Assembly: GCF_021390645.1 (NCBI RefSeq) | Contig: NZ_JAJEJT010000002.1 | Location: 558,001 to 622,000 of the forward strand | From: Paraburkholderia flagellata | GTDB taxonomy: Bacteria; Pseudomonadota; Gammaproteobacteria; Burkholderiales; Burkholderiaceae | DNA length: 64,000 nt | Direction: 5' to 3' | In this document: in pieces, positions 1 to 64,000 of the stretch | Layout: each line of letters begins with the position of its first letter | How positions within the stretch are numbered: position 1 is the first letter of the stretch | Translations under genes and position numbers: made by a program | Notes under the pieces: generated by a model | The model's database searches: none | The model's input: the letters and a program-made list of their open reading frames with translations, nothing else | Told to the model about the DNA's origin: nothing

Positions 1-549
1 GCTGAAATTCCCACCGCCAATCTTGCTGACTATCGCGACGGCTCTCACGGCAATCTCGAGTCTGCTGCCGTTGCCCTCTATCGCGAGCGCCGTCCAGTCA
101 ACGTTGTACCCGTGGACTTGAACAAACCAAGCGACGAGTTCTTCAGTAAATCTGAGGAGATGTTCAAAAAGGTCGAAAGGACGAGCCCTGAATATCGCCA
201 TCTGATGGACCAGAACAGCCTCGACACGCGAGATCACGGTTTTCCATACCTCAACAGCGCTCGCTGCGCACAAGCATGGGCAGCCATCTACGACGAGGTG
301 CGTGAAACCGTCGAATGGATCGGCGACGACGAATTGCGACAGATCTACGCTCTATGGAGCGTGACAAATGACCGTCGCGAGACGGCAATGCTAGAGAACA
401 TCAATGGCTATTGCATCCGCGGTGCACTCTCTCATGGAGTGCTTCTCCTTGGCGCCGCACACAGGAAAGCCATGGTGGAGAAGGTGCAGGAGCAACGTGG
501 CGTCGGTGCATCAGGAGTCACATGGAAACTTGAAAGTTCTCTGGATTAG
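1..549 (+). CDS. Hypothetical protein, 5' end outside the window
   Basis: The reading frame is open from the first base, so the gene probably begins upstream of the window. A GTG at position 112 would give a 145-residue protein but has no clear ribosome binding site. The visible part is soluble, mixed in charge and rich in Glu, Arg and Leu, with no signal peptide or membrane segment. I recognise no domain. The downstream 170 bases before the porin hold no gene. Confidence 0.5.
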   Translation, partial: AEIPTANLADYRDGSHGNLESAAVALYRERRPVNVVPVDLNKPSDEFFSKSEEMFKKVERTSPEYRHLMDQNSLDTRDHGFPYLNSARCAQAWAAIYDEVRETVEWIGDDELRQIYALWSVTNDRRETAMLENINGYCIRGALSHGVLLLGAAHRKAMVEKVQEQRGVGASGVTWKLESSLD

Positions 550-718
550 GGGGTGTGAGGAAATGTCCGTTTCTGGCCGATGTGACCGCCCAACGCGGTC
601 GGCGCAAATCGACCCACAAGGGACGGTCGAGCCAATGCGAACGAGATGGCCGCTTCCTAATTGACAACAGTCGTGCGTCCCTCTCCGCTGGCTGCGGGAT
701 GCGGGCTCTGACGGCCGC

Positions 719-1903
719 TTAGAAGCGGGTCAGCATGCCGATGGCGCCCATCACCTGATTGCTCGTCGCCGAGAAACCGCCGGCGTTGTACATCGTTGCG
801 ACATTGTTGTGGCCGATCGCGCGCTGGTACATCGCTTCACCGTACACTTCCGTGCGCTTCGACAGCGAGTAGCGCGCGATCGCGTTGACCTGGTTCCATT
901 TCGGATCGGAGCTGACGTTCGACTTGCTCACACCGTTCAGATGACCGTCCGTGAAAGTATCCATGAGGCCGAGGGACAGCGCCGGCGTGAGGGTGTACTT
1001 AACGTTCAGTTCATAGTTGTCGAAGTGAGTTGAGCCACTCACCGGGTTCAGACCGAACGCGGACGTGTTCTGGTACTGGCTGTGCGTATAGACGAAGTTG
1101 ACCGCCGCCGGGCCGAACGTATAGCCGACGCCTGCACCGACTGTGCGCTGCACATCCGCCGTCAGGTTGCCGCCGCCTGCGGTCGACTTGAACTCGCTCG
1201 GGTCGGCGGCAACATTCTGATTTGCCGTTCCTGCCGGGGTACTCGCCGCCGCCGAGCCGTTGATCTGGAGGTAGGCCGCTGCGAATCGCAGCGGGCCGTT
1301 GTTGTAGCTCGCACCGGCGCTGTACGCACGGTCGACGGCGAAACTGGTGCTGTTGCTGAACGCGTACATGCCGCCGAACTTGAAGCCGGCGTAGTCGATG
1401 CTCGCGAACTTCACCGAGTTGCTGAAGCGCACGGTATGTTGCAGGTTGTCGTTGTCGTACACGTGCGCGAACCCCGAGTCGCCGAACGTGCCCGCCGTGC
1501 CCGACAGCGGCGAGACGAAGTCGACCAACGAGTCATACTGGCGGCCCATCGTCAAGGTGCCGTATTGGTCGCCGCTCACGCCGACATACGCTTGACGGCC
1601 GAACATACGGCCACCCTGACCAAGCGTGCCATTGTTGACGTTGAAACCGTTTTCAAGCACGAAGATAGCATGCAGACCACCGCCGAGGTCCTCGCTGCCG
1701 CGCAGGCCGAAGCGGCTGCCGCTGATATTGCCGCTTGCGAGTGCGACGCGCGCGCTACCGTGGCCGGGGGCGCCATTTTGAACGTTGTTCGTATAGGCGA
1801 TGCCGGCGTCGATCAGACCGTAGAGAGTAACCGAGCTCTGTGCGTTTGCTGCGGACGCAGCAGACGCTGCGCAAACGGCAACGGCAATGGAGATCTTCTT
1901 CAT
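719..1903 (-). CDS. Gram-negative porin (beta-proteobacterial OmpC-like family)
   Basis: Outer-membrane general diffusion porin, expected to form a trimeric 16-strand beta barrel. The start is placed at the Met of MKKISIAVAV rather than four codons upstream, because this gives a normal Sec signal peptide cleaved after AANAQ. The mature protein opens with SSVTLYGLIDAGI, the standard opening of Burkholderia porins. It contains the SRFGLRGSEDLGGGL segment and ends in Arg-Phe, the C-terminal Phe needed for BAM-dependent insertion. The length of about 394 residues is usual for the family. It is transcribed alone. Confidence 0.95.
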   Translation of the reverse strand: MKKISIAVAVCAASAASAANAQSSVTLYGLIDAGIAYTNNVQNGAPGHGSARVALASGNISGSRFGLRGSEDLGGGLHAIFVLENGFNVNNGTLGQGGRMFGRQAYVGVSGDQYGTLTMGRQYDSLVDFVSPLSGTAGTFGDSGFAHVYDNDNLQHTVRFSNSVKFASIDYAGFKFGGMYAFSNSTSFAVDRAYSAGASYNNGPLRFAAAYLQINGSAAASTPAGTANQNVAADPSEFKSTAGGGNLTADVQRTVGAGVGYTFGPAAVNFVYTHSQYQNTSAFGLNPVSGSTHFDNYELNVKYTLTPALSLGLMDTFTDGHLNGVSKSNVSSDPKWNQVNAIARYSLSKRTEVYGEAMYQRAIGHNNVATMYNAGGFSATSNQVMGAIGMLTRF

Positions 1904-2564
1904 GAGATAGCCCAATGGCGTGAAAGGAACTAGCGGCGTCAGTCTATAGTCGCGTCCGGGGCAGAAGCCAGATCGCCATTAAAAAATTGCTGCTCCGAGC
2001 GAGAGTTCATTTCATAAATTTGTCGCAATTGAGCTGTGATTTGCCTTTGGGCGCGTGTTAAAACGGGTGACGAACCAATTCGTTTCCGTCGCGAGTTGTT
2101 CCGCTGCAACAGCGATCGCTCGCCATGCGGGTGTCTCCTGAACGTTGCTCGCGATAGACTGCATCGGAGTGCTAATTTTTTGCGAGGTGGCGTCGCTTTC
2201 CACCGCCCGCAACGCTGCATGGAGCAACTGCTCGCGACAGGCTTGCGGTGAATTGATTGCAGAATTTAGGACCGACTCGATCGGCCGTCAGCAGTCTGTC
2301 CGGCGTTCGAGGCGTCTACTGCCTGACGTGATATTTTATGGCCGACCGCAAGCGGGCATCGCTGTGCACGAAGGGCCTCCAACTGCTCCGTGTCGTATCG
2401 ACCACTGACCACGATTAGTCGAACGCCAGTGCCGATGCGCATGCACGCCTGTCCAATTTGACGTTAGCGCTCTCGCTGTTATTCTTGATGCGCAGGGAGC
2501 GGATGGCGCGCACCCAACCCGTACATCACGGCGAACGTTGTCCCATTTTCGTCAGAGGGTTTCG
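1904..2564. other. Intergenic region upstream of the porin
   Basis: About 660 bases with no convincing gene. It must hold the porin promoter at its left end. A minus-strand open frame of about 71 codons (2012-2227, TTG start, no ribosome binding site) has a natural-looking amino acid composition and could be a gene relic, but I cannot assign it. Confidence 0.3.
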
Positions 2565-2834
2565 ATGGCAAGGATCGGGATAGGCAGGCGTCCTGTCGGC
2601 GACATGGAGAAGGACTTCCTGGAGCTGCTGGCGTCCCGGTTGCCACTCGCGATTGCGAGCGAAAAGTTCGAGCGCCTATGGGATGAGGTGAATTCGGCCG
2701 CAGCGAGCGTGATTTCGTACCCGGAGGTCAACGGATATATCGCCCTGCTTAAACGCATGCAGGGTGCCTATGAATCGCAGTACAGAGGAAGTACACATAT
2801 GAACGGGCTGCGAGCTACACCGCGGACCGGTTAA
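2565..2834 (+). CDS. Small hypothetical protein
   Basis: 89 residues. The ATG at 2565 is preferred over a TTG nine codons upstream because AGAGGG lies five bases before it. The N-terminal half carries an acidic amphipathic stretch (MEKDFLELLASRLPLAI) that should be helical. There is no signal peptide, no Cys and no recognised domain. It could be a cytosolic helical protein of unknown role. Confidence 0.45.
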   Translation: MARIGIGRRPVGDMEKDFLELLASRLPLAIASEKFERLWDEVNSAAASVISYPEVNGYIALLKRMQGAYESQYRGSTHMNGLRATPRTG

Positions 2835-2970
2835 TTCGTGGCTGCCGGGCGTCCATTGCGCCGCGCTCTCACTATGCCACCTCAATTCTGCGTCAGCAAA
2901 GTTAATGTTGCGACGCAGCACACTGGTGGGTAAACTCGAACCTCCAAACCAGCACTTCATGGGGGCAGCC

Positions 2971-3408
2971 ATGTCCACGCTGCAGTGCTCAATGGACGGG
3001 AAGCCGGCCACACTTCACGTCTTCGCCCAGGATGACGCGTGGCATTGGGCTATCAGCGTCCCTCGTGAGCGCGGTTGCGGGTTTCAGGTAATCGCATACA
3101 ACGAAAAAGGTTTCGCCTCGGAGAGTGACGCCATGTCAGACGGCACTCTGGCGCTGAACCGTATTGCCAACGTTTCTGTCGCGGAAGCGGGCGCAACAAT
3201 CTGCGCTCACCCTCCTTCAGTCGACGGGGATCGCAGACGATACATGCGCGAGCGCCTGCGCCGCGCGATGGCGCGCCTCGCAGAATGCGACGAGGCGAAC
3301 GCAGTCCAGGCCGCGCGCTGGGTTACTGCATGGAGTGCCTTGATTGGTGACCAACATTTCGATAAGACGTTGTGGAGACGACGCAGGAATACGAGTCCTT
3401 TCGATTGA
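2971..3408 (+). CDS. Hypothetical protein
   Basis: About 145 residues from the ATG at 2971, which follows a G-rich ribosome binding site; an upstream in-frame TTG would add 22 unlikely residues. The N-terminal half looks like a beta-rich domain (MSTLQCSMDGKPATLHVF) and the C-terminal half is Arg/Ala-rich and helical. I do not recognise the family. It is convergent with the CHAD gene. Confidence 0.45.
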   Translation: MSTLQCSMDGKPATLHVFAQDDAWHWAISVPRERGCGFQVIAYNEKGFASESDAMSDGTLALNRIANVSVAEAGATICAHPPSVDGDRRRYMRERLRRAMARLAECDEANAVQAARWVTAWSALIGDQHFDKTLWRRRRNTSPFD

Positions 3409-3494
3409 AACGCGTACAGGAAACTTCCTTGCTCTGGCCCGTTTGGCAAGCATTGCTGGAGAGCGCCCGTTGCTGGCTGTCAGACCTACTTCCA

Positions 3495-4337
3495 TTACTT
3501 GCGCAGCAAGGCAGCCGCCGCGCGCAGGCGACGGTCACGCTCCTTCCTGAACCATTTCAGGGTTCGTTCAGGTTCGGAGATGGCAGCAAGCAGCGAGGCG
3601 TTGTCGCGCAAAAGTTTCTCGCTCGCAACGACGTCATTCAAGGCACCGAATCGCTTCTGGATTTTCTTCAGGCGAATCAACGTTTTCCGATGTGGTCTCG
3701 ACAGAACCGGGCCGAACAATTCCAGAAGATACCGGGCCTTCTTTCCGGCCTTTCTGACGTCGTGAAAAGCTGCGACGTCTGACCTTTTGGCCTTCGCCGC
3801 ATGCCGCACGCGTTTGCGCAACTGCTTTTCGGATGCTGCGACGCGGCTGTCCGAGAAAGTCTGAAGTGGTTGCCGGTCCTGTCTCGCGACCAGCGATCCC
3901 GAGGTTTGTGAGAGTGCGTCAAGCAGCAGCGTCTTCAATTCAGGATTCGACAGTACCTCTCTGCCGACATCGAGCGCCTCCTGTCGAGCGCCGGAGAATT
4001 CGGGAGGAAGCACCTTTCCTTTTTTATGTTGAAGCTTGAGCAGCTCAATCAGGATGTCATAGTCGCGCGCCTTGCCAGCCGAGTCGGCGAGTGACCTGAA
4101 GAGGTCGCGCTGCCGTGTATTATCCCCGGCATCAAGCAAGGGTCGGTAGGACCACCACAAAGATCGCAGACGGCGCATGGTAATGCGTAGCTGATGAAGC
4201 CCTTCGGCGGAAGGGTCACTTGCGACGCCGTTCGCCTGTTCAATTGCTTTGTCGACAATTGGCGATGCAATGTCCGAAAATGCTGTCTCGGCGCATGGTT
4301 CGCGCTGTTTGCCTTGGTCCATGTCCCCGTTGCTCAT
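3495..4337 (-). CDS. CHAD domain-containing protein
   Basis: CHAD domains are alpha-helical, His- and basic-rich modules that bind polyphosphate. The two halves of the domain are visible: an N-terminal HQLRITMRRLRSLWWSYRPL segment with the conserved His and Arg pairs, and a second FHDVRKAGKKARYLLELFGP repeat. The start at 4337 is chosen because GGGAGGG lies three bases upstream; a longer form starting at 4370 lacks this. No CYTH domain is fused to it, so it is a stand-alone CHAD protein of about 280 residues. The biological role is unknown; a link to polyphosphate granules is only a family-level inference. Confidence 0.88.
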   Translation of the reverse strand: MSNGDMDQGKQREPCAETAFSDIASPIVDKAIEQANGVASDPSAEGLHQLRITMRRLRSLWWSYRPLLDAGDNTRQRDLFRSLADSAGKARDYDILIELLKLQHKKGKVLPPEFSGARQEALDVGREVLSNPELKTLLLDALSQTSGSLVARQDRQPLQTFSDSRVAASEKQLRKRVRHAAKAKRSDVAAFHDVRKAGKKARYLLELFGPVLSRPHRKTLIRLKKIQKRFGALNDVVASEKLLRDNASLLAAISEPERTLKWFRKERDRRLRAAAALLRK

Positions 4338-4510
4338 TTGCCCTCCCGGACCGTGTCCGACGACCAGCATCGCGCGTCACGACGCCAGCATCGACATGAT
4401 CAGCGGGCATCAGCTTCCCTCAATATAACGTGAACAAATACTGGTTTACCGACCGTTGACGGAATTGCGACGGTTGGCTACGGTGAAGTTTTCTTGCGAC
4501 AAACTCCGGT

Positions 4511-4738
4511 ATGAGCCCTCAAGATTACGAATCGCTGAATTCCGTAGAAGCCACGGTCGACGGGGCGAGGCACAACGGCACGTACCGGGTGATGACCGGT
4601 TCGGTCATCGTCTATTACGAAGGCGAGGTCAAATTCGCTTCGATTGGCATGGACCGGCCGGAACAGATCGCAAAGTGGCTCCTGACTGATCTCGTCCGGC
4701 GAGCCGAGTCGGGCAGGCGAAAGCGCCCACGCGATTGA
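4511..4738 (+). CDS. Small hypothetical protein
   Basis: 75 residues, soluble, with a predicted beta-rich core (TYRVMTGSVIVYYEGEVKFA) and a basic tail (SGRRKRPRD). It resembles the short uncharacterised proteins common in Burkholderia genomes, but I cannot name a family. No signal peptide or Cys is present. Confidence 0.5.
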   Translation: MSPQDYESLNSVEATVDGARHNGTYRVMTGSVIVYYEGEVKFASIGMDRPEQIAKWLLTDLVRRAESGRRKRPRD

Positions 4739-4934
4739 GAACATCAGTGCGCCTGTATCGTTCGGCGGGGGGCGGCGGCATGCGAGCGGCAGATTACGAT
4801 TGCGGAGCTGCCGTCTGGACGTCCGAATGATTGTCTCAGCGAGTCACGCTTAACGGCCGCGGTCTGCCAGATGTAGTCGTCCCTAGTCAACCCCCACCGG
4901 TCGTTCGTCACCATTGCGATGGCCGCTTGCGAGG

Positions 4935-5093
4935 GATTCTGTTGAAAAACTCCGTTCGTCTCGCCGCGTGTGCGGCGCTCGGGAAATCGCCCTCTCAGAT
5001 CGACGTATAAACCGATCGTAACCACTCGCCAAGGGTAAGAGGACCCCTGAAAACCTCGCGCGAAGCGTAGCTGACGAGTTTTTCAACACTATC
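4935..5093. mobile_element. MITE-like element with 18-bp inverted ends and 4-bp target duplication
   Basis: The left end GATTCTGTTGAAAAACTC and the right end, read on the minus strand GATAGTGTTGAAAAACTC, match at 16 of 18 positions. The 159-bp unit is bracketed by GAGG on both sides (4931-4934 and 5094-5097), which fits a 4-bp target-site duplication. Ends containing GAGTTTTTCAACA are familiar from IS elements of the IS5/IS1182 type. No transposase fits inside, so the unit would need to be mobilised in trans. A minus-strand open frame crossing it is probably fortuitous. Confidence 0.65.
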
Positions 5094-5254
5094 GAGGTAC
5101 AACCGCCGCTCAGTCAGTCTCGAGTCGGAAAAACCAGGCGTGTATCGGCGTAGGCGTTGAGCGGATGCTCACGCGGTCGTTCACGCGCCATCCTGTAAGG
5201 GTTGCATGGGCGATGTTGTCGGACACAAGATGAACAAGTCCCATCGTCAATATA

Positions 5255-5268
5255 GTTGATATATCAAC
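5255..5268. promoter_or_regulatory. Perfect 14-bp palindrome, putative operator
   Basis: GTTGATATATCAAC is a perfect palindrome in an AT-rich stretch between the MITE and the dehydrogenase gene. A near copy lies at 5442-5455, and a third variant with the same left flank (AATATAGTTGA) occurs at 43102-43115. The size fits a site for a dimeric MarR- or GntR-type repressor; no such regulator gene is adjacent. Confidence 0.4.
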
Positions 5269-5441
5269 GTAAATCATGCCATCTGGCGTCTCAGGAAAGA
5301 GATTGATGCTGGCCCGGTATCGATGTCTGTTTGATTGCTTATCCATAAATGTGGCCGATTTCGTCCTACATTGCCGTCACAGAACGGTCATGCTGACGAA
5401 ATGCATCGGCGGCACATACGGATGCGACACCCGCAAAAATG

Positions 5442-5455
5442 GTTGATATATCAAT
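5442..5455. promoter_or_regulatory. Second copy of the TTGATATATCAA palindrome
   Basis: GTTGATATATCAAT shares the 12-bp palindromic core with the copy 187 bp to the left. It sits about 110 bp upstream of the dehydrogenase start codon, a sensible place for an operator controlling the dehydrogenase-transporter pair. Confidence 0.4.
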
Positions 5456-5564
5456 CAATTAAACGACTACTGATTCAATGGCGACCGACGGTCGCGCATC
5501 TCCTTGCAGCAGCCCTATAGACTTACAAACCGTAAGCTAAAGGAGTGCGATCAAGGAGGTCGTC

Positions 5565-6578
5565 ATGAAATCAGCAGGGAACGAAGTCCCGGAGGCTGCG
5601 GGTGGACGGAGCTACCAAATCCGGCAGCCCAAGATTGCCATTTTCGGCGCGGGACTTGTCGGCGGGTCGGCGGCCCTTTTTTCAGCGGTGACCATCCCGA
5701 GCGCGGAGGTTGTCATCATCGATACCGCGCGGGAGCGGGCCGAAGGGCAGGTACTCGATCTTGCCCACGCAGCGGCATTCTGGGGGCACCATCGCTTTTT
5801 TGCGGGTGGTTGCGAGAGCGCGCGCGACGCGGACATCATCGTGATCACCGCCGGCGTCGGCGTCAAGGAAGGCCAGACTCGCCTTGATATCGCCAAAACG
5901 AATGCGGACATCGCGGCCCAGATTGCCAGCCGCACGAAAGAGATCGCCCCCAATGCGTTCTACGTCATCGCATCGAATCCCTGCGATGTGGTGGCCGGTG
6001 TCGTCCATGACATCGTGGGCGGCCCCCGGGAGCGCGTCATCAGCACCGGCACCTCACTGGACACCGCGCGCCTGCGCTCGCTGCTCTCTGAAGAGCTGGG
6101 CGTCGTGGCGTCAGCGGTTCACGCGTACGTCCTGGGCGAGCATGGTGAATCTGCACTGATCGACTGGTCTGGCGCAACCGTGATGGGTATGTCGGTCGAC
6201 ACGTTCCTGGCCCGCAGCGGCAAGGAACTGGATCACGACGCCGTACTGCGCTCGGTGCACAACGCCGCCCGGAACATCAAGAAGGGCAAGCCCGCCACGC
6301 ACTACGGGATCGCAAGCGGCATCGGTCGGATCTGCCAGGCCATCGTGCACAACACGGATCTCGTTCTCTCCGTGGGCATCGTGCATCCGGACATCGAGGG
6401 TGTGCCCGACGTCTGCCTGTCGCTGCCCATGGTGATAAACGGCAGCGGGGCACGGTTGCTGGCTTATCCGGAGCTTGTGCCCGCCGAGCGCGAGGCCCTG
6501 CGGCGTAGCGCGCGCATCGTCAAGGACGCGACCGACAGCGTGCTATCCCACCGCCAGGAAAATCGCCTGGCCGCCTGA
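5565..6578 (+). CDS. Lactate/malate dehydrogenase family 2-hydroxyacid dehydrogenase
   Basis: 337-residue NAD-dependent L-2-hydroxyacid dehydrogenase of the LDH/MDH fold. The start is secure: AAGGAGGT lies seven bases upstream. The Rossmann motif FGAGLVGGSAA is at about residue 27, the IASNPCDVVAG motif near 137, the LDTAR (Asp-Arg) pair near 165 and the catalytic GEHGES His near 192. In the mobile substrate loop (AGVGVKEGQTR) the specificity position, Gln in LDH and Arg in MDH, is Val, so the substrate cannot be read from sequence. It is followed after 30 bases by a DASS carboxylate transporter, which suggests the pair imports and oxidises a hydroxy-dicarboxylate or related acid. Confidence 0.85.
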   Translation: MKSAGNEVPEAAGGRSYQIRQPKIAIFGAGLVGGSAALFSAVTIPSAEVVIIDTARERAEGQVLDLAHAAAFWGHHRFFAGGCESARDADIIVITAGVGVKEGQTRLDIAKTNADIAAQIASRTKEIAPNAFYVIASNPCDVVAGVVHDIVGGPRERVISTGTSLDTARLRSLLSEELGVVASAVHAYVLGEHGESALIDWSGATVMGMSVDTFLARSGKELDHDAVLRSVHNAARNIKKGKPATHYGIASGIGRICQAIVHNTDLVLSVGIVHPDIEGVPDVCLSLPMVINGSGARLLAYPELVPAEREALRRSARIVKDATDSVLSHRQENRLAA

Positions 6579-6608
6579 ATCAACAGCAATTTTTTAACGA
6601 GGCCCATC

Positions 6609-8084
6609 ATGGCTTCAAATCCCCCTAAAGTGTCGTCGCCCCTGTCCAGCACGACGAACCCAGCGTCGCTTTCAGTCTGGCTGGGAAAAGTCTGGAAGTT
6701 CGCCGTGCCGGTGGCCATTGGTCTCGTTCTGTGGTTCCTCCCGGTTCCTGCAGGCCTGGACCCGAAGGCGTGGCACATGTTCGCCGTGTTCGTCGCCACC
6801 ATCGCCGGCATCATGACGGCACCACTGCCCATGTCGGCGATCGCCATTATTGGCGGTAGCGTGGGCGTGCTCGTCGGCGTCATTTCGTTTGACGATGTGA
6901 CCAAGGCCACCGGTACCAACCTCGTGTGGCTGGTGATGCTTGCCTTCTTCATCTCCCGTGGCGTGATCAAGACGGGCCTCGGACGTCGCATCGCACTCCT
7001 GTTCATGCGTTTGATGGGCAAGCGCACCGTGGGTCTGGGCTATGGCCTCGTGTTGACCGAGCTCATCATCGCGCCCGCCATGCCGAGCATCACGGCGCGC
7101 GCGGGTGGTGTCCTGCTGCCGATTACCAAGGCGATTGCGGAGGTTCTGGGCAGCCATCCCGATACCCCGGAGTCCCGCGGCAAGGTGGGCAGCTATCTGA
7201 TTCTCTGCGCGTTCCACGCGAACATCATCACGGCAAGCATGTTCATCACGGCGATGGCGGGCAACCCGCTCGCGGTCAAGCTTGCGGCGGACCAGGGCGC
7301 CAAGATCAGCTGGCTCGACTGGGCGATCGCGGCATCCGTGCCGGGTTTGTTGTGTCTGGCCATCATCCCCATCGCGCTGCTCTGGATTGCCAAGCCGCAG
7401 ATCCGCAGCACGCCGGATGCGACCGCGCTGGCGCAGAGGGAACTGTCCGCCATGGGCCCGATCTCCTTCAAGGAAATCATCATGGCGGTGATCTTTGTCG
7501 GCCTGCTGGTCCTGTGGATCTTCGGCGAGAGTCTGGGCGTCAACGCGACGCTGGCAGCCGCGCTTGGGGTGTCGTTGCTGCTGGTGACCGATGTGCTGAC
7601 GTGGCAGGACGCGCTCAACGAGAAGTCGGCGTGGGACACCATGATCTGGATCGGTCTGCTGATCATGCTGGCGTCCAAGCTCAACGAATACGGCATGGTT
7701 TCCTGGTTTGGCCACGAGTTTGGGCCCCATCTGCAGGGGATGCCGAAACTCGCCGTCTTTGTGCTGGTGGCGGCCATATACACGTACATCCACTACTTCT
7801 TCGCCAGCGCCACGGCGCACGTCAGCGCACTGTTACCACTTTGCCTGGCACTGCTGGTCGCCGCCGGCATTCCCCCGTTCGTCGCGGCGATCGCCCTTGG
7901 CAGTCTGAGCAGCGTCAACGGTGCGATGACCCAGTACGGCATTGGTTCCGCTCCGGTCATGTACGGTTCGGGCTACGTCTCACAGGGGCAATGGTGGAAG
8001 TCCGGCTTCCTGATGAGCCTGATCTACATGGCGATCTGGCTGGTCGTCGGCCCGCTCTGGTGGAAGTTGCTGGGTTATCTCTGA
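6609..8084 (+). CDS. DASS-family dicarboxylate/anion transporter (CitT-like)
   Basis: 491-residue inner-membrane transporter of the divalent anion:Na+ symporter family. It has about 12 hydrophobic segments and the two family signatures: a cytoplasmic-side stretch near AFHANIITASMFITAMAGNPLA and a C-terminal repeat around SLSSVNGAMTQYGIGSAPVM. Members carry malate, succinate, tartrate, citrate or 2-oxoglutarate, as Na+ symporters or antiporters; the plant-plastid-like bacterial branch (CitT/TtdT/YbhI) fits best. It is co-oriented with and 30 bases behind the dehydrogenase, so the two are probably one operon. Substrate is inferred only as a C4-C6 carboxylate. Confidence 0.88.
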   Translation: MASNPPKVSSPLSSTTNPASLSVWLGKVWKFAVPVAIGLVLWFLPVPAGLDPKAWHMFAVFVATIAGIMTAPLPMSAIAIIGGSVGVLVGVISFDDVTKATGTNLVWLVMLAFFISRGVIKTGLGRRIALLFMRLMGKRTVGLGYGLVLTELIIAPAMPSITARAGGVLLPITKAIAEVLGSHPDTPESRGKVGSYLILCAFHANIITASMFITAMAGNPLAVKLAADQGAKISWLDWAIAASVPGLLCLAIIPIALLWIAKPQIRSTPDATALAQRELSAMGPISFKEIIMAVIFVGLLVLWIFGESLGVNATLAAALGVSLLLVTDVLTWQDALNEKSAWDTMIWIGLLIMLASKLNEYGMVSWFGHEFGPHLQGMPKLAVFVLVAAIYTYIHYFFASATAHVSALLPLCLALLVAAGIPPFVAAIALGSLSSVNGAMTQYGIGSAPVMYGSGYVSQGQWWKSGFLMSLIYMAIWLVVGPLWWKLLGYL

Positions 8085-8138
8085 GCAGCACCAGAGATCC
8101 AATTCTCAGGCTGAAAGGGAAGCGGCGCTTCAAGGGAC

Positions 8139-8279
8139 CTGTTCTCCGCGGAACTCTACGATCCGGCCGCGGGCACATGGTCACTGACTGGCAGCCTTCA
8201 CCATGCGCGCAGTCAGCAAACTGCCACACGGCTCCCCGATGGGCGCGCACTGGCAGCGGGAGGAGTGGGTCCTGGCTAA
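8139..8279 (+). pseudogene. Relic of a kelch-repeat protein
   Basis: In this frame the DNA reads SAELYDPAAGTWSLTGSLHH followed by a segment with TATRLPDGRALAAGG, ending at a stop after 46 codons. That is one bacterial kelch-type beta-propeller blade (consensus AELYDPATGTWS..TGSL...R..HTATLLPDGKVLVAGG). There is no start codon or signal peptide and the rest of the propeller is absent, so this is a decayed fragment. Confidence 0.6.
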
Positions 8280-8327
8280 CTTGTAGACGTTGATGTCGCG
8301 CAGCGTGTGCTATGAAGGGGTCGAAGA

Positions 8328-9281
8328 GTGGACAGCAGGAAAGGGAAGCCGTCGGTCCGTCACGGACTGCTGGATGCGCCGTGGTGGCTTTCGGCGTTGC
8401 TGGCATTGGCGAGCTACGTCATCTTTAACGCGCCTCTACCGGCAGCTATGGCCTCGAATCCCGTCCTGCGCGGCGAGGTCACGACGAGTCTCTTTGCATG
8501 GGCTCCGGCAACGATGTTTGCCTTTCTTGGGCTGCTGGCCTATCTGCGTGCTCGGAAGCGTCAGGTGGCGCCCGATTCTGCGCCGGGCGCCGTATGGCCC
8601 TTGCGCAAGGAGCCTACTCTCCGTGTTGTCCGCACGAGCGTACCTGTCACAAGGCTCAATTCGGATACATCAGGCCAAATCGACGAAGCCAGCTCGGCGT
8701 CGCGTGCGAAGCCCACAGAATGGACCATCGATGCTATCAGACGACTCGAATGGAAACGATTTGAGATGCTGTGCGTCTGGTACTACGAGGCCATGGGTTT
8801 CACCGTCAAGAGGGTGCCGTATGGTGCAGATGGCGGCATCGACGCAACCCTATACAGGGATGGGCGGGAAGCGCCGATTGCGGTCGTCCAGTGCAAGGCA
8901 TGGCGGACCCCTGTGAAGGTGGACCCAGTGAGGGCTCTTGGCGGGGTCATGCATTCGAAAAAGGTGAAGCATGGTGTCTTTTGGTCACTAGCAGGATTCA
9001 TCGGCCAACCAGTTCGGGACTACGCCTCTCAGGCGGACATTCTATTGGTGGATGGCGCAGGCATCGTCGAACGTATTCGTGCCTTGGAAGCTGGCGAACA
9101 AGCAAAGCTGCTTGCGCTGGCGTTCGAAGGCGACTACCAGACGCCAACTTGTGTGGCCTGCGGGGTGAAGATGGTGGAACGACAGGGAAAGGGCGGATCG
9201 TTCTGGGGCTGTCGCAACTATCCCAAATGCAAAGTCACTATGGCACGTGCGGCGCAAGTTCTAGATGAGAGGCGGATTTAA
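8328..9281 (+). CDS. Membrane-anchored Mrr-type restriction endonuclease with topoisomerase-type zinc ribbon
   Basis: 317 residues starting at GTG with AAGGGG seven bases upstream. Two hydrophobic segments lie at about residues 18-36 and 52-72, then a linker, then an Mrr_cat (PD-(D/E)xK) domain at about 125-240. Its catalytic signature is visible as ADGGIDATLY (Asp) and VVQCKAW (Gln-Cys-Lys, the QxK motif). The C-terminus (about 277-305) is a zinc ribbon of the topoisomerase I type, CVACGVKM then WGCRNYPKCK, with four Cys. Proteins of this build are usually annotated as restriction endonucleases; membrane anchoring suggests action on DNA entering the cell. No methyltransferase partner is present, as expected for Mrr-like type IV enzymes. 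Confidence 0.85.
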   Translation: MDSRKGKPSVRHGLLDAPWWLSALLALASYVIFNAPLPAAMASNPVLRGEVTTSLFAWAPATMFAFLGLLAYLRARKRQVAPDSAPGAVWPLRKEPTLRVVRTSVPVTRLNSDTSGQIDEASSASRAKPTEWTIDAIRRLEWKRFEMLCVWYYEAMGFTVKRVPYGADGGIDATLYRDGREAPIAVVQCKAWRTPVKVDPVRALGGVMHSKKVKHGVFWSLAGFIGQPVRDYASQADILLVDGAGIVERIRALEAGEQAKLLALAFEGDYQTPTCVACGVKMVERQGKGGSFWGCRNYPKCKVTMARAAQVLDERRI

Positions 9282-9343
9282 TTCAATCGAATGACTGTTT
9301 CCTGAGTGGGCCGGACAGTTGAATGTCCATGCGACAGTGCAAA

Positions 9344-9365
9344 CGAATGACACTTCATGGCCGAC
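9344..9365. repeat. Short dispersed intergenic repeat, copy 1
   Basis: CGAATGACACTTCATGGCCG recurs with one change as CGAATGACCCTTCATGGCCG at 13412. Both copies lie in gaps between genes and both precede a GC-rich stretch. They resemble the remnants of short intergenic repeats scattered in Burkholderia genomes. Confidence 0.35.
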
Positions 9366-9454
9366 CGCTGCCCCACGCCGTCGCCCGAAATCGACCCTGA
9401 GCTGACGTCCGGCTTCGCTTAACTGTGAGGACCGCTTTCCAGGGTCAAACGGTC

Positions 9455-10609
9455 TCACCGGGTAGGCTCTGCCTGGTCTTCTTCCACGAAGCGCAAGATG
9501 GCCTCCACAAGTGCCTCGCGGGGATACGCGTTCTCCGTGACGAAGAGCGCCCCGATCGTCGGGTGCGTCCGGGCAACGGGCACCGCCAGCGCCCAGTGAT
9601 CCGCATTCACGTAGGCGAGCAGCGTGCTGCCCGGCACAACCTGATCATAGAAAATGACCTGGCTGTCATTTCGCGAGTCGACGCGCGAGAGCTTGTTGTA
9701 GCTCGATTTCAGGATCGACGAGATGCGTTCGGGCTGCGGGAACGTTACGAGCGAGTAAAACCTCAATTCGCCCGGAAGCGGGTGCTGCGCAAGCCATGCC
9801 CTACGGACTCCCGGTCTCAGACTTTGCACGCCTCCGCCATCGCCTGACGTGCAGGTCGCGCCCGGAAAGTATTGCAGCAGGTCGGCCTGATACTGCTCGG
9901 CGTCGTTGGCAAGCGGCGAACCGCCAATCGCGCCCGCTGCACTCACCACCGCCGCCACGCGGCTTCGGATTTCCGGATAGGCGACCACCGCTTCGAGCAT
10001 GTCGGGCGCACCCTTCGAATAGCCGATCAGGACGATGCGCGGCGCACCCTCTGGCGCGGGCATGGCCATGATCGCGTCGCGAATCTGGCGTGCGTTATTG
10101 GCGGAGCTCGACAGCGCATCGACGTCGATTAGCGTTGCGTCGAAGCCGAACTGGCGCAGGTGCCTCACGACGGTATCGGGCGGATTCAGCCACGGCTTGA
10201 AGCAGTCGTAGCCGATTCCCGGCACGACCGCCGCGATGAGGTGCTGTTGCGATTGACCCAGTTCGATGGGCTTGCCGGTGCCGGCGGGCTCGGTGCCCAC
10301 TCGGGTCAGTGCGTCCTCGCAGGGCCGGTAGTCAGGTAGGTCCGGACCGCGCGCTGCAAGCACCGCACAATAGATTTCCCGGAAGCGCCCCCGCTTGTCG
10401 ACGACCCCGGCCTGGGATGCGGGCATGAGAATCATAGGCGGTGTATCCGCCGAGTACGGGATAAGCGGCTTGGTAGCGCACGCGCCGAACAGGAGACTCA
10501 ACGTGATCGTCGCCAGCACGACGCAGATCCGACGCCACGCATTGATTGCGGCATACTGCGTTCCTGATAACACGAGCGATGGTCTCCCGTTCGGGTCATT
10601 GTCGAGCAT
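9455..10609 (-). CDS. Lipoprotein with alpha/beta-hydrolase fold
   Basis: 384 residues from the ATG at 10609, which overlaps the last 14 bases of the upstream gene and so should be translationally coupled to it. A hydrophobic N-terminal segment ends in a lipobox (FGAC, lipidated Cys at about residue 44). A nucleophile elbow GYSKG (Ser at about 198) follows a beta strand (RIVLIGYSKG), and an acid/His pair could be supplied near the C-terminus (NADHWAL). The protein is therefore a probable esterase/lipase-like lipoprotein of the cell envelope. It is the last gene of an operon with two LssY_C lipoproteins. Confidence 0.8.
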   Translation of the reverse strand: MLDNDPNGRPSLVLSGTQYAAINAWRRICVVLATITLSLLFGACATKPLIPYSADTPPMILMPASQAGVVDKRGRFREIYCAVLAARGPDLPDYRPCEDALTRVGTEPAGTGKPIELGQSQQHLIAAVVPGIGYDCFKPWLNPPDTVVRHLRQFGFDATLIDVDALSSSANNARQIRDAIMAMPAPEGAPRIVLIGYSKGAPDMLEAVVAYPEIRSRVAAVVSAAGAIGGSPLANDAEQYQADLLQYFPGATCTSGDGGGVQSLRPGVRRAWLAQHPLPGELRFYSLVTFPQPERISSILKSSYNKLSRVDSRNDSQVIFYDQVVPGSTLLAYVNADHWALAVPVARTHPTIGALFVTENAYPREALVEAILRFVEEDQAEPTR

Positions 10610-11849
10610 CGCCGGTTGCTCCAGGTTGACGGGTATCCGGCTCGTCGAGATAGGGCACCCAGTCGAGAAACTCCACATCCGACAGGCTGCGCGGCCGGGT
10701 CGCGAAGAACGCGACCGCGCGCAATCCGTCCGTGTGGTAGGTCGCGCCATCGAGCGTCGTACGGGGATGGGACGGCGATGCCACGCCGACACCGTTCACG
10801 TATCCGAGCTTGTCAAGACCACCCGAGTACATCAGGTCCTGGGTGAGAAAGTTGCGTGCCTCGTCAACGTTCTCGTGCAGGGTGAGGTGCGTTTCGCCGC
10901 GTGGCGCAAAGCGCCCGCCGACAGGCCGGCCGACCTGCGCGACGTAGACCAGTTGCCCCTGGAAGCGGATCGGGGCGAGCCATCCCCGTATCCAGATCGC
11001 AGGCGCGCCAGCCTGTGCCTGCTTGCGCATGACGAAGTCCGGTTCCCGCCCGAAGACCCGCTGCGCGAGGTCGGACTCGCGCGCGTCACGCCGATAGTCG
11101 CGCCTCACCAGCGCCGACCCAATGTCGGTGAGCTGGCCGATCCCGACGGCGTTCAAGGGATCGGCCTGAACCGTCCCGCTCGCGTCGGTGGCGCAGCATG
11201 GCAACCGTTCGAGTGCAGCGCGCAGCGACGCGAGGTCCTCGTAGTCGGTGACTGCGGTTTCGGGAAACGGGAAAGGAATCGCCGCAAGACGCGGATCGAT
11301 CGTGCCGCCGGGCACCTGCAGAAAGAGCGAGAAGGGGATCAGCGTCTGGTTTCCTAGCAGATCGACATTGACGAGCTTGATGCCCTGATCGGGGTTGGTG
11401 AACAGGATGCCCGACCGTGTCGCGCCCGGCGGGATCGGGTTGCTGAATCCGAGGTCGCGGAAATAATCGTCCATGCGCGTATTCGCTGCACCGCCAAACA
11501 GCGTATGCATGGACCACGCGACTTCGTGAGGCGAAAAGTAGTCCGGATCGGTACCCGAGCGCAACAGCCACAGCGCCTGCGATGTCCCGTTCTGCACTTC
11601 GAGCCATAACGGCTGGACTCCCGTCCTGTTGACGTCGGCGCCATATATCCGCTCGCTGTCTTCGTTGCCGAGCACAGTTGCACTCACGCGCACGTTGTGA
11701 CTGGTGGCACTGACCTCACGCTGACGCAGCGGCCCATCGTCGACCTCAGGCGGGGCGTGCCATGTCGCACAGCCGGCCAGCGCAAGCGCGAGGCATAGCG
11801 CGCGCCCAGCATGTGCCAGTGCACGAAGCGAGGTCTGCGAAATGCTCAC
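10596..11849 (-). CDS. LssY C-terminal domain lipoprotein (second copy)
   Basis: 417 residues. The GTG at 11849 overlaps the TGA of the upstream gene in the classic GTGA arrangement, so this start is preferred over an upstream in-frame codon at 11897. The N-terminus has a hydrophobic segment and lipobox LAGC (Cys about 27). The LssY_C signature is visible as LPCCATDASG followed by DPLNAVGIG, and the C-terminal part contains YHTDGLRAV and TRPRSLSDVEF. The upstream gene has the same layout, so the two are tandem paralogues. The domain was named from a Legionella secretion-locus protein; its function is unknown. Confidence 0.85.
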   Translation of the reverse strand: MSISQTSLRALAHAGRALCLALALAGCATWHAPPEVDDGPLRQREVSATSHNVRVSATVLGNEDSERIYGADVNRTGVQPLWLEVQNGTSQALWLLRSGTDPDYFSPHEVAWSMHTLFGGAANTRMDDYFRDLGFSNPIPPGATRSGILFTNPDQGIKLVNVDLLGNQTLIPFSLFLQVPGGTIDPRLAAIPFPFPETAVTDYEDLASLRAALERLPCCATDASGTVQADPLNAVGIGQLTDIGSALVRRDYRRDARESDLAQRVFGREPDFVMRKQAQAGAPAIWIRGWLAPIRFQGQLVYVAQVGRPVGGRFAPRGETHLTLHENVDEARNFLTQDLMYSGGLDKLGYVNGVGVASPSHPRTTLDGATYHTDGLRAVAFFATRPRSLSDVEFLDWVPYLDEPDTRQPGATGDARQ

Positions 11850-13135
11850 GGCTTCGCTCCAGGCGTCACGTGCATGACCCTGTGCGGCGTGATCCACGGG
11901 AAGACCTCGATGTCCGCGAGCGATCTCGGCGTGCGGTCGAAGACCAGCACGACACGATAGCCATCGGTGTAATACGGATCCGTCGTCAGGTTCTTGCGTG
12001 GTGCGCTTTCCAGCGCGGCACCCACTCCCGTCACGAGACCCATCTCCATGAGATTCTGCGAATACGTCATGTCCTCGGTCAGCGCGGTGCGTGCCTCATC
12101 CACGTCCGGGTCGATTTTGTGTGTGGTGAACGTTGAAGAGTGCCAGGTCAGACGAATACCGATATCGCGGCTGATCTGTCCTACCCAGACAAGTTTGTCG
12201 TGGTAGCGCATGTTGCTGAGCCACAGGCGCAAATGGTTGCGCTGGTGAATGTCGCCTCGCGCCTTTTGCAAGGCGAGGTCCTGTGCGCGCCCGAAGAGGT
12301 AAAGGTCGCTCACGGGTGCGTTGACATACGGTTCGCCGGACAGTGCGGCGCTGATCATCCGCCTGATCGCGCCGGACCATTTCTGCTCCGTGAGGCTCCA
12401 GCCCCGCCGGACGAGTGCGGGAAGGGCGTCGTCGCGGCTGCCGACGATCACCAGGTTGAGCGGGTCGCCATTCTCCGAGCCGTCCTCGTTTGTCGCGCAG
12501 CACGGCAGGGCTTCGAGCGCTGCGCGGAAATTCGCGTCATCCGTGTAGTTCACGGTGGGCTCTTGCGGATCGGTGATGCGTTTGAATAGCTGGCTGCGCT
12601 TGTAGTCGCCCTCAAATCCGGGTACGGCTACGAAAACGGAAAACGTCCGGGCGCGCTCCTTTGCGACGAGGTCAATCTGTACGAGCTTCGCACCTTCGTT
12701 AAGGTTGGTCAGGACAAATCCTGCGACTTTCTCCCCTGGACGGACGGGGTTATGAAAGGCGAGATCGCGGAAGCGGCGGTCGAGGTCGGCCCGCTGGTCG
12801 TGCGAAGCAGTGCCGGCAAACGCCTCGGCCGCCTCCGACGCAGGAAAGAAGTTCGGATCCATGCCGGGCGACAGGAGAAAGTAGTTGCGGTCCTCGTGGT
12901 TTTCGACCTCGATCCAGACGGGCTGGATTTGCCTGTCGGCAAGCGGGACGCCGTACACCGCTGCGCTTTCCTCTGGTGACAGCACGGCTGTCGAGACCTC
13001 GATGCCGCCCTCGGTACGTGTCTCGGCGCGATTTCGATATCCAGGTACGGAAACCGTTGACGGGATTGCGGTACAGGCCGCCAGTACAGAGCCGACGAAG
13101 ATGACAGCCAGCATCTGCATCACGATGCGGTTCAT
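11846..13135 (-). CDS. LssY C-terminal domain lipoprotein (first copy)
   Basis: 429 residues. The start at 13135 is set by AGAGGTG before MNRIVMQMLAV; a longer in-frame extension has no such site. The signal peptide ends in LAAC (lipidated Cys 21). The LssY_C signature LPCCATNEDG then DPLNLVIVG is present, as are YYTDGYRVVLVF and DRTPRSLADIEV near the C-terminus. It leads a three-gene operon in which every junction overlaps (GTGA, then a 14-bp overlap), pointing to fixed stoichiometry of three envelope lipoproteins. Confidence 0.87.
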   Translation of the reverse strand: MNRIVMQMLAVIFVGSVLAACTAIPSTVSVPGYRNRAETRTEGGIEVSTAVLSPEESAAVYGVPLADRQIQPVWIEVENHEDRNYFLLSPGMDPNFFPASEAAEAFAGTASHDQRADLDRRFRDLAFHNPVRPGEKVAGFVLTNLNEGAKLVQIDLVAKERARTFSVFVAVPGFEGDYKRSQLFKRITDPQEPTVNYTDDANFRAALEALPCCATNEDGSENGDPLNLVIVGSRDDALPALVRRGWSLTEQKWSGAIRRMISAALSGEPYVNAPVSDLYLFGRAQDLALQKARGDIHQRNHLRLWLSNMRYHDKLVWVGQISRDIGIRLTWHSSTFTTHKIDPDVDEARTALTEDMTYSQNLMEMGLVTGVGAALESAPRKNLTTDPYYTDGYRVVLVFDRTPRSLADIEVFPWITPHRVMHVTPGAKP

Positions 13136-13898
13136 CAAGACACCTCTTCGCCGGGATTCCGGGCGGGCAGTCGTGTCTATGGGACGATCGCGCGCCTCCT
13201 GTTGCGCAAGGCAAACAGGCTGTTCGGAGCGCGCGCACATAAATGGGCGCAATGTACTGCCCAGTTTAGTTGATTGGGGCCGCACCAGCCATGTTTGCCC
13301 TGACGTCGGGCGAGCATCAATCGGAAAATGAAGCGCCAGTCACCTGCGGACCATGAAAGTCCGAAACTTGTTGCGGAGCAGCCGCTTGAAGGTCCGCGTG
13401 GCGGCGATGGCGAATGACCCTTCATGGCCGAACTCGGAAGTAGGGGAGGCGACCATCCTCGTCTCAGAGGCGTCGCGACCTTGAACTTCCGTAGACGCCC
13501 CCTCTCCGACCATTGGTTCAATCTCGACGCGAAGGGCAGCTTTCGAGGATCAACGATCATGCTTTACTGCCAGTCAGTCGGCAAATTCTTGACCATTAAG
13601 CGCGAGTGCCTAGTTAGGCCGCGGCGGCGGAAAGCGTCCGCGGAGAACCAGTACGGTGTCCTTCCAGCCGTCGTCGACCAGCCCCGCGGCGACGGTACGG
13701 TGCGCGGAAGCGAAGCCCGGCAGGGATATGGGTCGGCCAGCGTCACGCGACCGGACATCGCTCCTGAGTCAAACGTCAGGCATTGCCACGGCGGGAAAGT
13801 CAGACCCTGACCGCGGGTGGCAGCACGACTGCGTCATTGCGGCAGCGGTACGCACGCGCATTGCTGCATGCGCGTGCCACACCGTTCGTTTCAGCCGC
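13136..13898. other. Intergenic region without recognised genes
   Basis: About 760 bases separating the lipoprotein operon from the copper cluster. Open frames exist on both strands but none has a ribosome binding site and a recognisable product. It holds the second copy of a short repeat (13412-13432). Confidence 0.3.
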
Positions 13899-14147
13899 TT
13901 ACCGCTTCGACTGTGCCTCCTCTGCGGGCAGACGTTCCCGCAGCGTATCGGATGAAGCGACCTGACGCTCGTTGTTCGATTGCATGCCCTTCATCATGAA
14001 CATCATCGACAGCGGACACAGCAGGAACAGCAGGTACGGGCCCGCGCTTACCACGAGTGCCCGGAACTGGGGCAGTGCAACATAGGCAAGCGCCAGGGCT
14101 GCGAGGAGAACGGCGCCCGCCGTGAGCATCGTTTTCGTGCATTTCAT
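13899..14147 (-). CDS. DUF2933-like small membrane protein
   Basis: 82 residues starting at an ATG preceded by AAGGAGT. Two hydrophobic segments (about 6-24 and 29-50) contain the family-like core LLFLLCPLSMMFMMKGM. DUF2933 proteins are small inner-membrane proteins usually found beside copper and other heavy-metal resistance genes. Here it is the distal gene of the cueR cluster, so a role in copper tolerance is inferred from context only. Confidence 0.7.
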   Translation of the reverse strand: MKCTKTMLTAGAVLLAALALAYVALPQFRALVVSAGPYLLFLLCPLSMMFMMKGMQSNNERQVASSDTLRERLPAEEAQSKR

Positions 14148-14205
14148 GGTGTTACTCCTTGAGTTCAGATTCGATTCCACTACGATCCGATGAAGGATCG
14201 GGTCG

Positions 14206-14520
14206 TCACTTCGAAGGCGGCGTCTGGATCCTGTCGGCATACCTGAGCATGATGTCGCCCATTGCCTTCATCATTTCGCCGTGCATCTGCATGGCGAGCT
14301 TTTCGTTTCCAGGGGGCAGTTGCCCCATCATCGGGCAGTCTTTCATCATTGCGCCGCCCATCATGTGCCCCTCCATCATCTGGCCGTGCATCATCGACGG
14401 ATCGTGCATGCCGGATTGTGGTGTGCCGGTTGGTGTGTGCGACTCGGCGGCAACGCTCCATCCACTGCTTCCGATAAGCACGAGTGCGAGCAAAGGGACG
14501 GCAAGGCGTCTGGTATTCAT
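14206..14520 (-). CDS. Periplasmic Met/His-rich metal-binding protein
   Basis: 104 residues from the ATG at 14520 (GAAGGA upstream). A Sec signal peptide (MNTRRLAVPLLALVLIGSS...SVAAE) is followed by a region dense in Met and His, including MHDPSMMHGQMMEGHMMGG and CPMMGQ. Met-rich and His-rich motifs of this kind bind Cu(I) and Cu(II) in periplasmic copper proteins. It lies between a DUF2933 gene and a DUF2946-like gene downstream of cueR. A periplasmic copper chaperone or buffer is the likely role. Confidence 0.75.
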   Translation of the reverse strand: MNTRRLAVPLLALVLIGSSGWSVAAESHTPTGTPQSGMHDPSMMHGQMMEGHMMGGAMMKDCPMMGQLPPGNEKLAMQMHGEMMKAMGDIMLRYADRIQTPPSK

Positions 14521-14720
14521 GTGAAGTCCTTCTGTCAAATTTGAAGTGCTGGAACGCGGGCCGACGGTCAATTGATGACGACACCGCGGCCCATTGCGAC
14601 CGTTTTCCGATAGCCGGATTCGAACCTTCGACCGAAACGGCGTCAGTCGGCACTAGCCCCCGCGGGCGAGCCGCGACTGACCGCTGACGCGATCTTCAGA
14701 CGGGGGGCCGGCCAGGAGAG

Positions 14721-15113
14721 CTACAGCACCTGTGGCGGGCGCAGCGGGAGATGGGGAATGAACTGGGAGACGCGCGTGGAATCACGCGGCGTATGAACAG
14801 ACGAAGACGATGCTACGGCGCGCACGAGGATCTCCGCGGGAGCCACGAAGACGCTGCAGGAAAGCATGCCGCTACTGCCATGGCAGGCAGTCTGATGGTG
14901 TGTCGATGACTCGTCCGCGGCATGCATATGAGCAATGAGGGTCGCCGCGGGCTGCCCCGTCATTTGCGAAGCCGTGATCGGAGGTGACACGTGAGAGCAA
15001 AGCGGCGCCTGCGCGGCGAAACCTGCCAGAGGCAGCCACGCGATCAGAAAATACAGCACCAGTTTGACAGCCCATTTCACGATCCTGCTCTCCCGTTTCG
15101 TGTCTATGCCCAT
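14721..15113 (-). CDS. Small secreted or membrane protein of the copper cluster (DUF2946-like)
   Basis: 130 residues. A hydrophobic segment (VKLVLYFLIAWLPLAGFAAQ) near the N-terminus acts as signal peptide or anchor. The rest contains His- and Cys-containing stretches (HMHAADESSTHHQTACHGSS, CSVFV) and a C-terminal PLRPPQ typical of DUF2946-type proteins found next to copper regulators. It begins 17 bases after the cueR stop codon, so the two are probably co-transcribed. Function is inferred from context. Confidence 0.65.
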   Translation of the reverse strand: MGIDTKRESRIVKWAVKLVLYFLIAWLPLAGFAAQAPLCSHVSPPITASQMTGQPAATLIAHMHAADESSTHHQTACHGSSGMLSCSVFVAPAEILVRAVASSSSVHTPRDSTRVSQFIPHLPLRPPQVL

Positions 15114-15129
15114 GTTTCACCGAGTTTGC

Positions 15130-15585
15130 TCAGCCGCCCGGTCCCGATGCAGACTTCTCCAGCAGACTCAACTCGCGACGCGCGAGCTTCCGCCCGTCAC
15201 CCCGGCTCAGTTCTTCGAGAATGGGGCAAGACGGCCGCTGATCGCCTGCGCAATGCCGCGCGAGATGCGCGAGTGCGTCCCGCATCTCGACAAGCTCCGC
15301 GATCCGCGTCTCGAGCTCGGCGACATGTTGCCTGGCAATCGCCTTCACCTCAGCGCTCGCGCGACGCTGATCCTTCCAGAGCGTCAGCAACTGACGGATC
15401 TGCTCGATGGCAAAACCCAGCGTGCGCGCCTGGCGGATGAAGCGCAATACGTGAACGTCATCCGTTCCATACGTCCGGTATCCGCTCTCGGTCCGACCGG
15501 CAGCCTGTATCAGTTCGATACTCTCGTAATAGCGGATCATTTTGGCGGACACGCCGGAGGCGCTCGCCGCTCGGCCTATGTTCAT
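15130..15585 (-). CDS. cueR: Copper-responsive MerR-family regulator CueR
   Basis: 151 residues from the ATG of MNIGRAASASGVSAKMIRYYE, the MerR winged-helix opening; an upstream extension is not expected in the family. The metal loop near the C-terminus is CAGDQRPSC, placing two Cys at residues 112 and 120, the same positions that bind Cu(I) in E. coli CueR. A long dimerisation helix precedes it. It activates transcription by untwisting a promoter with a 19-bp spacer, and such a promoter lies just upstream (15693-15715) reading towards this gene. It heads a run of three small metal-binding protein genes; no copA is present. Confidence 0.92.
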   Translation of the reverse strand: MNIGRAASASGVSAKMIRYYESIELIQAAGRTESGYRTYGTDDVHVLRFIRQARTLGFAIEQIRQLLTLWKDQRRASAEVKAIARQHVAELETRIAELVEMRDALAHLARHCAGDQRPSCPILEELSRGDGRKLARRELSLLEKSASGPGG

Positions 15586-15692
15586 GGCACACCTTGCAAA
15601 GGTCGCGCAGCTTAGGCGGCCGCGTTGATTGCAGCCCGTCCTGTCTGTCGGGGCGCTGGGCGACACATTACTTTCCCGACGAATTCAAGGTA

Positions 15693-15715
15693 GACCTTCC
15701 GACGGTGGGAAGGTC
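15693..15715 (-). promoter_or_regulatory. CueR operator within a 19-bp-spacer promoter
   Basis: The inverted repeat GACCTTCC-N7-GGAAGGTC is a textbook CueR box. On the minus strand TTGACC serves as the -35 and TACCTT as the -10, exactly 19 bp apart, with the operator filling the spacer. This geometry faces cueR, so the regulator and its downstream genes are autoregulated by copper. Confidence 0.85.
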
Positions 15716-15766
15716 AAGCGTTTTGCGTCAGGTCAAATAAAAATTTAGGCGACTCTTGACCTCCTC

Positions 15767-16129
15767 ATGGCGCGGAATGCCCATTTGGATGCCATCACGG
15801 CAATTGCCGGTGGTGGCGGTGGTTCTCGTGGACCTGCCTATCCACATTCTTCCGGCGCCTCAAAAATCGGGCACATTTCGGTCAATGCGGCACCGGCGGT
15901 CGCGACTCAGGCTGATGTCAACTCCGTCGCCGACGCAAGTTCTGCCACCGGCAAAACCCGGGCACAGGTAAAGGCCGAATTGCTGCAGGCCGAAGAAAGT
16001 GGCTTCCTGCCAATCTACAAGAACAACTATCCGCCCAGCAGCGAGACGATCGCCCGTAACCGCATGCACTTCCCGCCGCTCGAGCACGCGTGGCGATCGG
16101 AAGGCAAGGTCGTCGAGGCGGCTCGGTAA
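15767..16129 (+). CDS. DUF4148 domain-containing protein
   Basis: 120 residues. The C-terminal half is a DUF4148 domain: KTRAQVKAELLQAEESGFLP followed by NNYPPSSETIARNR, as in small exported Burkholderia proteins. These normally have a Sec signal peptide, but here the N-terminus is Gly/Ser/Ala-rich, while a hydrophobic stretch (LPVVAVVLVDLPIHILPAP) lies in an overlapping frame at about 15795-15850. A frameshift near the signal peptide is therefore possible. It is divergent from cueR. Function unknown. Confidence 0.6.
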   Translation: MARNAHLDAITAIAGGGGGSRGPAYPHSSGASKIGHISVNAAPAVATQADVNSVADASSATGKTRAQVKAELLQAEESGFLPIYKNNYPPSSETIARNRMHFPPLEHAWRSEGKVVEAAR

Positions 16130-16518
16130 GGAAGGACTGTGACGACCAGCGTTGGTTGCGGGCGTCGGTCAGAACCGTTTCAACTCAGGGAACGGATTCG
16201 CTGTGTGCGCGGGCGCAGTTCCTCTTTGTACCGCCATGTATCTGCCGGGCGCGTTGATACATGCGCTCGCAAAAACCGTCCTTCATGGAAACGAGCGAGA
16301 TACATCCGCGCGTTTCACTACATCAACACCGAACCTGCTTTGCGTTGAGGATCGTCGCCAATGGTTCGTGCGACCACATTGCCATCGCGGTGGTTGCCAG
16401 CGCTGGAAGGTCAGCGGGCGCCTGTATCAACGCCAATTCCTGGCCTTGCCCGCAGTTTTTTGCCATCCGTGCCCGTGCGCACATGGAGTGGCTCCCTCAC
16501 TTGTTATGGAAAGCGATC
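16130..16518. other. Intergenic region, no gene recognised
   Basis: About 390 bases between the DUF4148 gene and the thioredoxin-like gene. Open frames run through it, including an in-frame extension of the downstream gene, but their translations look non-coding. Confidence 0.3.
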
Positions 16519-17697
16519 ATGAAAGTAACTGCCCGGCTTAACCGTTTCATCCTCGCAACCCTGCTCCTTTCCACCTCCGTCGCGGCCTTTGCCGACGGCG
16601 ATAGTGGGATCAAACAGGGATTGCTGGACCGCAATTACCCGGCGTTAGCCGCCACCAAAGTTGAAGACGCGGCAGCGCTGGTGAAGCAGGAAGCATCGTC
16701 GTTTTTGGTGAAGGTCTCGGCGCGTAGCGCGCTGACCGTGGAAGGCACGCTGCCCCCGCTCGACGGCGCCGTGCAATGGCTCAATTCGCCCCCGCTCAGT
16801 GCTGACGATCTGCGCAGCAAGGTCGTGATCGTGGACTTCTGGACCTACTCGTGCATCAATTCCCTGCGCATGCTGCCGTACCTGAAGGCATGGGCCGACA
16901 AGTACCGCGCGGCGGGCCTCGTCGTGATCGGCGTGCACGCGCCCGAGTTCGGCTTTGAAAAGGACCCCGGAAACGTGCGCCACGCAGTGAGCGACCTGAA
17001 GATCGACTACCCGGTCGCGATCGACACCGACCACGCGATCTGGAATGCGTTCGATAACGACTCCTGGCCGGCCAATTACTTCATCGATGCACGAGGCCGC
17101 ATTCGCTATCACCAGTTCGGCGAGGGTAACTACGCGGAATCCGAGCAGGTCATCCGCGAGCTGCTGACCGAGGCGGGTGCGAAGAACCTGCCGGGCGGGT
17201 TCGTTGCCGATACCGGCAAGGGTGCCGAAGCGCCGCCTGCATTCGGCGATTTGCAGTCGCCGGAAACCTACCTCGGGTACGCACGCGCGCAGGGATTCGC
17301 GTCGGCGGCCGATCCGGTCCTCAACCAACCGCACCTCTACGCGGGTGGTGCGCGGAAGCTGAATCAGTGGGCGCTCGGGGGGACGTGGACGCTCCGCGCC
17401 GAGCATACCGACCTCAATCGCGCGGGCGGCGACATCGTCTACCGGTTTCATGCACGCGACCTGCACCTGGTGCTCGGCCCATCGGCGGATGGCCGACCAG
17501 TGAGGTTTCGCGTGACCGTCGATGGCGCAGCGCCTGGCCCGAACCACGGTGCAGACACCGATGCCGACGGCAACGGCGTGGTGACCGGCCATCGGCTCTA
17601 TCAGTTAGTTCGTCAGCAGGGCCCAATTGTGGACCGTACGTTCGAGATCCACTTTCTCGATCCGGGCGTGCAGGCGTATGCGTTCACGTTTGGCTAA
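16519..17697 (+). CDS. Exported thioredoxin-fold (TlpA/DipZ-like) protein with CxxS site
   Basis: 392 residues starting at MKVTARLNRFILATLLLSTS, which gives a clear Sec signal peptide ending near AFADG. A redoxin/TlpA domain spans about residues 90-230: VVIVDFWTYSCINSLRMLPY followed by GLVVIGVHAPEF and the cis-Pro region WPANYFIDARG. The site is Cys-Ile-Asn-Ser; the resolving Cys is replaced by Ser (TCC codon). The C-terminal 150 residues match the extra domain that follows the redoxin part in DipZ-like proteins. A periplasmic thiol-disulfide or peroxide-related role is likely, but with one Cys it cannot work as a classical dithiol oxidoreductase. Confidence 0.8.
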   Translation: MKVTARLNRFILATLLLSTSVAAFADGDSGIKQGLLDRNYPALAATKVEDAAALVKQEASSFLVKVSARSALTVEGTLPPLDGAVQWLNSPPLSADDLRSKVVIVDFWTYSCINSLRMLPYLKAWADKYRAAGLVVIGVHAPEFGFEKDPGNVRHAVSDLKIDYPVAIDTDHAIWNAFDNDSWPANYFIDARGRIRYHQFGEGNYAESEQVIRELLTEAGAKNLPGGFVADTGKGAEAPPAFGDLQSPETYLGYARAQGFASAADPVLNQPHLYAGGARKLNQWALGGTWTLRAEHTDLNRAGGDIVYRFHARDLHLVLGPSADGRPVRFRVTVDGAAPGPNHGADTDADGNGVVTGHRLYQLVRQQGPIVDRTFEIHFLDPGVQAYAFTFG

Positions 17698-18112
17698 GCG
17701 GCCCATTTGCCAGTCTGGATAGGGAGAGAACTGTCATGCGTCACCATTGGGAGGTCAAATGGCTGGTTCTTGGGGGGAACCGACGCCTGAAGGTCTGGAC
17801 GACGGTACTAGCGAATGTGGCCTCATGGCTGCACACGGTCCGATGGTGAGCCGCCGACAGATGTTGTCGTCGAGCGGGATGCATCCATCAATAGTCGACC
17901 CCGTTGCGGACACTAGCATCAGTGGCCGCTCATCAGCGTTGTACGGTCAGTGGGGCGAAAGAAGGCTCATACGCGATGCACTCCAGTTGTACCAAGCACA
18001 GGAGCCGATCCCGTCAGCGGCAACATTGGAACACGCGTAAGCCGGAAAGCGCAGGTGCGTTCCACGAGCTCACATGCAAATACGACTGTGGGCCTGAAGC
18101 CACGCAAGCCGC
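17698..18112. other. Intergenic region without a confident gene
   Basis: About 415 bases. A frame starting near 17759 (GGGAGG upstream) would encode about 93 residues, and one starting at 17735 a 37-residue peptide, but neither resembles a known protein. It may contain gene debris at the left edge of the arsenic island. Confidence 0.25.
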
Positions 18113-18349
18113 CTAAGGACGCGTGATTCGCCCGGGGTCAGCTGACACTGCAAATGCGTCGGCCGTGTCCCGGGCGGCTGCCGATATCTGCGGCAACAGT
18201 CTCCTGAGTTCTTCCAGTGCCATTAGCCGTTCGCCGGGTGGCAAGATTGGCCCTTGGCGATAGAGTTCCAGCGCACGCTCAATGAGCACTTGGAGGCGTG
18301 CGGCTGAAGGGCCAATGCCACCAGCAATTTTCGACATGTCGGAAGTCAT
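18113..18349 (-). CDS. Small hypothetical protein
   Basis: 78 residues with a good ribosome binding site (GAGGAGCG) before the ATG. It is largely helical and rich in Leu, Arg and Ala (RLQVLIERALELYRQGPIL, MALEELRRLLPQ), with no Cys or membrane segment. It is divergent from arsO and sits next to the ars-type operator. I do not recognise the family. Confidence 0.5.
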   Translation of the reverse strand: MTSDMSKIAGGIGPSAARLQVLIERALELYRQGPILPPGERLMALEELRRLLPQISAAARDTADAFAVSADPGRITRP

Positions 18350-18384
18350 GACGCTCCTCGCGGTCCCACGTTGAGCACTACATT

Positions 18385-18401
18385 TCCGGTATTATCGAAG
18401 T
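18385..18401 (+). promoter_or_regulatory. Putative ArsR box upstream of arsO
   Basis: TCCGGTATTATCGAAGT fits the 17-bp pattern TCYRRNNTWATSGAART shared by four promoters in this window (also 28924, 29080 and 36759). It lies 35 bases before the arsO start codon, where a repressor would block transcription. Confidence 0.6.
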
Positions 18402-18435
18402 ATTGCGTCTCTGGCCGTAACTTGTCCAACGGAAA

Positions 18436-19515
18436 ATGTCACCGACCCTCACGACCGACGTTTGCGTTATCGGAGGCGGCCAGTCTGCGCTGGCCGTCGC
18501 CTATTTCCTGCGCCGCGCCTCTATCGGTTACGCCATTCTCGACGACCAGCCGGCGCCGGGCGGTGCCTGGCAGCATACCTGGGACTCGTTGCGCCTGTTC
18601 TCGCCAGCTCAGTGGAGTTCGCTTCCTGGCTGGCTGATGCCACCGGACACGGAAGAATACCCGTCACGCGAGCACGTAATCCGCTACCTCGCGGAGTACG
18701 AACGTCGATACCAGGTCCCCGTGCATCGCGCCGTCCGCGTTTCCTCGGTCGCGCGCTCAGACGCCGGACTTCTGGTTGAAAGCAGTCAAGGCACATGGCT
18801 CGCCCAGGCGGTCGTCAGCGCTACAGGCACGTGGGGGAACCCCTATATCCCGGAGTACCCGGGGCAGAGCTTTCACGGCAAGCAGATACATTCCGCGAAC
18901 TATAGGAACGCCGATGACCTGCGTGGGAAGAACGTACTCGTCGTCGGCGGTGGGAACTCAGGCGCACAGATACTGGCCGAGGTGTCGCAAGTCTGTAACG
19001 TCGCATGGGTTACCCTGGAAGAACCGCTGTTCCTGCCGGATGAAGTCGACGGCCGTGTTCTCTTCGAACGGGCGACGGCCAGATGGAAAGCGCGCAGCGA
19101 GGGGAAACCGGACCCCGCGCCTGTCGGTGGGCTTGGTGATGTCGTCATGGTCCAGAGCGTCAAGGAAGCTAGAGCCCGAGGTGTGCTCCACACGGTACGG
19201 CCTTTTTCACGCTTTGAGACCGATGGAGTCGTATGGTCGGACGGAGCGTTTTCACCCGTTGACTTCGTCATCTGGTGCACCGGATTTCGTCCTGCCCTCG
19301 ACCACCTCGATGCACTCGGCGTGCGCGAGAGCAATGGTCTAGTGGCGACCAACGGAACCCGGGCAACTCAGGAGCCGCGCCTCTGGCTGGTCGGCTACGG
19401 AGAGTGGACCGGCTTCGCTTCGGCGACGCTCATTGGCGTCATGCGTAGCGCGCGCGACACAGCCAACCAGATTGCGGAATATCTCAACTCAATTCGAGAA
19501 CGGAGTAGCTCATGA
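18436..19515 (+). CDS. arsO: ArsO-family flavin-dependent monooxygenase
   Basis: 359 residues. Two dinucleotide-binding motifs are visible: [15 protein letters not shown] at the N-terminus for FAD and [15 protein letters not shown] at about residue 170 for NADPH. Between them is the [11 protein letters not shown] segment typical of flavin-containing monooxygenases. Proteins of this type encoded in ars operons are named ArsO; their substrate is not settled. Its ATGA overlap with arsC shows translational coupling, so a role in arsenate/arsenite handling is likely. A putative ArsR box precedes it. Confidence 0.82.
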
Positions 19516-19940
19516 ACGTAACCATCTACCACAACCCCGATTGTGGGACATCGCGCAATACGCTGGCGATGATTCGAAACGCAGGCATCGAACCCACCAT
19601 CATCGAATACCTCAAGAATCCACCGTCACGCGACGAACTCGCTGAGCTGATTCAGAAGTCGGGACTGTCAGTGCGTGAAGTCGTGCGGCAGAAGGGAACG
19701 CCATACGCGGAACTCGGACTGGACGACCCGAGTGTTACGGATGACCAGTTGCTCGACGCCATGATCGAACATCCTATCCTCATTAATCGACCTCTCGTCG
19801 TGACGCCGCTAGGGGTGCGACTGTGCCGTCCGTCCGAAGTGGTGCTCGATATTCTTCCGGCACAGCAGAAAGGGGCGTTCACGAAGGAGGATGGTGAGGT
19901 CGTCGTCGACAGCGAAGGCAAACGCGTCAGCAAGTCCTGA
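19512..19940 (+). CDS. arsC: Arsenate reductase, glutaredoxin-coupled type
   Basis: 142 residues. The N-terminal [11 protein letters not shown] carries the catalytic Cys (residue 11, equivalent to Cys12 of plasmid R773 ArsC), which forms a thiol adduct with arsenate that is reduced with glutathione and glutaredoxin. The conserved [11 protein letters not shown] segment with its Arg is present, as is a second Arg near RLCRPSE. It overlaps arsO by four bases. This enzyme family is unrelated to the second arsenate reductase at 28363, so the island holds two reductases with different electron donors. Confidence 0.95.
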
Positions 19941-19957
19941 TTCCATTCGGGCGCACC

Positions 19958-20287
19958 CTATTGCGTGGGTGCGCCAGCGAGGACCCAAGTCAGCACGACT
20001 TGCAGGTCCGCATCGCTGATACCAGGATTGGGCGGCATGGCAACAGGTCCCCATGCACCGGCCCCGCCGCCTTTCACCTTTTTCATGAGAGCCGCCATCG
20101 CATCGGCGTCGCCTTTGTATTTGTGGGCGACGTCGCGATACGCTGGTCCGACCACCTTGTGGTCGACTGCGTGGCAACTGAGGCACATGTGCTGACCGGC
20201 GATAGCCTGCGCCTTTGCGGCGTCTATGCCTGCGAAGGCCGGAACGGCTGAAGACAGCGCAAGACCGGCGAATAACAAGCGCTTCAT
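19958..20287 (-). CDS. Class I c-type cytochrome, likely electron acceptor of arsenite oxidase
   Basis: 109 residues. A Sec signal peptide ends at AFAG; the haem motif CLSCH follows at about residues 35-39, and the axial Met is in MPPNPGISD near residue 84. Size and spacing match cytochrome c8/c551-type proteins. The gene lies directly downstream of aioA on the same strand, an arrangement seen in other arsenite oxidisers, where this cytochrome carries electrons from AioBA towards terminal oxidase. A strong terminator separates it from aioA, so its expression may depend on read-through. Confidence 0.9.
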   Translation of the reverse strand: MKRLLFAGLALSSAVPAFAGIDAAKAQAIAGQHMCLSCHAVDHKVVGPAYRDVAHKYKGDADAMAALMKKVKGGGAGAWGPVAMPPNPGISDADLQVVLTWVLAGAPTQ

Positions 20288-20313
20288 TGAGATTTTCCCT
20301 TGGGTGGGCGGAT

Positions 20314-20342
20314 AAAAAAACCGCCCGTCAACAACGGGCGGC
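20314..20342 (-). terminator. Intrinsic terminator between aioA and the cytochrome gene
   Basis: On the minus strand the stem CCGCCCGT/ACGGGCGG with a short loop is followed by an uninterrupted run of seven T. It lies immediately after the aioA stop codon and 27 bases before the cytochrome c start. Confidence 0.85.
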
Positions 20343-20353
20343 TCAAGGAGGAG

Positions 20354-22831
20354 TTAAACGAATCGGCGGCTCTTGAAGCTTACGGTCCGCGTGTAGTCTT
20401 CCATGCTGCCGACCCTACGCACATTGGCCCAGGTCCCCTTGTAGTAAGGGATGATGTTGCGGTCGGTCCAGTCAGTTGTGACGTCCCCCTGGATACCGTT
20501 GAAGTATCCGAAATTCATGAACGTCTGGTTCTGCTTGATTTCCTTCGCCGGATAGGCCATCGCGTACGTGGACCCGAAATCGTTGTAGACCTCAACGATG
20601 TCTCCGGGTGTTATCCCAAGCTCCTTCGCATCGTCGGGGTTTATCTCGAGATACGCCATCGGATAACGCGAGCGAACGAAATCGTTGTATTGGTCGTGGT
20701 AGGCCGTTTGCCAGATTTCATTGTTCCGGCCATTGTTTATCCAGAAGCGGTACTTGTCCTTCTGCTGCGCAACGGTCTTCGGAAGACCATTCCAGGGCGC
20801 AGGCTTGAACTGCGCCTTCCCGTCGGGTGTATCAAACTTCGAGTCGGTGTAAAGCATTTCCGTGCCTACGAGCTTGCCATCCGTATATGACTGCACCGGA
20901 AGCTGGACGCCGTTGTTGCCCGCCACGCGCAGACGCTCGTACGTAGCGAGGTTACCTGTCGGACCGCCCTGACTGTCTATCTTGGGGACGCCCGGCTGAC
21001 CCACCTGCCTGAACCCGTCGTTAAAGGCGTCTTCTTCCGTTTTCCAGTCGAAGCCGTCGAAGCGCGCTGCCATCTTCGAATTGCCTTCTTTTTGATACAT
21101 GGCCTTCAACGCGTTGGCCATGCGCGCTGCAATCAGCGCGTCCGGCATCGCACTACCCGGTGGGTCCATGAACTTCTGCGACAGACGCATCCGACGCTCA
21201 CCATTCATCGAGGTCAGATTGGTTTCACCGGGGTGCGCACCGGGCAGCATGAGGTGCGCAGCTTCAGCCAATTTTGTTGGATACAGGTTGACCGAGGCGA
21301 CAAACAGACCACCATTGCTCGTCGCGTCGAAGATGGCATCGACCAATTGTTCGTCGTTCGCGCCCCTCGCTTTCTGCATCGCTTCCTTCACGATTTGGGA
21401 GCGCTTTAGCACCGCCTCACGCAACGCTTCCGCATTGTTGCTCGTCTGGAAGTTGTTGCAGGCCCACCAGGTCATGACACGACCCTTGCCATGAATGAGT
21501 TCCTGGTCGATGTAAATCTTCGTGTTGCCCGGATAGGGTGGTCTTGTGTAACCTTCCTGGTGGCCGCCCATGCGAACCACGCCAGTTCCGCGACGCCCAA
21601 CGTTGTGCGTCGCGAGTACAAGGTCTACGAGCGCGGACTGAATCAGGTAATTGTCGTTGCCCCAGATGATGCCTTTCTCGTAGGCGTGCATGGTTCGGGG
21701 TGACTGCCCGGACGCCTTGGGTTTGTAAGCCCATTCCGCTGCGGTGCGCAGCTTCTCGACGGGGACTCCGGTCACCTTGCTCGTCTCCTCGAGCGTCATG
21801 TGATTCGTTTTCACCGCGTCGTCGAAGCCATTCGTGTGCTGGCTGATGAAGTCGCGGTCAATCCAGCCTTGCGAAACGACGTATGTGAAAAGACCATCGA
21901 AGAGCGCGACATCGGTGCCCGGCTGGATATCAAGATGGAGAACGTTGCCAGCACTCGCGACCTGCTCGGCAACTGCGATAGTCGGTGTCCGGCGCGGGTC
22001 GACGAAAATGATTCTCGTGACGGGCGTGGCTTCTCCGGGGAAGTGCTGCTTCTTCTTGTTGCTGGTCGCTCCCTGGAGGTTGGGGACCCAGTGATTCAGG
22101 AAGTAGTTCGTCTGCGTCTCATACGCATTGTTGCCAATCGCCATGATGACGTCAGCAAGCTCCGCGTCTTCGTACGAATTGTTCAATTCGCCGATGCCCA
22201 TCTCGCGCGTGGCGTGGCACTCGGAGTTATAAGCAGGCCGATTGTGGATGCGCACCATCGGCGTCTGGAGCGCCGTGAACATGAGCTTGCCCGTCGCCCA
22301 GGTGTTTTCGAATCCGCCGCCGGCACCACCGTGGTCGAACGCGGAAAACACGATGCCGTTTGGACCGTCCTTGTCGAGCGTCCGCTTGAGTAGCCCCGCG
22401 TAAATCTTCATCGCGCGGTCCCAGTCAGTATCGACCCACTGGTCACCCACATACAGGCGAGGATTGAGTAGCCGTTCGTGTGTCACGCCGTTCGCGTTGT
22501 ACATGTACGTGGCCATCTTCCCGCCACGCGTCGAACTGAGCCCGCTATTCACGACACACTGCTTGTCCGGAACAATCATGATGTTGTGGCGCGTGCCATC
22601 CGCGTCAGTCACCACGTTTGTCATTGCGGGCGTCAGCGTCACCGCAAGTGGCGGGAGCTGTTTGCGGTAGTCGAGCCCCAGCGCATTCTCATTGGGTGCA
22701 CGCCCACCCTCGGTTCCTTCCGGCCATTTGAACACGTGGTATCCGCATCCAACGATGCAGAAGTGGCAGGTCATGTTTGTGCGTTGCGCGCCAACGGGTG
22801 GCAGCGTGATACGGTCGCCCTTGTTGTCCAT
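20354..22831 (-). CDS. aioA: Arsenite oxidase large (molybdopterin) subunit
   Basis: 825 residues, the usual family length. AioA is the catalytic subunit of periplasmic arsenite oxidase, a bis-MGD molybdenum enzyme of the DMSO reductase family that oxidises As(III) to As(V). The [3Fe-4S] motif is CHFCIVGC (Cys 22, 25, 29) with Ser instead of a fourth Cys (GLSSTRGG near residue 100), as in known AioA. The arsenite-pocket residues are conserved: His196 and Glu204 in HNRPAYNSE, and Arg plus His in RMGGH. There is no signal peptide; export relies on the Tat signal of AioB. GGAGGA precedes the ATG, 11 bases after aioB. Confidence 0.98.
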
Positions 22832-22842
22832 GGTCTCCTCCG

Positions 22843-23367
22843 TTACAGCACGTTTGCCTGACGGCCGTACAACATGCCTTCAATGCCGGTCGCGGTGATA
22901 CGTCCGCTCTTTTCGTCATAGGAAAGCAGAATGCGGGGCAGGTTTTCGGTCGCCTGGCCGGCAATCATCTGCCCACCCTTTTCAGCGTCGAACATGCTGT
23001 AGTGGCACCCGCACTTGAATATGTTCGTACCAGCGTCAAACGCGACGGGACATCCCATGTGCGTGCACATCATGCTGAAGGCGACGATGTCGCGGTTCGG
23101 TCCAACGCCTCCCGGGGCTGCGTTCCCGAGCTTGACCGCCACACACGGCGAAGCAGCGTCGGGATAGCTGAATTGCAGTGGCGCGCCTTGTGTGAGCTGT
23201 CCGACTACGGCGACAGCTTTTCGCGGATAAGGCAAAACCGTGTGACTCGTGTCTGGTGTTGCGGTTGGCGCGGCAGATACCGGATGAGAAATCGCGGCAG
23301 CCGTTGCCGCTACGCTTCCTCCGCTTAGCTTGAGGAACGTGCGGCGGGATATGGTGTTGTTGGACAT
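22843..23367 (-). CDS. aioB: Arsenite oxidase small (Rieske) subunit
   Basis: 174 residues from the ATG at 23367, preceded by AAAGGAG. The N-terminus has a Tat signal ([11 protein letters not shown]) and a hydrophobic segment ending in SHPVSAA; this exports the folded AioBA complex. The Rieske [2Fe-2S] ligands are in CTHMGC and CGCHYS, and both loops keep the extra Cys that can form the stabilising disulfide. The subunit passes electrons from the AioA iron-sulfur cluster to a c-type cytochrome. It leads aioBA and is preceded by a sigma-54 promoter. Confidence 0.97.
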
Positions 23368-23418
23368 GCCAGCTCCTTTAAGCCTGTTTGGGCGGTTGGT
23401 TCTATCGGAGCAGCAAAC

Positions 23419-23433
23419 GCAACCTCCATGCCA
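23419..23433 (-). promoter_or_regulatory. Sigma-54 (-24/-12) promoter of aioBA
   Basis: On the minus strand TGGCATGGAGGTTGC matches the -24/-12 consensus TGGCACG-N4-TTGC with one difference and correct GG-N10-GC spacing. It lies 52 bases upstream of the aioB start codon. The neighbouring regulator AioR has the GAFTGA loop needed to contact sigma-54. A 13-bp palindrome GGGGTATAACCCC lies just upstream (23437-23449). Confidence 0.85.
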
Positions 23434-23533
23434 CAGGGGGTATAACCCCGCGTGGCGCGGCACAGAATGATTCGACTACACTGGAGATGTAGTTATAAGT
23501 TCCGGGTTGGTAACGGACTGAGGGGACCAGACA

Positions 23534-24424
23534 ATGTCGGGGTTACCGTTTAGTAACACGCGACGAACACTTGTTCACGCGGTCGGCGCTGGATTGGCGC
23601 TTGCCGCGTGCGCTTCGGCGCGCCATGCGCTTGCTGTACCGCAGCAGAAGTTGCTGTTCGGAACCACAGCCGTCTTTCTCGACAATCAAGTGCGGCTTCT
23701 GTCGAAGTGGCGTGCGTATCTCGAATCACGCCTTGAACAGGAGGTTCACTTCGTTCAACGAGGAAGCTACGGCGAAATCACGGAGTTACTGCTCGCGGAC
23801 CAGATAGATATCGCCTGGGTTTGCGGCTATCCCTACGTCACTCACGCTGACCGGATGAAACTGCTTGCCGTGCCGCAGTACCTGGGCAAGCCGCTTTATC
23901 AGTCGTATCTCATCGTTCCGAAATCTGACGAAGCGGTCACGACTATCACTGAGTTGAGGGGGCAGGTGTTCGCATACAGCGACCCGCAATCCAACTCAGG
24001 CTATCTTGTGCCCCGCACGGAACTCATACGAAATGGCATCGACCCCAGGCGATTCTTCAGCAAGGCTTTCTTCACATTTGCACACAGGAAGGTAGTAGAA
24101 GCCGTTTCCTCCGGGCTCGCATCTGCAGGCGAAATCGATGGCTACGTTTACGACACGATGGTGAAGCAGCTACCGGATTCAGTGTCGAACGTGAAGGTAG
24201 CCTGGAAGTCACCACAGTACGGGTTTCCGCCGCTCGTGGCGCGCAAGAGTATCTCAATCGAGACATTTGCTCGCGCTCAGCTTTGCCTGCTATCCATGAC
24301 TGAGGATAAAGACGGAAGGGAGTTGCTTCACTATTTAAATCTCGACCGGTTCGTCATTGGCGATGACCACCTGTTCGATGGTATTCGGGGCCTCGTCAGA
24401 ATCTCTGACACGATGCCGACGTGA
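23534..24424 (+). CDS. aioX: Arsenite-sensing periplasmic binding protein AioX
   Basis: 296 residues of the PhnD/phosphonate-binding-like fold. AioX binds arsenite in the periplasm and signals through the histidine kinase AioS. An N-terminal export signal is present ([20 protein letters not shown]), with a possible lipobox at LAAC. The Cys in WVCGYPYV (residue 97) corresponds to the Cys shown to be required for As(III) sensing in Agrobacterium AioX. It is divergent from aioBA and followed after seven bases by aioS. Confidence 0.93.
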
Positions 24425-24431
24425 GACGAAG

Positions 24432-25895
24432 ATGCTGGAAAACGTCAGCTACCGCTACAAGATTCCCCTCGCGCTCACGCTGTCAATCCTTCTGACCGAG
24501 TGTGTGGTAACTGCCGTGCTTCTTGGTCTCGCGCTTGCTGACGCGAGGCGAAACGTTGTAGACGGAGCGAGGAGTCTCGCAAACGCTACGGCGATTGCTG
24601 TTCGCGAATCCATTGTTCAAGACGACCTCTTTCGAGTCTTTGAATTTATCCGCACGCCGGTCGCAACCAAGCAGCCTGATGACCCGCTCAAGGCCGTTAT
24701 CGTATTCGACGCCAATGGACAGGTTTACGCGGCAAGTAACCCCCATCGCTACGCGACGTTGACCCATGCCGCAACCATGACTCACCCAATCGCCATGGCG
24801 GTCGCTTCGACGAAGGCGAAGCCGCTAGATTTTTACTTTCGGTACCCCGGCGTCTTCAGTAGCGAGGATATCGTGGGGGCGCAGGCTGTTCTGGCAGAGG
24901 ACGACAGTCCACTTGGCTTTGTTGTCGTGACCTACGACACGGGCACGCTGCGTAGCGGCCTCGCCACTTTGTTCGTCCGCATGGTCGCGCTCAACGTGGT
25001 TGGCTTCCTCCTGATACTTCCGCTGAGCTGGCTCTGGGGAGCACGGATAGCTCGGCCACTACACCGGCTTGCGATAGCACTTGGACGTGTTCATACGACC
25101 GAGCCTGAGATTCTCAAGAGCGAGGTTCACGCTCGCGGGAAGGACGAAATCGGCCGCCTGTCATCAAGCTTCAGGGACATGCTGGACGAGCTTGCTGAGA
25201 AGCGTGAACTTGAGCGCGAAATGGTTGTATCGGAGCGCCTTGCAGCAGTGGGGCGCGTCGCCGCCGGCATCGCTCACGAAATCAACAACCCGCTCGGCGG
25301 ACTGATAAATGCGGTCGACACTCTGGTCACGCACGGTCAACCTGACGGACTCACGCAACGTACGCTCGCATTGCTGGAACGGGGCCTCGCCCAGATTCGT
25401 GCAACTGTTGGGGCGCTGCTGTTTGAAGCTCGACTTGACTCGCCGCAAACAGCGCCTTCCGACTGGGACGACCTGAGACTTCTCGTACAACCGCAAGTCA
25501 TCGCGAAACGGGTCACCTTCGAGTGGGACGTCCCCACCGAGCGTATCAATCTTCCATCGCATCTGGTCCGCCAACTCGTCCTCAATCTGCTTCTCAACGC
25601 ATTGAAGGCAGTCGCGCAGGATGGCCACGTCGCGTGTCACGCTGTCATGAATTCTCCGACACTTCGCATCCGGGTGTTGAATACGGGAGAGCAGATACCC
25701 GAAGAGATGATTGCCCATCTCTTCGAACCATACTGGCCAAACCAGAATCCGCGTGGCGTGCGCTCATATGGAATTGGATTGTGGGTGAGCTATCAGATAG
25801 TCACACAGCTTGGCGGAACGATAAGCGTATCAAGCGAGGCAGCGGAGACAACCTTCGAGGTTGCCTTGCCGTTGCCCGGCGGAGAGCAGCCATGA
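24432..25895 (+). CDS. aioS: Sensor histidine kinase AioS
   Basis: 487 residues from the ATG at 24432, seven bases after aioX; an upstream in-frame start would overlap aioX by 68 bases. TM1 is at about 11-36 and TM2 at about 178-204, enclosing a periplasmic sensor domain. A HAMP-like region follows, then the phosphoacceptor His282 in [12 protein letters not shown], the N box [10 protein letters not shown] and the G box [12 protein letters not shown]. It should autophosphorylate when AioX signals arsenite and phosphorylate AioR, whose start codon overlaps its stop (ATGA). Confidence 0.94.
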
Positions 25896-27253
25896 GCGAA
25901 CCGAGAATCTGCCTCGTAGAAGATGACCCAATCATGGGCGAATCCATGGTGGAACGATTCCAGCTTGAGGGGTTCAGCGTCGATTGGCATACCGCAGGTA
26001 CGACTGCGCTGGAAGCGATACCGAGAAACCACTACGCCGTCGTCGTAAGCGATGTCCGACTTCCTGACCTGGCCGGAGACGATTTGTATTCCCGCTTGGT
26101 GACGACGATGTCCAACGTCCCACCGTTTGTACTGGTGACCGCGTATGCGTCGGTCGACCGCGCCGTTGAAATGCTCAAGGCAGGAGTCTCCGACTACATT
26201 ACCAAGCCCTTCGATATCAGCAGCCTGATTCAGAAGATACAGACGCTTGCGGCGAACTCCATCCCTGATGAGGCGATGCCCGCACACGGGCCGCTCGGCG
26301 TTTCGGCAACGATGCGCAAGCTCGCTGACGTCGTGCCGCGCGTTGCCAGTCGTGCATCGTCCATCCTGATTAACGGTGAGTCCGGTGCTGGCAAGGAGGT
26401 GCTCGCCAGGTATGTTCACGACATCGCAAGCGATGGGCACGTTGAGCCGTTCGTCGCCGTCAACTGCGGAGCAATCCCCGAGACCCTGATGGAATCGGAG
26501 TTCTTCGGCTATGAAAAGGGCGCGTTCACCGGCGCTGACAGGCAAAAGAGAGGACTCTTCGAACAGGCACACGGAGGGACATTGTTCCTCGATGAAATCG
26601 GGGACTTGCCTTTAAGCATGCAGGTCAAACTGCTTCGCGTACTGCAGGAAAAGCATGTTCGGAGAGTGGGGGGCGAGCACGTCGTTGTATGCAATTTTCG
26701 TCTCGTGTGCGCGACCCATGTCGACATCCATAGTCTTGTCGAACAGAAGCGCTTTCGCGAGGACCTTTTCTATCGCCTCAATGTGGTCACGCTGCGCGTA
26801 CCGCCGTTGCGCGAACGACCCGATGACATTCTCTGGATTGCTCGCAAGTTCCTCGCGTCGTATGCCTCGACCAACGGCGAACCAGTCAAGGAGCTTCATC
26901 CTGCAACGGAGGCCGCCTTGATTGCGTTTCGTTGGCCAGGCAACGTCAGGGAGTTGCGCAACCGGCTGGAGAGGGCTTGCCTGCTGGCCAGTGCGCGCGT
27001 GCTTATTCCATCCGACGTGTTCCCCGAAGCTGCGCTGTCGGAAGATGAAGCTGATGAAGTCCAGGAGGGGCCGCCGCTTTCGCTCTATCTTCAACGCTGC
27101 GAGACCCTCTACATTCGTGGTGCACTTCTCGCGCATGGCGGACGGATTAGCGAAACCGCTTCGGCGTTGGGTATCTCGAGGAAGAGCTTGTGGGAGCGGA
27201 TGCGTCGGTACCAGATTGCAGGCGACGAGTCACCCGAACTTGCATCGAAATGA
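25892..27253 (+). CDS. aioR: Sigma-54-dependent response regulator AioR
   Basis: 453 residues from the ATG that overlaps the aioS stop codon. The receiver domain (1-120) has the acidic pair EDD and phosphoacceptor Asp54 (SDVRLPD). The AAA+ domain has Walker A GESGAGKE, the sigma-54 contact loop GAFTGA and the sensor region. The C-terminal Fis-type helix-turn-helix is [20 protein letters not shown]. It should activate the sigma-54 promoter of aioBA in response to arsenite sensed by AioXS. Confidence 0.96.
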
Positions 27254-27254
27254 A

Positions 27255-27278
27255 AACAGGCCGCCGGAGCGACCTGTT
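27255..27278 (-). terminator. Hairpin terminator between aioR and acr3
   Basis: AACAGG-C-CGC-loop-GCG-A-CCTGTT forms a nine-pair stem with one internal mismatch. On the minus strand it is followed by TTTTC, so it best serves the acr3 operon; it may also stop aioR transcripts. Confidence 0.6.
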
Positions 27279-27286
27279 GAACGCGA

Positions 27287-28360
27287 TCACGACGCGCGTT
27301 GATACCACCGTCGAGACCCGTTGACGACCTTGACCACCGCGAGCATCACCGGTACTTCAATGAGAACGCCAACGACCGTCGCGAGAGCCGCGCCGGACTT
27401 GAGTCCGAACAGGCTAATCGCCGTTGCAACTGCCAGCTCAAAGAAGTTCGAAGCACCAATCAGGCAGGACGGTGCAGCGACGTCATGAGAGACGCCGAGC
27501 TTCCGGTTGGCAAGATAAGCAAGCGAAGAATTGATGATGACCTGAATCAGGATAGGCACTGCAAGCAGCACGATGACGAGGGGCTGCGCGATGATTTGCT
27601 CGCCCTGGAACGCGAACAGGAGCACCAGCGTCAAAAGCAGCGCGGTTATCGAGAACGGGCCAATCTTTGCCAGTGCGCGCTGGAAGTTCAGTTCTCCCTT
27701 TGCGAGCAGCATCTTGCGCAGGAGCTGCGCGATGATGACCGGGATGACGATGTAGAGCACCACAGAGGTGAGCAGCGTATCCCAGGGCACTGTAATGTTC
27801 GAGATGCCAAGCAACAGGCCAACGATAGGCGCGAATGCAAAGACCATAATCAGGTCGTTCAGCGCTACCTGCGAAAGCGTGAAGTACGGGTCACCTTTCG
27901 TGAGCTGGCTCCACACGAACACCATCGCCGTACACGGTGCCGCTGCGAGCAGAATCAAGCCCGCGACGTAGCTGTCCAGCTGGTCAGCCGGGAGCATGGC
28001 GGCGAAGGCATGGCGTATGAACAGCCATGCGAGGAAGGCCATCGTGAAGGGCTTTACCGCCCAGTTGATGACCAGCGTGACTCCAATACCTTTCAGCTGG
28101 TTACGCACCTTGCCCAGCGAGGCAAAGTCGATGCGCAACAGCATCGGGATAATCATGACCCAGATAAGGACGCCGACCGGGATGTTGACGTGGGCGAATT
28201 CGAGTCCAGACACCGAATGAACGGTACCGGGCAGCAGCTTGCCAAGGACAATACCCGCGACAATGCAGAGCGCGACCCAGACCGACAGGTATCGTTCGAA
28301 GAAACCGATTCTGCCCGCCTGGCGTTCAGCTGGCTTTCCGACGGTTTGGCTATCCGACAT
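27287..28360 (-). CDS. acr3: Arsenite efflux permease Acr3
   Basis: 357 residues with ten membrane segments, the length and topology of the Acr3 (BASS superfamily) arsenite carrier, not ArsB. The conserved Cys in AAAPCTAMVFVWS (TM4), shown to be essential in characterised Acr3 proteins, is present, as is the APSCLIGASNFFELAVA segment. It exports As(III) using the proton motive force. It begins two bases after the LMW-type arsenate reductase gene, so arsenate reduced by that enzyme is handed to this exporter. Confidence 0.96.
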   Translation of the reverse strand: MSDSQTVGKPAERQAGRIGFFERYLSVWVALCIVAGIVLGKLLPGTVHSVSGLEFAHVNIPVGVLIWVMIIPMLLRIDFASLGKVRNQLKGIGVTLVINWAVKPFTMAFLAWLFIRHAFAAMLPADQLDSYVAGLILLAAAPCTAMVFVWSQLTKGDPYFTLSQVALNDLIMVFAFAPIVGLLLGISNITVPWDTLLTSVVLYIVIPVIIAQLLRKMLLAKGELNFQRALAKIGPFSITALLLTLVLLFAFQGEQIIAQPLVIVLLAVPILIQVIINSSLAYLANRKLGVSHDVAAPSCLIGASNFFELAVATAISLFGLKSGAALATVVGVLIEVPVMLAVVKVVNGSRRWYQRAS

Positions 28361-28362
28361 CG

Positions 28363-28878
28363 TTACTCTCCCTTCTCGCGCAGCTCTGTGCCGATACTTT
28401 GCATCTCCTGCTGAACAGCAATGCGGTCGAGCTTTTCGAATGGCAGATTGACGAAGAGTTCGATGCGCTTGCGCAACTGGATGTATGCCTCCAGAAAAGC
28501 GTGGCGCTTCTCTTCGTCACTACCTTCTACCCTCGAAGGGTCGGGTACGCCCCAGTGAGCCTTTGCCGGATGACCTGGCCAAATCGGGCAAACCTCCCCG
28601 GCGGCATCGTCGCAAACCGTGAAGATGAAGTCGATATGCGGTGCACCGTCCTGCGCAAACTCGTCCCAGCTCTTGCTGCGCAGACCCTCGGTCGCGACGT
28701 GCTGGGAACGCAGCAGCTCGATTGCGTACGGGTTGGGAGCCGAGCCTGGGTGGCTGCCAGCGCTATAGGCGACGAATCGGTCGCCGGCAAGCGCGTTGAG
28801 CGCGCCCTCAGCGAGAATCGAGCGCGCCGAGTTATGCGTGCACAGGAAAAGGACGTTGTACTTGCGATGTTCGGTCAC
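28363..28878 (-). CDS. arsC2: Arsenate reductase, low-molecular-weight phosphatase type
   Basis: 171 residues if translation begins at the GTG at 28878, preferred because GGAG lies seven bases upstream; an ATG at 28908 would add ten residues. The phosphatase-like loop LCTHNSARS holds catalytic Cys13 and Arg. Two further Cys (89 and 97, in TVCDDAAGEVCP) provide the disulfide cascade of thioredoxin-type arsenate reductases. The sequence HWGVPDPS carries the general-acid Asp. It is the first gene of the arsC2-acr3 operon and has an ars-type operator upstream. The symbol is only a local label. Confidence 0.92.
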   Translation of the reverse strand: MTEHRKYNVLFLCTHNSARSILAEGALNALAGDRFVAYSAGSHPGSAPNPYAIELLRSQHVATEGLRSKSWDEFAQDGAPHIDFIFTVCDDAAGEVCPIWPGHPAKAHWGVPDPSRVEGSDEEKRHAFLEAYIQLRKRIELFVNLPFEKLDRIAVQQEMQSIGTELREKGE

Positions 28879-28923
28879 GAAAATTCTCCGTTCTATGGGC
28901 GTGGCCATTTTTAAATCGACATC

Positions 28924-28940
28924 TCCAATATAATCGAAAT
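28924..28940. promoter_or_regulatory. Putative ArsR box upstream of arsC2-acr3
   Basis: TCCAATATAATCGAAAT, read on the plus strand, is the best representative of the 17-bp motif shared with the arsO, pstS and arsH promoters. It is 46 bases upstream of the GTG start of the minus-strand arsC2 gene. Confidence 0.65.
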
Positions 28941-29028
28941 GTCGTAGCGTCACAAGTTCAGGACCGGAATGATGCGCCCATTGCGCGGGCCGTTGGCCAG
29001 CGTCACAGAAAATTCACAATGAACGCCT

Positions 29029-29044
29029 TGTCACCTGTTTGTCA
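29029..29044 (+). promoter_or_regulatory. Pho box upstream of pstS
   Basis: Two TGTCA half-sites start exactly 11 bases apart (TGTCACCTGTTTGTCA), the spacing of PhoB direct repeats. A weaker CGTCAC half-site lies further upstream at 29001. The PhoB encoded at the end of this operon is the obvious ligand. Confidence 0.8.
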
Positions 29045-29079
29045 CGAACTATACTTACTCTCCCGACAGTCGTAACGTA

Positions 29080-29096
29080 TCTAGAGTTATCGAAAT
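29080..29096 (+). promoter_or_regulatory. Putative ArsR box upstream of pstS
   Basis: TCTAGAGTTATCGAAAT matches the 17-bp ars motif, sharing ATCGAAAT with the arsC2 site. It lies between the Pho box and the pstS start, so the operon may be under both phosphate and arsenic control. Confidence 0.55.
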
Positions 29097-29124
29097 AACG
29101 TTTGCGCTATCGAGGATGACCGTG

Positions 29125-30144
29125 ATGAACAGACTATTCGTGCGACGTTTGGCGGTTGCGTTGGCCATCGGAGGTTCCGTTGTTGTCGCCCACGCCACCG
29201 AAATCACCGGAGCGGGCTCAACATTCGTGTACCCCGTTCTGTCCAAGTGGTCTTCGGACTACAACCAGGCATCCGGCAACAAGGTCAACTATCAATCTAT
29301 TGGCTCTGGCGGTGGCATCGCCCAAATCAAGGCCGCCACTGTGGACTTCGGCGCGACCGACATGCCGCTGTCCGTCGCCGAGCTCAAGAACAGGTACATG
29401 GGCCAATTCCCGTCAGTCATTGGCGGCGTCGTTCCCGTTGTGAATATCGATGGCGTCGCGCCAGGAAAACTGCGCTTCACTGGCCCCCTGCTCGCCGACA
29501 TCTATCTCGGGAAAATTACGAAGTGGAACGACCCGGCAGTTGTAAAAATCAACCCGGACCTGAAGCTACCTGACGCCAACATCACCGTGGTCCATCGTTC
29601 AGATGGGTCGGGTACTACCTTCAACTGGGTGAACTATCTCTCGAAAGTTAGCCCCGAGTGGAAAGACAAAGTCGGTGAAGGCACTTCCGTCTCCTGGCCA
29701 GTGGGTGTAGGAGGCAAGGGCAATGAAGGCGTTGCGGCTTATGTGGGCCGCCTGAAAAACTCTCTCGGCTACGTCGAGTACGCGTACGTTCTCCAGAACA
29801 AGTTGACCTACGCGGCCGTGCAGAACAAGGCGGGCAACTTCATCGAACCCAGTGCGAAATCGTTCCAGGCCGCTGCTGCGACTGCCGACTGGAGCAAGGC
29901 TGAGGATTTCGACCTCGTCATGACTGACGCGAGTGGCCCCGATTCCTACCCCATCACGGCGACGACATTCATCGTGATGTACAAGCTGCCGAAGAACGCG
30001 GCCCAGTCGAAGGCGACTCTGGACTTCTTCAGGTGGGCGCTGGAGAAGGGGCAGGCACAGGCCCAGTCGCTAGACTATGTGCCGTTGCCCGACGCATTGG
30101 TCAAGCAAATCGAATCTTACTGGTCGAAGAACTTCAAGTTCTGA
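29125..30144 (+). CDS. pstS: Phosphate-binding periplasmic protein PstS
   Basis: 339 residues from the second ATG, which has GAGG nine bases upstream; an ATG three codons earlier is the alternative. A signal peptide ends in VVAHA and the mature protein starts TEITGAGSTFVYPVLSKW, the PstS hallmark. Phosphate-binding loops are visible as AGSTF, GSGGGIAQIKA, TDMPLS and RSDGSGTTFNW. It delivers phosphate to PstCAB. Arsenic islands often carry their own pst copy, and some PstS variants discriminate strongly against arsenate; that property cannot be read directly here. Confidence 0.96.
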   Translation: MNRLFVRRLAVALAIGGSVVVAHATEITGAGSTFVYPVLSKWSSDYNQASGNKVNYQSIGSGGGIAQIKAATVDFGATDMPLSVAELKNRYMGQFPSVIGGVVPVVNIDGVAPGKLRFTGPLLADIYLGKITKWNDPAVVKINPDLKLPDANITVVHRSDGSGTTFNWVNYLSKVSPEWKDKVGEGTSVSWPVGVGGKGNEGVAAYVGRLKNSLGYVEYAYVLQNKLTYAAVQNKAGNFIEPSAKSFQAAAATADWSKAEDFDLVMTDASGPDSYPITATTFIVMYKLPKNAAQSKATLDFFRWALEKGQAQAQSLDYVPLPDALVKQIESYWSKNFKF

Positions 30145-30204
30145 AGTCCGGGAATTCGACGCGATACATAACTACGATTTTGTGTGGCCGGCTCAGGAGA
30201 CGCG

Positions 30205-31233
30205 ATGCCGACAACTGCCGACGAACTGGCAACGGATGTGCCGGACGCGCGCAAGGGTTCCTTGCCTGCGACGGAGCTGACATTCAGAAGTCGCAGGCGC
30301 TGGTTACCTGATGCGACAGCGGACCGCCTGTTCCGGTTGGCGGCCGCTGCAGCAGCGATATCTGTACTTGTTCTGCTGTCCGGGGCTGCATTGTCAATGA
30401 TGTGGGGCGGCCGGCTCGCCTTCATGACGTTCGGTTGGCATTTTCTGGTCAGCCCGGACTGGAACGCTGTCACTCACAGGTTCGGCGCACTGATTCCGAT
30501 CTACGGGACGCTCGTCAGCTCGCTCCTCGCTCTCGTCATTGCGGTACCCGTCAGCTTCGGCATCGCAATGTTCCTCACTGAAATCGCGCCACGCTGGATG
30601 AAGGGCGCAGTCGGCACGGCGGTGGAGTTGCTCGCAGCTATCCCGAGCATTATTTACGGCATGTGGGGCTTGTTCGTCCTCGCGCCTGTTCTCGCCGACT
30701 ACGTTGAGCCGTGGCTCATCAATGCGTTCGGCAACGCTCCGCTGATTGGCCGCCTGTTCTCGGGTGCGCCTATTGGCCTCGGCATGCTTCCGGCAGGCCT
30801 GATTCTCGGCATCATGGTTATTCCCTTTATCACGGCTGTAACGCGGGACGTCTTCTCGGCGACGCCGCAGATACTGAAGGAGTCGGCGTTCGCGCTCGGG
30901 GCGACTCGCTGGGAGGTTATGCGAAAGGTTGTCCTCCCTTATACGAGGTCAGCGGTCATAGGGGCGATTTTCCTCGGGCTCGGCCGCGCGCTGGGGGAAA
31001 CGATGGCGGTCACGTTCGTACTTGGGAATTCACATGACTTCAGCGTCTCGTTGCTCGACCCGAGCAATTCCATAGCGGCAACACTTGCCAACGAATTCAC
31101 CGAAGCGGACTCACCCATCTACCTTTCCTCGCTTATCGCATTGGGTTTCGTTCTGTTCGTGGTTACTTCCATCGTGCTGGCGTTCGCGAAACTGCTGCTA
31201 TTGCGCCTCAGGCGCCTTGAGGGGGCACAGTGA
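30205..31233 (+). CDS. pstC: Phosphate ABC transporter permease PstC
   Basis: 342 residues from the ATG with GGAG five bases upstream; an in-frame GTG seven codons earlier is less likely. Six membrane segments and the cytoplasmic permease loop (FALGATRWEVMRKVVLPYTR, EAA-type motif) are present. It forms the membrane channel with PstA. It is followed by pstA with a GTGA overlap. Confidence 0.95.
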   Translation: MPTTADELATDVPDARKGSLPATELTFRSRRRWLPDATADRLFRLAAAAAAISVLVLLSGAALSMMWGGRLAFMTFGWHFLVSPDWNAVTHRFGALIPIYGTLVSSLLALVIAVPVSFGIAMFLTEIAPRWMKGAVGTAVELLAAIPSIIYGMWGLFVLAPVLADYVEPWLINAFGNAPLIGRLFSGAPIGLGMLPAGLILGIMVIPFITAVTRDVFSATPQILKESAFALGATRWEVMRKVVLPYTRSAVIGAIFLGLGRALGETMAVTFVLGNSHDFSVSLLDPSNSIAATLANEFTEADSPIYLSSLIALGFVLFVVTSIVLAFAKLLLLRLRRLEGAQ

Positions 31234-32090
31234 CGCAGACCTTTGACATGGCGAAGCTCCGCCGCCGACGGCTAGCCAACAACATCGTGTTCCTGCTCTC
31301 GGTTCTGTCGACCGCGTTTGGCCTCTTCTGGCTGTTCTGGATTCTCGGGACGACAGTCGTCAACGGGTTTGAAGCGCTGGGGCCCAGCCTGTTCACACGA
31401 ATGACGCCACCAGCGGGAGAGAACGGAGGCCTCCTCAACGCGCTGTATGGAAGCTTCCTCATGATTGGCATCGCTGCGCTCATCGGTGTGCCACTGGGGC
31501 TGATGGCCGGCATCTTTCTCGCTGAATACGCGCGCAGTACACGTCTGGGTAGCGTCATTCGATTCGTCACGGACATCCTGATGAGCGCGCCCTCGATTGT
31601 CATCGGCCTGTTCACCTACGAACTCATCGTCCGTCAGCTTGGGCATTTTTCCGGCTGGGCAGGTGCCGTCGCATTGGCCATCATCATGTTGCCCGTGGTT
31701 ATCCGGACGACGGACGAGATGCTCCAGCTCATTCCCGACAGCGTGCGTGAAGCAGCGCTCTCCCTCGGACTTCCACGTTGGAAAGTCAGCTCACGCATCC
31801 TCGTGCGGGCTGCGAGCGCGGGCATTGTCACTGGCGCGTTGCTGGCTGTCGCGCGCATCAGCGGCGAGACGGCACCACTTCTATTCACGGCACTGAACAA
31901 CCAATACTGGTCGACTACTCCGAACGGACCTCTGGCCAGCATTCCCGTCGTTATCTTCCAGTTCGCGATGAGCCCTTACCAGGCATGGCACGCACTTGCC
32001 TGGGCCGGTGCGTTCCTCCTGACGCTGTTCGTTCTCGCACTGGCCATCGTTTCCCGTACCGTTTTCAACCGCGCCCATGCCTCAAGTTGA
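31230..32090 (+). CDS. pstA: Phosphate ABC transporter permease PstA
   Basis: 286 residues starting at GTG inside the pstC stop (GTGA). Six membrane segments and the EAA-type loop ([19 protein letters not shown]) mark the second permease subunit. The C-terminus overlaps the start of pstB by 14 bases, so all transporter subunits are translationally coupled. Confidence 0.95.
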
Positions 32091-32865
32091 GATGCCATCC
32101 GCCAGGGCGAGCAACGTGCGTATCAGCGTGCGCGACCTGAATTTCCACTATGGGCGTCGCCAGGCACTGTTCGACGTCAGCGTGGACTTTCCCGACCGTG
32201 AGGTGACTGCCATCATCGGCTCGTCGGGATGCGGAAAGTCGACGCTGCTCCGGGTCTTAAACAGGATGTACTCCATTTATCCGGACCAGGTCGCAACGGG
32301 CACCGTTGAACTCGAGGGCAGGAACATCCTTGCCGATGACTTCAAGCTCAACGAGCTACGGCTCAAGGTCGGCATGGTGTTCCAGAAACCCACTCCGTTC
32401 TCGATGCCGGTATACGACAACGTCGCGCTGGCGATTACACATCACGAGAGGCTCAGGCGAAGCGAACTCGATGAGCGGGTGGAGTTCGCTCTACGACAGG
32501 CGGCGCTGTGGGATGAGGTCAGAGACAAGCTTGACCAGAGTGCGCTCGCACTTTCCGGCGGTCAGCAACAACGTCTTTGCATCGCGCGTGCGCTTGCGAT
32601 TGGGCCGGAAGTGCTCCTGCTCGACGAGCCGACATCTTCCTTGGACCCGATTTCGGCTGGCAGGATTGAAGAGTTGCTCATCGAGCTTCGCAAGCACTAC
32701 ACCGTGGTCATCGTGACGCACAACATGCATCAGGCGGCCCGGTTGTCGGAGCACACCGCGTTTATGCATATGGGCCGAGTTGTCGAATTCGGCACAACGG
32801 AGCGGATTTTCGCAAAGCCCTCACAGAAGGCGACGGAAGACTATGTCACGGGCCGATTCGGCTAG
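32077..32865 (+). CDS. pstB: Phosphate ABC transporter ATPase PstB
   Basis: 262 residues. Walker A is GSSGCGKST, the Q loop is MVFQKPTPF (diagnostic of PstB), the signature is LSGGQQQR and Walker B is [13 protein letters not shown] with a downstream switch His (VTHNMHQA). It energises PstCA on the cytoplasmic side. The start is slightly early relative to many PstB proteins but has no better alternative. Confidence 0.97.
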
Positions 32866-32873
32866 GAGTCAAC

Positions 32874-33596
32874 ATGACGACAAAGCACCTTTCCACACAG
32901 TTCGACGCCGACCTGGATGCTGTTTCAGACCAGCTCATGGAGATGGGTGGTCTCGTCGAACAACAGATTGTGCGCGCGATGCGCGCGTTTGCTGAACTCG
33001 ATAGCACTGCAGCAGAGCAGGTCATCGAGGACGAGCATCTGGTCAACACGATGGAGATTGAGATTGACCAGGAGATTGGCAACGTCATCGCACGTCGTCA
33101 GCCCGCAGCCGGAGACCTCCGGCTACTGATGGCGACGTCCAAAACAGTCACCAACCTCGAACGCGTTGGAGACGAAGCCCGAAAAATTGCAAAGCGAGCA
33201 GTGCGCATCGTCGACGAAGATGTCACGAGGTGTATCGACGTTGCCGATATCAGGGTGGCCGGAGAACTGGCAATCGGCATTCTGCGCAGGGCACTTGATG
33301 CGTTCTCCCGCCTTGACGCGACATCGGCCGCACAGATTGTCCGCGACGATGAAGCCATTGACGAACTGTTCAGGGCGTTTGCGCGGAAGCTCATCGGCTA
33401 CATGGGTGAAGACCCCCGGTGCGTCAGGGTGGGGCTTGATTGCCTCTCTATTGCGAAGGCCATCGAACGTATTGGCGACCATGCGAAGAATATCGCGGAG
33501 TTCGTCATCTACGTTGTGAGTGGTACGGACGTGCGACACGTGCCGAGAGACACGCTTTACCGCGAAGCCGAAGGCGCTGACGAACAGGAAGAGTAA
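32874..33596 (+). CDS. phoU: Phosphate signalling regulator PhoU
   Basis: 240 residues with AGGAG before the ATG. PhoU is a two-repeat three-helix-bundle protein that restrains Pst transport and PhoR/PhoB signalling when phosphate is ample. Both repeats carry the metal-binding acidic motif (ERVGDEARKIAKRA and ERIGDHAKNIAEFV). It lies between pstB and phoB, and its stop codon directly abuts the phoB ATG. Confidence 0.95.
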   Translation: MTTKHLSTQFDADLDAVSDQLMEMGGLVEQQIVRAMRAFAELDSTAAEQVIEDEHLVNTMEIEIDQEIGNVIARRQPAAGDLRLLMATSKTVTNLERVGDEARKIAKRAVRIVDEDVTRCIDVADIRVAGELAIGILRRALDAFSRLDATSAAQIVRDDEAIDELFRAFARKLIGYMGEDPRCVRVGLDCLSIAKAIERIGDHAKNIAEFVIYVVSGTDVRHVPRDTLYREAEGADEQEE

Positions 33597-34325
33597 ATGC
33601 CAGCCAGCATTCTTATTGTCGAAGACGAGCCCTCCATCCTGGAGCTGTTGTCTGCAAATGCCCGACATGCAGGCTTTTATCCAATGGAAGCGCCCGATGT
33701 GCCTGCTGCTCGAACACTGCTGAGCGAAGTGCTACCGGACCTGATTGTGCTCGACTGGATGTTACCAGGCATATCGGGAATCGCATTTCTACGAGAGTTA
33801 CGCACCGACAGCCGCACAAAAGACGTGCCCGTCATCATGGTGACCGCTCGCGCCGACGAAGACGACTCCATTAGCGGGCTCGAGGCCGGTGCCGATGACT
33901 ACGTTACCAAGCCGTTTTCGCCAAAGGAGCTGATGGCGCGCGTCAAGGCCGTTCTCCGACGCCTACCGCCTGACCTCGAGAGCAGTTCGGTCACCGTCGA
34001 CGGTTTGACTCTGGACCCCGCGACACGACGCGTATATACGACACGAGATGGCACCGAGCAACGGCTCCATTTGGGACCGACCGAGTTCCGCCTTCTCCAC
34101 TTCTTCATGACGCGGCCGGAACGTGTTCATAGTCGCCGTCTCGTTCTTGAACAGGTGTGGGGCACTGACGTGCCCGTTGTGGAGAGAACGGTGGACGTGC
34201 ACGTCAAGCGGCTTCGCGACGCGTTGAAGCCAGCCGGGTATGACACCTTCATTGAAACGGTGCGTGGAAGCGGCTACCGGCTGTCGAGGATAGCAACGGC
34301 CCGGCATTTAAAGAGTGCCGCCTAG
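33597..34325 (+). CDS. phoB: Phosphate regulon response regulator PhoB
   Basis: 242 residues of the OmpR/PhoB class. The receiver domain has the acidic ED pair at residues 9-10 and phosphoacceptor Asp53 (VLDWMLPG); the C-terminal winged helix contains LGPTEFRLLHFFMTRPERV and ERTVDVHVKRLR. The TAAATG junction couples it to phoU. No phoR kinase gene follows, so it must rely on a PhoR encoded elsewhere or another kinase. The Pho box upstream of pstS suggests autoregulation of the whole operon. Confidence 0.95.
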   Translation: MPASILIVEDEPSILELLSANARHAGFYPMEAPDVPAARTLLSEVLPDLIVLDWMLPGISGIAFLRELRTDSRTKDVPVIMVTARADEDDSISGLEAGADDYVTKPFSPKELMARVKAVLRRLPPDLESSSVTVDGLTLDPATRRVYTTRDGTEQRLHLGPTEFRLLHFFMTRPERVHSRRLVLEQVWGTDVPVVERTVDVHVKRLRDALKPAGYDTFIETVRGSGYRLSRIATARHLKSAA

Positions 34326-34370
34326 CAAGGGCGAATTTTTCGCCGATGCGACGCGCCTTGGAACGCAAAG

Positions 34371-34670
34371 TTGACACCCGTGAAAGCGACCCGACACCAT
34401 GCAGCACAACCCCGCGCCGGCTCTTCGGACCAGCAGGACGCGCAGACAGCCCGTGGTCGCGGGTATGGCCGCTATCTGTTCTGGGGATGGCTCCGGCTGG
34501 TACTGGGAATCGCCCAGATGGCGCTCGTGGGTGCCGCTGTCGTCGCATTCCTGTACGGCGGAGTGTCCGACGTGACCGTCGGCTGTTTCCTGGCCGCAAG
34601 CGCCGCCACGCTGCTCAGCCGCGTTCTCTACCATGGTCGCCATCAACCTGATGGCGACCAGGAACCGTAA
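34371..34670 (+). CDS. Small membrane protein of unknown function
   Basis: About 99 residues from TTG, or 96 from the GTG at 34380. After a polar N-terminus there are two hydrophobic segments (LVLGIAQMALVGAAVVAFLY and VGCFLAASAATLLSRVLY) and a short basic His-containing tail. It lies between phoB and arsR inside the arsenic island, so a link to phosphate or arsenic transport is possible. I do not recognise a family. Confidence 0.55.
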   Translation: MTPVKATRHHAAQPRAGSSDQQDAQTARGRGYGRYLFWGWLRLVLGIAQMALVGAAVVAFLYGGVSDVTVGCFLAASAATLLSRVLYHGRHQPDGDQEP

Positions 34671-34744
34671 CCATGCTGTCCTTGTCGCACCTTTGTCGTC
34701 TTGTCAGGTTTAGAATACCCGGCTAACTCAAGCGACTACGTACC

Positions 34745-35092
34745 ATGAAGGAAAAGGACGCAATCAAAGCTCTGTCTGCGTTGGCCCAGCCGACGCGCCT
34801 TGCGATTTTCCGCCTGCTCGTCACGGCCGGCCCGGACGGACTGAGCGTGGGCGTTATCCAGGAGTCACTGGACCTTGCAAGCGCCACCTTGTCGTTCCAT
34901 CTGAAGGAGTTGACGCACTCCGGTCTCGTGTCTTCTCGTCAGGAAGGGCGCTTTGTGTACTACGCGCCCGAGATTGAGCAAATGAATGACCTTGTCGGTT
35001 TTCTCACGGAGAACTGCTGCCAGGGCGTGGATTCGGCTGCGTGCACGCCGAAGAAAAAGGTCAAATGCAAGCCTAAGGCCGTTCCTGCCTGA
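34745..35092 (+). CDS. arsR: ArsR-family arsenic-responsive repressor
   Basis: 115 residues with the ArsR winged-helix core (LAQPTRLAIFRLLVTAGPDG, ATLSFHLKELTHSGLV). It lacks the classical ELCVCDL metal site in the DNA-binding helix; instead it has a C-terminal vicinal pair Cys91-Cys92 and Cys100, the arrangement of Acidithiobacillus-type ArsR. As(III) binding there should release it from ars operators such as those at 18385, 28924, 29080 and 36759. It is followed by a bidirectional terminator. Confidence 0.93.
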   Translation: MKEKDAIKALSALAQPTRLAIFRLLVTAGPDGLSVGVIQESLDLASATLSFHLKELTHSGLVSSRQEGRFVYYAPEIEQMNDLVGFLTENCCQGVDSAACTPKKKVKCKPKAVPA

Positions 35093-35121
35093 CTGATTCG
35101 GCAGGGATTGGCGTAAAAAAT

Positions 35122-35142
35122 TGGCCGCCCCAGGGGCGGCCA
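35122..35142. terminator. Bidirectional intrinsic terminator between arsR and arsI
   Basis: TGGCCGCCCC-AG-GGGCGGCCA is a nearly perfect nine- to ten-pair hairpin. T-rich DNA follows on the plus strand and a run of six T on the minus strand, so it can end both convergent transcripts. Confidence 0.8.
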
Positions 35143-35158
35143 TTTATCTTTCAATCTC

Positions 35159-35626
35159 TTAACAGCAACTGGATTTTCGCGGAATCGTTGCAGGGATGGA
35201 GGTCGTCGGCATGCAGCAGGCTCCGCCTTGCTCCGATGCCGTCTGGCTATCCGCACCATAGAGGGGAATGTTCCCCAGCGTGTGCCAGGTTTCCCATGGC
35301 ACGCCCGCCGGGTCCTTTGCCCAATATTTGTTCGACGATGCGTAGCAGCACTGCGCACCGCGCTGGTCAACGACGTCCAGGCTCGCCGCAAACGCCTGCT
35401 CGCGTAGCGACGAAAGTTCTTCGTCACTGTCGACCTGGAAGCCGAGGTGGTTCACACCGGTTGCACCGCTTCTGGCCGAAATTGCGAAATTGACGCGCGG
35501 GTCCTCCAGCATCCACTTGGCGTAGTCGTCCTTGAGCACAGTCGGCTCAGCTCCGAAGAGACCAGTGTAGAAGCGCACACTTTCGTCGAGCTTCGGCACC
35601 ACAACATGTACATGGAATCGCTTCAT
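35159..35626 (-). CDS. arsI: ArsI/CadI-family VOC metalloenzyme (putative C-As lyase)
   Basis: 155 residues of the vicinal oxygen chelate (glyoxalase/dioxygenase) fold. ArsI is an Fe(II) dioxygenase that cleaves the C-As bond of trivalent organoarsenicals. Candidate metal ligands are His5 (KRFHVHV), His60 (VNHLGFQV) and Glu112 (VPWETW). The vicinal pair Cys93-Cys94 in GAQCCYASSNKYW matches the organoarsenical-binding pair of ArsI. Extra Cys near the C-terminus (ACCMP, KSSCC) also fit CadI-like proteins. It directly abuts arsR2 (TAAATG). Confidence 0.87.
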   Translation of the reverse strand: MKRFHVHVVVPKLDESVRFYTGLFGAEPTVLKDDYAKWMLEDPRVNFAISARSGATGVNHLGFQVDSDEELSSLREQAFAASLDVVDQRGAQCCYASSNKYWAKDPAGVPWETWHTLGNIPLYGADSQTASEQGGACCMPTTSIPATIPRKSSCC

Positions 35627-35956
35627 TTACGCCTCCGTTTCGTTGGAAGGGCAGGCGCATTCCTGCGCTGCGCAACAGTTTTCGAGCAAAAAGTCGATGA
35701 GTGCCTGCATGTTGTCGTAGTTGGCGCTGTAGATGACGTGCCTTCCCTGTGAGCGCCCCTCAATCAGGCCAGCGTGACTTAACTCTTTCAGATGGAAGGA
35801 CAGGCTCGGCGCGGGCATGTCGAGTGCCTCGGCTATGGCACCTGCACTCATGCCGGGTGGCCCTGCCGTAACGAGCAGGCGAAAAGCGGCAAGACGGGAT
35901 TCCTGTGCGAGCGCCGCAAGCGCCGTTACAGCCAGTTTCGTGTCGATGGTGGCCAT
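35627..35956 (-). CDS. Second ArsR-family repressor
   Basis: 109 residues, clearly related to the ArsR at 34745 (LAQESRLAAFRLLVTAGPPG, SLSFHLKELSHAGLI). Its metal site is also C-terminal: Cys94-Cys95 with Cys100 and Cys102. It lies between arsH and arsI in one operon. Two similar repressors within 1.2 kb suggest either redundancy or division between inorganic and organic arsenicals. Confidence 0.92.
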   Translation of the reverse strand: MATIDTKLAVTALAALAQESRLAAFRLLVTAGPPGMSAGAIAEALDMPAPSLSFHLKELSHAGLIEGRSQGRHVIYSANYDNMQALIDFLLENCCAAQECACPSNETEA

Positions 35957-35962
35957 GACGAT

Positions 35963-36730
35963 TTACTCGAGCTCTTCCTGTTCCGACGCTTCGTCCAGAC
36001 CCATCGCCAGGGACGCAAGGTCGCTCTTCGGGTCGAGTGGCCGGTCGGCTTCGACACGCTCGCTGTAGCGGTCGACGAGGTAATCCGCGCGCCCACGAAG
36101 CAGCAGCGTGAATTTCACCAGTTCCTCCATCACATCGACCAGCCGGTCGTAGTACGACGACGGTTTCATCCGTCCGGCTTCGTCGAACTCCTCGTACGCC
36201 TTCGCAACTGACGATTGGTTGGGGATGGTGAACATGCGCATCCAGCGCCCGAGCTGACGTAGCTGGTTCACCGTATTGAACGACTGGGACCCGCCGCTGA
36301 CCTGCATGACTGCGAGCGTTCGTCCCTGGGTAGGACGAATGCCCCCCATCTCCAGAGGCAACTGGTCAATCTGCGTCTTGATGATTCCCGAAATCGTGCC
36401 GTGACGTTCCGGGCTGCACCATACGTGTCCCTCGGACCAGAGGGACAACTCCCGCAACTCCTTGACCTTGGGGTGGTCGTTGCCTTCGACAGCATCGGGA
36501 AAAGGCAGACCGAGTGGGTCGAAGATGCGGGTCTCGGCACCGAACAACTGGAGCAGACGGGCGGCTTCCTCGACAAGGAGGCGCGAATACGAGCGCTTGC
36601 GAAGGGAGCCATACAGCAACAGGATGCGGACCGGCGAGGCGTCGGGCATACCGAGTCGGGCTGCAATGGATGTGTCCAGAAAATCCGGCTTCGCGGCGGG
36701 GAACGTCGAAGAATTCACGAGGGTAGTCAT
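35963..36730 (-). CDS. arsH: ArsH NADPH-dependent FMN reductase / organoarsenical oxidase
   Basis: About 255 residues. The flavodoxin-like FMN-binding motif is [15 protein letters not shown], and the protein keeps the long N- and C-terminal extensions of ArsH rather than of plain NADPH-FMN reductases ([41 protein letters not shown]). ArsH oxidises trivalent methylated and aromatic arsenicals to less toxic pentavalent forms. It starts the arsH-arsR-arsI operon and has a putative ArsR box 29 bases upstream. The ATG at 36730 is used; a GTG just before it is possible. Confidence 0.94.
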
Positions 36731-36758
36731 CACGGTGTATCAGCTAATCTTCAATGAT

Positions 36759-36775
36759 TCCAAGTTTATGGAAAT
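36759..36775. promoter_or_regulatory. Putative ArsR box between arsH and the MFS gene
   Basis: TCCAAGTTTATGGAAAT fits the shared 17-bp motif and is itself partly palindromic (ATTCC/GGAAAT). It sits in the divergent promoter region, 29 bases from arsH and 93 from the MFS gene, so it could serve both directions. Confidence 0.6.
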
Positions 36776-36867
36776 ATCAAAGAATTGCAAGTAGAATCGA
36801 TTCATCGAGCGACTGCGTCGCAGCGACGCACCCACCCTAATCAGGGCCGCACCACAGGTGGTACGAC

Positions 36868-38169
36868 ATGGAGCGCAACAAATTGAGTTCGAAGACGAAG
36901 ACGTTGGAGCCCGGTGGCTCGCCGTCGACAGAGAAAAACGGATTGGTCGCGACATGGGCGCTCGCCGTTGCGCAACTCGTATCGTGGGGTTCTGTCTACT
37001 ACGCCTTCTCGCTCTTTGTCGTGCCGATGGAGCACGCGATGGGCTGGAGTCGGACACATACGAACGCCGCGCTATCGTTCGGTCTGCTGGTGTCTGGCCT
37101 TGCGGCTTATCCACTTGGCACGTGGATTGACCATGGTCACGGTCGGCGAATCATGGTCCTGGGCTCGATACTGTCGAGCGCCATGCTGCTGCTCTGGTCG
37201 CAGGCCCAGACGTTCGGAACGCTCTTCATTGTCTGGGGTGGTCTCGGGGTCTCGATGGCAGCGACACTTTACGACCCGGTGTTTGCCATCGTTACGCGTG
37301 ACTATCCCCGAAGCTTCCGCACGAAAATCACACTCATTACCCTGGTGGCTGGCTTCGCAAGCACCGTATTCATTCCGCTAACGCAGGGCTTCGTCGACTG
37401 GTTTGGTTGGAGGGGCGCGCTCGTCGCACTTGCAGCACTCAATCTGGTCATCTCGTTGCCCATTCACGTTTTCGCAATCGACTCACATGCTGCAAGCGCG
37501 TCCTCAGATAGCCTGAGAGCGAAGATACGAGAAGCGAACAAGGCGTCAACCCGGCGCGCGTTGCGCACCCCAACGTTCTGGGCGCTCGCAGGGTGCTTCA
37601 CGGCGTACTACGCGACGTTCGCAGCGCTGACGTTTCATCTTGTCCCGCTGATGGTCGAGCGAAGGGTCTCGAGCGCAGTAATTCTGACCACGATGGCTAT
37701 CATTGGACCTGCGCAGGTCATCGCACGCGCAGTTTGGTTTGCCGCTGGGCGCAACGTGAAGCCGGCAGTCGTTGGCATCGTAGTGACGACAGTTTTCCCC
37801 ATATCCGTGGTGGTCCTTCTGCTGGCTGGGACATCTCCCTACGCGCTTGCCGCGTTCGCACTTCTCTACGGCGGTGCGAACGGCATGATGACAATTCTGC
37901 GCGGAACCATCGTGCAGGACCTGATGTGGACGGAGGGGTACGGTGGAATCAGTGGCCTGCTCTCTATGCCGTCAAACATCGCGAAAGGCATTGCACCAAT
38001 ATCCGCAGCAGCGATATGGAGCATCGAACAAAGGTACGCACCGGTTGAATGGGTTGTGCTATTGGTCTCGTTGATTTCGGCTGCAGCGTTTGTGCTCGCA
38101 ATCTGGTTTGCGCGGGAGGTCCACTTGAGCAAGCACGGACCTTCTCCACGCGTGCTTGCTCGAGACTAA
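36868..38169 (+). CDS. MFS transporter, putative arsenical exporter
   Basis: 433 residues with 12 membrane segments and the MFS loop motif after TM2 (GTWIDHGHGRRIM). AGGTGG precedes the ATG. It lies between arsH and an arsN2-type acetyltransferase, a setting like that of ArsK-type MFS exporters, which move trivalent inorganic and organic arsenicals. I cannot confirm the ArsK assignment from sequence, and it is not next to a GAPDH gene, which argues against ArsJ. Confidence 0.82.
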   Translation: MERNKLSSKTKTLEPGGSPSTEKNGLVATWALAVAQLVSWGSVYYAFSLFVVPMEHAMGWSRTHTNAALSFGLLVSGLAAYPLGTWIDHGHGRRIMVLGSILSSAMLLLWSQAQTFGTLFIVWGGLGVSMAATLYDPVFAIVTRDYPRSFRTKITLITLVAGFASTVFIPLTQGFVDWFGWRGALVALAALNLVISLPIHVFAIDSHAASASSDSLRAKIREANKASTRRALRTPTFWALAGCFTAYYATFAALTFHLVPLMVERRVSSAVILTTMAIIGPAQVIARAVWFAAGRNVKPAVVGIVVTTVFPISVVVLLLAGTSPYALAAFALLYGGANGMMTILRGTIVQDLMWTEGYGGISGLLSMPSNIAKGIAPISAAAIWSIEQRYAPVEWVVLLVSLISAAAFVLAIWFAREVHLSKHGPSPRVLARD

Positions 38170-38190
38170 ACTCAAAGGGAGGACTGCGAT

Positions 38191-38652
38191 ATGGAAATTC
38201 GGAGCGCTCGTACAGACGAAATTGATGCGATACGCGAATTGCTTGCTCAGTGTGGCCTTCCAGTGGAGGACGTATCGGGTTCGGCGCCAATACAGTTTCT
38301 GGTGGCGGCGGTGGATAGCGACAGTACGATTGTCGGGTGTGTGGGGTTGGAGGCCTATGGCGCTGTTGGTCTGCTGCGCTCCCTGGCGGTCGCCGCGGAT
38401 GCCCGCCAGGGGATGAATGGATTTGCGCTCGTTGCGGAAGCGGAAAGTGTGGCCAGACGAGGGGGCATCGAAGAACTGCATTTGCTCACGACTACGGCGA
38501 GCGGGTTCTTTCTGCGAAACGGATACGAGGTTGTCGGTCGCGAAGTTGTACCGCTTGCCATCAAGCAAACGACGCAATTCTCGGCGCTATGTCCCGCTAC
38601 CGCGGTCTGCATGAAGAAGCGCATCGGGAACATAAACGCGCTGCGGCCTTGA
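38191..38652 (+). CDS. arsN2: ArsN2-type GNAT acetyltransferase
   Basis: 153 residues of the GNAT fold with GGGAGG before the ATG. The C-terminal signature FFLRNGYEVVGRE, followed by a TTQFSALCPATAVCMKK-like end, is characteristic of the ArsN2 group found in arsenic operons. Related ArsN enzymes acetylate arsenic-containing herbicidal amino acids, making them harmless. It lies 21 bases after the MFS gene and is probably co-transcribed with it. It is the right-hand end of the recognisable arsenic island. Confidence 0.85.
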   Translation: MEIRSARTDEIDAIRELLAQCGLPVEDVSGSAPIQFLVAAVDSDSTIVGCVGLEAYGAVGLLRSLAVAADARQGMNGFALVAEAESVARRGGIEELHLLTTTASGFFLRNGYEVVGREVVPLAIKQTTQFSALCPATAVCMKKRIGNINALRP

Positions 38653-38714
38653 TTTGGCGTTGCTTGCTGCAATGGAGTAGTTAGTGGCTACAGGCAGTCA
38701 TCATTCTGGATTCC

Positions 38715-39302
38715 TCATGGTGCAGGACCCTTAAGTGCATTGAACTGCAGTACCGATACCGTGTACCGATAATGAGAGAGGCGTGCCGCTGAATACAGTG
38801 TCACGACCAGGAGTAGTGCAAGCGCTAAAGCAGCGATCCTGTTTCTCATCGATACTTGGCGCCCGTGATCGCTTAGAAGCCACCCGGCCGTGAAAATTAC
38901 TACAGCGATCAGGGTGTTACCGTAAAACTGATAGGGACGCTTGTCGTTTTTTTCCGCAACGAGATAGGCTTCGAGGCGGTCCTTGCTGGCTAAAGAAGAA
39001 TATACGGGGTCGGCCCGGTGGATGCCGCACGCTTGAGGATCTTGCCGTACATCGCAAAAGACCGGAATATCAACCGTGAACGAGCTGTCGATAAGGCCGG
39101 CCCGCCAGATGCTGATAGTCATCCCCACAACAACGATCAAACAAACACTTCCAAAGATACTGCCTGCAAGGTCTTCACCACGCGCGCTGGCACTCAAGAG
39201 GTTCGCGACTGGGGCTAGAACGAACGAAATGCCCAGCGATGCGATAAAACCCGGAATAAGGTAGGCGATGAAAAGGCCGAAATCGACCGAAAGCTCAGGC
39301 AT
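38715..39302 (-). CDS. Integral membrane protein of unknown function
   Basis: 195 residues from MPELSVDFGLFIAYLIPGFI; longer starts add a Cys-rich stretch that is probably not translated. Four hydrophobic segments are visible (about 9-31, 43-66, 125-147 and 157-177), with a soluble loop carrying several Cys between the second and third. I recognise no family. It is convergent with arsN2 and outside the arsenic operons. Confidence 0.6.
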   Translation of the reverse strand: MPELSVDFGLFIAYLIPGFIASLGISFVLAPVANLLSASARGEDLAGSIFGSVCLIVVVGMTISIWRAGLIDSSFTVDIPVFCDVRQDPQACGIHRADPVYSSLASKDRLEAYLVAEKNDKRPYQFYGNTLIAVVIFTAGWLLSDHGRQVSMRNRIAALALALLLVVTLYSAARLSHYRYTVSVLQFNALKGPAP

Positions 39303-39734
39303 GGCACCCCGCCACTTAGTCTCGTTAAAACACGACACGCTCTGCATGCCACAGTTCGATGTAACGCAAATATGGCGGCCTCCAATGATCAAGTTAGCAC
39401 ATTTTCTCCGGAGCTCGACGACTCCTCAGCAACTTGTCTCCGGTCGTACGCCATTCGCGCCACGGGGGGGGCGCGGCGCCCGTCGCAGACCTGCGTGTCC
39501 TTCGTTGGACTGATAGGTATCCACTCCGCTCGTGGAACTGTCTCGCAATTGCGAGTGTATGGGAAAGCCTGACTGGCCCACGCTGTTTCGCAAATAGATT
39601 GCAAACGCGAGACGCCCGGTGCAAAGAGAAGTGCGTAGTGCCGGACATTAATGTCGAAACCGGGTGCGTTTGGTTGCATCATCGACCGCCACGCCGTTTC
39701 CGCCGTAACACTTGCGTAAAGCGATCGGCAGCAG
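39303..39734. other. Intergenic region, no gene recognised
   Basis: About 430 bases downstream of the accessory boundary. Short open frames occur on both strands without ribosome binding sites or recognisable products. Confidence 0.25.
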
Positions 39735-40025
39735 TCAGGCCGACCTGTCGCCGGCGCCGCTGGGAATTCCCAGTGCAGCAAGTTTCGCCTGAATTGCGAT
39801 ATTCACGCTTGGTTCACTGATGCCTAGTACGGGGTCCGTAAGTACGAGGTGCTCACGCGCCATGGCCGGCCACCCCTCACCGTCGTCGTCCAGCGATAGC
39901 CACCCGTGGCGCCGACGGCGCTGGACGTCCGCCCTGATTTGCATGCCTCGTGGCATGGCTGCAAACAGGTGCGCGTCCATCTCGCCATGGAATGTGGCGC
40001 CAACCACCCGCGCCCGCAGGGCCAC
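39735..40025 (-). CDS. Possible small protein, uncertain
   Basis: A 96-codon frame with natural composition (MALRARVVGATFHGEMDAHL, WLSLDDDGEGWPAMAREHLV). Just upstream, in another frame, an ATG opens MKFKKPLLFAAL, which looks like the beginning of a signal peptide. The two frames may be one gene split by a frameshift. No family is recognised. Confidence 0.3.
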   Translation of the reverse strand: MALRARVVGATFHGEMDAHLFAAMPRGMQIRADVQRRRRHGWLSLDDDGEGWPAMAREHLVLTDPVLGISEPSVNIAIQAKLAALGIPSGAGDRSA

Positions 40026-40262
40026 TGTCGCTGGCGACGTCCAGCGCGGCGAAGAGCAGGGGCTTCTTGAACTTCATGTAAGTTCCTAGGGGAGCAGGGC
40101 AGCCGGTGTATCGCGAAAACAGGCTGCTATTGCATGCAGGCAGTCGCCAAATAGGGCGGTGAAAAGAGAAGTGAATTTGGCGTTCGCCCGCGCACGGAAT
40201 CCATTCGCGCGCTGGTCTACGGTGCTGACGGGAGACTGCGGCCAAGAACAACGGGGATAACC

Positions 40263-41138
40263 ATGAACGCATTCCAGAAGGCGTGGCGTGGCGAAGAGAG
40301 GTTGTGGAAGGTCTGGTGGTTGGGGGGCTGTGGGCTCGCGATACTCGAGTATTGCTGGGGCAGGACCATCGTGCGGGGCTTGTACTGCGCAGCACCTGGC
40401 GGCCCACATGGCGACGCCCAGTTCGCCTATCTGCTCGCAACCACTCCGATACTCTTTTTGTGGACTGCACAATGGCGTTGTGCGTTTAACGTCACGTGGC
40501 GTCCATGGGGCTATCTCGCACGCATCGTGTTACCCATAAGCGTAGTGATCTCGTCGTTGAGCTTGTTGCACGGTTTCGCGTTGTTGAACGACGACCCCGC
40601 GGCGTGGGCTATCGAGCGAAGCACACCGCGCCCTTCTGCGTCTGCGGGTCAGTCCTCTCCACCCGTCGCCGTGCAGACACCCCAATACCTGCCCTATCAC
40701 GCGCCGGAAGTTACCGCGGCTGAGCCTCCCGCACCCGCAGCGCCCGCGCAGCCCTACGTCGCCGAAACTCCGCGCTACCCCACAGCGAATGACTGGCAGG
40801 CAGCACCGACCGCGGCTGTACCCGAACAACGAGCCATGCCACCGCTGCTCGGCCGGACTTCAGCCTCCACGCAGATTGCCGAAGAGAGCGGCGTGGGTGA
40901 AGTCGCCTTCCAGCGCCTCCCAAACAGCGCCATCCTCAAGCTGACGGACCAGATTAATGGCTGCCGCGGTGGACGCTATTTTTATGAGGAAGCCGGAGAC
41001 GGCCTGACATCCAGGGATGGCTGCTGGGCCGCCCGCGCTCCCTCCATCATCATTGAATACCGTGGCGGCGACACGTTTCAGTATCCTTTGGACTCCTTTG
41101 TAGCAGTCTCTTACGTCTTCAGCGCGTTGACGCAATAG
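40263..41138 (+). CDS. Membrane protein with Pro/Ala-rich linker and C-terminal soluble domain
   Basis: 291 residues. Three hydrophobic segments occur in the first 105 residues (LGGCGLAILEY, LATTPILFLW, IVLPISVVISSLSLLHGFAL). They are followed by a low-complexity linker rich in Pro, Ala and Ser (about 120-195), then a 90-residue domain with two Cys (NGCRGGRYFYEEAGDGLTSR, DGCWAARAPS). The layout suggests an inner-membrane anchor presenting a periplasmic domain. No family recognised. Confidence 0.6.
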   Translation: MNAFQKAWRGEERLWKVWWLGGCGLAILEYCWGRTIVRGLYCAAPGGPHGDAQFAYLLATTPILFLWTAQWRCAFNVTWRPWGYLARIVLPISVVISSLSLLHGFALLNDDPAAWAIERSTPRPSASAGQSSPPVAVQTPQYLPYHAPEVTAAEPPAPAAPAQPYVAETPRYPTANDWQAAPTAAVPEQRAMPPLLGRTSASTQIAEESGVGEVAFQRLPNSAILKLTDQINGCRGGRYFYEEAGDGLTSRDGCWAARAPSIIIEYRGGDTFQYPLDSFVAVSYVFSALTQ

Positions 41139-41160
41139 AAAGCGGCAAGCAGAAGGGCTA

Positions 41161-41352
41161 TTGCTCGTCTACGGCAGCACTGGCCTCAAGGGAGCGGCGG
41201 ATCAGGTACCAGCAAAAATTCAGGTCGGACAGCTCGGCGGCGTCATCCTGTCGGCCCATGTGATTCGAGACGGGGAACGGCGGTGCGCGCGACTGGTCGA
41301 TACGCGCGGGTGCGTGGATGTGTTTGCAGTAGGCGTCGACGCACGCCGGTGA
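41161..41352 (+). CDS. Possible small protein
   Basis: 63 codons from a TTG with AGAAGG four bases upstream, 22 bases after the preceding gene. The translation (GSTGLKGAADQVPAKIQVG, CARLVDTRGCVDVFAVGVD) looks protein-like but is too short to identify. Confidence 0.3.
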   Translation: MLVYGSTGLKGAADQVPAKIQVGQLGGVILSAHVIRDGERRCARLVDTRGCVDVFAVGVDARR

Positions 41353-41482
41353 GCGCGCATGCGCCAGGGCATTGGAACAGATGCGGCAGGCGCCGCACCG
41401 GCGGCGCCCGCCACGTCAATAGAAGACTGCGAATCCTGTGTGTCGCCTTACCTCAGGAGGTGTTTCCTGCTTTCCCGGCTCG

Positions 41483-41821
41483 CTACTTCTGCTTCAGCCT
41501 GGCCGGTGTCCTGCTCCTGGCGCCGTGGCAGTTTCCGATTCTGCGGCCAACGCTCAGTTTGTTCCTGGTTTTGCCTCGCGGGTATTCCGTCCCTAGCGCT
41601 TTGACCGTTGCCCTGTCTGCGCCTTGTAACCGGTCGATGGGGTGAAACTCATGCGCGAAGGCCCCACAAAGCTTTGCAACCATAAGGAGGATGGAGACTG
41701 CGACCGCGAATGTCTTTGCATTCAACCACGTTTTAACCCTGCTTTTCCTTCCTGCCTTCCTGGTGTGCTTATCCGCTTTCTTCCAGTTCTTGAGGATCTT
41801 TCTGATTTTCCGCTCTTTCAT
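41483..41821 (-). CDS. Small basic protein with one membrane segment
   Basis: 112 residues from an ATG with CGGAG upstream. A strongly basic N-terminus (MKERKIRKILKNWKKADKHT) precedes one hydrophobic segment (FAVAVSILLMVAKLCGAF). Base use is lower in GC than the neighbours. Plasmid- or phage-borne origin is possible; no family recognised. Confidence 0.4.
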   Translation of the reverse strand: MKERKIRKILKNWKKADKHTRKAGRKSRVKTWLNAKTFAVAVSILLMVAKLCGAFAHEFHPIDRLQGADRATVKALGTEYPRGKTRNKLSVGRRIGNCHGARSRTPARLKQK

Positions 41822-42288
41822 TTCTGGCTCCGAAGAGACACCCGGAGCCAACTGAGCTTTTAGTACATACCTTAGGGGTCGATCCTTCATTTGCTGCAAC
41901 TGCCATTGAAGACCTCCTTGCTCAGCTTGCACGACGCCGGAAATTGGACGCCGGTTGGGTTGATGGGATTTGCGGTAATGCAGCAGGAACTACGCGGGAA
42001 TCTACGCGGTAGAAACCTGTCCGCCCACCACATCTTAAAAGTAGCACTGTTTGGCTTCCGAATTCGCGGCTTTTTGGCGCGATCGGCCCTCGGCGTATCG
42101 TCGATAGGTCGCGGGCCGTTTCGGGCGGCTCGGCGCACTACGCCCAGCGTTGTGATGGCGGCTGGCTCGTGCGGAGTGGTCTGTGTGCGCTCGCGCACAT
42201 TGATATTTCATAGGGCTTTCGGGTACCTGACGATCAGATATCGTCGAATGGTCTCCTTCCGCACGACGGCAACAGTGCAGCCGGCGAG
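41822..42288. other. Intergenic region, no gene recognised
   Basis: About 470 bases containing long but unconvincing open frames on both strands. I see no repeat, tRNA or promoter I would defend. Confidence 0.25.
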
Positions 42289-42857
42289 ATGGCGTGCGAG
42301 ATGACGATGGCCGCGCTTCGCGAGATCCGCGATGAAGTGCGCGCATTGACCGGCAGCGCGGCGGTCGAGCAAGCCCTGAAGAACGACCAGATCGCCGCGG
42401 TTGTGAACGAGCTGCGCGACATCGCGGTTGAGTACCACGATACGCAGCAACTGCGCGGGCGGCTCTCGCGTGTCGTCGTACCGCTGCTGAAGTCCCTGGA
42501 CCGGGCGCAGGCGGTTGCTGACATCGCGTGTCAGGCACTCAAGTTGAACGATGGCGCCGCCGCCGGTCGCTCGACGCGCAGTCCGCCCAGGATAACCCCA
42601 AGGGTGGCGCTATTGAGACGCTGGCGCTCGCGTGGTGTGAGGAAGCGAATTGCCGGTTCGTAAAGACCCAAATGGGTTTCCCGTGCTACGAAGCCAAGGA
42701 TGCCGCGCGCTTCATCCGCGATGAATGCTGCGTTCGTCATCTTGCCAATGTCGAATACGACCCTGCCGCGAAAGCCCGTTTCGAGCGCAACATCAGTGGT
42801 CCGTACCTGATCTGGTGTGCCCGGCAGGGCGTGAGCACCGGCGTCACCCACGAGTAA
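42289..42857 (+). pseudogene. Hypothetical gene apparently split by a frameshift
   Basis: The first part reads MTMAALREIRDEVRALTGSA and continues as a helical protein to about 42555. Its translation then turns Arg-rich, while an overlapping frame becomes protein-like (GGAIETLALAWCEEANCRFV, CCVRHLANVEYDPAAKARFE) to a stop at 42857. The two pieces fit one protein of about 185 residues broken near 42555. Alternatively these are two overlapping genes. No family recognised. Confidence 0.45.
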
Positions 42858-43181
42858 GAAGGCGAAAACCCGCCGGCGGCCTGATTGATAAAAAAATGAG
42901 CAGCAAGCTGGGCACGAGCGCCGCACTGGGCGTTAGACCTGGAACCGGCTCGCCCTTCGGCAGACGGCGCTGACCTCTACGCGACACCCACTGCGCCGAC
43001 AGCGTACGACCCACACCAGATAGCCAGTCTGACCGCCGTTGATTTTAAGCGGTCGTTGGCGACGTATTGGCGCATACAATCCGCTTACGCTTTCAAATAT
43101 AGTTGACGTATCAACTTAATATCCTCCCGCGAACCAATACAGGCCCGTGCGGGATGCCAAAGCGAAAGGCCGAGCGCCATC
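42858..43181. other. Intergenic region upstream of a lipoprotein gene
   Basis: About 320 bases with no gene. Its right half is AT-rich and holds the palindromic site at 43102-43115, probably within the promoter of the lipoprotein gene. Confidence 0.35.
43102..43115. promoter_or_regulatory. Palindromic site related to the one near 5.3 kb
   Basis: GTTGACGTATCAAC differs from the perfect palindrome at 5255 only at two central bases, and both are preceded by AATATA. It lies 66 bases before the lipoprotein start codon. Confidence 0.35.
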
Positions 43182-43772
43182 ATGAACTGTCTCTTCAAAG
43201 CAATCGTCGTTGCCGCGCCCCTGGTGCTAGGTGCCTGCGCGGGTACGAGTCTGCCAATGTCGGCCGCGCCTGCGCCTGCGCCAGTGCAAGCTCATGCGCC
43301 GGCCCCGCTGCCGGCCGCGCATGCTGCCCCGACGTTCAAAGGCGAGCAAGTCCTGCTCGATCCGTCCTCTGTCGTGCGAAACGGCCGCGGCGTCTACTTT
43401 CTCGCGCTTGATGGCAAGCGGACGGTGCGCGTGAACTTCGATTGCCCGAGCCATACTGGTAGCTATCGCGAAGATGGCGTGTTCAGAACGTTCGCACTCG
43501 ATTTCGAGCCGCGCTTCAAGAAGGCCTCGATGGAGGCGTGCGGCGAGCTGCCGATGCCCGAGCCCCTGCCTGACGCGCAGAAGCGCCTCGTGAATCCGAA
43601 TCCGACGAAGGCCGACGAGGAGCGCGCGCATCGAGACTTTTTCTGCGGGTCGTTTTCGGCGATGCCGCTCGGACAGAAGCTGGACCTCATCGAAAGCGCG
43701 AAGACGAACCCAAAGCTGCGCAAAGACATTGAACCTTGCATGCGCGCCATGCGTGCCAGCTCCTACGAATGA
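43182..43772 (+). CDS. Lipoprotein of unknown function
   Basis: 196 residues. The signal peptide MNCLFKAIVVAAPLVLGAC ends in lipobox LGAC. A Pro/Ala-rich spacer (about 26-50) leads to a soluble domain with conserved-looking Cys (FDCPSHTGSYRED, EACGELPMPE, FFCGSFSAM, EPCMRAM). The four Cys could form two disulfides in the periplasm. Two further exported proteins follow in the same direction. Confidence 0.7.
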   Translation: MNCLFKAIVVAAPLVLGACAGTSLPMSAAPAPAPVQAHAPAPLPAAHAAPTFKGEQVLLDPSSVVRNGRGVYFLALDGKRTVRVNFDCPSHTGSYREDGVFRTFALDFEPRFKKASMEACGELPMPEPLPDAQKRLVNPNPTKADEERAHRDFFCGSFSAMPLGQKLDLIESAKTNPKLRKDIEPCMRAMRASSYE

Positions 43773-43898
43773 CGGTCAGGCATCATGGCGAGCCCGGGCA
43801 AATGTTAGCTAGCGCGCGTTTGGCTTTCAGTTTGTCTTGGTTCATGGTGGATATGTCCACTAGACTGCCCTCGTCATTGGCTACGGGGGTAGTTCAAG

Positions 43899-44255
43899 AT
43901 GAAGAAGAAAATGCTGTCATCGGGGGTAGGCCTGGTGCTTGTTGTCGGCAGCGCACTCACGGGTTGCAGCACGGAGATGCAACACCGTGAGCAGGAGGCT
44001 CACGAAGTGTTCGTGACGTGTGAGCGCGCTCATCCGGGCGCGTGGCAGACCCAGTGCCACGCCGAGTACGATCTATGGGCCCAGTCCATGTCCGCGGCAA
44101 TCGTTGAGCGCACCAACAACACACAGAATGCCAATGCGTTCGGCGCCGCAGTGCTGGGCACGGGCCTCGCGGTGCTGGGGGCGGCTGCGTCGGCCCAGGC
44201 GTCGCGCGAGACCTACTGCTGGCACGACCGATGGGGACGTCGGTGGTGCAACTGA
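43899..44255 (+). CDS. Small lipoprotein
   Basis: 118 residues with a clear lipoprotein signal (MKKKMLSSGVGLVLVVGSAL ending in LTGC). A helical region is followed by a Gly/Ala-rich hydrophobic stretch (FGAAVLGTGLAVLGAAASA) and a C-terminus with Cys and aromatic residues (YCWHDRWGRRWCN). No family recognised. Confidence 0.65.
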   Translation: MKKKMLSSGVGLVLVVGSALTGCSTEMQHREQEAHEVFVTCERAHPGAWQTQCHAEYDLWAQSMSAAIVERTNNTQNANAFGAAVLGTGLAVLGAAASAQASRETYCWHDRWGRRWCN

Positions 44256-44290
44256 CGCAGTAGGCTTGGCTCAACTACAGAGGGGACGAT

Positions 44291-44638
44291 ATGAACAAGA
44301 AACTCGTGGTGTGCGCGATGTCAGCCGGCGTCCTTGCGCTGGCAGCCCTGCCCGCCTGGGCGGATACGGATACGCGCTGTATTCAGGTGGCGGCGGCAGC
44401 ACTGAAAATCGCTGACCATCGTGTGCACGGCGTCAGCGAGGAACACCTGGTCGAGACCACCACGCAGACGGCTGCCGAGAAGCACATCAATCCCATCACA
44501 CGGGACTTCACGATGCGCATGATCCAGAGCATCTACCACGATGAACCGTATCGTGACCAGCCGCCTACTCTGGTCAGCGAAGCCTGGTTAAAGGCCTGCG
44601 ACGCCACGGGCTATGAGGCGATGGCCACCGCCCGCTAA
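44291..44638 (+). CDS. Small periplasmic protein of unknown function
   Basis: 115 residues. A Sec signal peptide (MNKKLVVCAMSAGVLALAAL) is cleaved near AWADT. The mature part has two Cys (DTRCIQVA, LKACDATG) that could pair. It follows the small lipoprotein by 35 bases and is probably in the same transcript. No family recognised. Confidence 0.65.
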   Translation: MNKKLVVCAMSAGVLALAALPAWADTDTRCIQVAAAALKIADHRVHGVSEEHLVETTTQTAAEKHINPITRDFTMRMIQSIYHDEPYRDQPPTLVSEAWLKACDATGYEAMATAR

Positions 44639-44681
44639 AACGAAACCCGCTACATCTTTCGATGGGCGGGCGCAGAACCGT

Positions 44682-45485
44682 TTACCCCCTCAGGCCTGCG
44701 CTTACCGCCGCCAGTATGCCCACCACAATCAGCACCGACGATACTTGCAGGTAGTAGATCGCGACCATTTTCCGGATAAAGGGGAAAAGAAAGTCTCGTC
44801 TCTTTTTCGCGGCGGCGACAATGACGGCAGCGCGTGGCGGCCAACTCGCCCCGTCCAGAATAGCGCGCAGGACGACTACAGCAGCAGAAACTACAAAAAG
44901 ATATAGAGGGATGCAGAAGAGGAACGCAATACCGAGAATATCAATCAGCAGCGCAGGCGACCCATCAGGTTGATTATTCCAGCGTAAGAACATATACACG
45001 ATCCAAACAATAGAGATTAGTGTAATACTGAGGGTGGCGCCCTGCCTCAAGCCACGCGCCGCTACGGCATTCAGAGCAGCGCTCCTCCACCGTGCCGAAG
45101 CCGCCGCAGCAACATCTTCATATTCCTGCGTTTCAGCGACGTTGTAAGGAAAAAACGGAAGGCGGCTATATGTTCTTTCAACTATATACATGGATCTTAT
45201 GAGGCTTGCGAGCGCAAAAAGATAAAAGATTGTTATATCTATTGTCGCACGGGGAACGTGAAGCCCTAACAGCGGTAAAACATATATACGCAGGGGCATT
45301 ACAATCAACGCCCTGTAGAACTCTATTCCATTTTTTAGGAAGCCCTTCCAATTCTTGATATCTTCGGCTAGTGAGGCTATCGAGCTTACCGCCAGGAAGC
45401 CAGAAAGCAGGAGCCACGCCCTGAGCGGCCAGGACGCTTTGCGCCACACCGATACAACTTCGTCAACATCTCCTTTCAGCCCCAT
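44682..45485 (-). CDS. Multi-spanning membrane protein of unknown function
   Basis: 267 residues with about five or six hydrophobic segments, including LRAWLLLSGFLAVSSIASLA, TIDITIFYLFALASLI, ITLISIVWIVYMFL and LGIAFLFCIPLYLFVVSAAV. A soluble loop lies in the middle (YNVAETQEYEDVAAAASA). Base composition is lower in GC than the flanks, suggesting recent acquisition. No family recognised. Confidence 0.6.
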   Translation of the reverse strand: MGLKGDVDEVVSVWRKASWPLRAWLLLSGFLAVSSIASLAEDIKNWKGFLKNGIEFYRALIVMPLRIYVLPLLGLHVPRATIDITIFYLFALASLIRSMYIVERTYSRLPFFPYNVAETQEYEDVAAAASARWRSAALNAVAARGLRQGATLSITLISIVWIVYMFLRWNNQPDGSPALLIDILGIAFLFCIPLYLFVVSAAVVVLRAILDGASWPPRAAVIVAAAKKRRDFLFPFIRKMVAIYYLQVSSVLIVVGILAAVSAGLRG

Positions 45486-45702
45486 TTTGCTTCCTGCGAG
45501 CGCCGACCGCTCAACACGTCATTTACCACCGTCCGCTTCGACTATCGCTTTAGCCGGCCGCAAACAAAAGCATAGGAAGAAAATGAGAGAACCTGAAGGA
45601 GGATAGGGAGGCGGGAATCGAGCAGACGGAAGATTGGCACTTTGGTGCGCCGCTCGAAACGAAAAGCCCGCCGCATCTCTCGATGAGCGGCCTGAGTGAC
45701 CT

Positions 45703-45941
45703 TCAGGTTAACTCGCAGGTGCTTCCGTCCGGGCAGGTCAGATCTTGTGCTGCCTTGACCAGGTTGAATACGCCGTTGAGGGCGTTGTGAGCTTTGCGAA
45801 TGTCTTCGGACACGATGAAGCGTTGCTCTGGCTTCAGCGCCTGATGCTGCGCTTGGGGTTGCCGCTATCGACATAGCCCGGATGGTCGACGATTTCGCAC
45901 ACGGCATTCACGACCTTGATTTCAACGATGATGGTGTACAC
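45703..45941 (-). pseudogene. Small conserved-looking gene broken by a one-base shift
   Basis: A GTG start with GGAG nine bases upstream opens YTIIVEIKVVNAVCEIVDHP and runs to GYVDSGNP, then meets a stop. From the same place another frame continues naturally (HQALKPEQRFIVSEDIRKAH, ending LTCPDGSTCELT). Deleting or adding one base near 45865 joins them into one protein of about 80 residues with a final Cys pair. It may be a true frameshift or a sequencing error. Confidence 0.5.
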
Positions 45942-46065
45942 GATTGTTTTCTCCGGGGGGCGCCGACGTTACTCGTCGACTTCCTTGAACGGGTGGGTGA
46001 AACGGGTTCATGGCGGACGGCTTTGCCTTGTTGCCCCCGCTCGCGCGGGATATTTCGCTGCGTCT

Positions 46066-47007
46066 TCAATCGCCACGGCGAGGTTCCATTCGAGCGATGT
46101 GCTCGTGATGCACGTCGGCCAGCCACAGGCGAATGCGCTGCTGCGAATTCTCATCGCTGATACCGCGCGTCGGGTCGAGAAGCAGGAAGTGGTCGACCAG
46201 CTCTCCAGGTTCCTGTCCGAACCTCTCCGCGCCTAACACTGCGTCGTCGATTGCGAGCCAGTGCTTTAGCCGTTTGCCATAGGCATAACTGACGATGACA
46301 TGGGTGCGTTCAGTGCCGTCGAGCACATAGCTGCGACGTGGCTTAATGCTGCTGGTCGTACCGACGACGCGCGGCCGCAGTTCTGGCGGCAGGTAGCCAA
46401 TGACACGCTCCTCTGGCAAGCGACGGACCCACGACGTTGTGAGCACAATCTCAACGTCGGGATATGGCGCCAGCAGTTCGGCGAGTAGGGGCGCAAATTC
46501 GAGAAGCGGGCGTCCCGAGTCGAGTGTTATCTCATCGTCCTCGCCGATGTAGGCGTTGCCCGCATGGAGTGTTCCATCGAAATCTACGAATAGTGTTGGC
46601 TTCATGTTGTCCATGACCAGAGGCACCGGTAGTGGCTGCTCCCGCCGCGAACGCTGCTCCATCATCTTGTACCAGTCGACACTATGGCCAACTGCCTCGA
46701 GAGCGTCGCTAGCGTCATCCCGTTTCATAACGAGCATCTCCAGTCCGAACCCAGCGAGCACCAGAAACAGAATGTCGGTACCGACGGACAGTCCATCCTC
46801 GATGCGACTCAAGTCAGCGGCATCAACATAAAGATTGTCAGCGGCGTCGAGAAGGCTAAGCTCGCATCGCAGCCTGAATTCGCGAACCAGCCCGCCGAGC
46901 GCGCAAAGATCTGCGGCGTGCGGGACGAGCGTCGAGTTCGACGTTGAAGTTGAAGTTGAAGTTGAAGTTGAAGTTGAAGTTGAAGTTGAAGTTGAAGTTG
47001 AAGGCAT
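46066..47007 (-). CDS. XRE-type helix-turn-helix fused to a HAD-family domain, with Ser-Thr repeat N-terminus
   Basis: 313 residues. Residues 3-22 are ten Ser-Thr dipeptides encoded by a hexanucleotide repeat. An XRE-like domain follows at about 36-95 (LVREFRLRCELSLLDAADNL, DLSRIEDG). The C-terminal half is a HAD-type domain: LFVDFDGTLH near residue 140 with the two catalytic Asp, IVLTTSWVRRLP as motif II and HWLAIDDAVLG as the acidic motif. It resembles the HAD domains found in RNA-repair-associated proteins. The ATG is the first after an in-frame stop but has no good ribosome binding site. A phosphatase acting on a nucleic acid or nucleotide is a guess. Confidence 0.65.
   Translation of the reverse strand: MPSTSTSTSTSTSTSTSTSTSTSNSTLVPHAADLCALGGLVREFRLRCELSLLDAADNLYVDAADLSRIEDGLSVGTDILFLVLAGFGLEMLVMKRDDASDALEAVGHSVDWYKMMEQRSRREQPLPVPLVMDNMKPTLFVDFDGTLHAGNAYIGEDDEITLDSGRPLLEFAPLLAELLAPYPDVEIVLTTSWVRRLPEERVIGYLPPELRPRVVGTTSSIKPRRSYVLDGTERTHVIVSYAYGKRLKHWLAIDDAVLGAERFGQEPGELVDHFLLLDPTRGISDENSQQRIRLWLADVHHEHIARMEPRRGD
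46943..47002. repeat. Ten tandem copies of GTTGAA
   Basis: Ten perfect hexamers lie at the 5' end of the XRE-HAD gene. Because the unit is six bases, slippage changes the number of Ser-Thr pairs without shifting the frame. Confidence 0.95.
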
Positions 47008-47190
47008 AGCGGTGGTCTGGGAGACAAAATGGTTCCCGGCTCCCAGAGACGGTTACCGGTTGAATAGCGCGCGCACGCGGGCGATGAGCCATCGCCGCTC
47101 AGCAGGAGCCCCCACCTTGATGAACTCTGACCAGGCAGCCGGGACGGCTCCTGGCGTAGTGCCAGCAACGCTCGCGCCGCGTATAACCAC

Positions 47191-47769
47191 TCATTCGTTG
47201 TCGGCTTTTTCGTGCTCGGGACAGCGCGTCTTCATCCAGTCGTTTCCAACCAACCTGCCGCGATTGCCGCACACTTCGCAGAGGCGAGTGCTCATCAACA
47301 TGGCTACTTGGATCATGCCCGCCTGATAATCATTTGGTCCGTCCGCGTAAAAGCGTAGTCCGCCGAATTTTTCTTTCACCTGCCGGGCGACGACTTGTGG
47401 CGCGCCAATTTTTGTCGCGTACTGTAGATTGACGCAGAGGACGTCGAGCAGGTCATACCACCCGTCGCCGCATTCGAAGCCCCAAGTAGCAAGGAGCGTT
47501 GGCTCAGCAGGGACGTCGGGGTCGTCGGGATCACCAATTGGGTCGGCAGTAAAGATGAATGGGTAGTCTGCGCGCAGCTTGGCTTCCAGTTCTGGACTCA
47601 AATTTTTTCTCCGTTGTTGGTGCATCGATGCAAGCCGATTGAGCCATGTTGTTTGTCGCTCGCGCTCATCGCGGCGCCGCGTTTCCTGCGTTCCGATCTC
47701 GAGTAGATCGCGCGAGGGTCGGTCACGAAGCTGCCCGGAATGCGATAGTTCCTCATGTCGGGATCCCAT
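47191..47769 (-). CDS. Hypothetical protein with C-terminal CxxC-type motif (pair with 48479 gene)
   Basis: 192 residues from the ATG at 47769, overlapping the upstream gene by 17 bases. The central part reads WGFECGDGWYDLLDVLCVNL, then QVKEKFGGLRFYADGP. The C-terminus has LCEVCGNRGRL and TRCPEH, suggesting a zinc site. The gene at 48479 has the same order of motifs, so they belong to one uncharacterised family. Overlap with the antitoxin-like gene suggests shared expression. Confidence 0.65.
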   Translation of the reverse strand: MGSRHEELSHSGQLRDRPSRDLLEIGTQETRRRDERERQTTWLNRLASMHQQRRKNLSPELEAKLRADYPFIFTADPIGDPDDPDVPAEPTLLATWGFECGDGWYDLLDVLCVNLQYATKIGAPQVVARQVKEKFGGLRFYADGPNDYQAGMIQVAMLMSTRLCEVCGNRGRLVGNDWMKTRCPEHEKADNE

Positions 47770-48436
47770 GCACGATCCGCCCCAGGATGGCTTCCACCCG
47801 CTCGGCGCCGGCGGAGTCAGTCGTCGCAGCTTCATATGGCGTCTTGCCGCCGAGTTCAGGATGCGGGCGGTGCATCCAGGTGTCAGCGTCGGCCGCGTCA
47901 TCCCAGACCTGCGTTGCAAGGCGCGGGAGCCGCCAAGCTACGCTCGGGCTTTCATGCCAGGCTTTCATGTCGTCTACGCACACACCACTGACGGGTGGCT
48001 TTACGCAGCCTGCCCGCTCCGCGATTGACCTGGGTTTCTCCAGGTTTTGGCTTCCCTCGAGCGGCAACCCGTTTTTTTCAACTAACTCGTTGACGGCCTT
48101 GATGAACTCAGGAAGCGAATCGAGGTAGGCGGCATCGACCACGGACGTTGGCGATGACGGGGCTCCGGCTAACACCTGGCTGCGCTGATCGGTAAGGCCG
48201 TCGTCCGGGTCGCGGCGGGAGACCCGGATCCACTCGCCGAGGGTGGCCTTGACGCAGTGCTGACACATGTCGAGGCTTAGCTCGGAACAGTCACCAAACA
48301 CCGAATGGAACCCGCTGCGCCAACTGAGCGACACCCGTTCGTGCCATTCGCCGTCCTCCGGGCTCATCCGGAGCCCACACCGGTCGCAGGTGCAGGCAGC
48401 TACTTCCAGGATGGCCTTCTCACGGTATTCGAGCAT
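47753..48436 (-). CDS. Zinc-ribbon protein fused to MbcA/ParS/Xre antitoxin-like domain
   Basis: 227 residues with AAGGA before the ATG. The N-terminal 60 residues hold two CxxC-type pairs (CTCDRCGLRM and MCQHC) in a ribbon-like domain common in small phage and accessory proteins. The C-terminus (about 175-227) is the MbcA/ParS/Xre toxin-binding domain (DUF2384): QVWDDAADADTWMHRPHPEL followed by GGKTPYEAA. That domain is the antitoxin half of RES-Xre toxin-antitoxin pairs, but no RES toxin is adjacent. The downstream gene overlaps it by 17 bases. Confidence 0.72.
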   Translation of the reverse strand: MLEYREKAILEVAACTCDRCGLRMSPEDGEWHERVSLSWRSGFHSVFGDCSELSLDMCQHCVKATLGEWIRVSRRDPDDGLTDQRSQVLAGAPSSPTSVVDAAYLDSLPEFIKAVNELVEKNGLPLEGSQNLEKPRSIAERAGCVKPPVSGVCVDDMKAWHESPSVAWRLPRLATQVWDDAADADTWMHRPHPELGGKTPYEAATTDSAGAERVEAILGRIVHGIPT

Positions 48437-48478
48437 GTGTTAATCCTTCGGCCACCCCGGGGGGCGACCAGAAACGTT

Positions 48479-49063
48479 TTATGCGGGCGTCACCGCCTGC
48501 TCCAAGGGGGCCTCTGGCACAAGGCAGTCATCGCAATACACGCGACGCAAGTAGGATTCGCGAAACCTGCCGGACCTGCCACAGCTCTCGCAGATATAGC
48601 GAGCACTCGCTACTGCGTTGTCTATGTAAGTGCGAATACTTTCCGCCACATCCGCCGGGCACATGGGACCATGCTCAAACTCCACTTTGAGTTCACCATC
48701 GACCTGCGAGATGGTTGTGCAGATGGGAAGGACCGGGGAGGTCGCACGGCCGGTCTCTAGCGCATATTCCAAGGCTGCGATCTGGTCCGGACGGTGGAAT
48801 TGTTCGCGCCACAATGCACGCAGCTCGGACTCGACGTCACGCGCCAGCGTTTCAACAATCCGAAACCAGCCGACCCCGCACTGAATGCCAAAGTGCGAAA
48901 TGTTGTTCGGGTATGACGTGGGATAAAGGGCTGCGCGGAAGAAGAGCGGGTAACTCAGCATCCATGCGTGCGGCTGCGGGTGTTTAGCCATCTTGGTCAT
49001 GCGGCGCACCGCTGCCGAGTCTTCGATTAACCGTGCGCGATGCTGAGCTCGAGGAGCAGTCAC
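48479..49063 (-). CDS. Hypothetical protein related to the 47191 gene
   Basis: 194 residues starting at GTG with CGGAG eight bases upstream. It shows HFGIQCGVGWFRIVETLARD and, near the C-terminus, ICESCGRSGRF and YCDDC, in the same order as the gene two positions downstream. The shared features are an aromatic-Gly-rich core and two CxxC pairs, so both may bind zinc. Function unknown; it starts a three-gene minus-strand group. Confidence 0.62.
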   Translation of the reverse strand: MTAPRAQHRARLIEDSAAVRRMTKMAKHPQPHAWMLSYPLFFRAALYPTSYPNNISHFGIQCGVGWFRIVETLARDVESELRALWREQFHRPDQIAALEYALETGRATSPVLPICTTISQVDGELKVEFEHGPMCPADVAESIRTYIDNAVASARYICESCGRSGRFRESYLRRVYCDDCLVPEAPLEQAVTPA

Positions 49064-49270
49064 GAATAAATCTCCGTCATCGACTTACCGCGGGACGAAC
49101 CCATCCCTCGCGGAAAGCGATTGTGAAAATGAAGTTTCCTGCCGACGCGTGACATTGACATTCGATGTTTGCGCGGCATACGAGTTGGACATCTCAGCCG
49201 CAAATGATCGCCGAGCCCCTCTCAATTGAGGATTTCCCGAAGTGTAGTTGTGGGAATGTGAACTGTAAAG

Positions 49271-49299
49271 AGTGCCACTTTATAAAGTGCCACTTTATA
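49271..49299. promoter_or_regulatory. Operator-like direct repeat with internal palindrome upstream of an XRE gene
   Basis: AGTGCCACTTTATA occurs twice, 15 bases apart, and together they contain the perfect palindrome CACTTTATAAAGTG (49276-49289). It lies about 30 bases before the XRE gene and on the far side of the divergent operon, a typical place for an autoregulatory operator. Confidence 0.5.
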
Positions 49300-49328
49300 C
49301 GCTGTAGATTTTGAGCGCGTGATGGGTA

Positions 49329-49646
49329 ATGCTCCTGCCCCATATGGCAGAGAACATCACATCGCGCCAGGCTTCATTTCGTGAGCGGCTCGCGAGGAAT
49401 CTCAGATTCTTCCGCGGGCAACAAGGCTTATCCCAAGAGAATCTCGCGGACCGCGCTGGTATCCATCGCACACACATCGGCCAGCTTGAGCTTGGGCGGC
49501 GGAGCGTCACGCTCGATACGCTCGTGTCATTGGCTCAGGCGCTCGGCGTGGACGAGTTCGAGTTGCTGGCTGAACGGGATGACGTATCCGTTCCGGTGAA
49601 GCTGGGCAGAAAGAACAAGCTTCGCGCACAGCAAGAGGAAGGCTGA
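49329..49646 (+). CDS. XRE-family transcriptional regulator
   Basis: 105 residues. The helix-turn-helix is complete: LARNLRFFRGQQGLSQENLA, then AGIHRTHIGQLELGRRSVTL. The start is uncertain; the ATG at 49344 is an alternative. Small stand-alone XRE repressors like this often control restriction-modification or accessory modules. It is divergent from the Zn-ribbon/antitoxin gene group and has a palindromic site directly upstream. Confidence 0.85.
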   Translation: MLLPHMAENITSRQASFRERLARNLRFFRGQQGLSQENLADRAGIHRTHIGQLELGRRSVTLDTLVSLAQALGVDEFELLAERDDVSVPVKLGRKNKLRAQQEEG

Positions 49647-49932
49647 CCGGCAGAAAACGCAGCGTTCACTTCGACGTTTCTCGCGCTCCAACGCACCGAT
49701 TTTCCTTTCAACCTCAATGCTCGTGCACCCGCTTGCGGCTCGTGATTCGAATTGTGACCGGTGTCGACGCAAACTGATGTCAAGACCGAACGTCCAGCAC
49801 AGCTCGTTAGCCTCCGTCGACGATACAGAACATAGTCACCTTCCTGCGACACCACATCGTTTTCTTGTCCACTAAAGATAGGTCCCGCATTCGCTGAGCT
49901 TCGGATTTACTCGCGTATATCGCCGGGCCACT
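49647..49932. other. Intergenic region, no gene recognised
   Basis: About 290 bases after the XRE gene. Nothing recognisable apart from short open frames; together with the following remnants it looks like decaying DNA. Confidence 0.25.
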
Positions 49933-50138
49933 TTGTTCGCTCAGCGGTTCGAGCACTTCAAGAAGAGGCTGGCCTTGCACGGAAGCAATTCGCAACTCGC
50001 CTTGAGACAACACAGACCTTCATCAGCAAATGCGAGCGCGGGGAACGCCGGTTGGACGTTGTCGAACTCTGTAGCTGGTGTGAGGCTCTGGGCATTCCCG
50101 CTGGGGAGTTCGTGGCCGAACTTGAGAAGAAGCTGTAA
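49933..50138 (+). pseudogene. Decayed XRE-family regulator
   Basis: One frame gives FEHFKKRLALHGSNSQLALRQ, the start of a phage-type XRE domain. A second frame gives TQTFISKCERGERRLDVVEL, then ALGIPAGEFVAELEKKL and a stop. These are the second half of a common small XRE repressor. The two parts overlap near 50005, so a frameshift has split the gene and part of helix 2-3 is degraded. Confidence 0.65.
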
Positions 50139-50385
50139 CCGACCGATTGCGATCGTTGACAGCGTGGTGCGTCACCTAAGAACCAGCCGAGGTTTAGCCG
50201 TAAATGCGAGTTACCCGTGTGCACAACTCTGCTGCCCACACCGCAAGGGCGTGGACAGCTGCCCTTCGGGCAGTGCCAGAGTTGCGCACACTCGAAGGTC
50301 TGACGCGCCGGCTATGCCGGCTTGCCCCATTCGTAGTGAATAAAGCCAGAACCCCGCGTTTGTGATCTTCAACTGACACAGAACG

Positions 50386-50970
50386 ATGTCTGTCCGTAAA
50401 ATCGAGGACGACATCTTCGCCGACTTCGAAATCGAGCCCGCGCCGCGCCTCGCGGCCTTCGACGGCCTGGCGCGCGTCGTGACGATCGGCAGTTTCTCGA
50501 AGACGATGTCGGCGGCGGCGCGCTGCGGTTTCATCGCGGCGCGCGCGGACTGGATCGAGCCGCTCGTGGATCTCAAGCTCGCGGTCGCGTTCGGCAATGG
50601 GGAGATGGTGGCGGAACTCGTGCACCGCCTGCTCGTGGACGGCACGTATCGGCGGCACCTGGACAGCTTGCGCGCGAAACTCGCCGATGCCATGGGCGAG
50701 ACGCTGCGCCGGCTTTCGGCGCTCGGCCTCGCCGCGTGGACGCGTCCGCAGGCGGGACTATTCGTGTGGGCGCAATTGCCGGGCGGGCTCGACGCCGCGC
50801 AGATCGCGCGCGAGGCGCTGGGGGAAGGCGTGGTGCTCGCGCCGGGCAACGTGTTCAGCGTGTCGCGCAGCGCGGGCGATTTTCTGCGTTTCAATGTTTC
50901 GCAGTGCAATCGTCCGAAGGTCTATGAAACGTTGCAGCGTGCGATGGAGCGCGTGGCGCAGCCCGTCTGA
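50386..50970 (+). pseudogene. 3' fragment of a MocR-type (GntR/aminotransferase) regulator
   Basis: The 194 codons match only the C-terminal third of a class I aminotransferase domain of MocR regulators: EDDIFADFE, the PLP-lysine motif VTIGSFSKTMSAAARCGFIA, then WTRPQAGLFVWAQLPGG. The DNA-binding domain and the first part of the aminotransferase domain are missing. Similarity ends abruptly at about 50398, just after a start-like ATG, so the gene was cut by a rearrangement. Whether the fragment is translated is unknown. Confidence 0.8.
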
Positions 50971-50994
50971 GCGACGGCGTGCGCCACGCCAGGA

Positions 50995-52299
50995 TCACGG
51001 CTCGTGGCGCAGATACCCTTCCTTGCCCGGATCGCGCATGCGCCACGACACGACCAGCGCGACCGCGCAGACTGCCGTGACGTACCAGTAGAACGTGGTC
51101 TCGCTGCCAACCGACTTGAACCACAGCGCGACATATTCGGCCGAGCCGCCGAACACCGCGTTCGCTACCGCATACGAAAGGCCCACGCCCATCGCGCGCA
51201 CTTCGGGCGGGAACATCTCGGCCTTGATGAGACCGCTGATCGACGTATAGAAACTCACGATGGCGAGCGCGGCGATGATGAGCGCGAACGCGGTCACCGG
51301 GCTCGACACGTCCTTGAGCGCGTGCATGATCGGCACCGTACCGAGCACCGAAAGCGTGCCGAACAGGATCATCGACGTGCGGCGGCCGATCTTGTCGGAA
51401 AGCGCGCCGAACACCGGCTGCATCAGCATGTAGACGAAGAGCGCGCAGGTCATCACGTTGCTCGCGGTTTTCGCGTGCATGCCGGCCGTGTTCACGAGGT
51501 ACTTCTGCATGTAGGTCGTGAACGTGTAGAAGATCAGCGAGCCGCCTGCCGTGAAGCCCACCACCGTGAAGAACGCGCCCTTGTGCTGCCACACGCCGCG
51601 AATCGTGCCCGCGTCGCGCTTGTGGCGCGACTCGCTCGTCGAGGTTTCGTCGAGAGACTTGCGCAGATAGAGCGAGATCAGTGCGGCGGCTGCGCCGACC
51701 ACGAACGGAATGCGCCAGCCCCAGGCCTTCAGCTCTTCCGTGGAGAGCGTCTGCTGCAGGATCACGAGCACGAGCAGCGCGCAGAGCTGGCCGCCGATCA
51801 GCGTGACGTACTGGAACGACGCGAAGAAGCCGCGCCGGCCCTTGAGCGCCACCTCGCTCATGTAGGTCGCGCTCGTGCCGTACTCGCCGCCCACCGAAAG
51901 CCCCTGGAAAAGGCGCGCGAGCAGGAGCAGGAACGGGGCGAACGCGCCGATCTGCGCATAGGTGGGCAGCATGGCGATCACGAGCGAGCCGCCGCACATC
52001 ATGAGAACCGAGATCATCATCGCGCTGCGGCGGCCGTGGCGGTCGGCGATACGGCCGAACAGCCAGCCGCCGATCGGGCGCATGAGGAAGCCCGCGGCGA
52101 ACACGCCGGCTGTGTTGAGCAACTGCGTGGTGGTGTTGCCGCTCGGGAAGAACGCGGGCGCGAAATACAGCGCGCAGAACGAGTAAACGTAGAAGTCGAA
52201 CCACTCGACGAGATTGCCCGACGAGGCGCCGACGATGGCGAATACGCGTCGCCTCGTGTCTTGCGCGGATAGCGTGGCTTGGTCGGTCTGGACATCCAT
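50995..52299 (-). CDS. MHS-family MFS transporter (KgtP/ShiA-like)
   Basis: 434 residues from the ATG with GGAGAAG upstream. Twelve membrane segments and the MHS signatures are visible: [13 protein letters not shown] in TM1 and [13 protein letters not shown] in the first loop, [21 protein letters not shown] in TM4, and the WGWRIPF loop. MHS proteins are proton symporters for organic acids and osmolytes such as 2-oxoglutarate, citrate, shikimate and proline; the substrate here is not determined. It is transcribed alone. Confidence 0.9.
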
Positions 52300-52492
52300 G
52301 GGTGGGTCTTCTCCTGAGTGGTGTGTTTTATGGCGAGCGACCGTCATGCAGCCGTCGCGAGCGTTCAAATGCGCGCCGCCGGGTCCCGCGCGCGGTGCCC
52401 GCGATTTTAGCTAACTGTAATTAAATGTGTGGGAAATGTAATTCGCGTGCGAACAGGCCCCATTAGACCGATGCGATGCCGGTTCGCGAGGC

Positions 52493-52521
52493 AAAAAAAA
52501 GCCAGCGGGGAGCCGCTGGCC
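52493..52521 (-). terminator. Intrinsic terminator of the DHA2 transporter gene
   Basis: On the minus strand a GCCAGCGG/CCGCTGGC stem with a four-base loop is followed by eight T. It lies 37 bases beyond the stop codon of the exporter. Confidence 0.9.
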
Positions 52522-52557
52522 GGAGGGGGAAAACAGGGGAGCGTGTGCCGAACGCGC

Positions 52558-54161
<1,604 letters not shown>

Positions 54162-54217
54162 ATTAGGACAATTATTCCAGTTGGTCAAAATTCAATTCGT
54201 TACGCGATACAACGCCT

Positions 54218-54946
54218 ATGAAAGCGCCAGAACCCTCTCTCAACAGCGCAGGCGGTGCGCCAGGTCGGCCCGCCGCGCGCCGCCCCGGCCGTCCGAGCGG
54301 CGGTGTGGGCGGGGCGGAGCAGCGCGCGCGTCTGATCGACGCTGCACTCGTGCTGTTCGCGCGCCAGGGCATCCTCGACACATCGCTTGCCGCCATTGCC
54401 CGCGAGGCCGGCGTCACGCCCGCTATGGTCCATTACTACTTCAAGACGCGCGACCACCTGATCGACGTGCTGATCGACGAGCGTTTCGTTCCACTGCGTG
54501 AAGCGCTCGGCGACATCTTCGCGGAGCATCCCGACGATCCCGTGACGGCGCTCACCGCGCTGGCGCAGCGCTTCGTGGCGGTGGGGCAGTGCAATCCGTG
54601 GTTTCCGCCGCTGTGGGTGCGCGACGTCATCAGCGAGGGCGGCGTGCTGCGCCAGCGCATGCTGGAGCGCCTGGGACGCGAGAACCAGGAAAAGGCCCAC
54701 ACGGCGATTGCGCGCTGGCAGCGCGAGGGCCGGCTCAACGCGGCGCTGGAACCTTCGCTGCTATTCCAGTCGCTGATGGGTCTCACGCTGCTGCCGCTCG
54801 CCACCAGCCAGATATGGCGCGGCGACGCCGCGCGACCTCACGTCGGCGTCGAGGCGATCGCGCGCCATGCGGTCGCGCTCATCACGCAAGGCGTGGGACC
54901 GGCCCGCGTCGATCGACACGCCGATACCGGCATTGGTACGGATTAA
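54218..54946 (+). CDS. TetR-family transcriptional regulator
   Basis: 242 residues. A Pro/Arg-rich N-terminal tail precedes the helix-turn-helix: LIDAALVLFARQGILDTSLA followed by REAGVTPAMVHYYFKTRDHL. The ligand domain is mostly helical. It probably represses the divergent DHA2 exporter and itself through the ATTAAC/GTTAAT repeat; the inducer cannot be predicted. Confidence 0.92.
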   Translation: MKAPEPSLNSAGGAPGRPAARRPGRPSGGVGGAEQRARLIDAALVLFARQGILDTSLAAIAREAGVTPAMVHYYFKTRDHLIDVLIDERFVPLREALGDIFAEHPDDPVTALTALAQRFVAVGQCNPWFPPLWVRDVISEGGVLRQRMLERLGRENQEKAHTAIARWQREGRLNAALEPSLLFQSLMGLTLLPLATSQIWRGDAARPHVGVEAIARHAVALITQGVGPARVDRHADTGIGTD

Positions 54947-55035
54947 TCGCCGCCGCGCGCCGTGGTACGCTCCGTGACCTTTGCGGCACGGCAAGTGCGC
55001 TGCGCCGCGCGAATGTTTCCCGGTCGAGGTCCGGT

Positions 55036-56598
55036 CTGCCTTCTTCTTCCGCTTCTTCCCGCGTTTCTGCCAGGACGGCGCCCGCCATCGTCTGGTTTCG
55101 CGACGATCTCCGGCTCGCCGATCAGCCGGCGCTCGCGCAGGCCGCGGCGAGCGGCCTTGCATTGATCTGCGTCTGGATTCACGATCCGCACGCGTCGGGC
55201 GAGCGCCCGGAGGGCGGTGCGGCGCGCTGGTGGCGTCATGAGTCGCTGCGCGCGCTCGATGCCGCGCTGAGCGCGCGCGGTGGCCGCCTGCTTCTCTTGC
55301 AAGGCGACGAAGCGGCAACGCTGGACGCACTCGTCACGGAAACCGGCGCGCAAGCCGTGTACTGGAATCGCCGCTACGGCGCGGCGCAACGCGAGGTCGA
55401 TCGCGCCCTCAAAACCTCGCTGCGCGAGCGCGGCGTGGATGTCGAGAGCTTCAACGGGCAACTCCTCAACGAGCCGTGGACGGTGCTCAATCAGTCCGGC
55501 GAGGCGTTTCGGGTTTTCAGCGCCTACTGGCGCGCTTGCCTGCGGATGGGCGACCCGCCGCCGCCGGAAGGCGAGCCCGAACGGATGATTTTTCAATCGC
55601 TGCCAGTACGTCTTACCCAACGCGCATCGAAACTCGATGCGCTCGGGCTCGCGCCACGGGCGCCAGACTGGTCGGGCGGCTTGCGCGCGGCCTGGCCAGC
55701 GGGCGAGGAAGCGGCGCTCGCGCGCCTGCGCGCGTTTCTCGCCACTGACCTCGACGCCTACGCCGGCGAGCGCGACGAGCCCGGCGACGCCGCCACGAGC
55801 CGCCTCTCCCCGTATCTCGCCATCGGCGCGATTTCGCCGCGCCAGGTCTGGGCGGCGCTCAGGGCGGCACAGCACGCGCACGGCCGCGGCTCGGCGCGGC
55901 GCGCCACGAGCGCGGAGAAGTTCGCGAGCGAGCTGGGCTGGCGGGAGTTCTGCCACTACCAGCGCTATCACTACACCGATCTGGCGACGCGCAACTTGCG
56001 TCCCGCTTTCGACGCCATGCCGTGGCGCAGGGATGCCGCTGGCTTAAGAGCGTGGCAACGCGGGCTGACCGGCTATCCGCTCGTCGATGCCGGCATGCGC
56101 GAGCTTTGGCACACGGGGTGGATGCACAACCGCGTGCGCATGGTCGTGGCATCGTTCCTGACCAAGCACCTGCTGATCGACTGGCGTGCGGGAGAGTCCT
56201 GGTTCTGGGACACGCTCGTGGACGCCGACCCGGCCAGCAACCCGGCCAACTGGCAGTGGGTGGCGGGCTCGGGCGTCGACGCCGCGCCGTATTTCCGCAT
56301 TTTTAATCCAGTACTCCAGGGCCAGAAGTTCGACCCGCGTGGCGTCTACGTGCGGAAGTGGGTGCCGGAGCTGGCGGGCCTGCCCGATGCGCTCGTGCAC
56401 CAGCCGTGGAAGGCCAACGCGCAGCAGCTCGAAGCGGCGGGCGTGCGTCTTGGCAAGAATTACCCAGAACCTGTTGTCGAGCACGAACTGGCGCGCGAGC
56501 GCGCACTCGAAGCCTATGCGCAAACCGGCAAAGCCAAGGGCTTCGCCGCTTCGCGACAGGGCGTAAAGCAGGGCGCAAAACAGGGCGGCAAAGCGTGA
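55036..56598 (+). CDS. phrB: Deoxyribodipyrimidine photolyase (class I), probable CTG start
   Basis: 520 residues. The N-terminal antenna domain starts APAIVWFRDDLRLADQPAL. The FAD-binding domain has the conserved ELGWREFCHYQRY, DAGMRELWHTGWMHNRVRM and WFWDTLVDADPASNPANWQW segments, and QGQKFDP. It repairs UV-induced cyclobutane dimers using blue light. No ATG, GTG or TTG occurs in frame between the tetR gene and the conserved domain. A CTG at 55036, with GAGGT five bases upstream, gives an N-terminus of normal length and is the best start. Confidence 0.93.
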   Translation: MPSSSASSRVSARTAPAIVWFRDDLRLADQPALAQAAASGLALICVWIHDPHASGERPEGGAARWWRHESLRALDAALSARGGRLLLLQGDEAATLDALVTETGAQAVYWNRRYGAAQREVDRALKTSLRERGVDVESFNGQLLNEPWTVLNQSGEAFRVFSAYWRACLRMGDPPPPEGEPERMIFQSLPVRLTQRASKLDALGLAPRAPDWSGGLRAAWPAGEEAALARLRAFLATDLDAYAGERDEPGDAATSRLSPYLAIGAISPRQVWAALRAAQHAHGRGSARRATSAEKFASELGWREFCHYQRYHYTDLATRNLRPAFDAMPWRRDAAGLRAWQRGLTGYPLVDAGMRELWHTGWMHNRVRMVVASFLTKHLLIDWRAGESWFWDTLVDADPASNPANWQWVAGSGVDAAPYFRIFNPVLQGQKFDPRGVYVRKWVPELAGLPDALVHQPWKANAQQLEAAGVRLGKNYPEPVVEHELARERALEAYAQTGKAKGFAASRQGVKQGAKQGGKA

Positions 56599-56796
56599 AC
56601 GCGGCCGTCATCGGGCTGTCTTGTGATGCGGCTATCGTGCGCGGCGCGGATGGGCGCACTTGCAGCACGCTGGAACCGGACGGCATTAAGATTGCTCTAT
56701 CAGGACGGCCCGCGGTGCCGTGCGCCCAGCATCACGCCGGGCTCGCAGCTTCGCGGCACTCGGCCTGACAGACAGAAAGGCAAGTAAGCAAACACA

Positions 56797-57207
56797 ATGA
56801 ACGCAGTACACAAGCTCGACCGGACGACCATCGTCCTTGTCGAAGACGACCCGCATAGCCGGGCGTCACTGACTTCGCTGCTGGAAGCGGAGGGCGCGCA
56901 TGTCGTGGCGGTCGAAGACGCTGAAACGGGCGTCGAAGCGGCCCTGAGCCTGCACCCCGACGCCGTGATCTGCGATCTCGACCTGCCGGCCATGGACGGC
57001 TTCTACCTGATCCAGCGTCTGCGCGACTACGAAATTCGCGGCGATCACGCACCGACCGTCGCGGTCGCGCTCACGGGCCATACCGGCGAAAGCTGGCGTT
57101 TGCGCAGCATCGGCGAAGGCTTTCAGCACTTCATGACCAAGCCGGCCCGGCCGGAGGAACTCGTGACGCTGCTGAGCGACGCAATCGACGCGCGCCAGTC
57201 GCTCTGA
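56797..57207 (+). CDS. Single-domain response regulator
   Basis: 136 residues, a receiver domain only. The acidic pocket EDD, phosphoacceptor Asp in VICDLDLPAMDG (about residue 65), the Thr in ALTGHTG and the Lys in FMTKPARPEEL are all in place. No output domain is fused, so it acts by protein contact or in a phosphorelay. The hybrid kinase at the right end of the window is too far away to be called its partner. Confidence 0.9.
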   Translation: MNAVHKLDRTTIVLVEDDPHSRASLTSLLEAEGAHVVAVEDAETGVEAALSLHPDAVICDLDLPAMDGFYLIQRLRDYEIRGDHAPTVAVALTGHTGESWRLRSIGEGFQHFMTKPARPEELVTLLSDAIDARQSL

Positions 57208-57315
57208 AGCGGCGCGCATAGCGAGGCGGGAAACGTGCGGGTGCTGAGGGGCTGAGGCGCCGCGACATGCGGCGCGGCTGGCTTATTGCCCGCGCGGAAC
57301 GCCGGGCAATGACGG

Positions 57316-57945
57316 TTAGCTAACGGATGACGATTGCGCGGCGGCTTCGGGCGCGGCAGCGGTGCCCGGCTGCGCGGTCTTGTCGGCCTGATCCACCTGA
57401 CTGTTCTGGCATTGCGCACAGAGGCCTTTGAGTTCGATGCCGTCGCCGGCGAGCCGGTAGCCCGCGGCTTCGATCTGCGCAACGAGCGCCTGGCGCAGCT
57501 TGGGCTCGTGCAATTCGGTGACGTTGCCGCACTGCTGGCACACCACGAGAATGCCGTGCTGGCACTGCGTGAGGTCGTGACAAACGGCGAACGCGTTGAT
57601 CGACTCGATGCGGTGAATCAGTCCGGCCGAAAGCAGGAAGTCGAGCGCCCGGTAGACCGTGGGCGGCGCCGAACCCGGATGGATCTGGCGCATCTCGTCG
57701 AGCAGCGAATACGCCTTGGTGGCGCGTCCCGAGGCGAGCAGCAACTCCAGCACCTTGCGGCGGATCGGCGTGAGCTTCTCGCCGCGTTCACGGCAATAGG
57801 CCTCGGCCATCGCGAGCGCGGACTCGAGCGAAGCGCTTTGTGCGCCGTCGTGCGAGTGGGCGTGGCCGAGCGCGTGGTCGTGCGCCTCGCCGTGCGTGTC
57901 GCTGTGCAAGGCGGAGGCGTCCGGGGACGGTTTTGCTGTCTTCAT
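57316..57945 (-). CDS. zur: Fur-family zinc uptake regulator Zur
   Basis: 209 residues. A His-rich N-terminal tail (HSDTHGEAHDHALGHAHSHD) precedes the Fur winged helix (LTPIRRKVLELLLASGRATK, SAPPTVYRALDFLLSAGLIH). The structural zinc site is CQQC and CAQC; the regulatory site residues His and Cys in FAVCHDLTQCQHG fit Zur rather than Fur. It should repress zinc import genes when zinc is sufficient. The His-rich tail may help zinc sensing. It is transcribed towards a gene-poor gap. Confidence 0.88.
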   Translation of the reverse strand: MKTAKPSPDASALHSDTHGEAHDHALGHAHSHDGAQSASLESALAMAEAYCRERGEKLTPIRRKVLELLLASGRATKAYSLLDEMRQIHPGSAPPTVYRALDFLLSAGLIHRIESINAFAVCHDLTQCQHGILVVCQQCGNVTELHEPKLRQALVAQIEAAGYRLAGDGIELKGLCAQCQNSQVDQADKTAQPGTAAAPEAAAQSSSVS

Positions 57946-58002
57946 GCTTGCGATTATACGGGGCGCGCCGCCGGCCCGCCCGCGCCGCCATGGAACGGCG
58001 GC

Positions 58003-58629
58003 TCAGGTGAGCGGCAGGTCGATGTACTTGCGGAAGCCCTGGCGCTGCGCAATGCGCTGATACCAGCGTTCGAGGTTCGGCAATGGCTCGCGCTCCACGC
58101 CTTCGAGCCCGAACCAGCGCCGCGCGTATGCGCCAAGCACGATGTCCGCGAGCGAGAAGCGCTCGTGTTCGAGGAAGAAGCGGCCTTGCAGATGGTGGTC
58201 GAGCAGCCGCCAGAGTGGGCTCAGCTGATCGAAATCGTCGGCGATCTTCGCGGTGTCGCGCTTTTCCGGCGGCGTGCGCACGAGCGCGAGAAACACCGGG
58301 CGCTCGGCAGGTGCAAGGGTGCCCATCGACCAGTCGAGCCAGCGCTCGATCGAGGCGCGCACCTTCGGGTCGGTCGGGTACAGCAGGCTCGAAGGACCAT
58401 ACTCCATCGCCAGATAGCGCAGGATCGCGTTCGACTCCCACAGCACGAAATTGCCGTCCGAGATCGTCGGGATCTTGCCGTTCGGATTCATGGCGAGATA
58501 GGAAGGCTCGTTGAGATGCCCGAACGGGCCGCCCGCGTCGATGCGCTGGAACGGCAGTACGAGTTCATCGCAACACCACAGGACTTTCTGGACATTCACC
58601 GAATTGGCGCGTCCCCAGATCGTGATCAT
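58003..58629 (-). CDS. Glutathione S-transferase family protein
   Basis: 208 residues from MITIWGRANSVNVQKVLWCC; longer in-frame starts are GC-rich artefacts. The thioredoxin-like N-terminal domain contains NPNGKIPTISDGNFVLWESN, with the cis-Pro and the glutathione-binding Glu-Ser. The all-helical C-terminal domain has the N-cap motif FSLADIVLGAYARRW. The region VNVQKVLWCCDEL suggests a Ser/Asn-type GST. Substrate unknown. Confidence 0.92.
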   Translation of the reverse strand: MITIWGRANSVNVQKVLWCCDELVLPFQRIDAGGPFGHLNEPSYLAMNPNGKIPTISDGNFVLWESNAILRYLAMEYGPSSLLYPTDPKVRASIERWLDWSMGTLAPAERPVFLALVRTPPEKRDTAKIADDFDQLSPLWRLLDHHLQGRFFLEHERFSLADIVLGAYARRWFGLEGVEREPLPNLERWYQRIAQRQGFRKYIDLPLT

Positions 58630-58850
58630 CTGGCGCGTACTCCTTGCAAGGGGAAAAAGGGTCAAGCCTGGCGCAGGCCGCCACGATACACGATTCTCGT
58701 GCGTTTTTTTGCGCAGCCATGCATTTCGTAGAATAGGCGCTGCGCGGCGCCGGGAGTTCCGCCGCCGCGCCCGATTCGTGCGGCACCGCTCCCTCGATTT
58801 GCCGCGCGGCCGTCCCGCCTCGCCCCCCAACGTACGCCCGAGACCCGCCC

Positions 58851-60527
58851 ATGGCCCGCATTGTCCCCGACGACTGGCAGCATCTCGAAGCCACCGGCGC
58901 CGCCGCGCGCGAGCGCGAAACGCTCGCCGCGCTCGCGCGCGGTTTGCCGAATGGCTACACCGTCTATCACGGCGTGCACTGGACGCGCCTTTCCGAAGGC
59001 TTTTCGGTCTTCGGCGAGGCCGATTTCGTGATCGTGAGCCCGGCCGGGCGCGTCATGATCGTCGAGCAGAAAACGGGCTTTTTGCGCGAAACCCCTAACG
59101 GGCTCGTCAAGGCGTACATGCAGACCGAGCGCAACGTGGCGATCGCGCTGGCGCGCACCGTCGAAGGGCTGCACCGGCGCTTCACCGCGACGTTCGGCGC
59201 GGGCACCTACGTGCTCGAAGAGCTGTTCTATTGCCCTGACCACGTGGTGCGCGAGCCGGCTATCGCGGGCGTGAATCCCGCGCGCATCGTCGATGCCACG
59301 CGCAAGGCGCAGCTCGCCGCCATCGTGCTCGAAGCCATGCCGGCCGACGAGCCGCGCCTGCCGTGCGCCGCGAAGATCCACCACTTTCTCGCCGATGAAC
59401 TGTCGCTCACGCCCGACACCAGCGCACTGGTCGGCGCGGCGGGCACGCTCGTCACGCGCCTGGCGGGCGGGCTCGCCACCTGGGCGCGCCGGCTCGAATT
59501 CGCGCCGTTCCGGCTGCGCGTGATCGGCACGGCGGGCTCGGGCAAGACGCAACTGGCCGTGCAGGTCATGAAGGACGCAGTGGCGCGCGGCGCACGCACG
59601 CTCTACGTGTGTTTCAACCGGCCGCTCGCGGATCACATCGCGCAACTCGCACCGCCCGAAGCGAAGGTGGCGACGTATCACCAGCTGTGCGACTGGGTCG
59701 CGCGCGACGGCGGCCACGTGCCCAATTTCGAGAGTCCCGGCGCATTCGACGACCTCGTGCGGCGCTTCGGCGAGATGCCGATTGCCGGGCGCTGGCAGTT
59801 CGACGTGCTGATCGTCGACGAAGGGCAGGATTTTCAGCAGCCGTGGGTAGGCGCGCTAGAGCGTCTGTTGCGTCCGGGCGCCGCGTGGTGGTGGCTCGAA
59901 GATCCGCTGCAGAATCTGTATGTGCGCGAACCGCTCGCGCTGGCGGGCTGGACCGTGCTGCGCGAGAACACGAACTATCGCAGCCCGCGCGACATCCTCG
60001 CGTTCCTGCGCGACGTGGCCGGACCGACCGTGCCCGCCATCGCGCAGCTCGCGGCGGGCAGTCCGTTCGACGGCTCCGGTGTGACGGTGGCGAGCTGGGA
60101 CGAGCATGAAACGGAGACTGCCGCCGAGCCCGGCGTCGTGCAGGCGACCAAACGCGCGATCACGCAGGCGCTCGCGCTCGGCTTTCGCAAGCAGGACATC
60201 GTCGTGCTGTCTTATCGTGGGCGCGAGCATTCGCTTTTCGCGACACTCGATCAGCTCGGCCCGCACCGGCTGCGCAGCTTCACGGGCCAATACGACCTGT
60301 TCGGCAATCCGCAGTACCGCGAGGGCGACGTGCTGCTCGATTCGATCTACCGCTTCAAGGGACAGTCCGCGCCCTGCGTGATCCTGACCGAGGTGGATTT
60401 CGAGGCGTTCGACGAGCGCGCCGCGCGCAAGCTGTTCGTCGGCGCGACGCGCGCGGCCATGAAGCTCATCGTGGTGGCGTCGCCGCGCGCCGCCCGGTTC
60501 ATCGAGGGCCAGCGCAGCGGCGTGTGA
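58851..60527 (+). CDS. NERD domain-containing UvrD-like DNA helicase
   Basis: 558 residues. An N-terminal NERD nuclease-related domain (about 20-100) keeps the acidic residues and the ExK motif in FGEADFVIVSPAGRVMIVEQK. A superfamily 1 helicase core follows: Walker A GTAGSGKTQLA (about residue 225), motif II VDEGQDFQQPW and C-terminal motifs DSIYRFKGQSAPCVILTEVD and KLFVGATRAAM. The combination suggests DNA processing or repair. It is convergent with the next gene. Confidence 0.9.
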   Translation: MARIVPDDWQHLEATGAAARERETLAALARGLPNGYTVYHGVHWTRLSEGFSVFGEADFVIVSPAGRVMIVEQKTGFLRETPNGLVKAYMQTERNVAIALARTVEGLHRRFTATFGAGTYVLEELFYCPDHVVREPAIAGVNPARIVDATRKAQLAAIVLEAMPADEPRLPCAAKIHHFLADELSLTPDTSALVGAAGTLVTRLAGGLATWARRLEFAPFRLRVIGTAGSGKTQLAVQVMKDAVARGARTLYVCFNRPLADHIAQLAPPEAKVATYHQLCDWVARDGGHVPNFESPGAFDDLVRRFGEMPIAGRWQFDVLIVDEGQDFQQPWVGALERLLRPGAAWWWLEDPLQNLYVREPLALAGWTVLRENTNYRSPRDILAFLRDVAGPTVPAIAQLAAGSPFDGSGVTVASWDEHETETAAEPGVVQATKRAITQALALGFRKQDIVVLSYRGREHSLFATLDQLGPHRLRSFTGQYDLFGNPQYREGDVLLDSIYRFKGQSAPCVILTEVDFEAFDERAARKLFVGATRAAMKLIVVASPRAARFIEGQRSGV

Positions 60528-60551
60528 CGGCTTTTTCGCGCAATTCCAGGC

Positions 60552-61499
60552 TCAACTCCAGGCTGAGGCGCCGATCAGCGTGCCTGCGCGCGCCTGGGCG
60601 TTCCACCAGATCACGCGCAAAAGCGGCGCGCTCTGGGCGATCAGGATGGCCTGCACCGGATCGCTCTCGATGAAGTGCGTGACGCCGCTGCGGACGGCCG
60701 CGGCGGCCTTGTGCGCAGCCACGGCCGCGGCCGTGTCGTCGTGCTCGTCCGGTGTGCGCATGATCAGTTCGAGGTGCCCGAAACCATGGCGCTCCAGCCA
60801 CGCGAGCGTGCGCTCGCGGTCGATCTCCGGCCGCCCCGTGATGATCGCGCGCGTGCGCTTCAGGTCGATGCCGGGCAGGCGCTCGAACGGCACCAACTCA
60901 TCGCGCTCGGCGAGCGCGGCGACGAGATCTTCGTCGTAGCGCGCGACTGGGATGTCGGGGAGCAGGACACCGTCGAGATCGATTGCGTAGACGGCGTACT
61001 CGTGATCGTCGGCCATGCGCGTGCCGTCGCCGTCGCCGTCGCGAATCCAGTCGGCGCGATAGCGGTCGGTGTAGGCCTGGCGCTCCCACGGGAAGAGCGC
61101 GAAATAGCCGCTTGCATCGATCGAATAATCGGGGCGCAAACGGCTGAGGTCGTCATAGGCGCCGGTGAGCGTGCGCACGACGAGCCCGTGCTCGCTCAGA
61201 AACGCGATGCAATCCACGAGCGTATGGCCGCGCCCCGCGATGTCCTCGCACAGCAGCACTTTCGAGCCCGGCTCGGGCAGCGGCAACGTCGAGTCCCAGC
61301 GCACTTCGCGCGTGGCGCGGTCATAGCGCAGGAAAGCGACGCCCGCACCCGTTGCGTGCGAAACCATCAGCGCGAGCGGCGCGCCGCCGCGCAAAATGCC
61401 GACCACCAGGTCGAATTCCTCCGCGATCAGCGCCGGCTGCAGCGACTCGACCCAGTGATCGAGCTGTTCGTAGGTGAGCGGAACGACAGGTTTATCCAT
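60552..61499 (-). CDS. Phosphoribosyltransferase fused to a HAD-like domain
   Basis: 315 residues. The N-terminal half (1-165) is a type I phosphoribosyltransferase: VVGILRGGAPLALMVS and the PRPP loop VLLCEDIAGRGHTLVD. The C-terminal half looks HAD-like: AIDLDGVLLPDIPVA with two Asp, RAIITGRPEIDRERTLAWLE as motif II, and ESDPVQAILIAQSAPLLRVI near the end. The fusion may couple salvage of a base with removal of a phosphate, but the substrates are not known. Confidence 0.82.
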   Translation of the reverse strand: MDKPVVPLTYEQLDHWVESLQPALIAEEFDLVVGILRGGAPLALMVSHATGAGVAFLRYDRATREVRWDSTLPLPEPGSKVLLCEDIAGRGHTLVDCIAFLSEHGLVVRTLTGAYDDLSRLRPDYSIDASGYFALFPWERQAYTDRYRADWIRDGDGDGTRMADDHEYAVYAIDLDGVLLPDIPVARYDEDLVAALAERDELVPFERLPGIDLKRTRAIITGRPEIDRERTLAWLERHGFGHLELIMRTPDEHDDTAAAVAAHKAAAAVRSGVTHFIESDPVQAILIAQSAPLLRVIWWNAQARAGTLIGASAWS

Positions 61500-61780
61500 G
61501 GGGTGAACTGAGTGACGAAGCGCGTGCCAGGCAAATGAGCAACACGCGTTTCCGATAGCGGTGTACTAGAAAAAGACGCCTATTGTCAGTGCAATGTTTG
61601 ACGATATTATGCCTATGCTCACCAGCGCCTGCTGGCACGGCGGGTGGAGGAAGCGGGAAAGCGCGGGAAAAGGCGGAAACAGGCAGAAGCAGGCAAGAAC
61701 AGCAGCAGGAAAACGCGGCTTGGCGCCGCCAAAGACACACGACAACGACGCGAATCATCGCGCGAAAGGGCTCGGGCAAG

Positions 61781-62332
61781 ATGTGGCATTCGATGGGATG
61801 GCCAGGCTGGCGGCGCTGGGCCGCCGTGGCGGGCTTCGCGCTCGCGGGCGCGCTGCTGTCGTTCGTGCAGCTTGCACACGCTGCGCAGGCGGCGGTTCCT
61901 GCGGGTTCGCTCTCGCTCGACGTAGATGGCGAGGTGCGCGTGACCAACAACGCGGACCATACGGCGTATCACTTTACTGAGGCGCAACTGCTCGCGCTGC
62001 CCGCGCATTCGATCACGACGGCTACGACCTGGACGCCGCGCTCGACCTTCACGGGCCCGCTGCTCTCGGACGTGCTCAAGACGGTGGGCGCCTACGGCAG
62101 CGAGATCGAGATCCACACGCTCGACGACTACACCTGCGTCGTGCCCGTGGCCGACGCCGCGCGCTACGGCGTGGTGGTGGCCTACGCGATGAACGGCCAG
62201 CGCCTGAAGGTGAGCAATTTCGGCCCGCTGTTCCTGATCTATCCACGCGACCAGCATCCGCTCGAGCTCTACGGCGCGGCCGGCGACTCGAAGTTCGCGT
62301 GGCAGATCAAGTCAATGACGATCAAGCGGTGA
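61781..62332 (+). CDS. Exported molybdopterin-oxidoreductase-fold protein
   Basis: 183 residues from MWHSMGWPGWRRWAAVAGFA, giving a signal peptide that ends near AHAAQA; a longer frame upstream looks non-coding. The mature protein has the Oxidored_molyb-type fold seen in small periplasmic proteins (FTEAQLLALPAHSITTAT, FTGPLLSDVLKTVGAYG, YAMNGQRL, GPLFLIYPRD). It lacks the sulfite-oxidase Cys ligand, so it probably does not hold molybdenum cofactor. It directly precedes a hybrid histidine kinase and may act as its periplasmic sensor or partner. Confidence 0.78.
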   Translation: MWHSMGWPGWRRWAAVAGFALAGALLSFVQLAHAAQAAVPAGSLSLDVDGEVRVTNNADHTAYHFTEAQLLALPAHSITTATTWTPRSTFTGPLLSDVLKTVGAYGSEIEIHTLDDYTCVVPVADAARYGVVVAYAMNGQRLKVSNFGPLFLIYPRDQHPLELYGAAGDSKFAWQIKSMTIKR

Positions 62333-62342
62333 CTGGCGGGTG

Positions 62343-64000
62343 ATGCAACGACCCTTGCGACGCCTGCTGCAGGCGATCATCTGGATGGCGGCGCTGGCGC
62401 CGCCCGTGGTGGCGGTCGGCTATCTGCTTTATGCAAACCTGCTCAATCCGCAGGTCGTGCAGCGCATCACGGGCAATTACGACGGCCTGTACTGGGACGC
62501 CGCGCAGCTCCAGATCGCCTACGCGCGCTTCGAGAGCCAGTTGCTGATGTTCGCGGACGGGATCGACCGCGATCTCGACAAGGTGCGGCTGCGCTACGAA
62601 GTGTTGCAGTCGAAGCTCAACGTGATGAAGGGCTCGACACTTTCGGTCGACTCCACGCCGGGTTTGAAGCGGCGCCAGGACGCCGATCTCGCCATTCTGG
62701 CCGCGACCATCTCCCCATTCGAGGCCGAAATCGCGACACTCGCGGACAACCCTGAACGCGCGGTGCCGATGCTCATGGCGCTCGACCTGCACTGGACCCA
62801 GGTGACCGACCTGGCGCTGAACCGGCGTTTCGCCGACGTGACCGAGCGCGAGGCGATCCGGCACGACTTCATCGCCAAGCGCCGCGAACTGTTCGCGTCG
62901 GGGCTCGTGCTGCTCGTGCTTTCGGCGGCGGCGGGCGTGCTGCTCGTGATGAACGGCTACCGGCGCACGCGCCTGTTGCATCAGCAGCACGCGGCGCTCG
63001 AAGCCGAGCACCAGGCGAGCCGCGCTGCGCGCGAGGCGAGCATGGCGAAGGACGCCTTCCTCGGCATGATCAGCCACGAACTGCGCACGCCGCTGCACGC
63101 GATCGTTTCGTCGATCGAACTGCTTGGCTTCAACTCGCATTCGGAAGCCGACCGCAAGGTGATCCAGCGCCTCGAAACCGCCGCGCGCCAGCTCGAAGCG
63201 CAAATGAAGGATCTCACCGACTACGCGCGACTGGGCGCGGGCAAGCTCGAATTGCGTCAGGAAGAGTTCGAGCCGCGGGAACTGCTGCAGTCGATCGTCG
63301 ACGAAAACGAGCAGGCCGCGCGTTCGCGCGGGCTCGTGTTCGAGCACGCGTGGGTGGGACCGCAGCGGCTCGTGGTGGCCGATCCGCATCGCATCCGCCA
63401 GATCGCCAGCAACCTCGTCACGAACGCGATCCGCTATACGGAGCGCGGCAAGGTCCGGCTCGAATTCTGGCTGCAGGCGCCCGCGCGGGACGCGCGGCCC
63501 TTGAGCGACGATGAAACCGGCCTGCGGCCGGCTGGCGGCGACACGCTGGTGATCGTCGTCGGCGACACGGGGCCGGGAGTGGCGGCGGATCAGATTCCGC
63601 TCATCTTCAAGGAGTTCACGCAGCTCGACACGTCGCGCTCGCGGCGCTACGAGGGCGCGGGCATGGGGCTCGCGATCGTGCGGGGCCTCGTCGAGCTGTT
63701 CGGCGGCACGATCGAGACACAAAGCCGTGTGGGCAAAGGCACGACCTTCACCGTACGCATTCCCGTCACACCGGTCGGGCCGCCGGCGCCCGCGGCCGTG
63801 GCCGAAGCGGCGCAGCCCGCGCGGGCGGTGCCGCAGGTGCTCGTCGTCGACGACAACCCGCTCGTGCGCGATTCGCTATGCGAGATGGTCGCGCACATGG
63901 GCTACCGCGCGCTCGCGGCCGGCGACGCCGACAGTGCGCTCGCGCTGCTTGCCCGCGAGGCGTGCGATGTGGTGCTGCTCGACTTGCACATGCCGGGCCG
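62343..64000 (+). CDS. Hybrid sensor histidine kinase, 3' end outside the window
   Basis: The frame is open from the ATG at 62343 to the right edge, about 550 codons. TM1 is at about 9-36 and TM2 at about 182-203, enclosing a periplasmic helical sensor domain. The phosphoacceptor His is in FLGMISHELRTPLHAIVSSI; the ATPase domain has NLVTNAIRY, GDTGPGV and GAGMGLAIV. A receiver domain begins VLVVDDNPLVRDSL, with its Asp in VVLLDLHMPG, and is cut by the edge. It starts 10 bases after the molybdopterin-fold protein gene and is likely co-transcribed with it. Confidence 0.93.
   Translation, partial: MQRPLRRLLQAIIWMAALAPPVVAVGYLLYANLLNPQVVQRITGNYDGLYWDAAQLQIAYARFESQLLMFADGIDRDLDKVRLRYEVLQSKLNVMKGSTLSVDSTPGLKRRQDADLAILAATISPFEAEIATLADNPERAVPMLMALDLHWTQVTDLALNRRFADVTEREAIRHDFIAKRRELFASGLVLLVLSAAAGVLLVMNGYRRTRLLHQQHAALEAEHQASRAAREASMAKDAFLGMISHELRTPLHAIVSSIELLGFNSHSEADRKVIQRLETAARQLEAQMKDLTDYARLGAGKLELRQEEFEPRELLQSIVDENEQAARSRGLVFEHAWVGPQRLVVADPHRIRQIASNLVTNAIRYTERGKVRLEFWLQAPARDARPLSDDETGLRPAGGDTLVIVVGDTGPGVAADQIPLIFKEFTQLDTSRSRRYEGAGMGLAIVRGLVELFGGTIETQSRVGKGTTFTVRIPVTPVGPPAPAAVAEAAQPARAVPQVLVVDDNPLVRDSLCEMVAHMGYRALAAGDADSALALLAREACDVVLLDLHMPG

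Follow-up and report, generated by a model that had tools for sequence, protein, structure and literature searches.

The closest described system is that of Agrobacterium tumefaciens 5A, in which, according to the sections of the report drawn on here, ArsR1 represses pstS1, within a second pst-phoB set that is carried on an island and kept repressed when arsenite is absent (PMC7965956). The same sections describe two ArsR1-bound places in the pstS1-phoB1 region and three MEME motifs, none of which fits a 12-2-12 repeat (PMC7965956). Another member of the ArsR/SmtB family, AioF of Thiomonas, binds upstream of aioB only when arsenic is present, as stated in the portion of that account used here (PMC7533571).

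A related arrangement is found in Paraburkholderia flagellata, within a 64,000-nucleotide stretch referred to here as the window. The initial annotation had reported a 17-bp motif at four promoters, and all four copies lie exactly where it placed them, at 18385, 28924, 29080 and 36759. Its consensus had no match in 100 shuffles, but as it was fitted to the same sites, the real tests are the independent scans described below. The interpretation of the motif as an operator is supported, but its length needs correction: what is conserved is an imperfect palindrome of 24 bp with 12-bp arms, ACATNTCCRRTA and TTATSGAAATGT (Table 1). On average, 5.9 of 10 pairs are symmetric about the palindrome centre, against 1.7-4.2 about other centres, and the imperfect inverted repeat has the 12-2-12 size of SmtB/ArsR operators, with a spacer of 0-2 bp depending on how the arms are counted. 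Because the unit is palindromic, the orientation of a site has little meaning. The gene names given downstream of each site agree with NCBIfam models, with arsC2 and the arsK-like gene falling below the model cut-offs. Promoter-like elements for arsC2 lie on the minus strand (-35 at 28955, -10 ending at 28927), and a plus-strand promoter-like -35 stands at 36769; the operator between the divergent arsH and arsK-like genes may serve both.

Table 1. Predicted regulatory sites and genes in the window (scores are for the 24-bp matrix; "left out" denotes the score obtained with the window sites left out).
Feature	Position	Strand	Remarks
ArsR-type operator, arsO-arsC promoter	18380..18403	.	17-mer core 18385-18401; 29.5, 28.8 left out
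arsO	18436..19515	+	NF040505
arsC, glutaredoxin type	19512..19940	+	TIGR00014
Weaker fifth ArsR-type operator, aioB-aioX region	23467..23490	.	18.4, 17.7 left out; next best in window 6.1
acr3	27287..28360	-	TIGR00832
arsC2, thioredoxin-type arsenate reductase	28363..28878	-	TIGR02691, 68.8 bits vs cut-off 174.3; start from relatives
ArsR-type operator, arsC2-acr3	28919..28942	.	34.8; covers predicted -10 of minus-strand promoter
Upstream Pho-like repeat GTCACAGAAAATTCACA	29002..29018	+	83.5% identity over 12 intergenic regions
PhoB-type box TTGTCAC-N4-TTGTCAC	29028..29045	+	11-bp period; overlaps predicted -35; only window match, 0 expected
Predicted pst -10 TATACT	29050..29055	+	promoter match 10/12 with TTGTCA at 29028
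ArsR-type operator, pst operon	29075..29098	.	23.7, 22.8 left out
pstS, island type	29125..30144	+	TIGR00975; conserved ATG 29125, start by alignment
pstC, pstA, pstB, phoU, phoB	30184..34325	+	NCBIfam matches
arsRa, AfArsR-type repressor, after pst cluster	34745..35092	+	sequence relatives
arsI	35159..35626	-	NF041414
arsRb, AfArsR-type repressor	35627..35956	-	sequence relatives
arsH	35963..36733	-	TIGR02690
ArsR-type operator in the gap separating arsH from the divergent arsK-like MFS gene	36754..36777	.	25.6, 23.9 left out
arsK-like MFS transporter	36868..38169	+	NF033733, 188 bits vs curated cut-off 400

Over 12 intergenic regions, a count that leaves out L144, L145b, L051_1230 and L057, mean pairwise identity reaches 89.3% at the arsC2 operator and 86.0% at the pst operator, compared with only 48% in the intergenic spacer. 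In promoters of the Pho regulon, a pair of TGTCAY-type repeats with 11-bp spacing stands within a few bp upstream of the -10. This layout is present at 29028-29055, where the PhoB-type box is kept across islands, and the pst operator follows at roughly +13 to +37 relative to the predicted transcription start. The combination of box and operator suggests joint control of the pst promoter by low phosphate and arsenite. Across the genome (9 Mb), the Pho-box pattern is hardly enriched, with 6 matches versus 2 in the control, and the two further pstS places, one on C1 and one on C3, have none of these six boxes.

Both ArsR proteins of the window, ArsRa and ArsRb, contain an ArsR/SmtB winged-helix domain and score above the NF033788 cut-off. 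As had been proposed, they have C-terminal cysteine sites and lack an ELCVCDL site: both end in NCC...C (tails ENCCQGVDSAAC and ENCCAAQECAC) and possess the three C-terminal cysteines known as Cys95, 96 and 102 in AfArsR. Co-transcription of arsRa with pst is doubtful: the gene begins about 420 bp after phoB, a terminator-like hairpin (34319-34333) overlaps the phoB end, and the DNA immediately 5' of arsRa in the window holds no operator (best 24-bp matrix score -14.4). Three relatives have weak operators upstream of arsRa (12.7-16.8), and in a Burkholderia peredens record (L052) and Caballeronia glebae (L053) arsRa takes the place of pstS, 140 bp from the arsC2 operator.

A scan of the whole genome (9.0 Mb) returned five exact consensus matches and none in the reversed control; the fifth match, C5:473942, falls inside an ORF (L006:7591-8493) and was judged to be a chance occurrence. 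The same operator is present at two other ars operons (C2:357502 and C3:204977). Scores of 29.4 and 30.3 were obtained at the two AfArsR-type arsR genes that stand alone, whereas the 14 other ArsR/SmtB-domain (HTH_5) genes examined in the genome have no operator (scores of at most 10.1). Because the palindrome follows AfArsR-type genes and not these 14, and tracks such genes in other genomes as well, the ligand is very probably an ArsR of that type, in line with the initial suggestion that one or both ArsR proteins bind the motif. Among lower-scoring places in the genome, the best reach 17.9 and 14.2, both in predicted ORFs; separately, a 16.1 site beside another pattern match lies directly 5' of an unrelated regulator-like ORF.

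When related islands were scanned, the operators recurred at equivalent promoters. A 17-mer matrix built from the four window sites alone scored at least 20.6 upstream of all six other island-type pstS genes, while none of 23 other pstS genes had an upstream site, each scoring 11.1 or less. Among 250 genomes of the order, no PstS of at least 65% identity was listed beyond the window's own; at a 64%-identical pstS in G510 there is a weak site (13.4), with no match to a window ars gene within 36 kb. The arsO operator also occurs at arsO in G239 and G104, and in G165, where arsO follows aioBA, no arsO site is as strong. A 24-bp matrix built from seven islands was then applied to 75 non-island loci; these come from the 80 best-ranked among at least 584 relatives of ArsR, with L050-L054 left out as island members. 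In this sample, which leans to close relatives because it was taken from the best 80 and is uncorrected for kinship, 66 loci carry a site scoring at least 15 upstream of an ars gene, 44 have a site at exactly the same distance from arsR, and nine lack a site of that strength. At loci where the palindrome runs into the arsR ATG, the start codon dictates the final two positions of the site, slightly raising the score. Control windows matched in 1 of 2132 cases (160 bp) and 5 of 3251 cases (250 bp). Three alphaproteobacterial islands, whose sites are identical, have all their sites of at least 15 at arsR, in phnD-arsR or in pstS1-phoB1. On the aio plasmids of NT-26 and Ensifer E-60, the pst operon carries no operator (sample: L143-L145, three records, and 13 more from 40 listed), so the link between this operator and pst is not universal. 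Recurrence, conservation and absence at the other pstS genes examined support, at the level of sequence, the earlier proposal of a single arsenic regulon that includes phosphate uptake.

The motif is thus read as the operator of AfArsR-type repressors (ArsRa, ArsRb or both), with release by arsenite and combined control of pst, at a probability of roughly 0.88. That four AT-rich promoter segments merely resemble one another is next to negligible as an explanation: the 17-mer was fitted by eye to four sites, but the genome, pstS, ArsR-locus and alpha-island scans and the conservation all speak independently against chance, which was rejected for the four strong sites. It is very improbable that the palindrome is bound by some other regulator encoded near the arsenic genes. 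PhoB and AioR are both encoded within the island, and the pst operator adjoins the Pho-type box, yet PhoB-type and AioR-type sites lie apart from the palindrome and are built differently, for which reason these two candidates were set aside as unlikely. Moreover, ars promoters carry the palindrome in 66 of the 75 loci, of which only three, in this sample of best-ranked relatives, had stretches matching any window pstS, pstC, pstA, phoU, aioA, aioB or aioX, and within P. flagellata itself it accompanies AfArsR-type genes.

A genuine ArsR site at the ars promoters could also be without effect at pst, either through its position downstream of the start or through dominance of the Pho box. Of the four sites, that at pst has the lowest score, and it begins about 13 bp past the predicted start, where the arsC2 operator instead covers the -10. 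This alternative is nonetheless improbable, as the pst operator is conserved nearly as well as that of arsC2; in G239 and G104, where the arsC2-pstS unit is duplicated, each copy has retained it. Repression of pstS1 by the Agrobacterium ArsR1, in the sections of that report cited above, also argues against it (PMC7965956).

Under the preferred reading of AfArsR-type control, an ArsR dimer would hold the palindromes at the arsO-arsC, arsC2-acr3, pst-phoU-phoB and arsH-arsRb-arsI promoters when arsenite is absent, and perhaps, more weakly, the site at the aio promoter. Arsenite bound at the C-terminal NCC...C cysteines would release the repressor. At arsC2 the bound protein would cover the predicted -10. 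The promoter of pst is probably PhoB-dependent and is followed closely by the operator; expression would accordingly require both activation by PhoB at low phosphate and loss of ArsR in the presence of arsenite. If arsRa is read partly with the pst cluster, feedback may result.

The regulon is probably wider than initially stated, taking in the fifth window site and the two other ars operons. The fifth site is flanked by AioR-type palindromes (23499-23514, 23542-23557) and a sigma54-like -24/-12 element (23419-23433). It is degenerate in two relatives and absent in five. With the 17-mer matrix it does not stand out from other places in the window (12.2 versus 12.8 and 12.5); a chance origin is unlikely. 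ArsR-type sites of at least 15 also lie upstream of aioB in four of five islands with no aioXSR in the stretch (G165, G129, L148, L149), the fifth, from Nitrobacter (L153), scoring 12.6. In a broader reading, one ArsR palindrome across alpha-, beta- and gammaproteobacterial loci joins resistance, high-affinity phosphate uptake and in places the oxidase, with pst as a two-input gate. The fifth site of P. flagellata would then put a repressor on the DNA that separates the sigma54 promoter of aioBA from its AioR enhancer, so that ArsR in the cytoplasm would control an oxidase whose induction depends on sensing arsenite in the periplasm. This reading is tentative and less than even in probability, its odds reduced by the low L153 score and the failure of the 17-mer matrix at the fifth site.

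Because arsenate mimics phosphate, the coupling of phosphate uptake to arsenic stress in arsenite oxidisers is a standing question. If the proposed control is correct, exposure to arsenic would induce resistance and the phosphate-uptake operon together, and a simple rule is offered, by which pst and, in some islands, aioBA are placed under ArsR. A defined 24-bp operator, kept over several genera, would make ArsR regulons readable from genomes and the link testable by point mutation.

The solved protein closest to both ArsRs is AfArsR of Acidithiobacillus ferrooxidans (PDB 6J05), with the same NCC...C arrangement, a likeness seen at the level of the protein. In the parts of the reports consulted, AfArsR-like ArsRs of Paracoccus bind a different sequence, which scores -39.5 with this matrix (PMC9137774), and the Pseudomonas putida promoters Pars1 and Pars2 share an imperfect inverted repeat over the -10, with cross-talk between ars operons; these operators belong to another sequence class (-10.6 and -8.6 with the 24-bp matrix) (PMC7994332). 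The predicted sites upstream of aioB in four of the five islands recall Thiomonas AioF, as far as that account was drawn on (PMC7533571). ArsR control of pst was already known in Agrobacterium, and the palindrome is now a candidate for its operator there: in the pSinA and A. tumefaciens CFBP6624 counterparts of the ArsR1-bound pstS1-phoB1 region, two sites were expected, of which one scores 26.7 and the other only 6.4. In a pSinA-type pstS1-phoB1 region the palindrome occupies L146:10633-10656, and the CFBP6624 arsR product has an ECCGG...C tail. Set against the sections of the Agrobacterium report used here, the P. flagellata locus differs in being a betaproteobacterial island of another gene order, with phoB inside the pst operon and a divergent arsC2, and in that one palindrome, in place of three motifs, would account for the regulon; it resembles that system in the predicted ArsR operator at both the ars and the island pst promoters (PMC7965956).

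At positions 18385, 28924, 29080 and 36759 the initial annotation had placed a 17-bp operator motif upstream of arsO-arsC, arsC2-acr3, pstSCAB-phoU-phoB and arsH-arsRb-arsI. All four positions are exact, and no shuffled sequence matches their consensus; a tolerance of two mismatches adds no further site in the window, but shuffles then average 1.46. A genome-wide scan returned five exact consensus matches in 9,002,095 bases against none in the reversed control, the fifth lying within an ORF. The gene names hold by NCBIfam, except that arsC2 and the arsK-like MFS gene fall below the cut-offs of their own models. Derived from 30 sites in seven islands, the element is a palindrome with 12-bp arms, whose pairing is maximal at a single centre (5.9 of 10, versus 1.7-4.2 at other centres); 1 Mb of random sequence contains one site scoring at least 12. 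In a comparison of 12 intergenic regions between arsC2 and pstS, the operators have a mean pairwise identity of 89.3% and 86.0%, the Pho box plus -10 one of 83.4%, and the spacer one of 47.8%.

Among 299 family genomes searched for the window's PstS, seven have it at 73-100% identity, the window's own genome included, and two of these carry a second copy; among the matches listed, which do not include all weaker ones, the next best reaches at most 60%. The order arsC2 / pst-phoU-phoB-arsRa / arsI-arsRb-arsH / arsK is kept in five of the six other islands, the sixth (G261) being built differently; acr3 was not found in the G129 island. With a matrix trained on nothing but the four window sites, the arsC2, pstS and arsH promoters show sites in each of the five order-keeping islands, so that the sites recur at equivalent promoters. 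The arsO site is present in G239 and G104 and not clear in G165, where arsO is placed after aioBA. In G239 and G104 the arsC2-pstS unit is duplicated, and by the same matrix both copies retain both operators. Orientation-corrected upstream regions of island-type pstS score at least 20.6 with it (7/7, the window's own among them) and those of other pstS at most 11.1 (23/23). With the 24-bp matrix, whose training data include the seven island regions, the others stay at or below 13.4 (36/36, with 13 further pstS from an order-wide search). A gammaproteobacterial pstS from Dyella sp. AtDHG13 (L057), 73% identical, has an ArsR-type site (6133-6156, score 19.4) 50 bp upstream.

ArsRa and ArsRb both end in the C-terminal cysteines first described, as NCC...C tails, and the best match of both is AfArsR (6J05). 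The 80 named loci encoding ArsRa relatives are the best 80 of at least 584, and 75 lie outside islands. Of these 75, 66 have a 24-mer scoring at least 15 in the 250 bp preceding an ars gene (arsRa 48, arsH 12, arsC2 5, arsRb 1); 57 reach 20, nine have none reaching 15, and in 44 the best arsR-proximal site keeps one common distance from the gene, its end falling on the start codon of arsR. Control windows away from mapped genes reach 15 in 1 of 2132 (160 bp) and 5 of 3251 (250 bp), and none reaches 20. Scoring 150 of 300 first-look candidates identified 18 HTH_5 genes in the genome, of which four end in an AfArsR-type tail. Operators scoring 29.4 and 30.3 stand at the start of the two that lie outside the island. 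No operator directly precedes the two island genes, which are located in or after operator-bearing clusters; the best upstream score of the remaining 14 is 10.1. A 20-mer scan with three mismatches, whose matches do not include the arsH window site, gave 14 rows (13 places) versus one in the control, and by the 24-mer matrix a score of 20 is reached only at three window sites and at the ars operons of the two non-island genes (C2:357502 and C3:204977). Both operons combine a strong operator with a similar arsR gene of the AfArsR type, so about seven operators in this genome may be common to four such repressors.

Predicted promoter features in the window
Feature	Position	Remark
aioBA promoter	23419-23557	sigma54-like TGGCAT...TTGC and two GTTAC-type palindromes flanking the fifth site
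Fifth, weaker ArsR-type site	23467-23490	between AioR-type palindromes and -24/-12 of aioBA
PhoB-type box, pst	29028-29045	conserved in islands
Predicted -10, pst	29050-29055	conserved in islands
Operator, pst	29075-29098	downstream of PhoB-type box and -10

The Pho box was judged on conservation and layout, its bare pattern being hardly enriched genome-wide (6 versus 2 control matches). Since the operator covers the predicted -10 at arsC2 and follows it at pst, we infer that ArsR would probably occlude the promoter at arsC2 and block downstream of it at pst, where PhoB would be needed as well. The arsRa gene may be read together with pst, although the end of phoB, before arsRa, is overlapped by a terminator-like hairpin (34319-34333); a possible 99-aa gene between the two (34371-34670) has no Pfam match, and an overlapping ORF at 34346 no NCBIfam match. 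In a Burkholderia peredens record (L052) and Caballeronia glebae (L053), arsRa adjoins the arsC2 operator, and pst genes are absent from the fetched stretches.

The GTTAC-type palindromes at aioBA are of the AioR type. Two relatives have the fifth site in decayed form (score 10.0), and it is missing from five of similar layout and from Hydrogenophaga (L150), which makes its role uncertain. Five islands were compared in whose fetched stretches aioXSR was not found or annotated: G165, G129, L148, L149 and Nitrobacter (L153). The first four have ArsR-type sites (16.4-29.3) about 110-135 bp upstream of aioB, that of L149 being common to a divergent arsR; in Nitrobacter the best scores 12.6.

Sites of at least 15 occur in nine of 13 aio-plasmid loci (L146-L158), with none in L150, L152, L157 and L158, and none at pst in NT-26 (L152) or Ensifer E-60 (L151). 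The sites and their spacings are identical in pSinA, A. tumefaciens CFBP6624 and Rhizobium Q54. Four of these sites reach 15: one at arsR, two between phnD and arsR, and one within pstS1-phoB1. Given the phnD-arsR sites (4248-4341 in pSinA, L146), phosphonate uptake may also belong to the alphaproteobacterial regulon. According to passages of PMC7965956, purified Agrobacterium ArsR1 binds at two places in the pstS1-phoB1 interval, and 363 nt separate the starts of these two genes in strain 5A; the distance in pSinA, through which the comparison was made rather than through the 5A sequence, is 364 nt.

ArsR repression of an island pst operon is already known from Agrobacterium, for which passages of PMC7533571 give a scheme similar to the promoter logic proposed here. 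In the open-access literature, as covered by titles, abstract starts and passages, no publication giving the present operator at pst was found; the operator and its distribution, the arrangement of PhoB-type and ArsR-type sites at the pst promoter, and the sites at aio are new.
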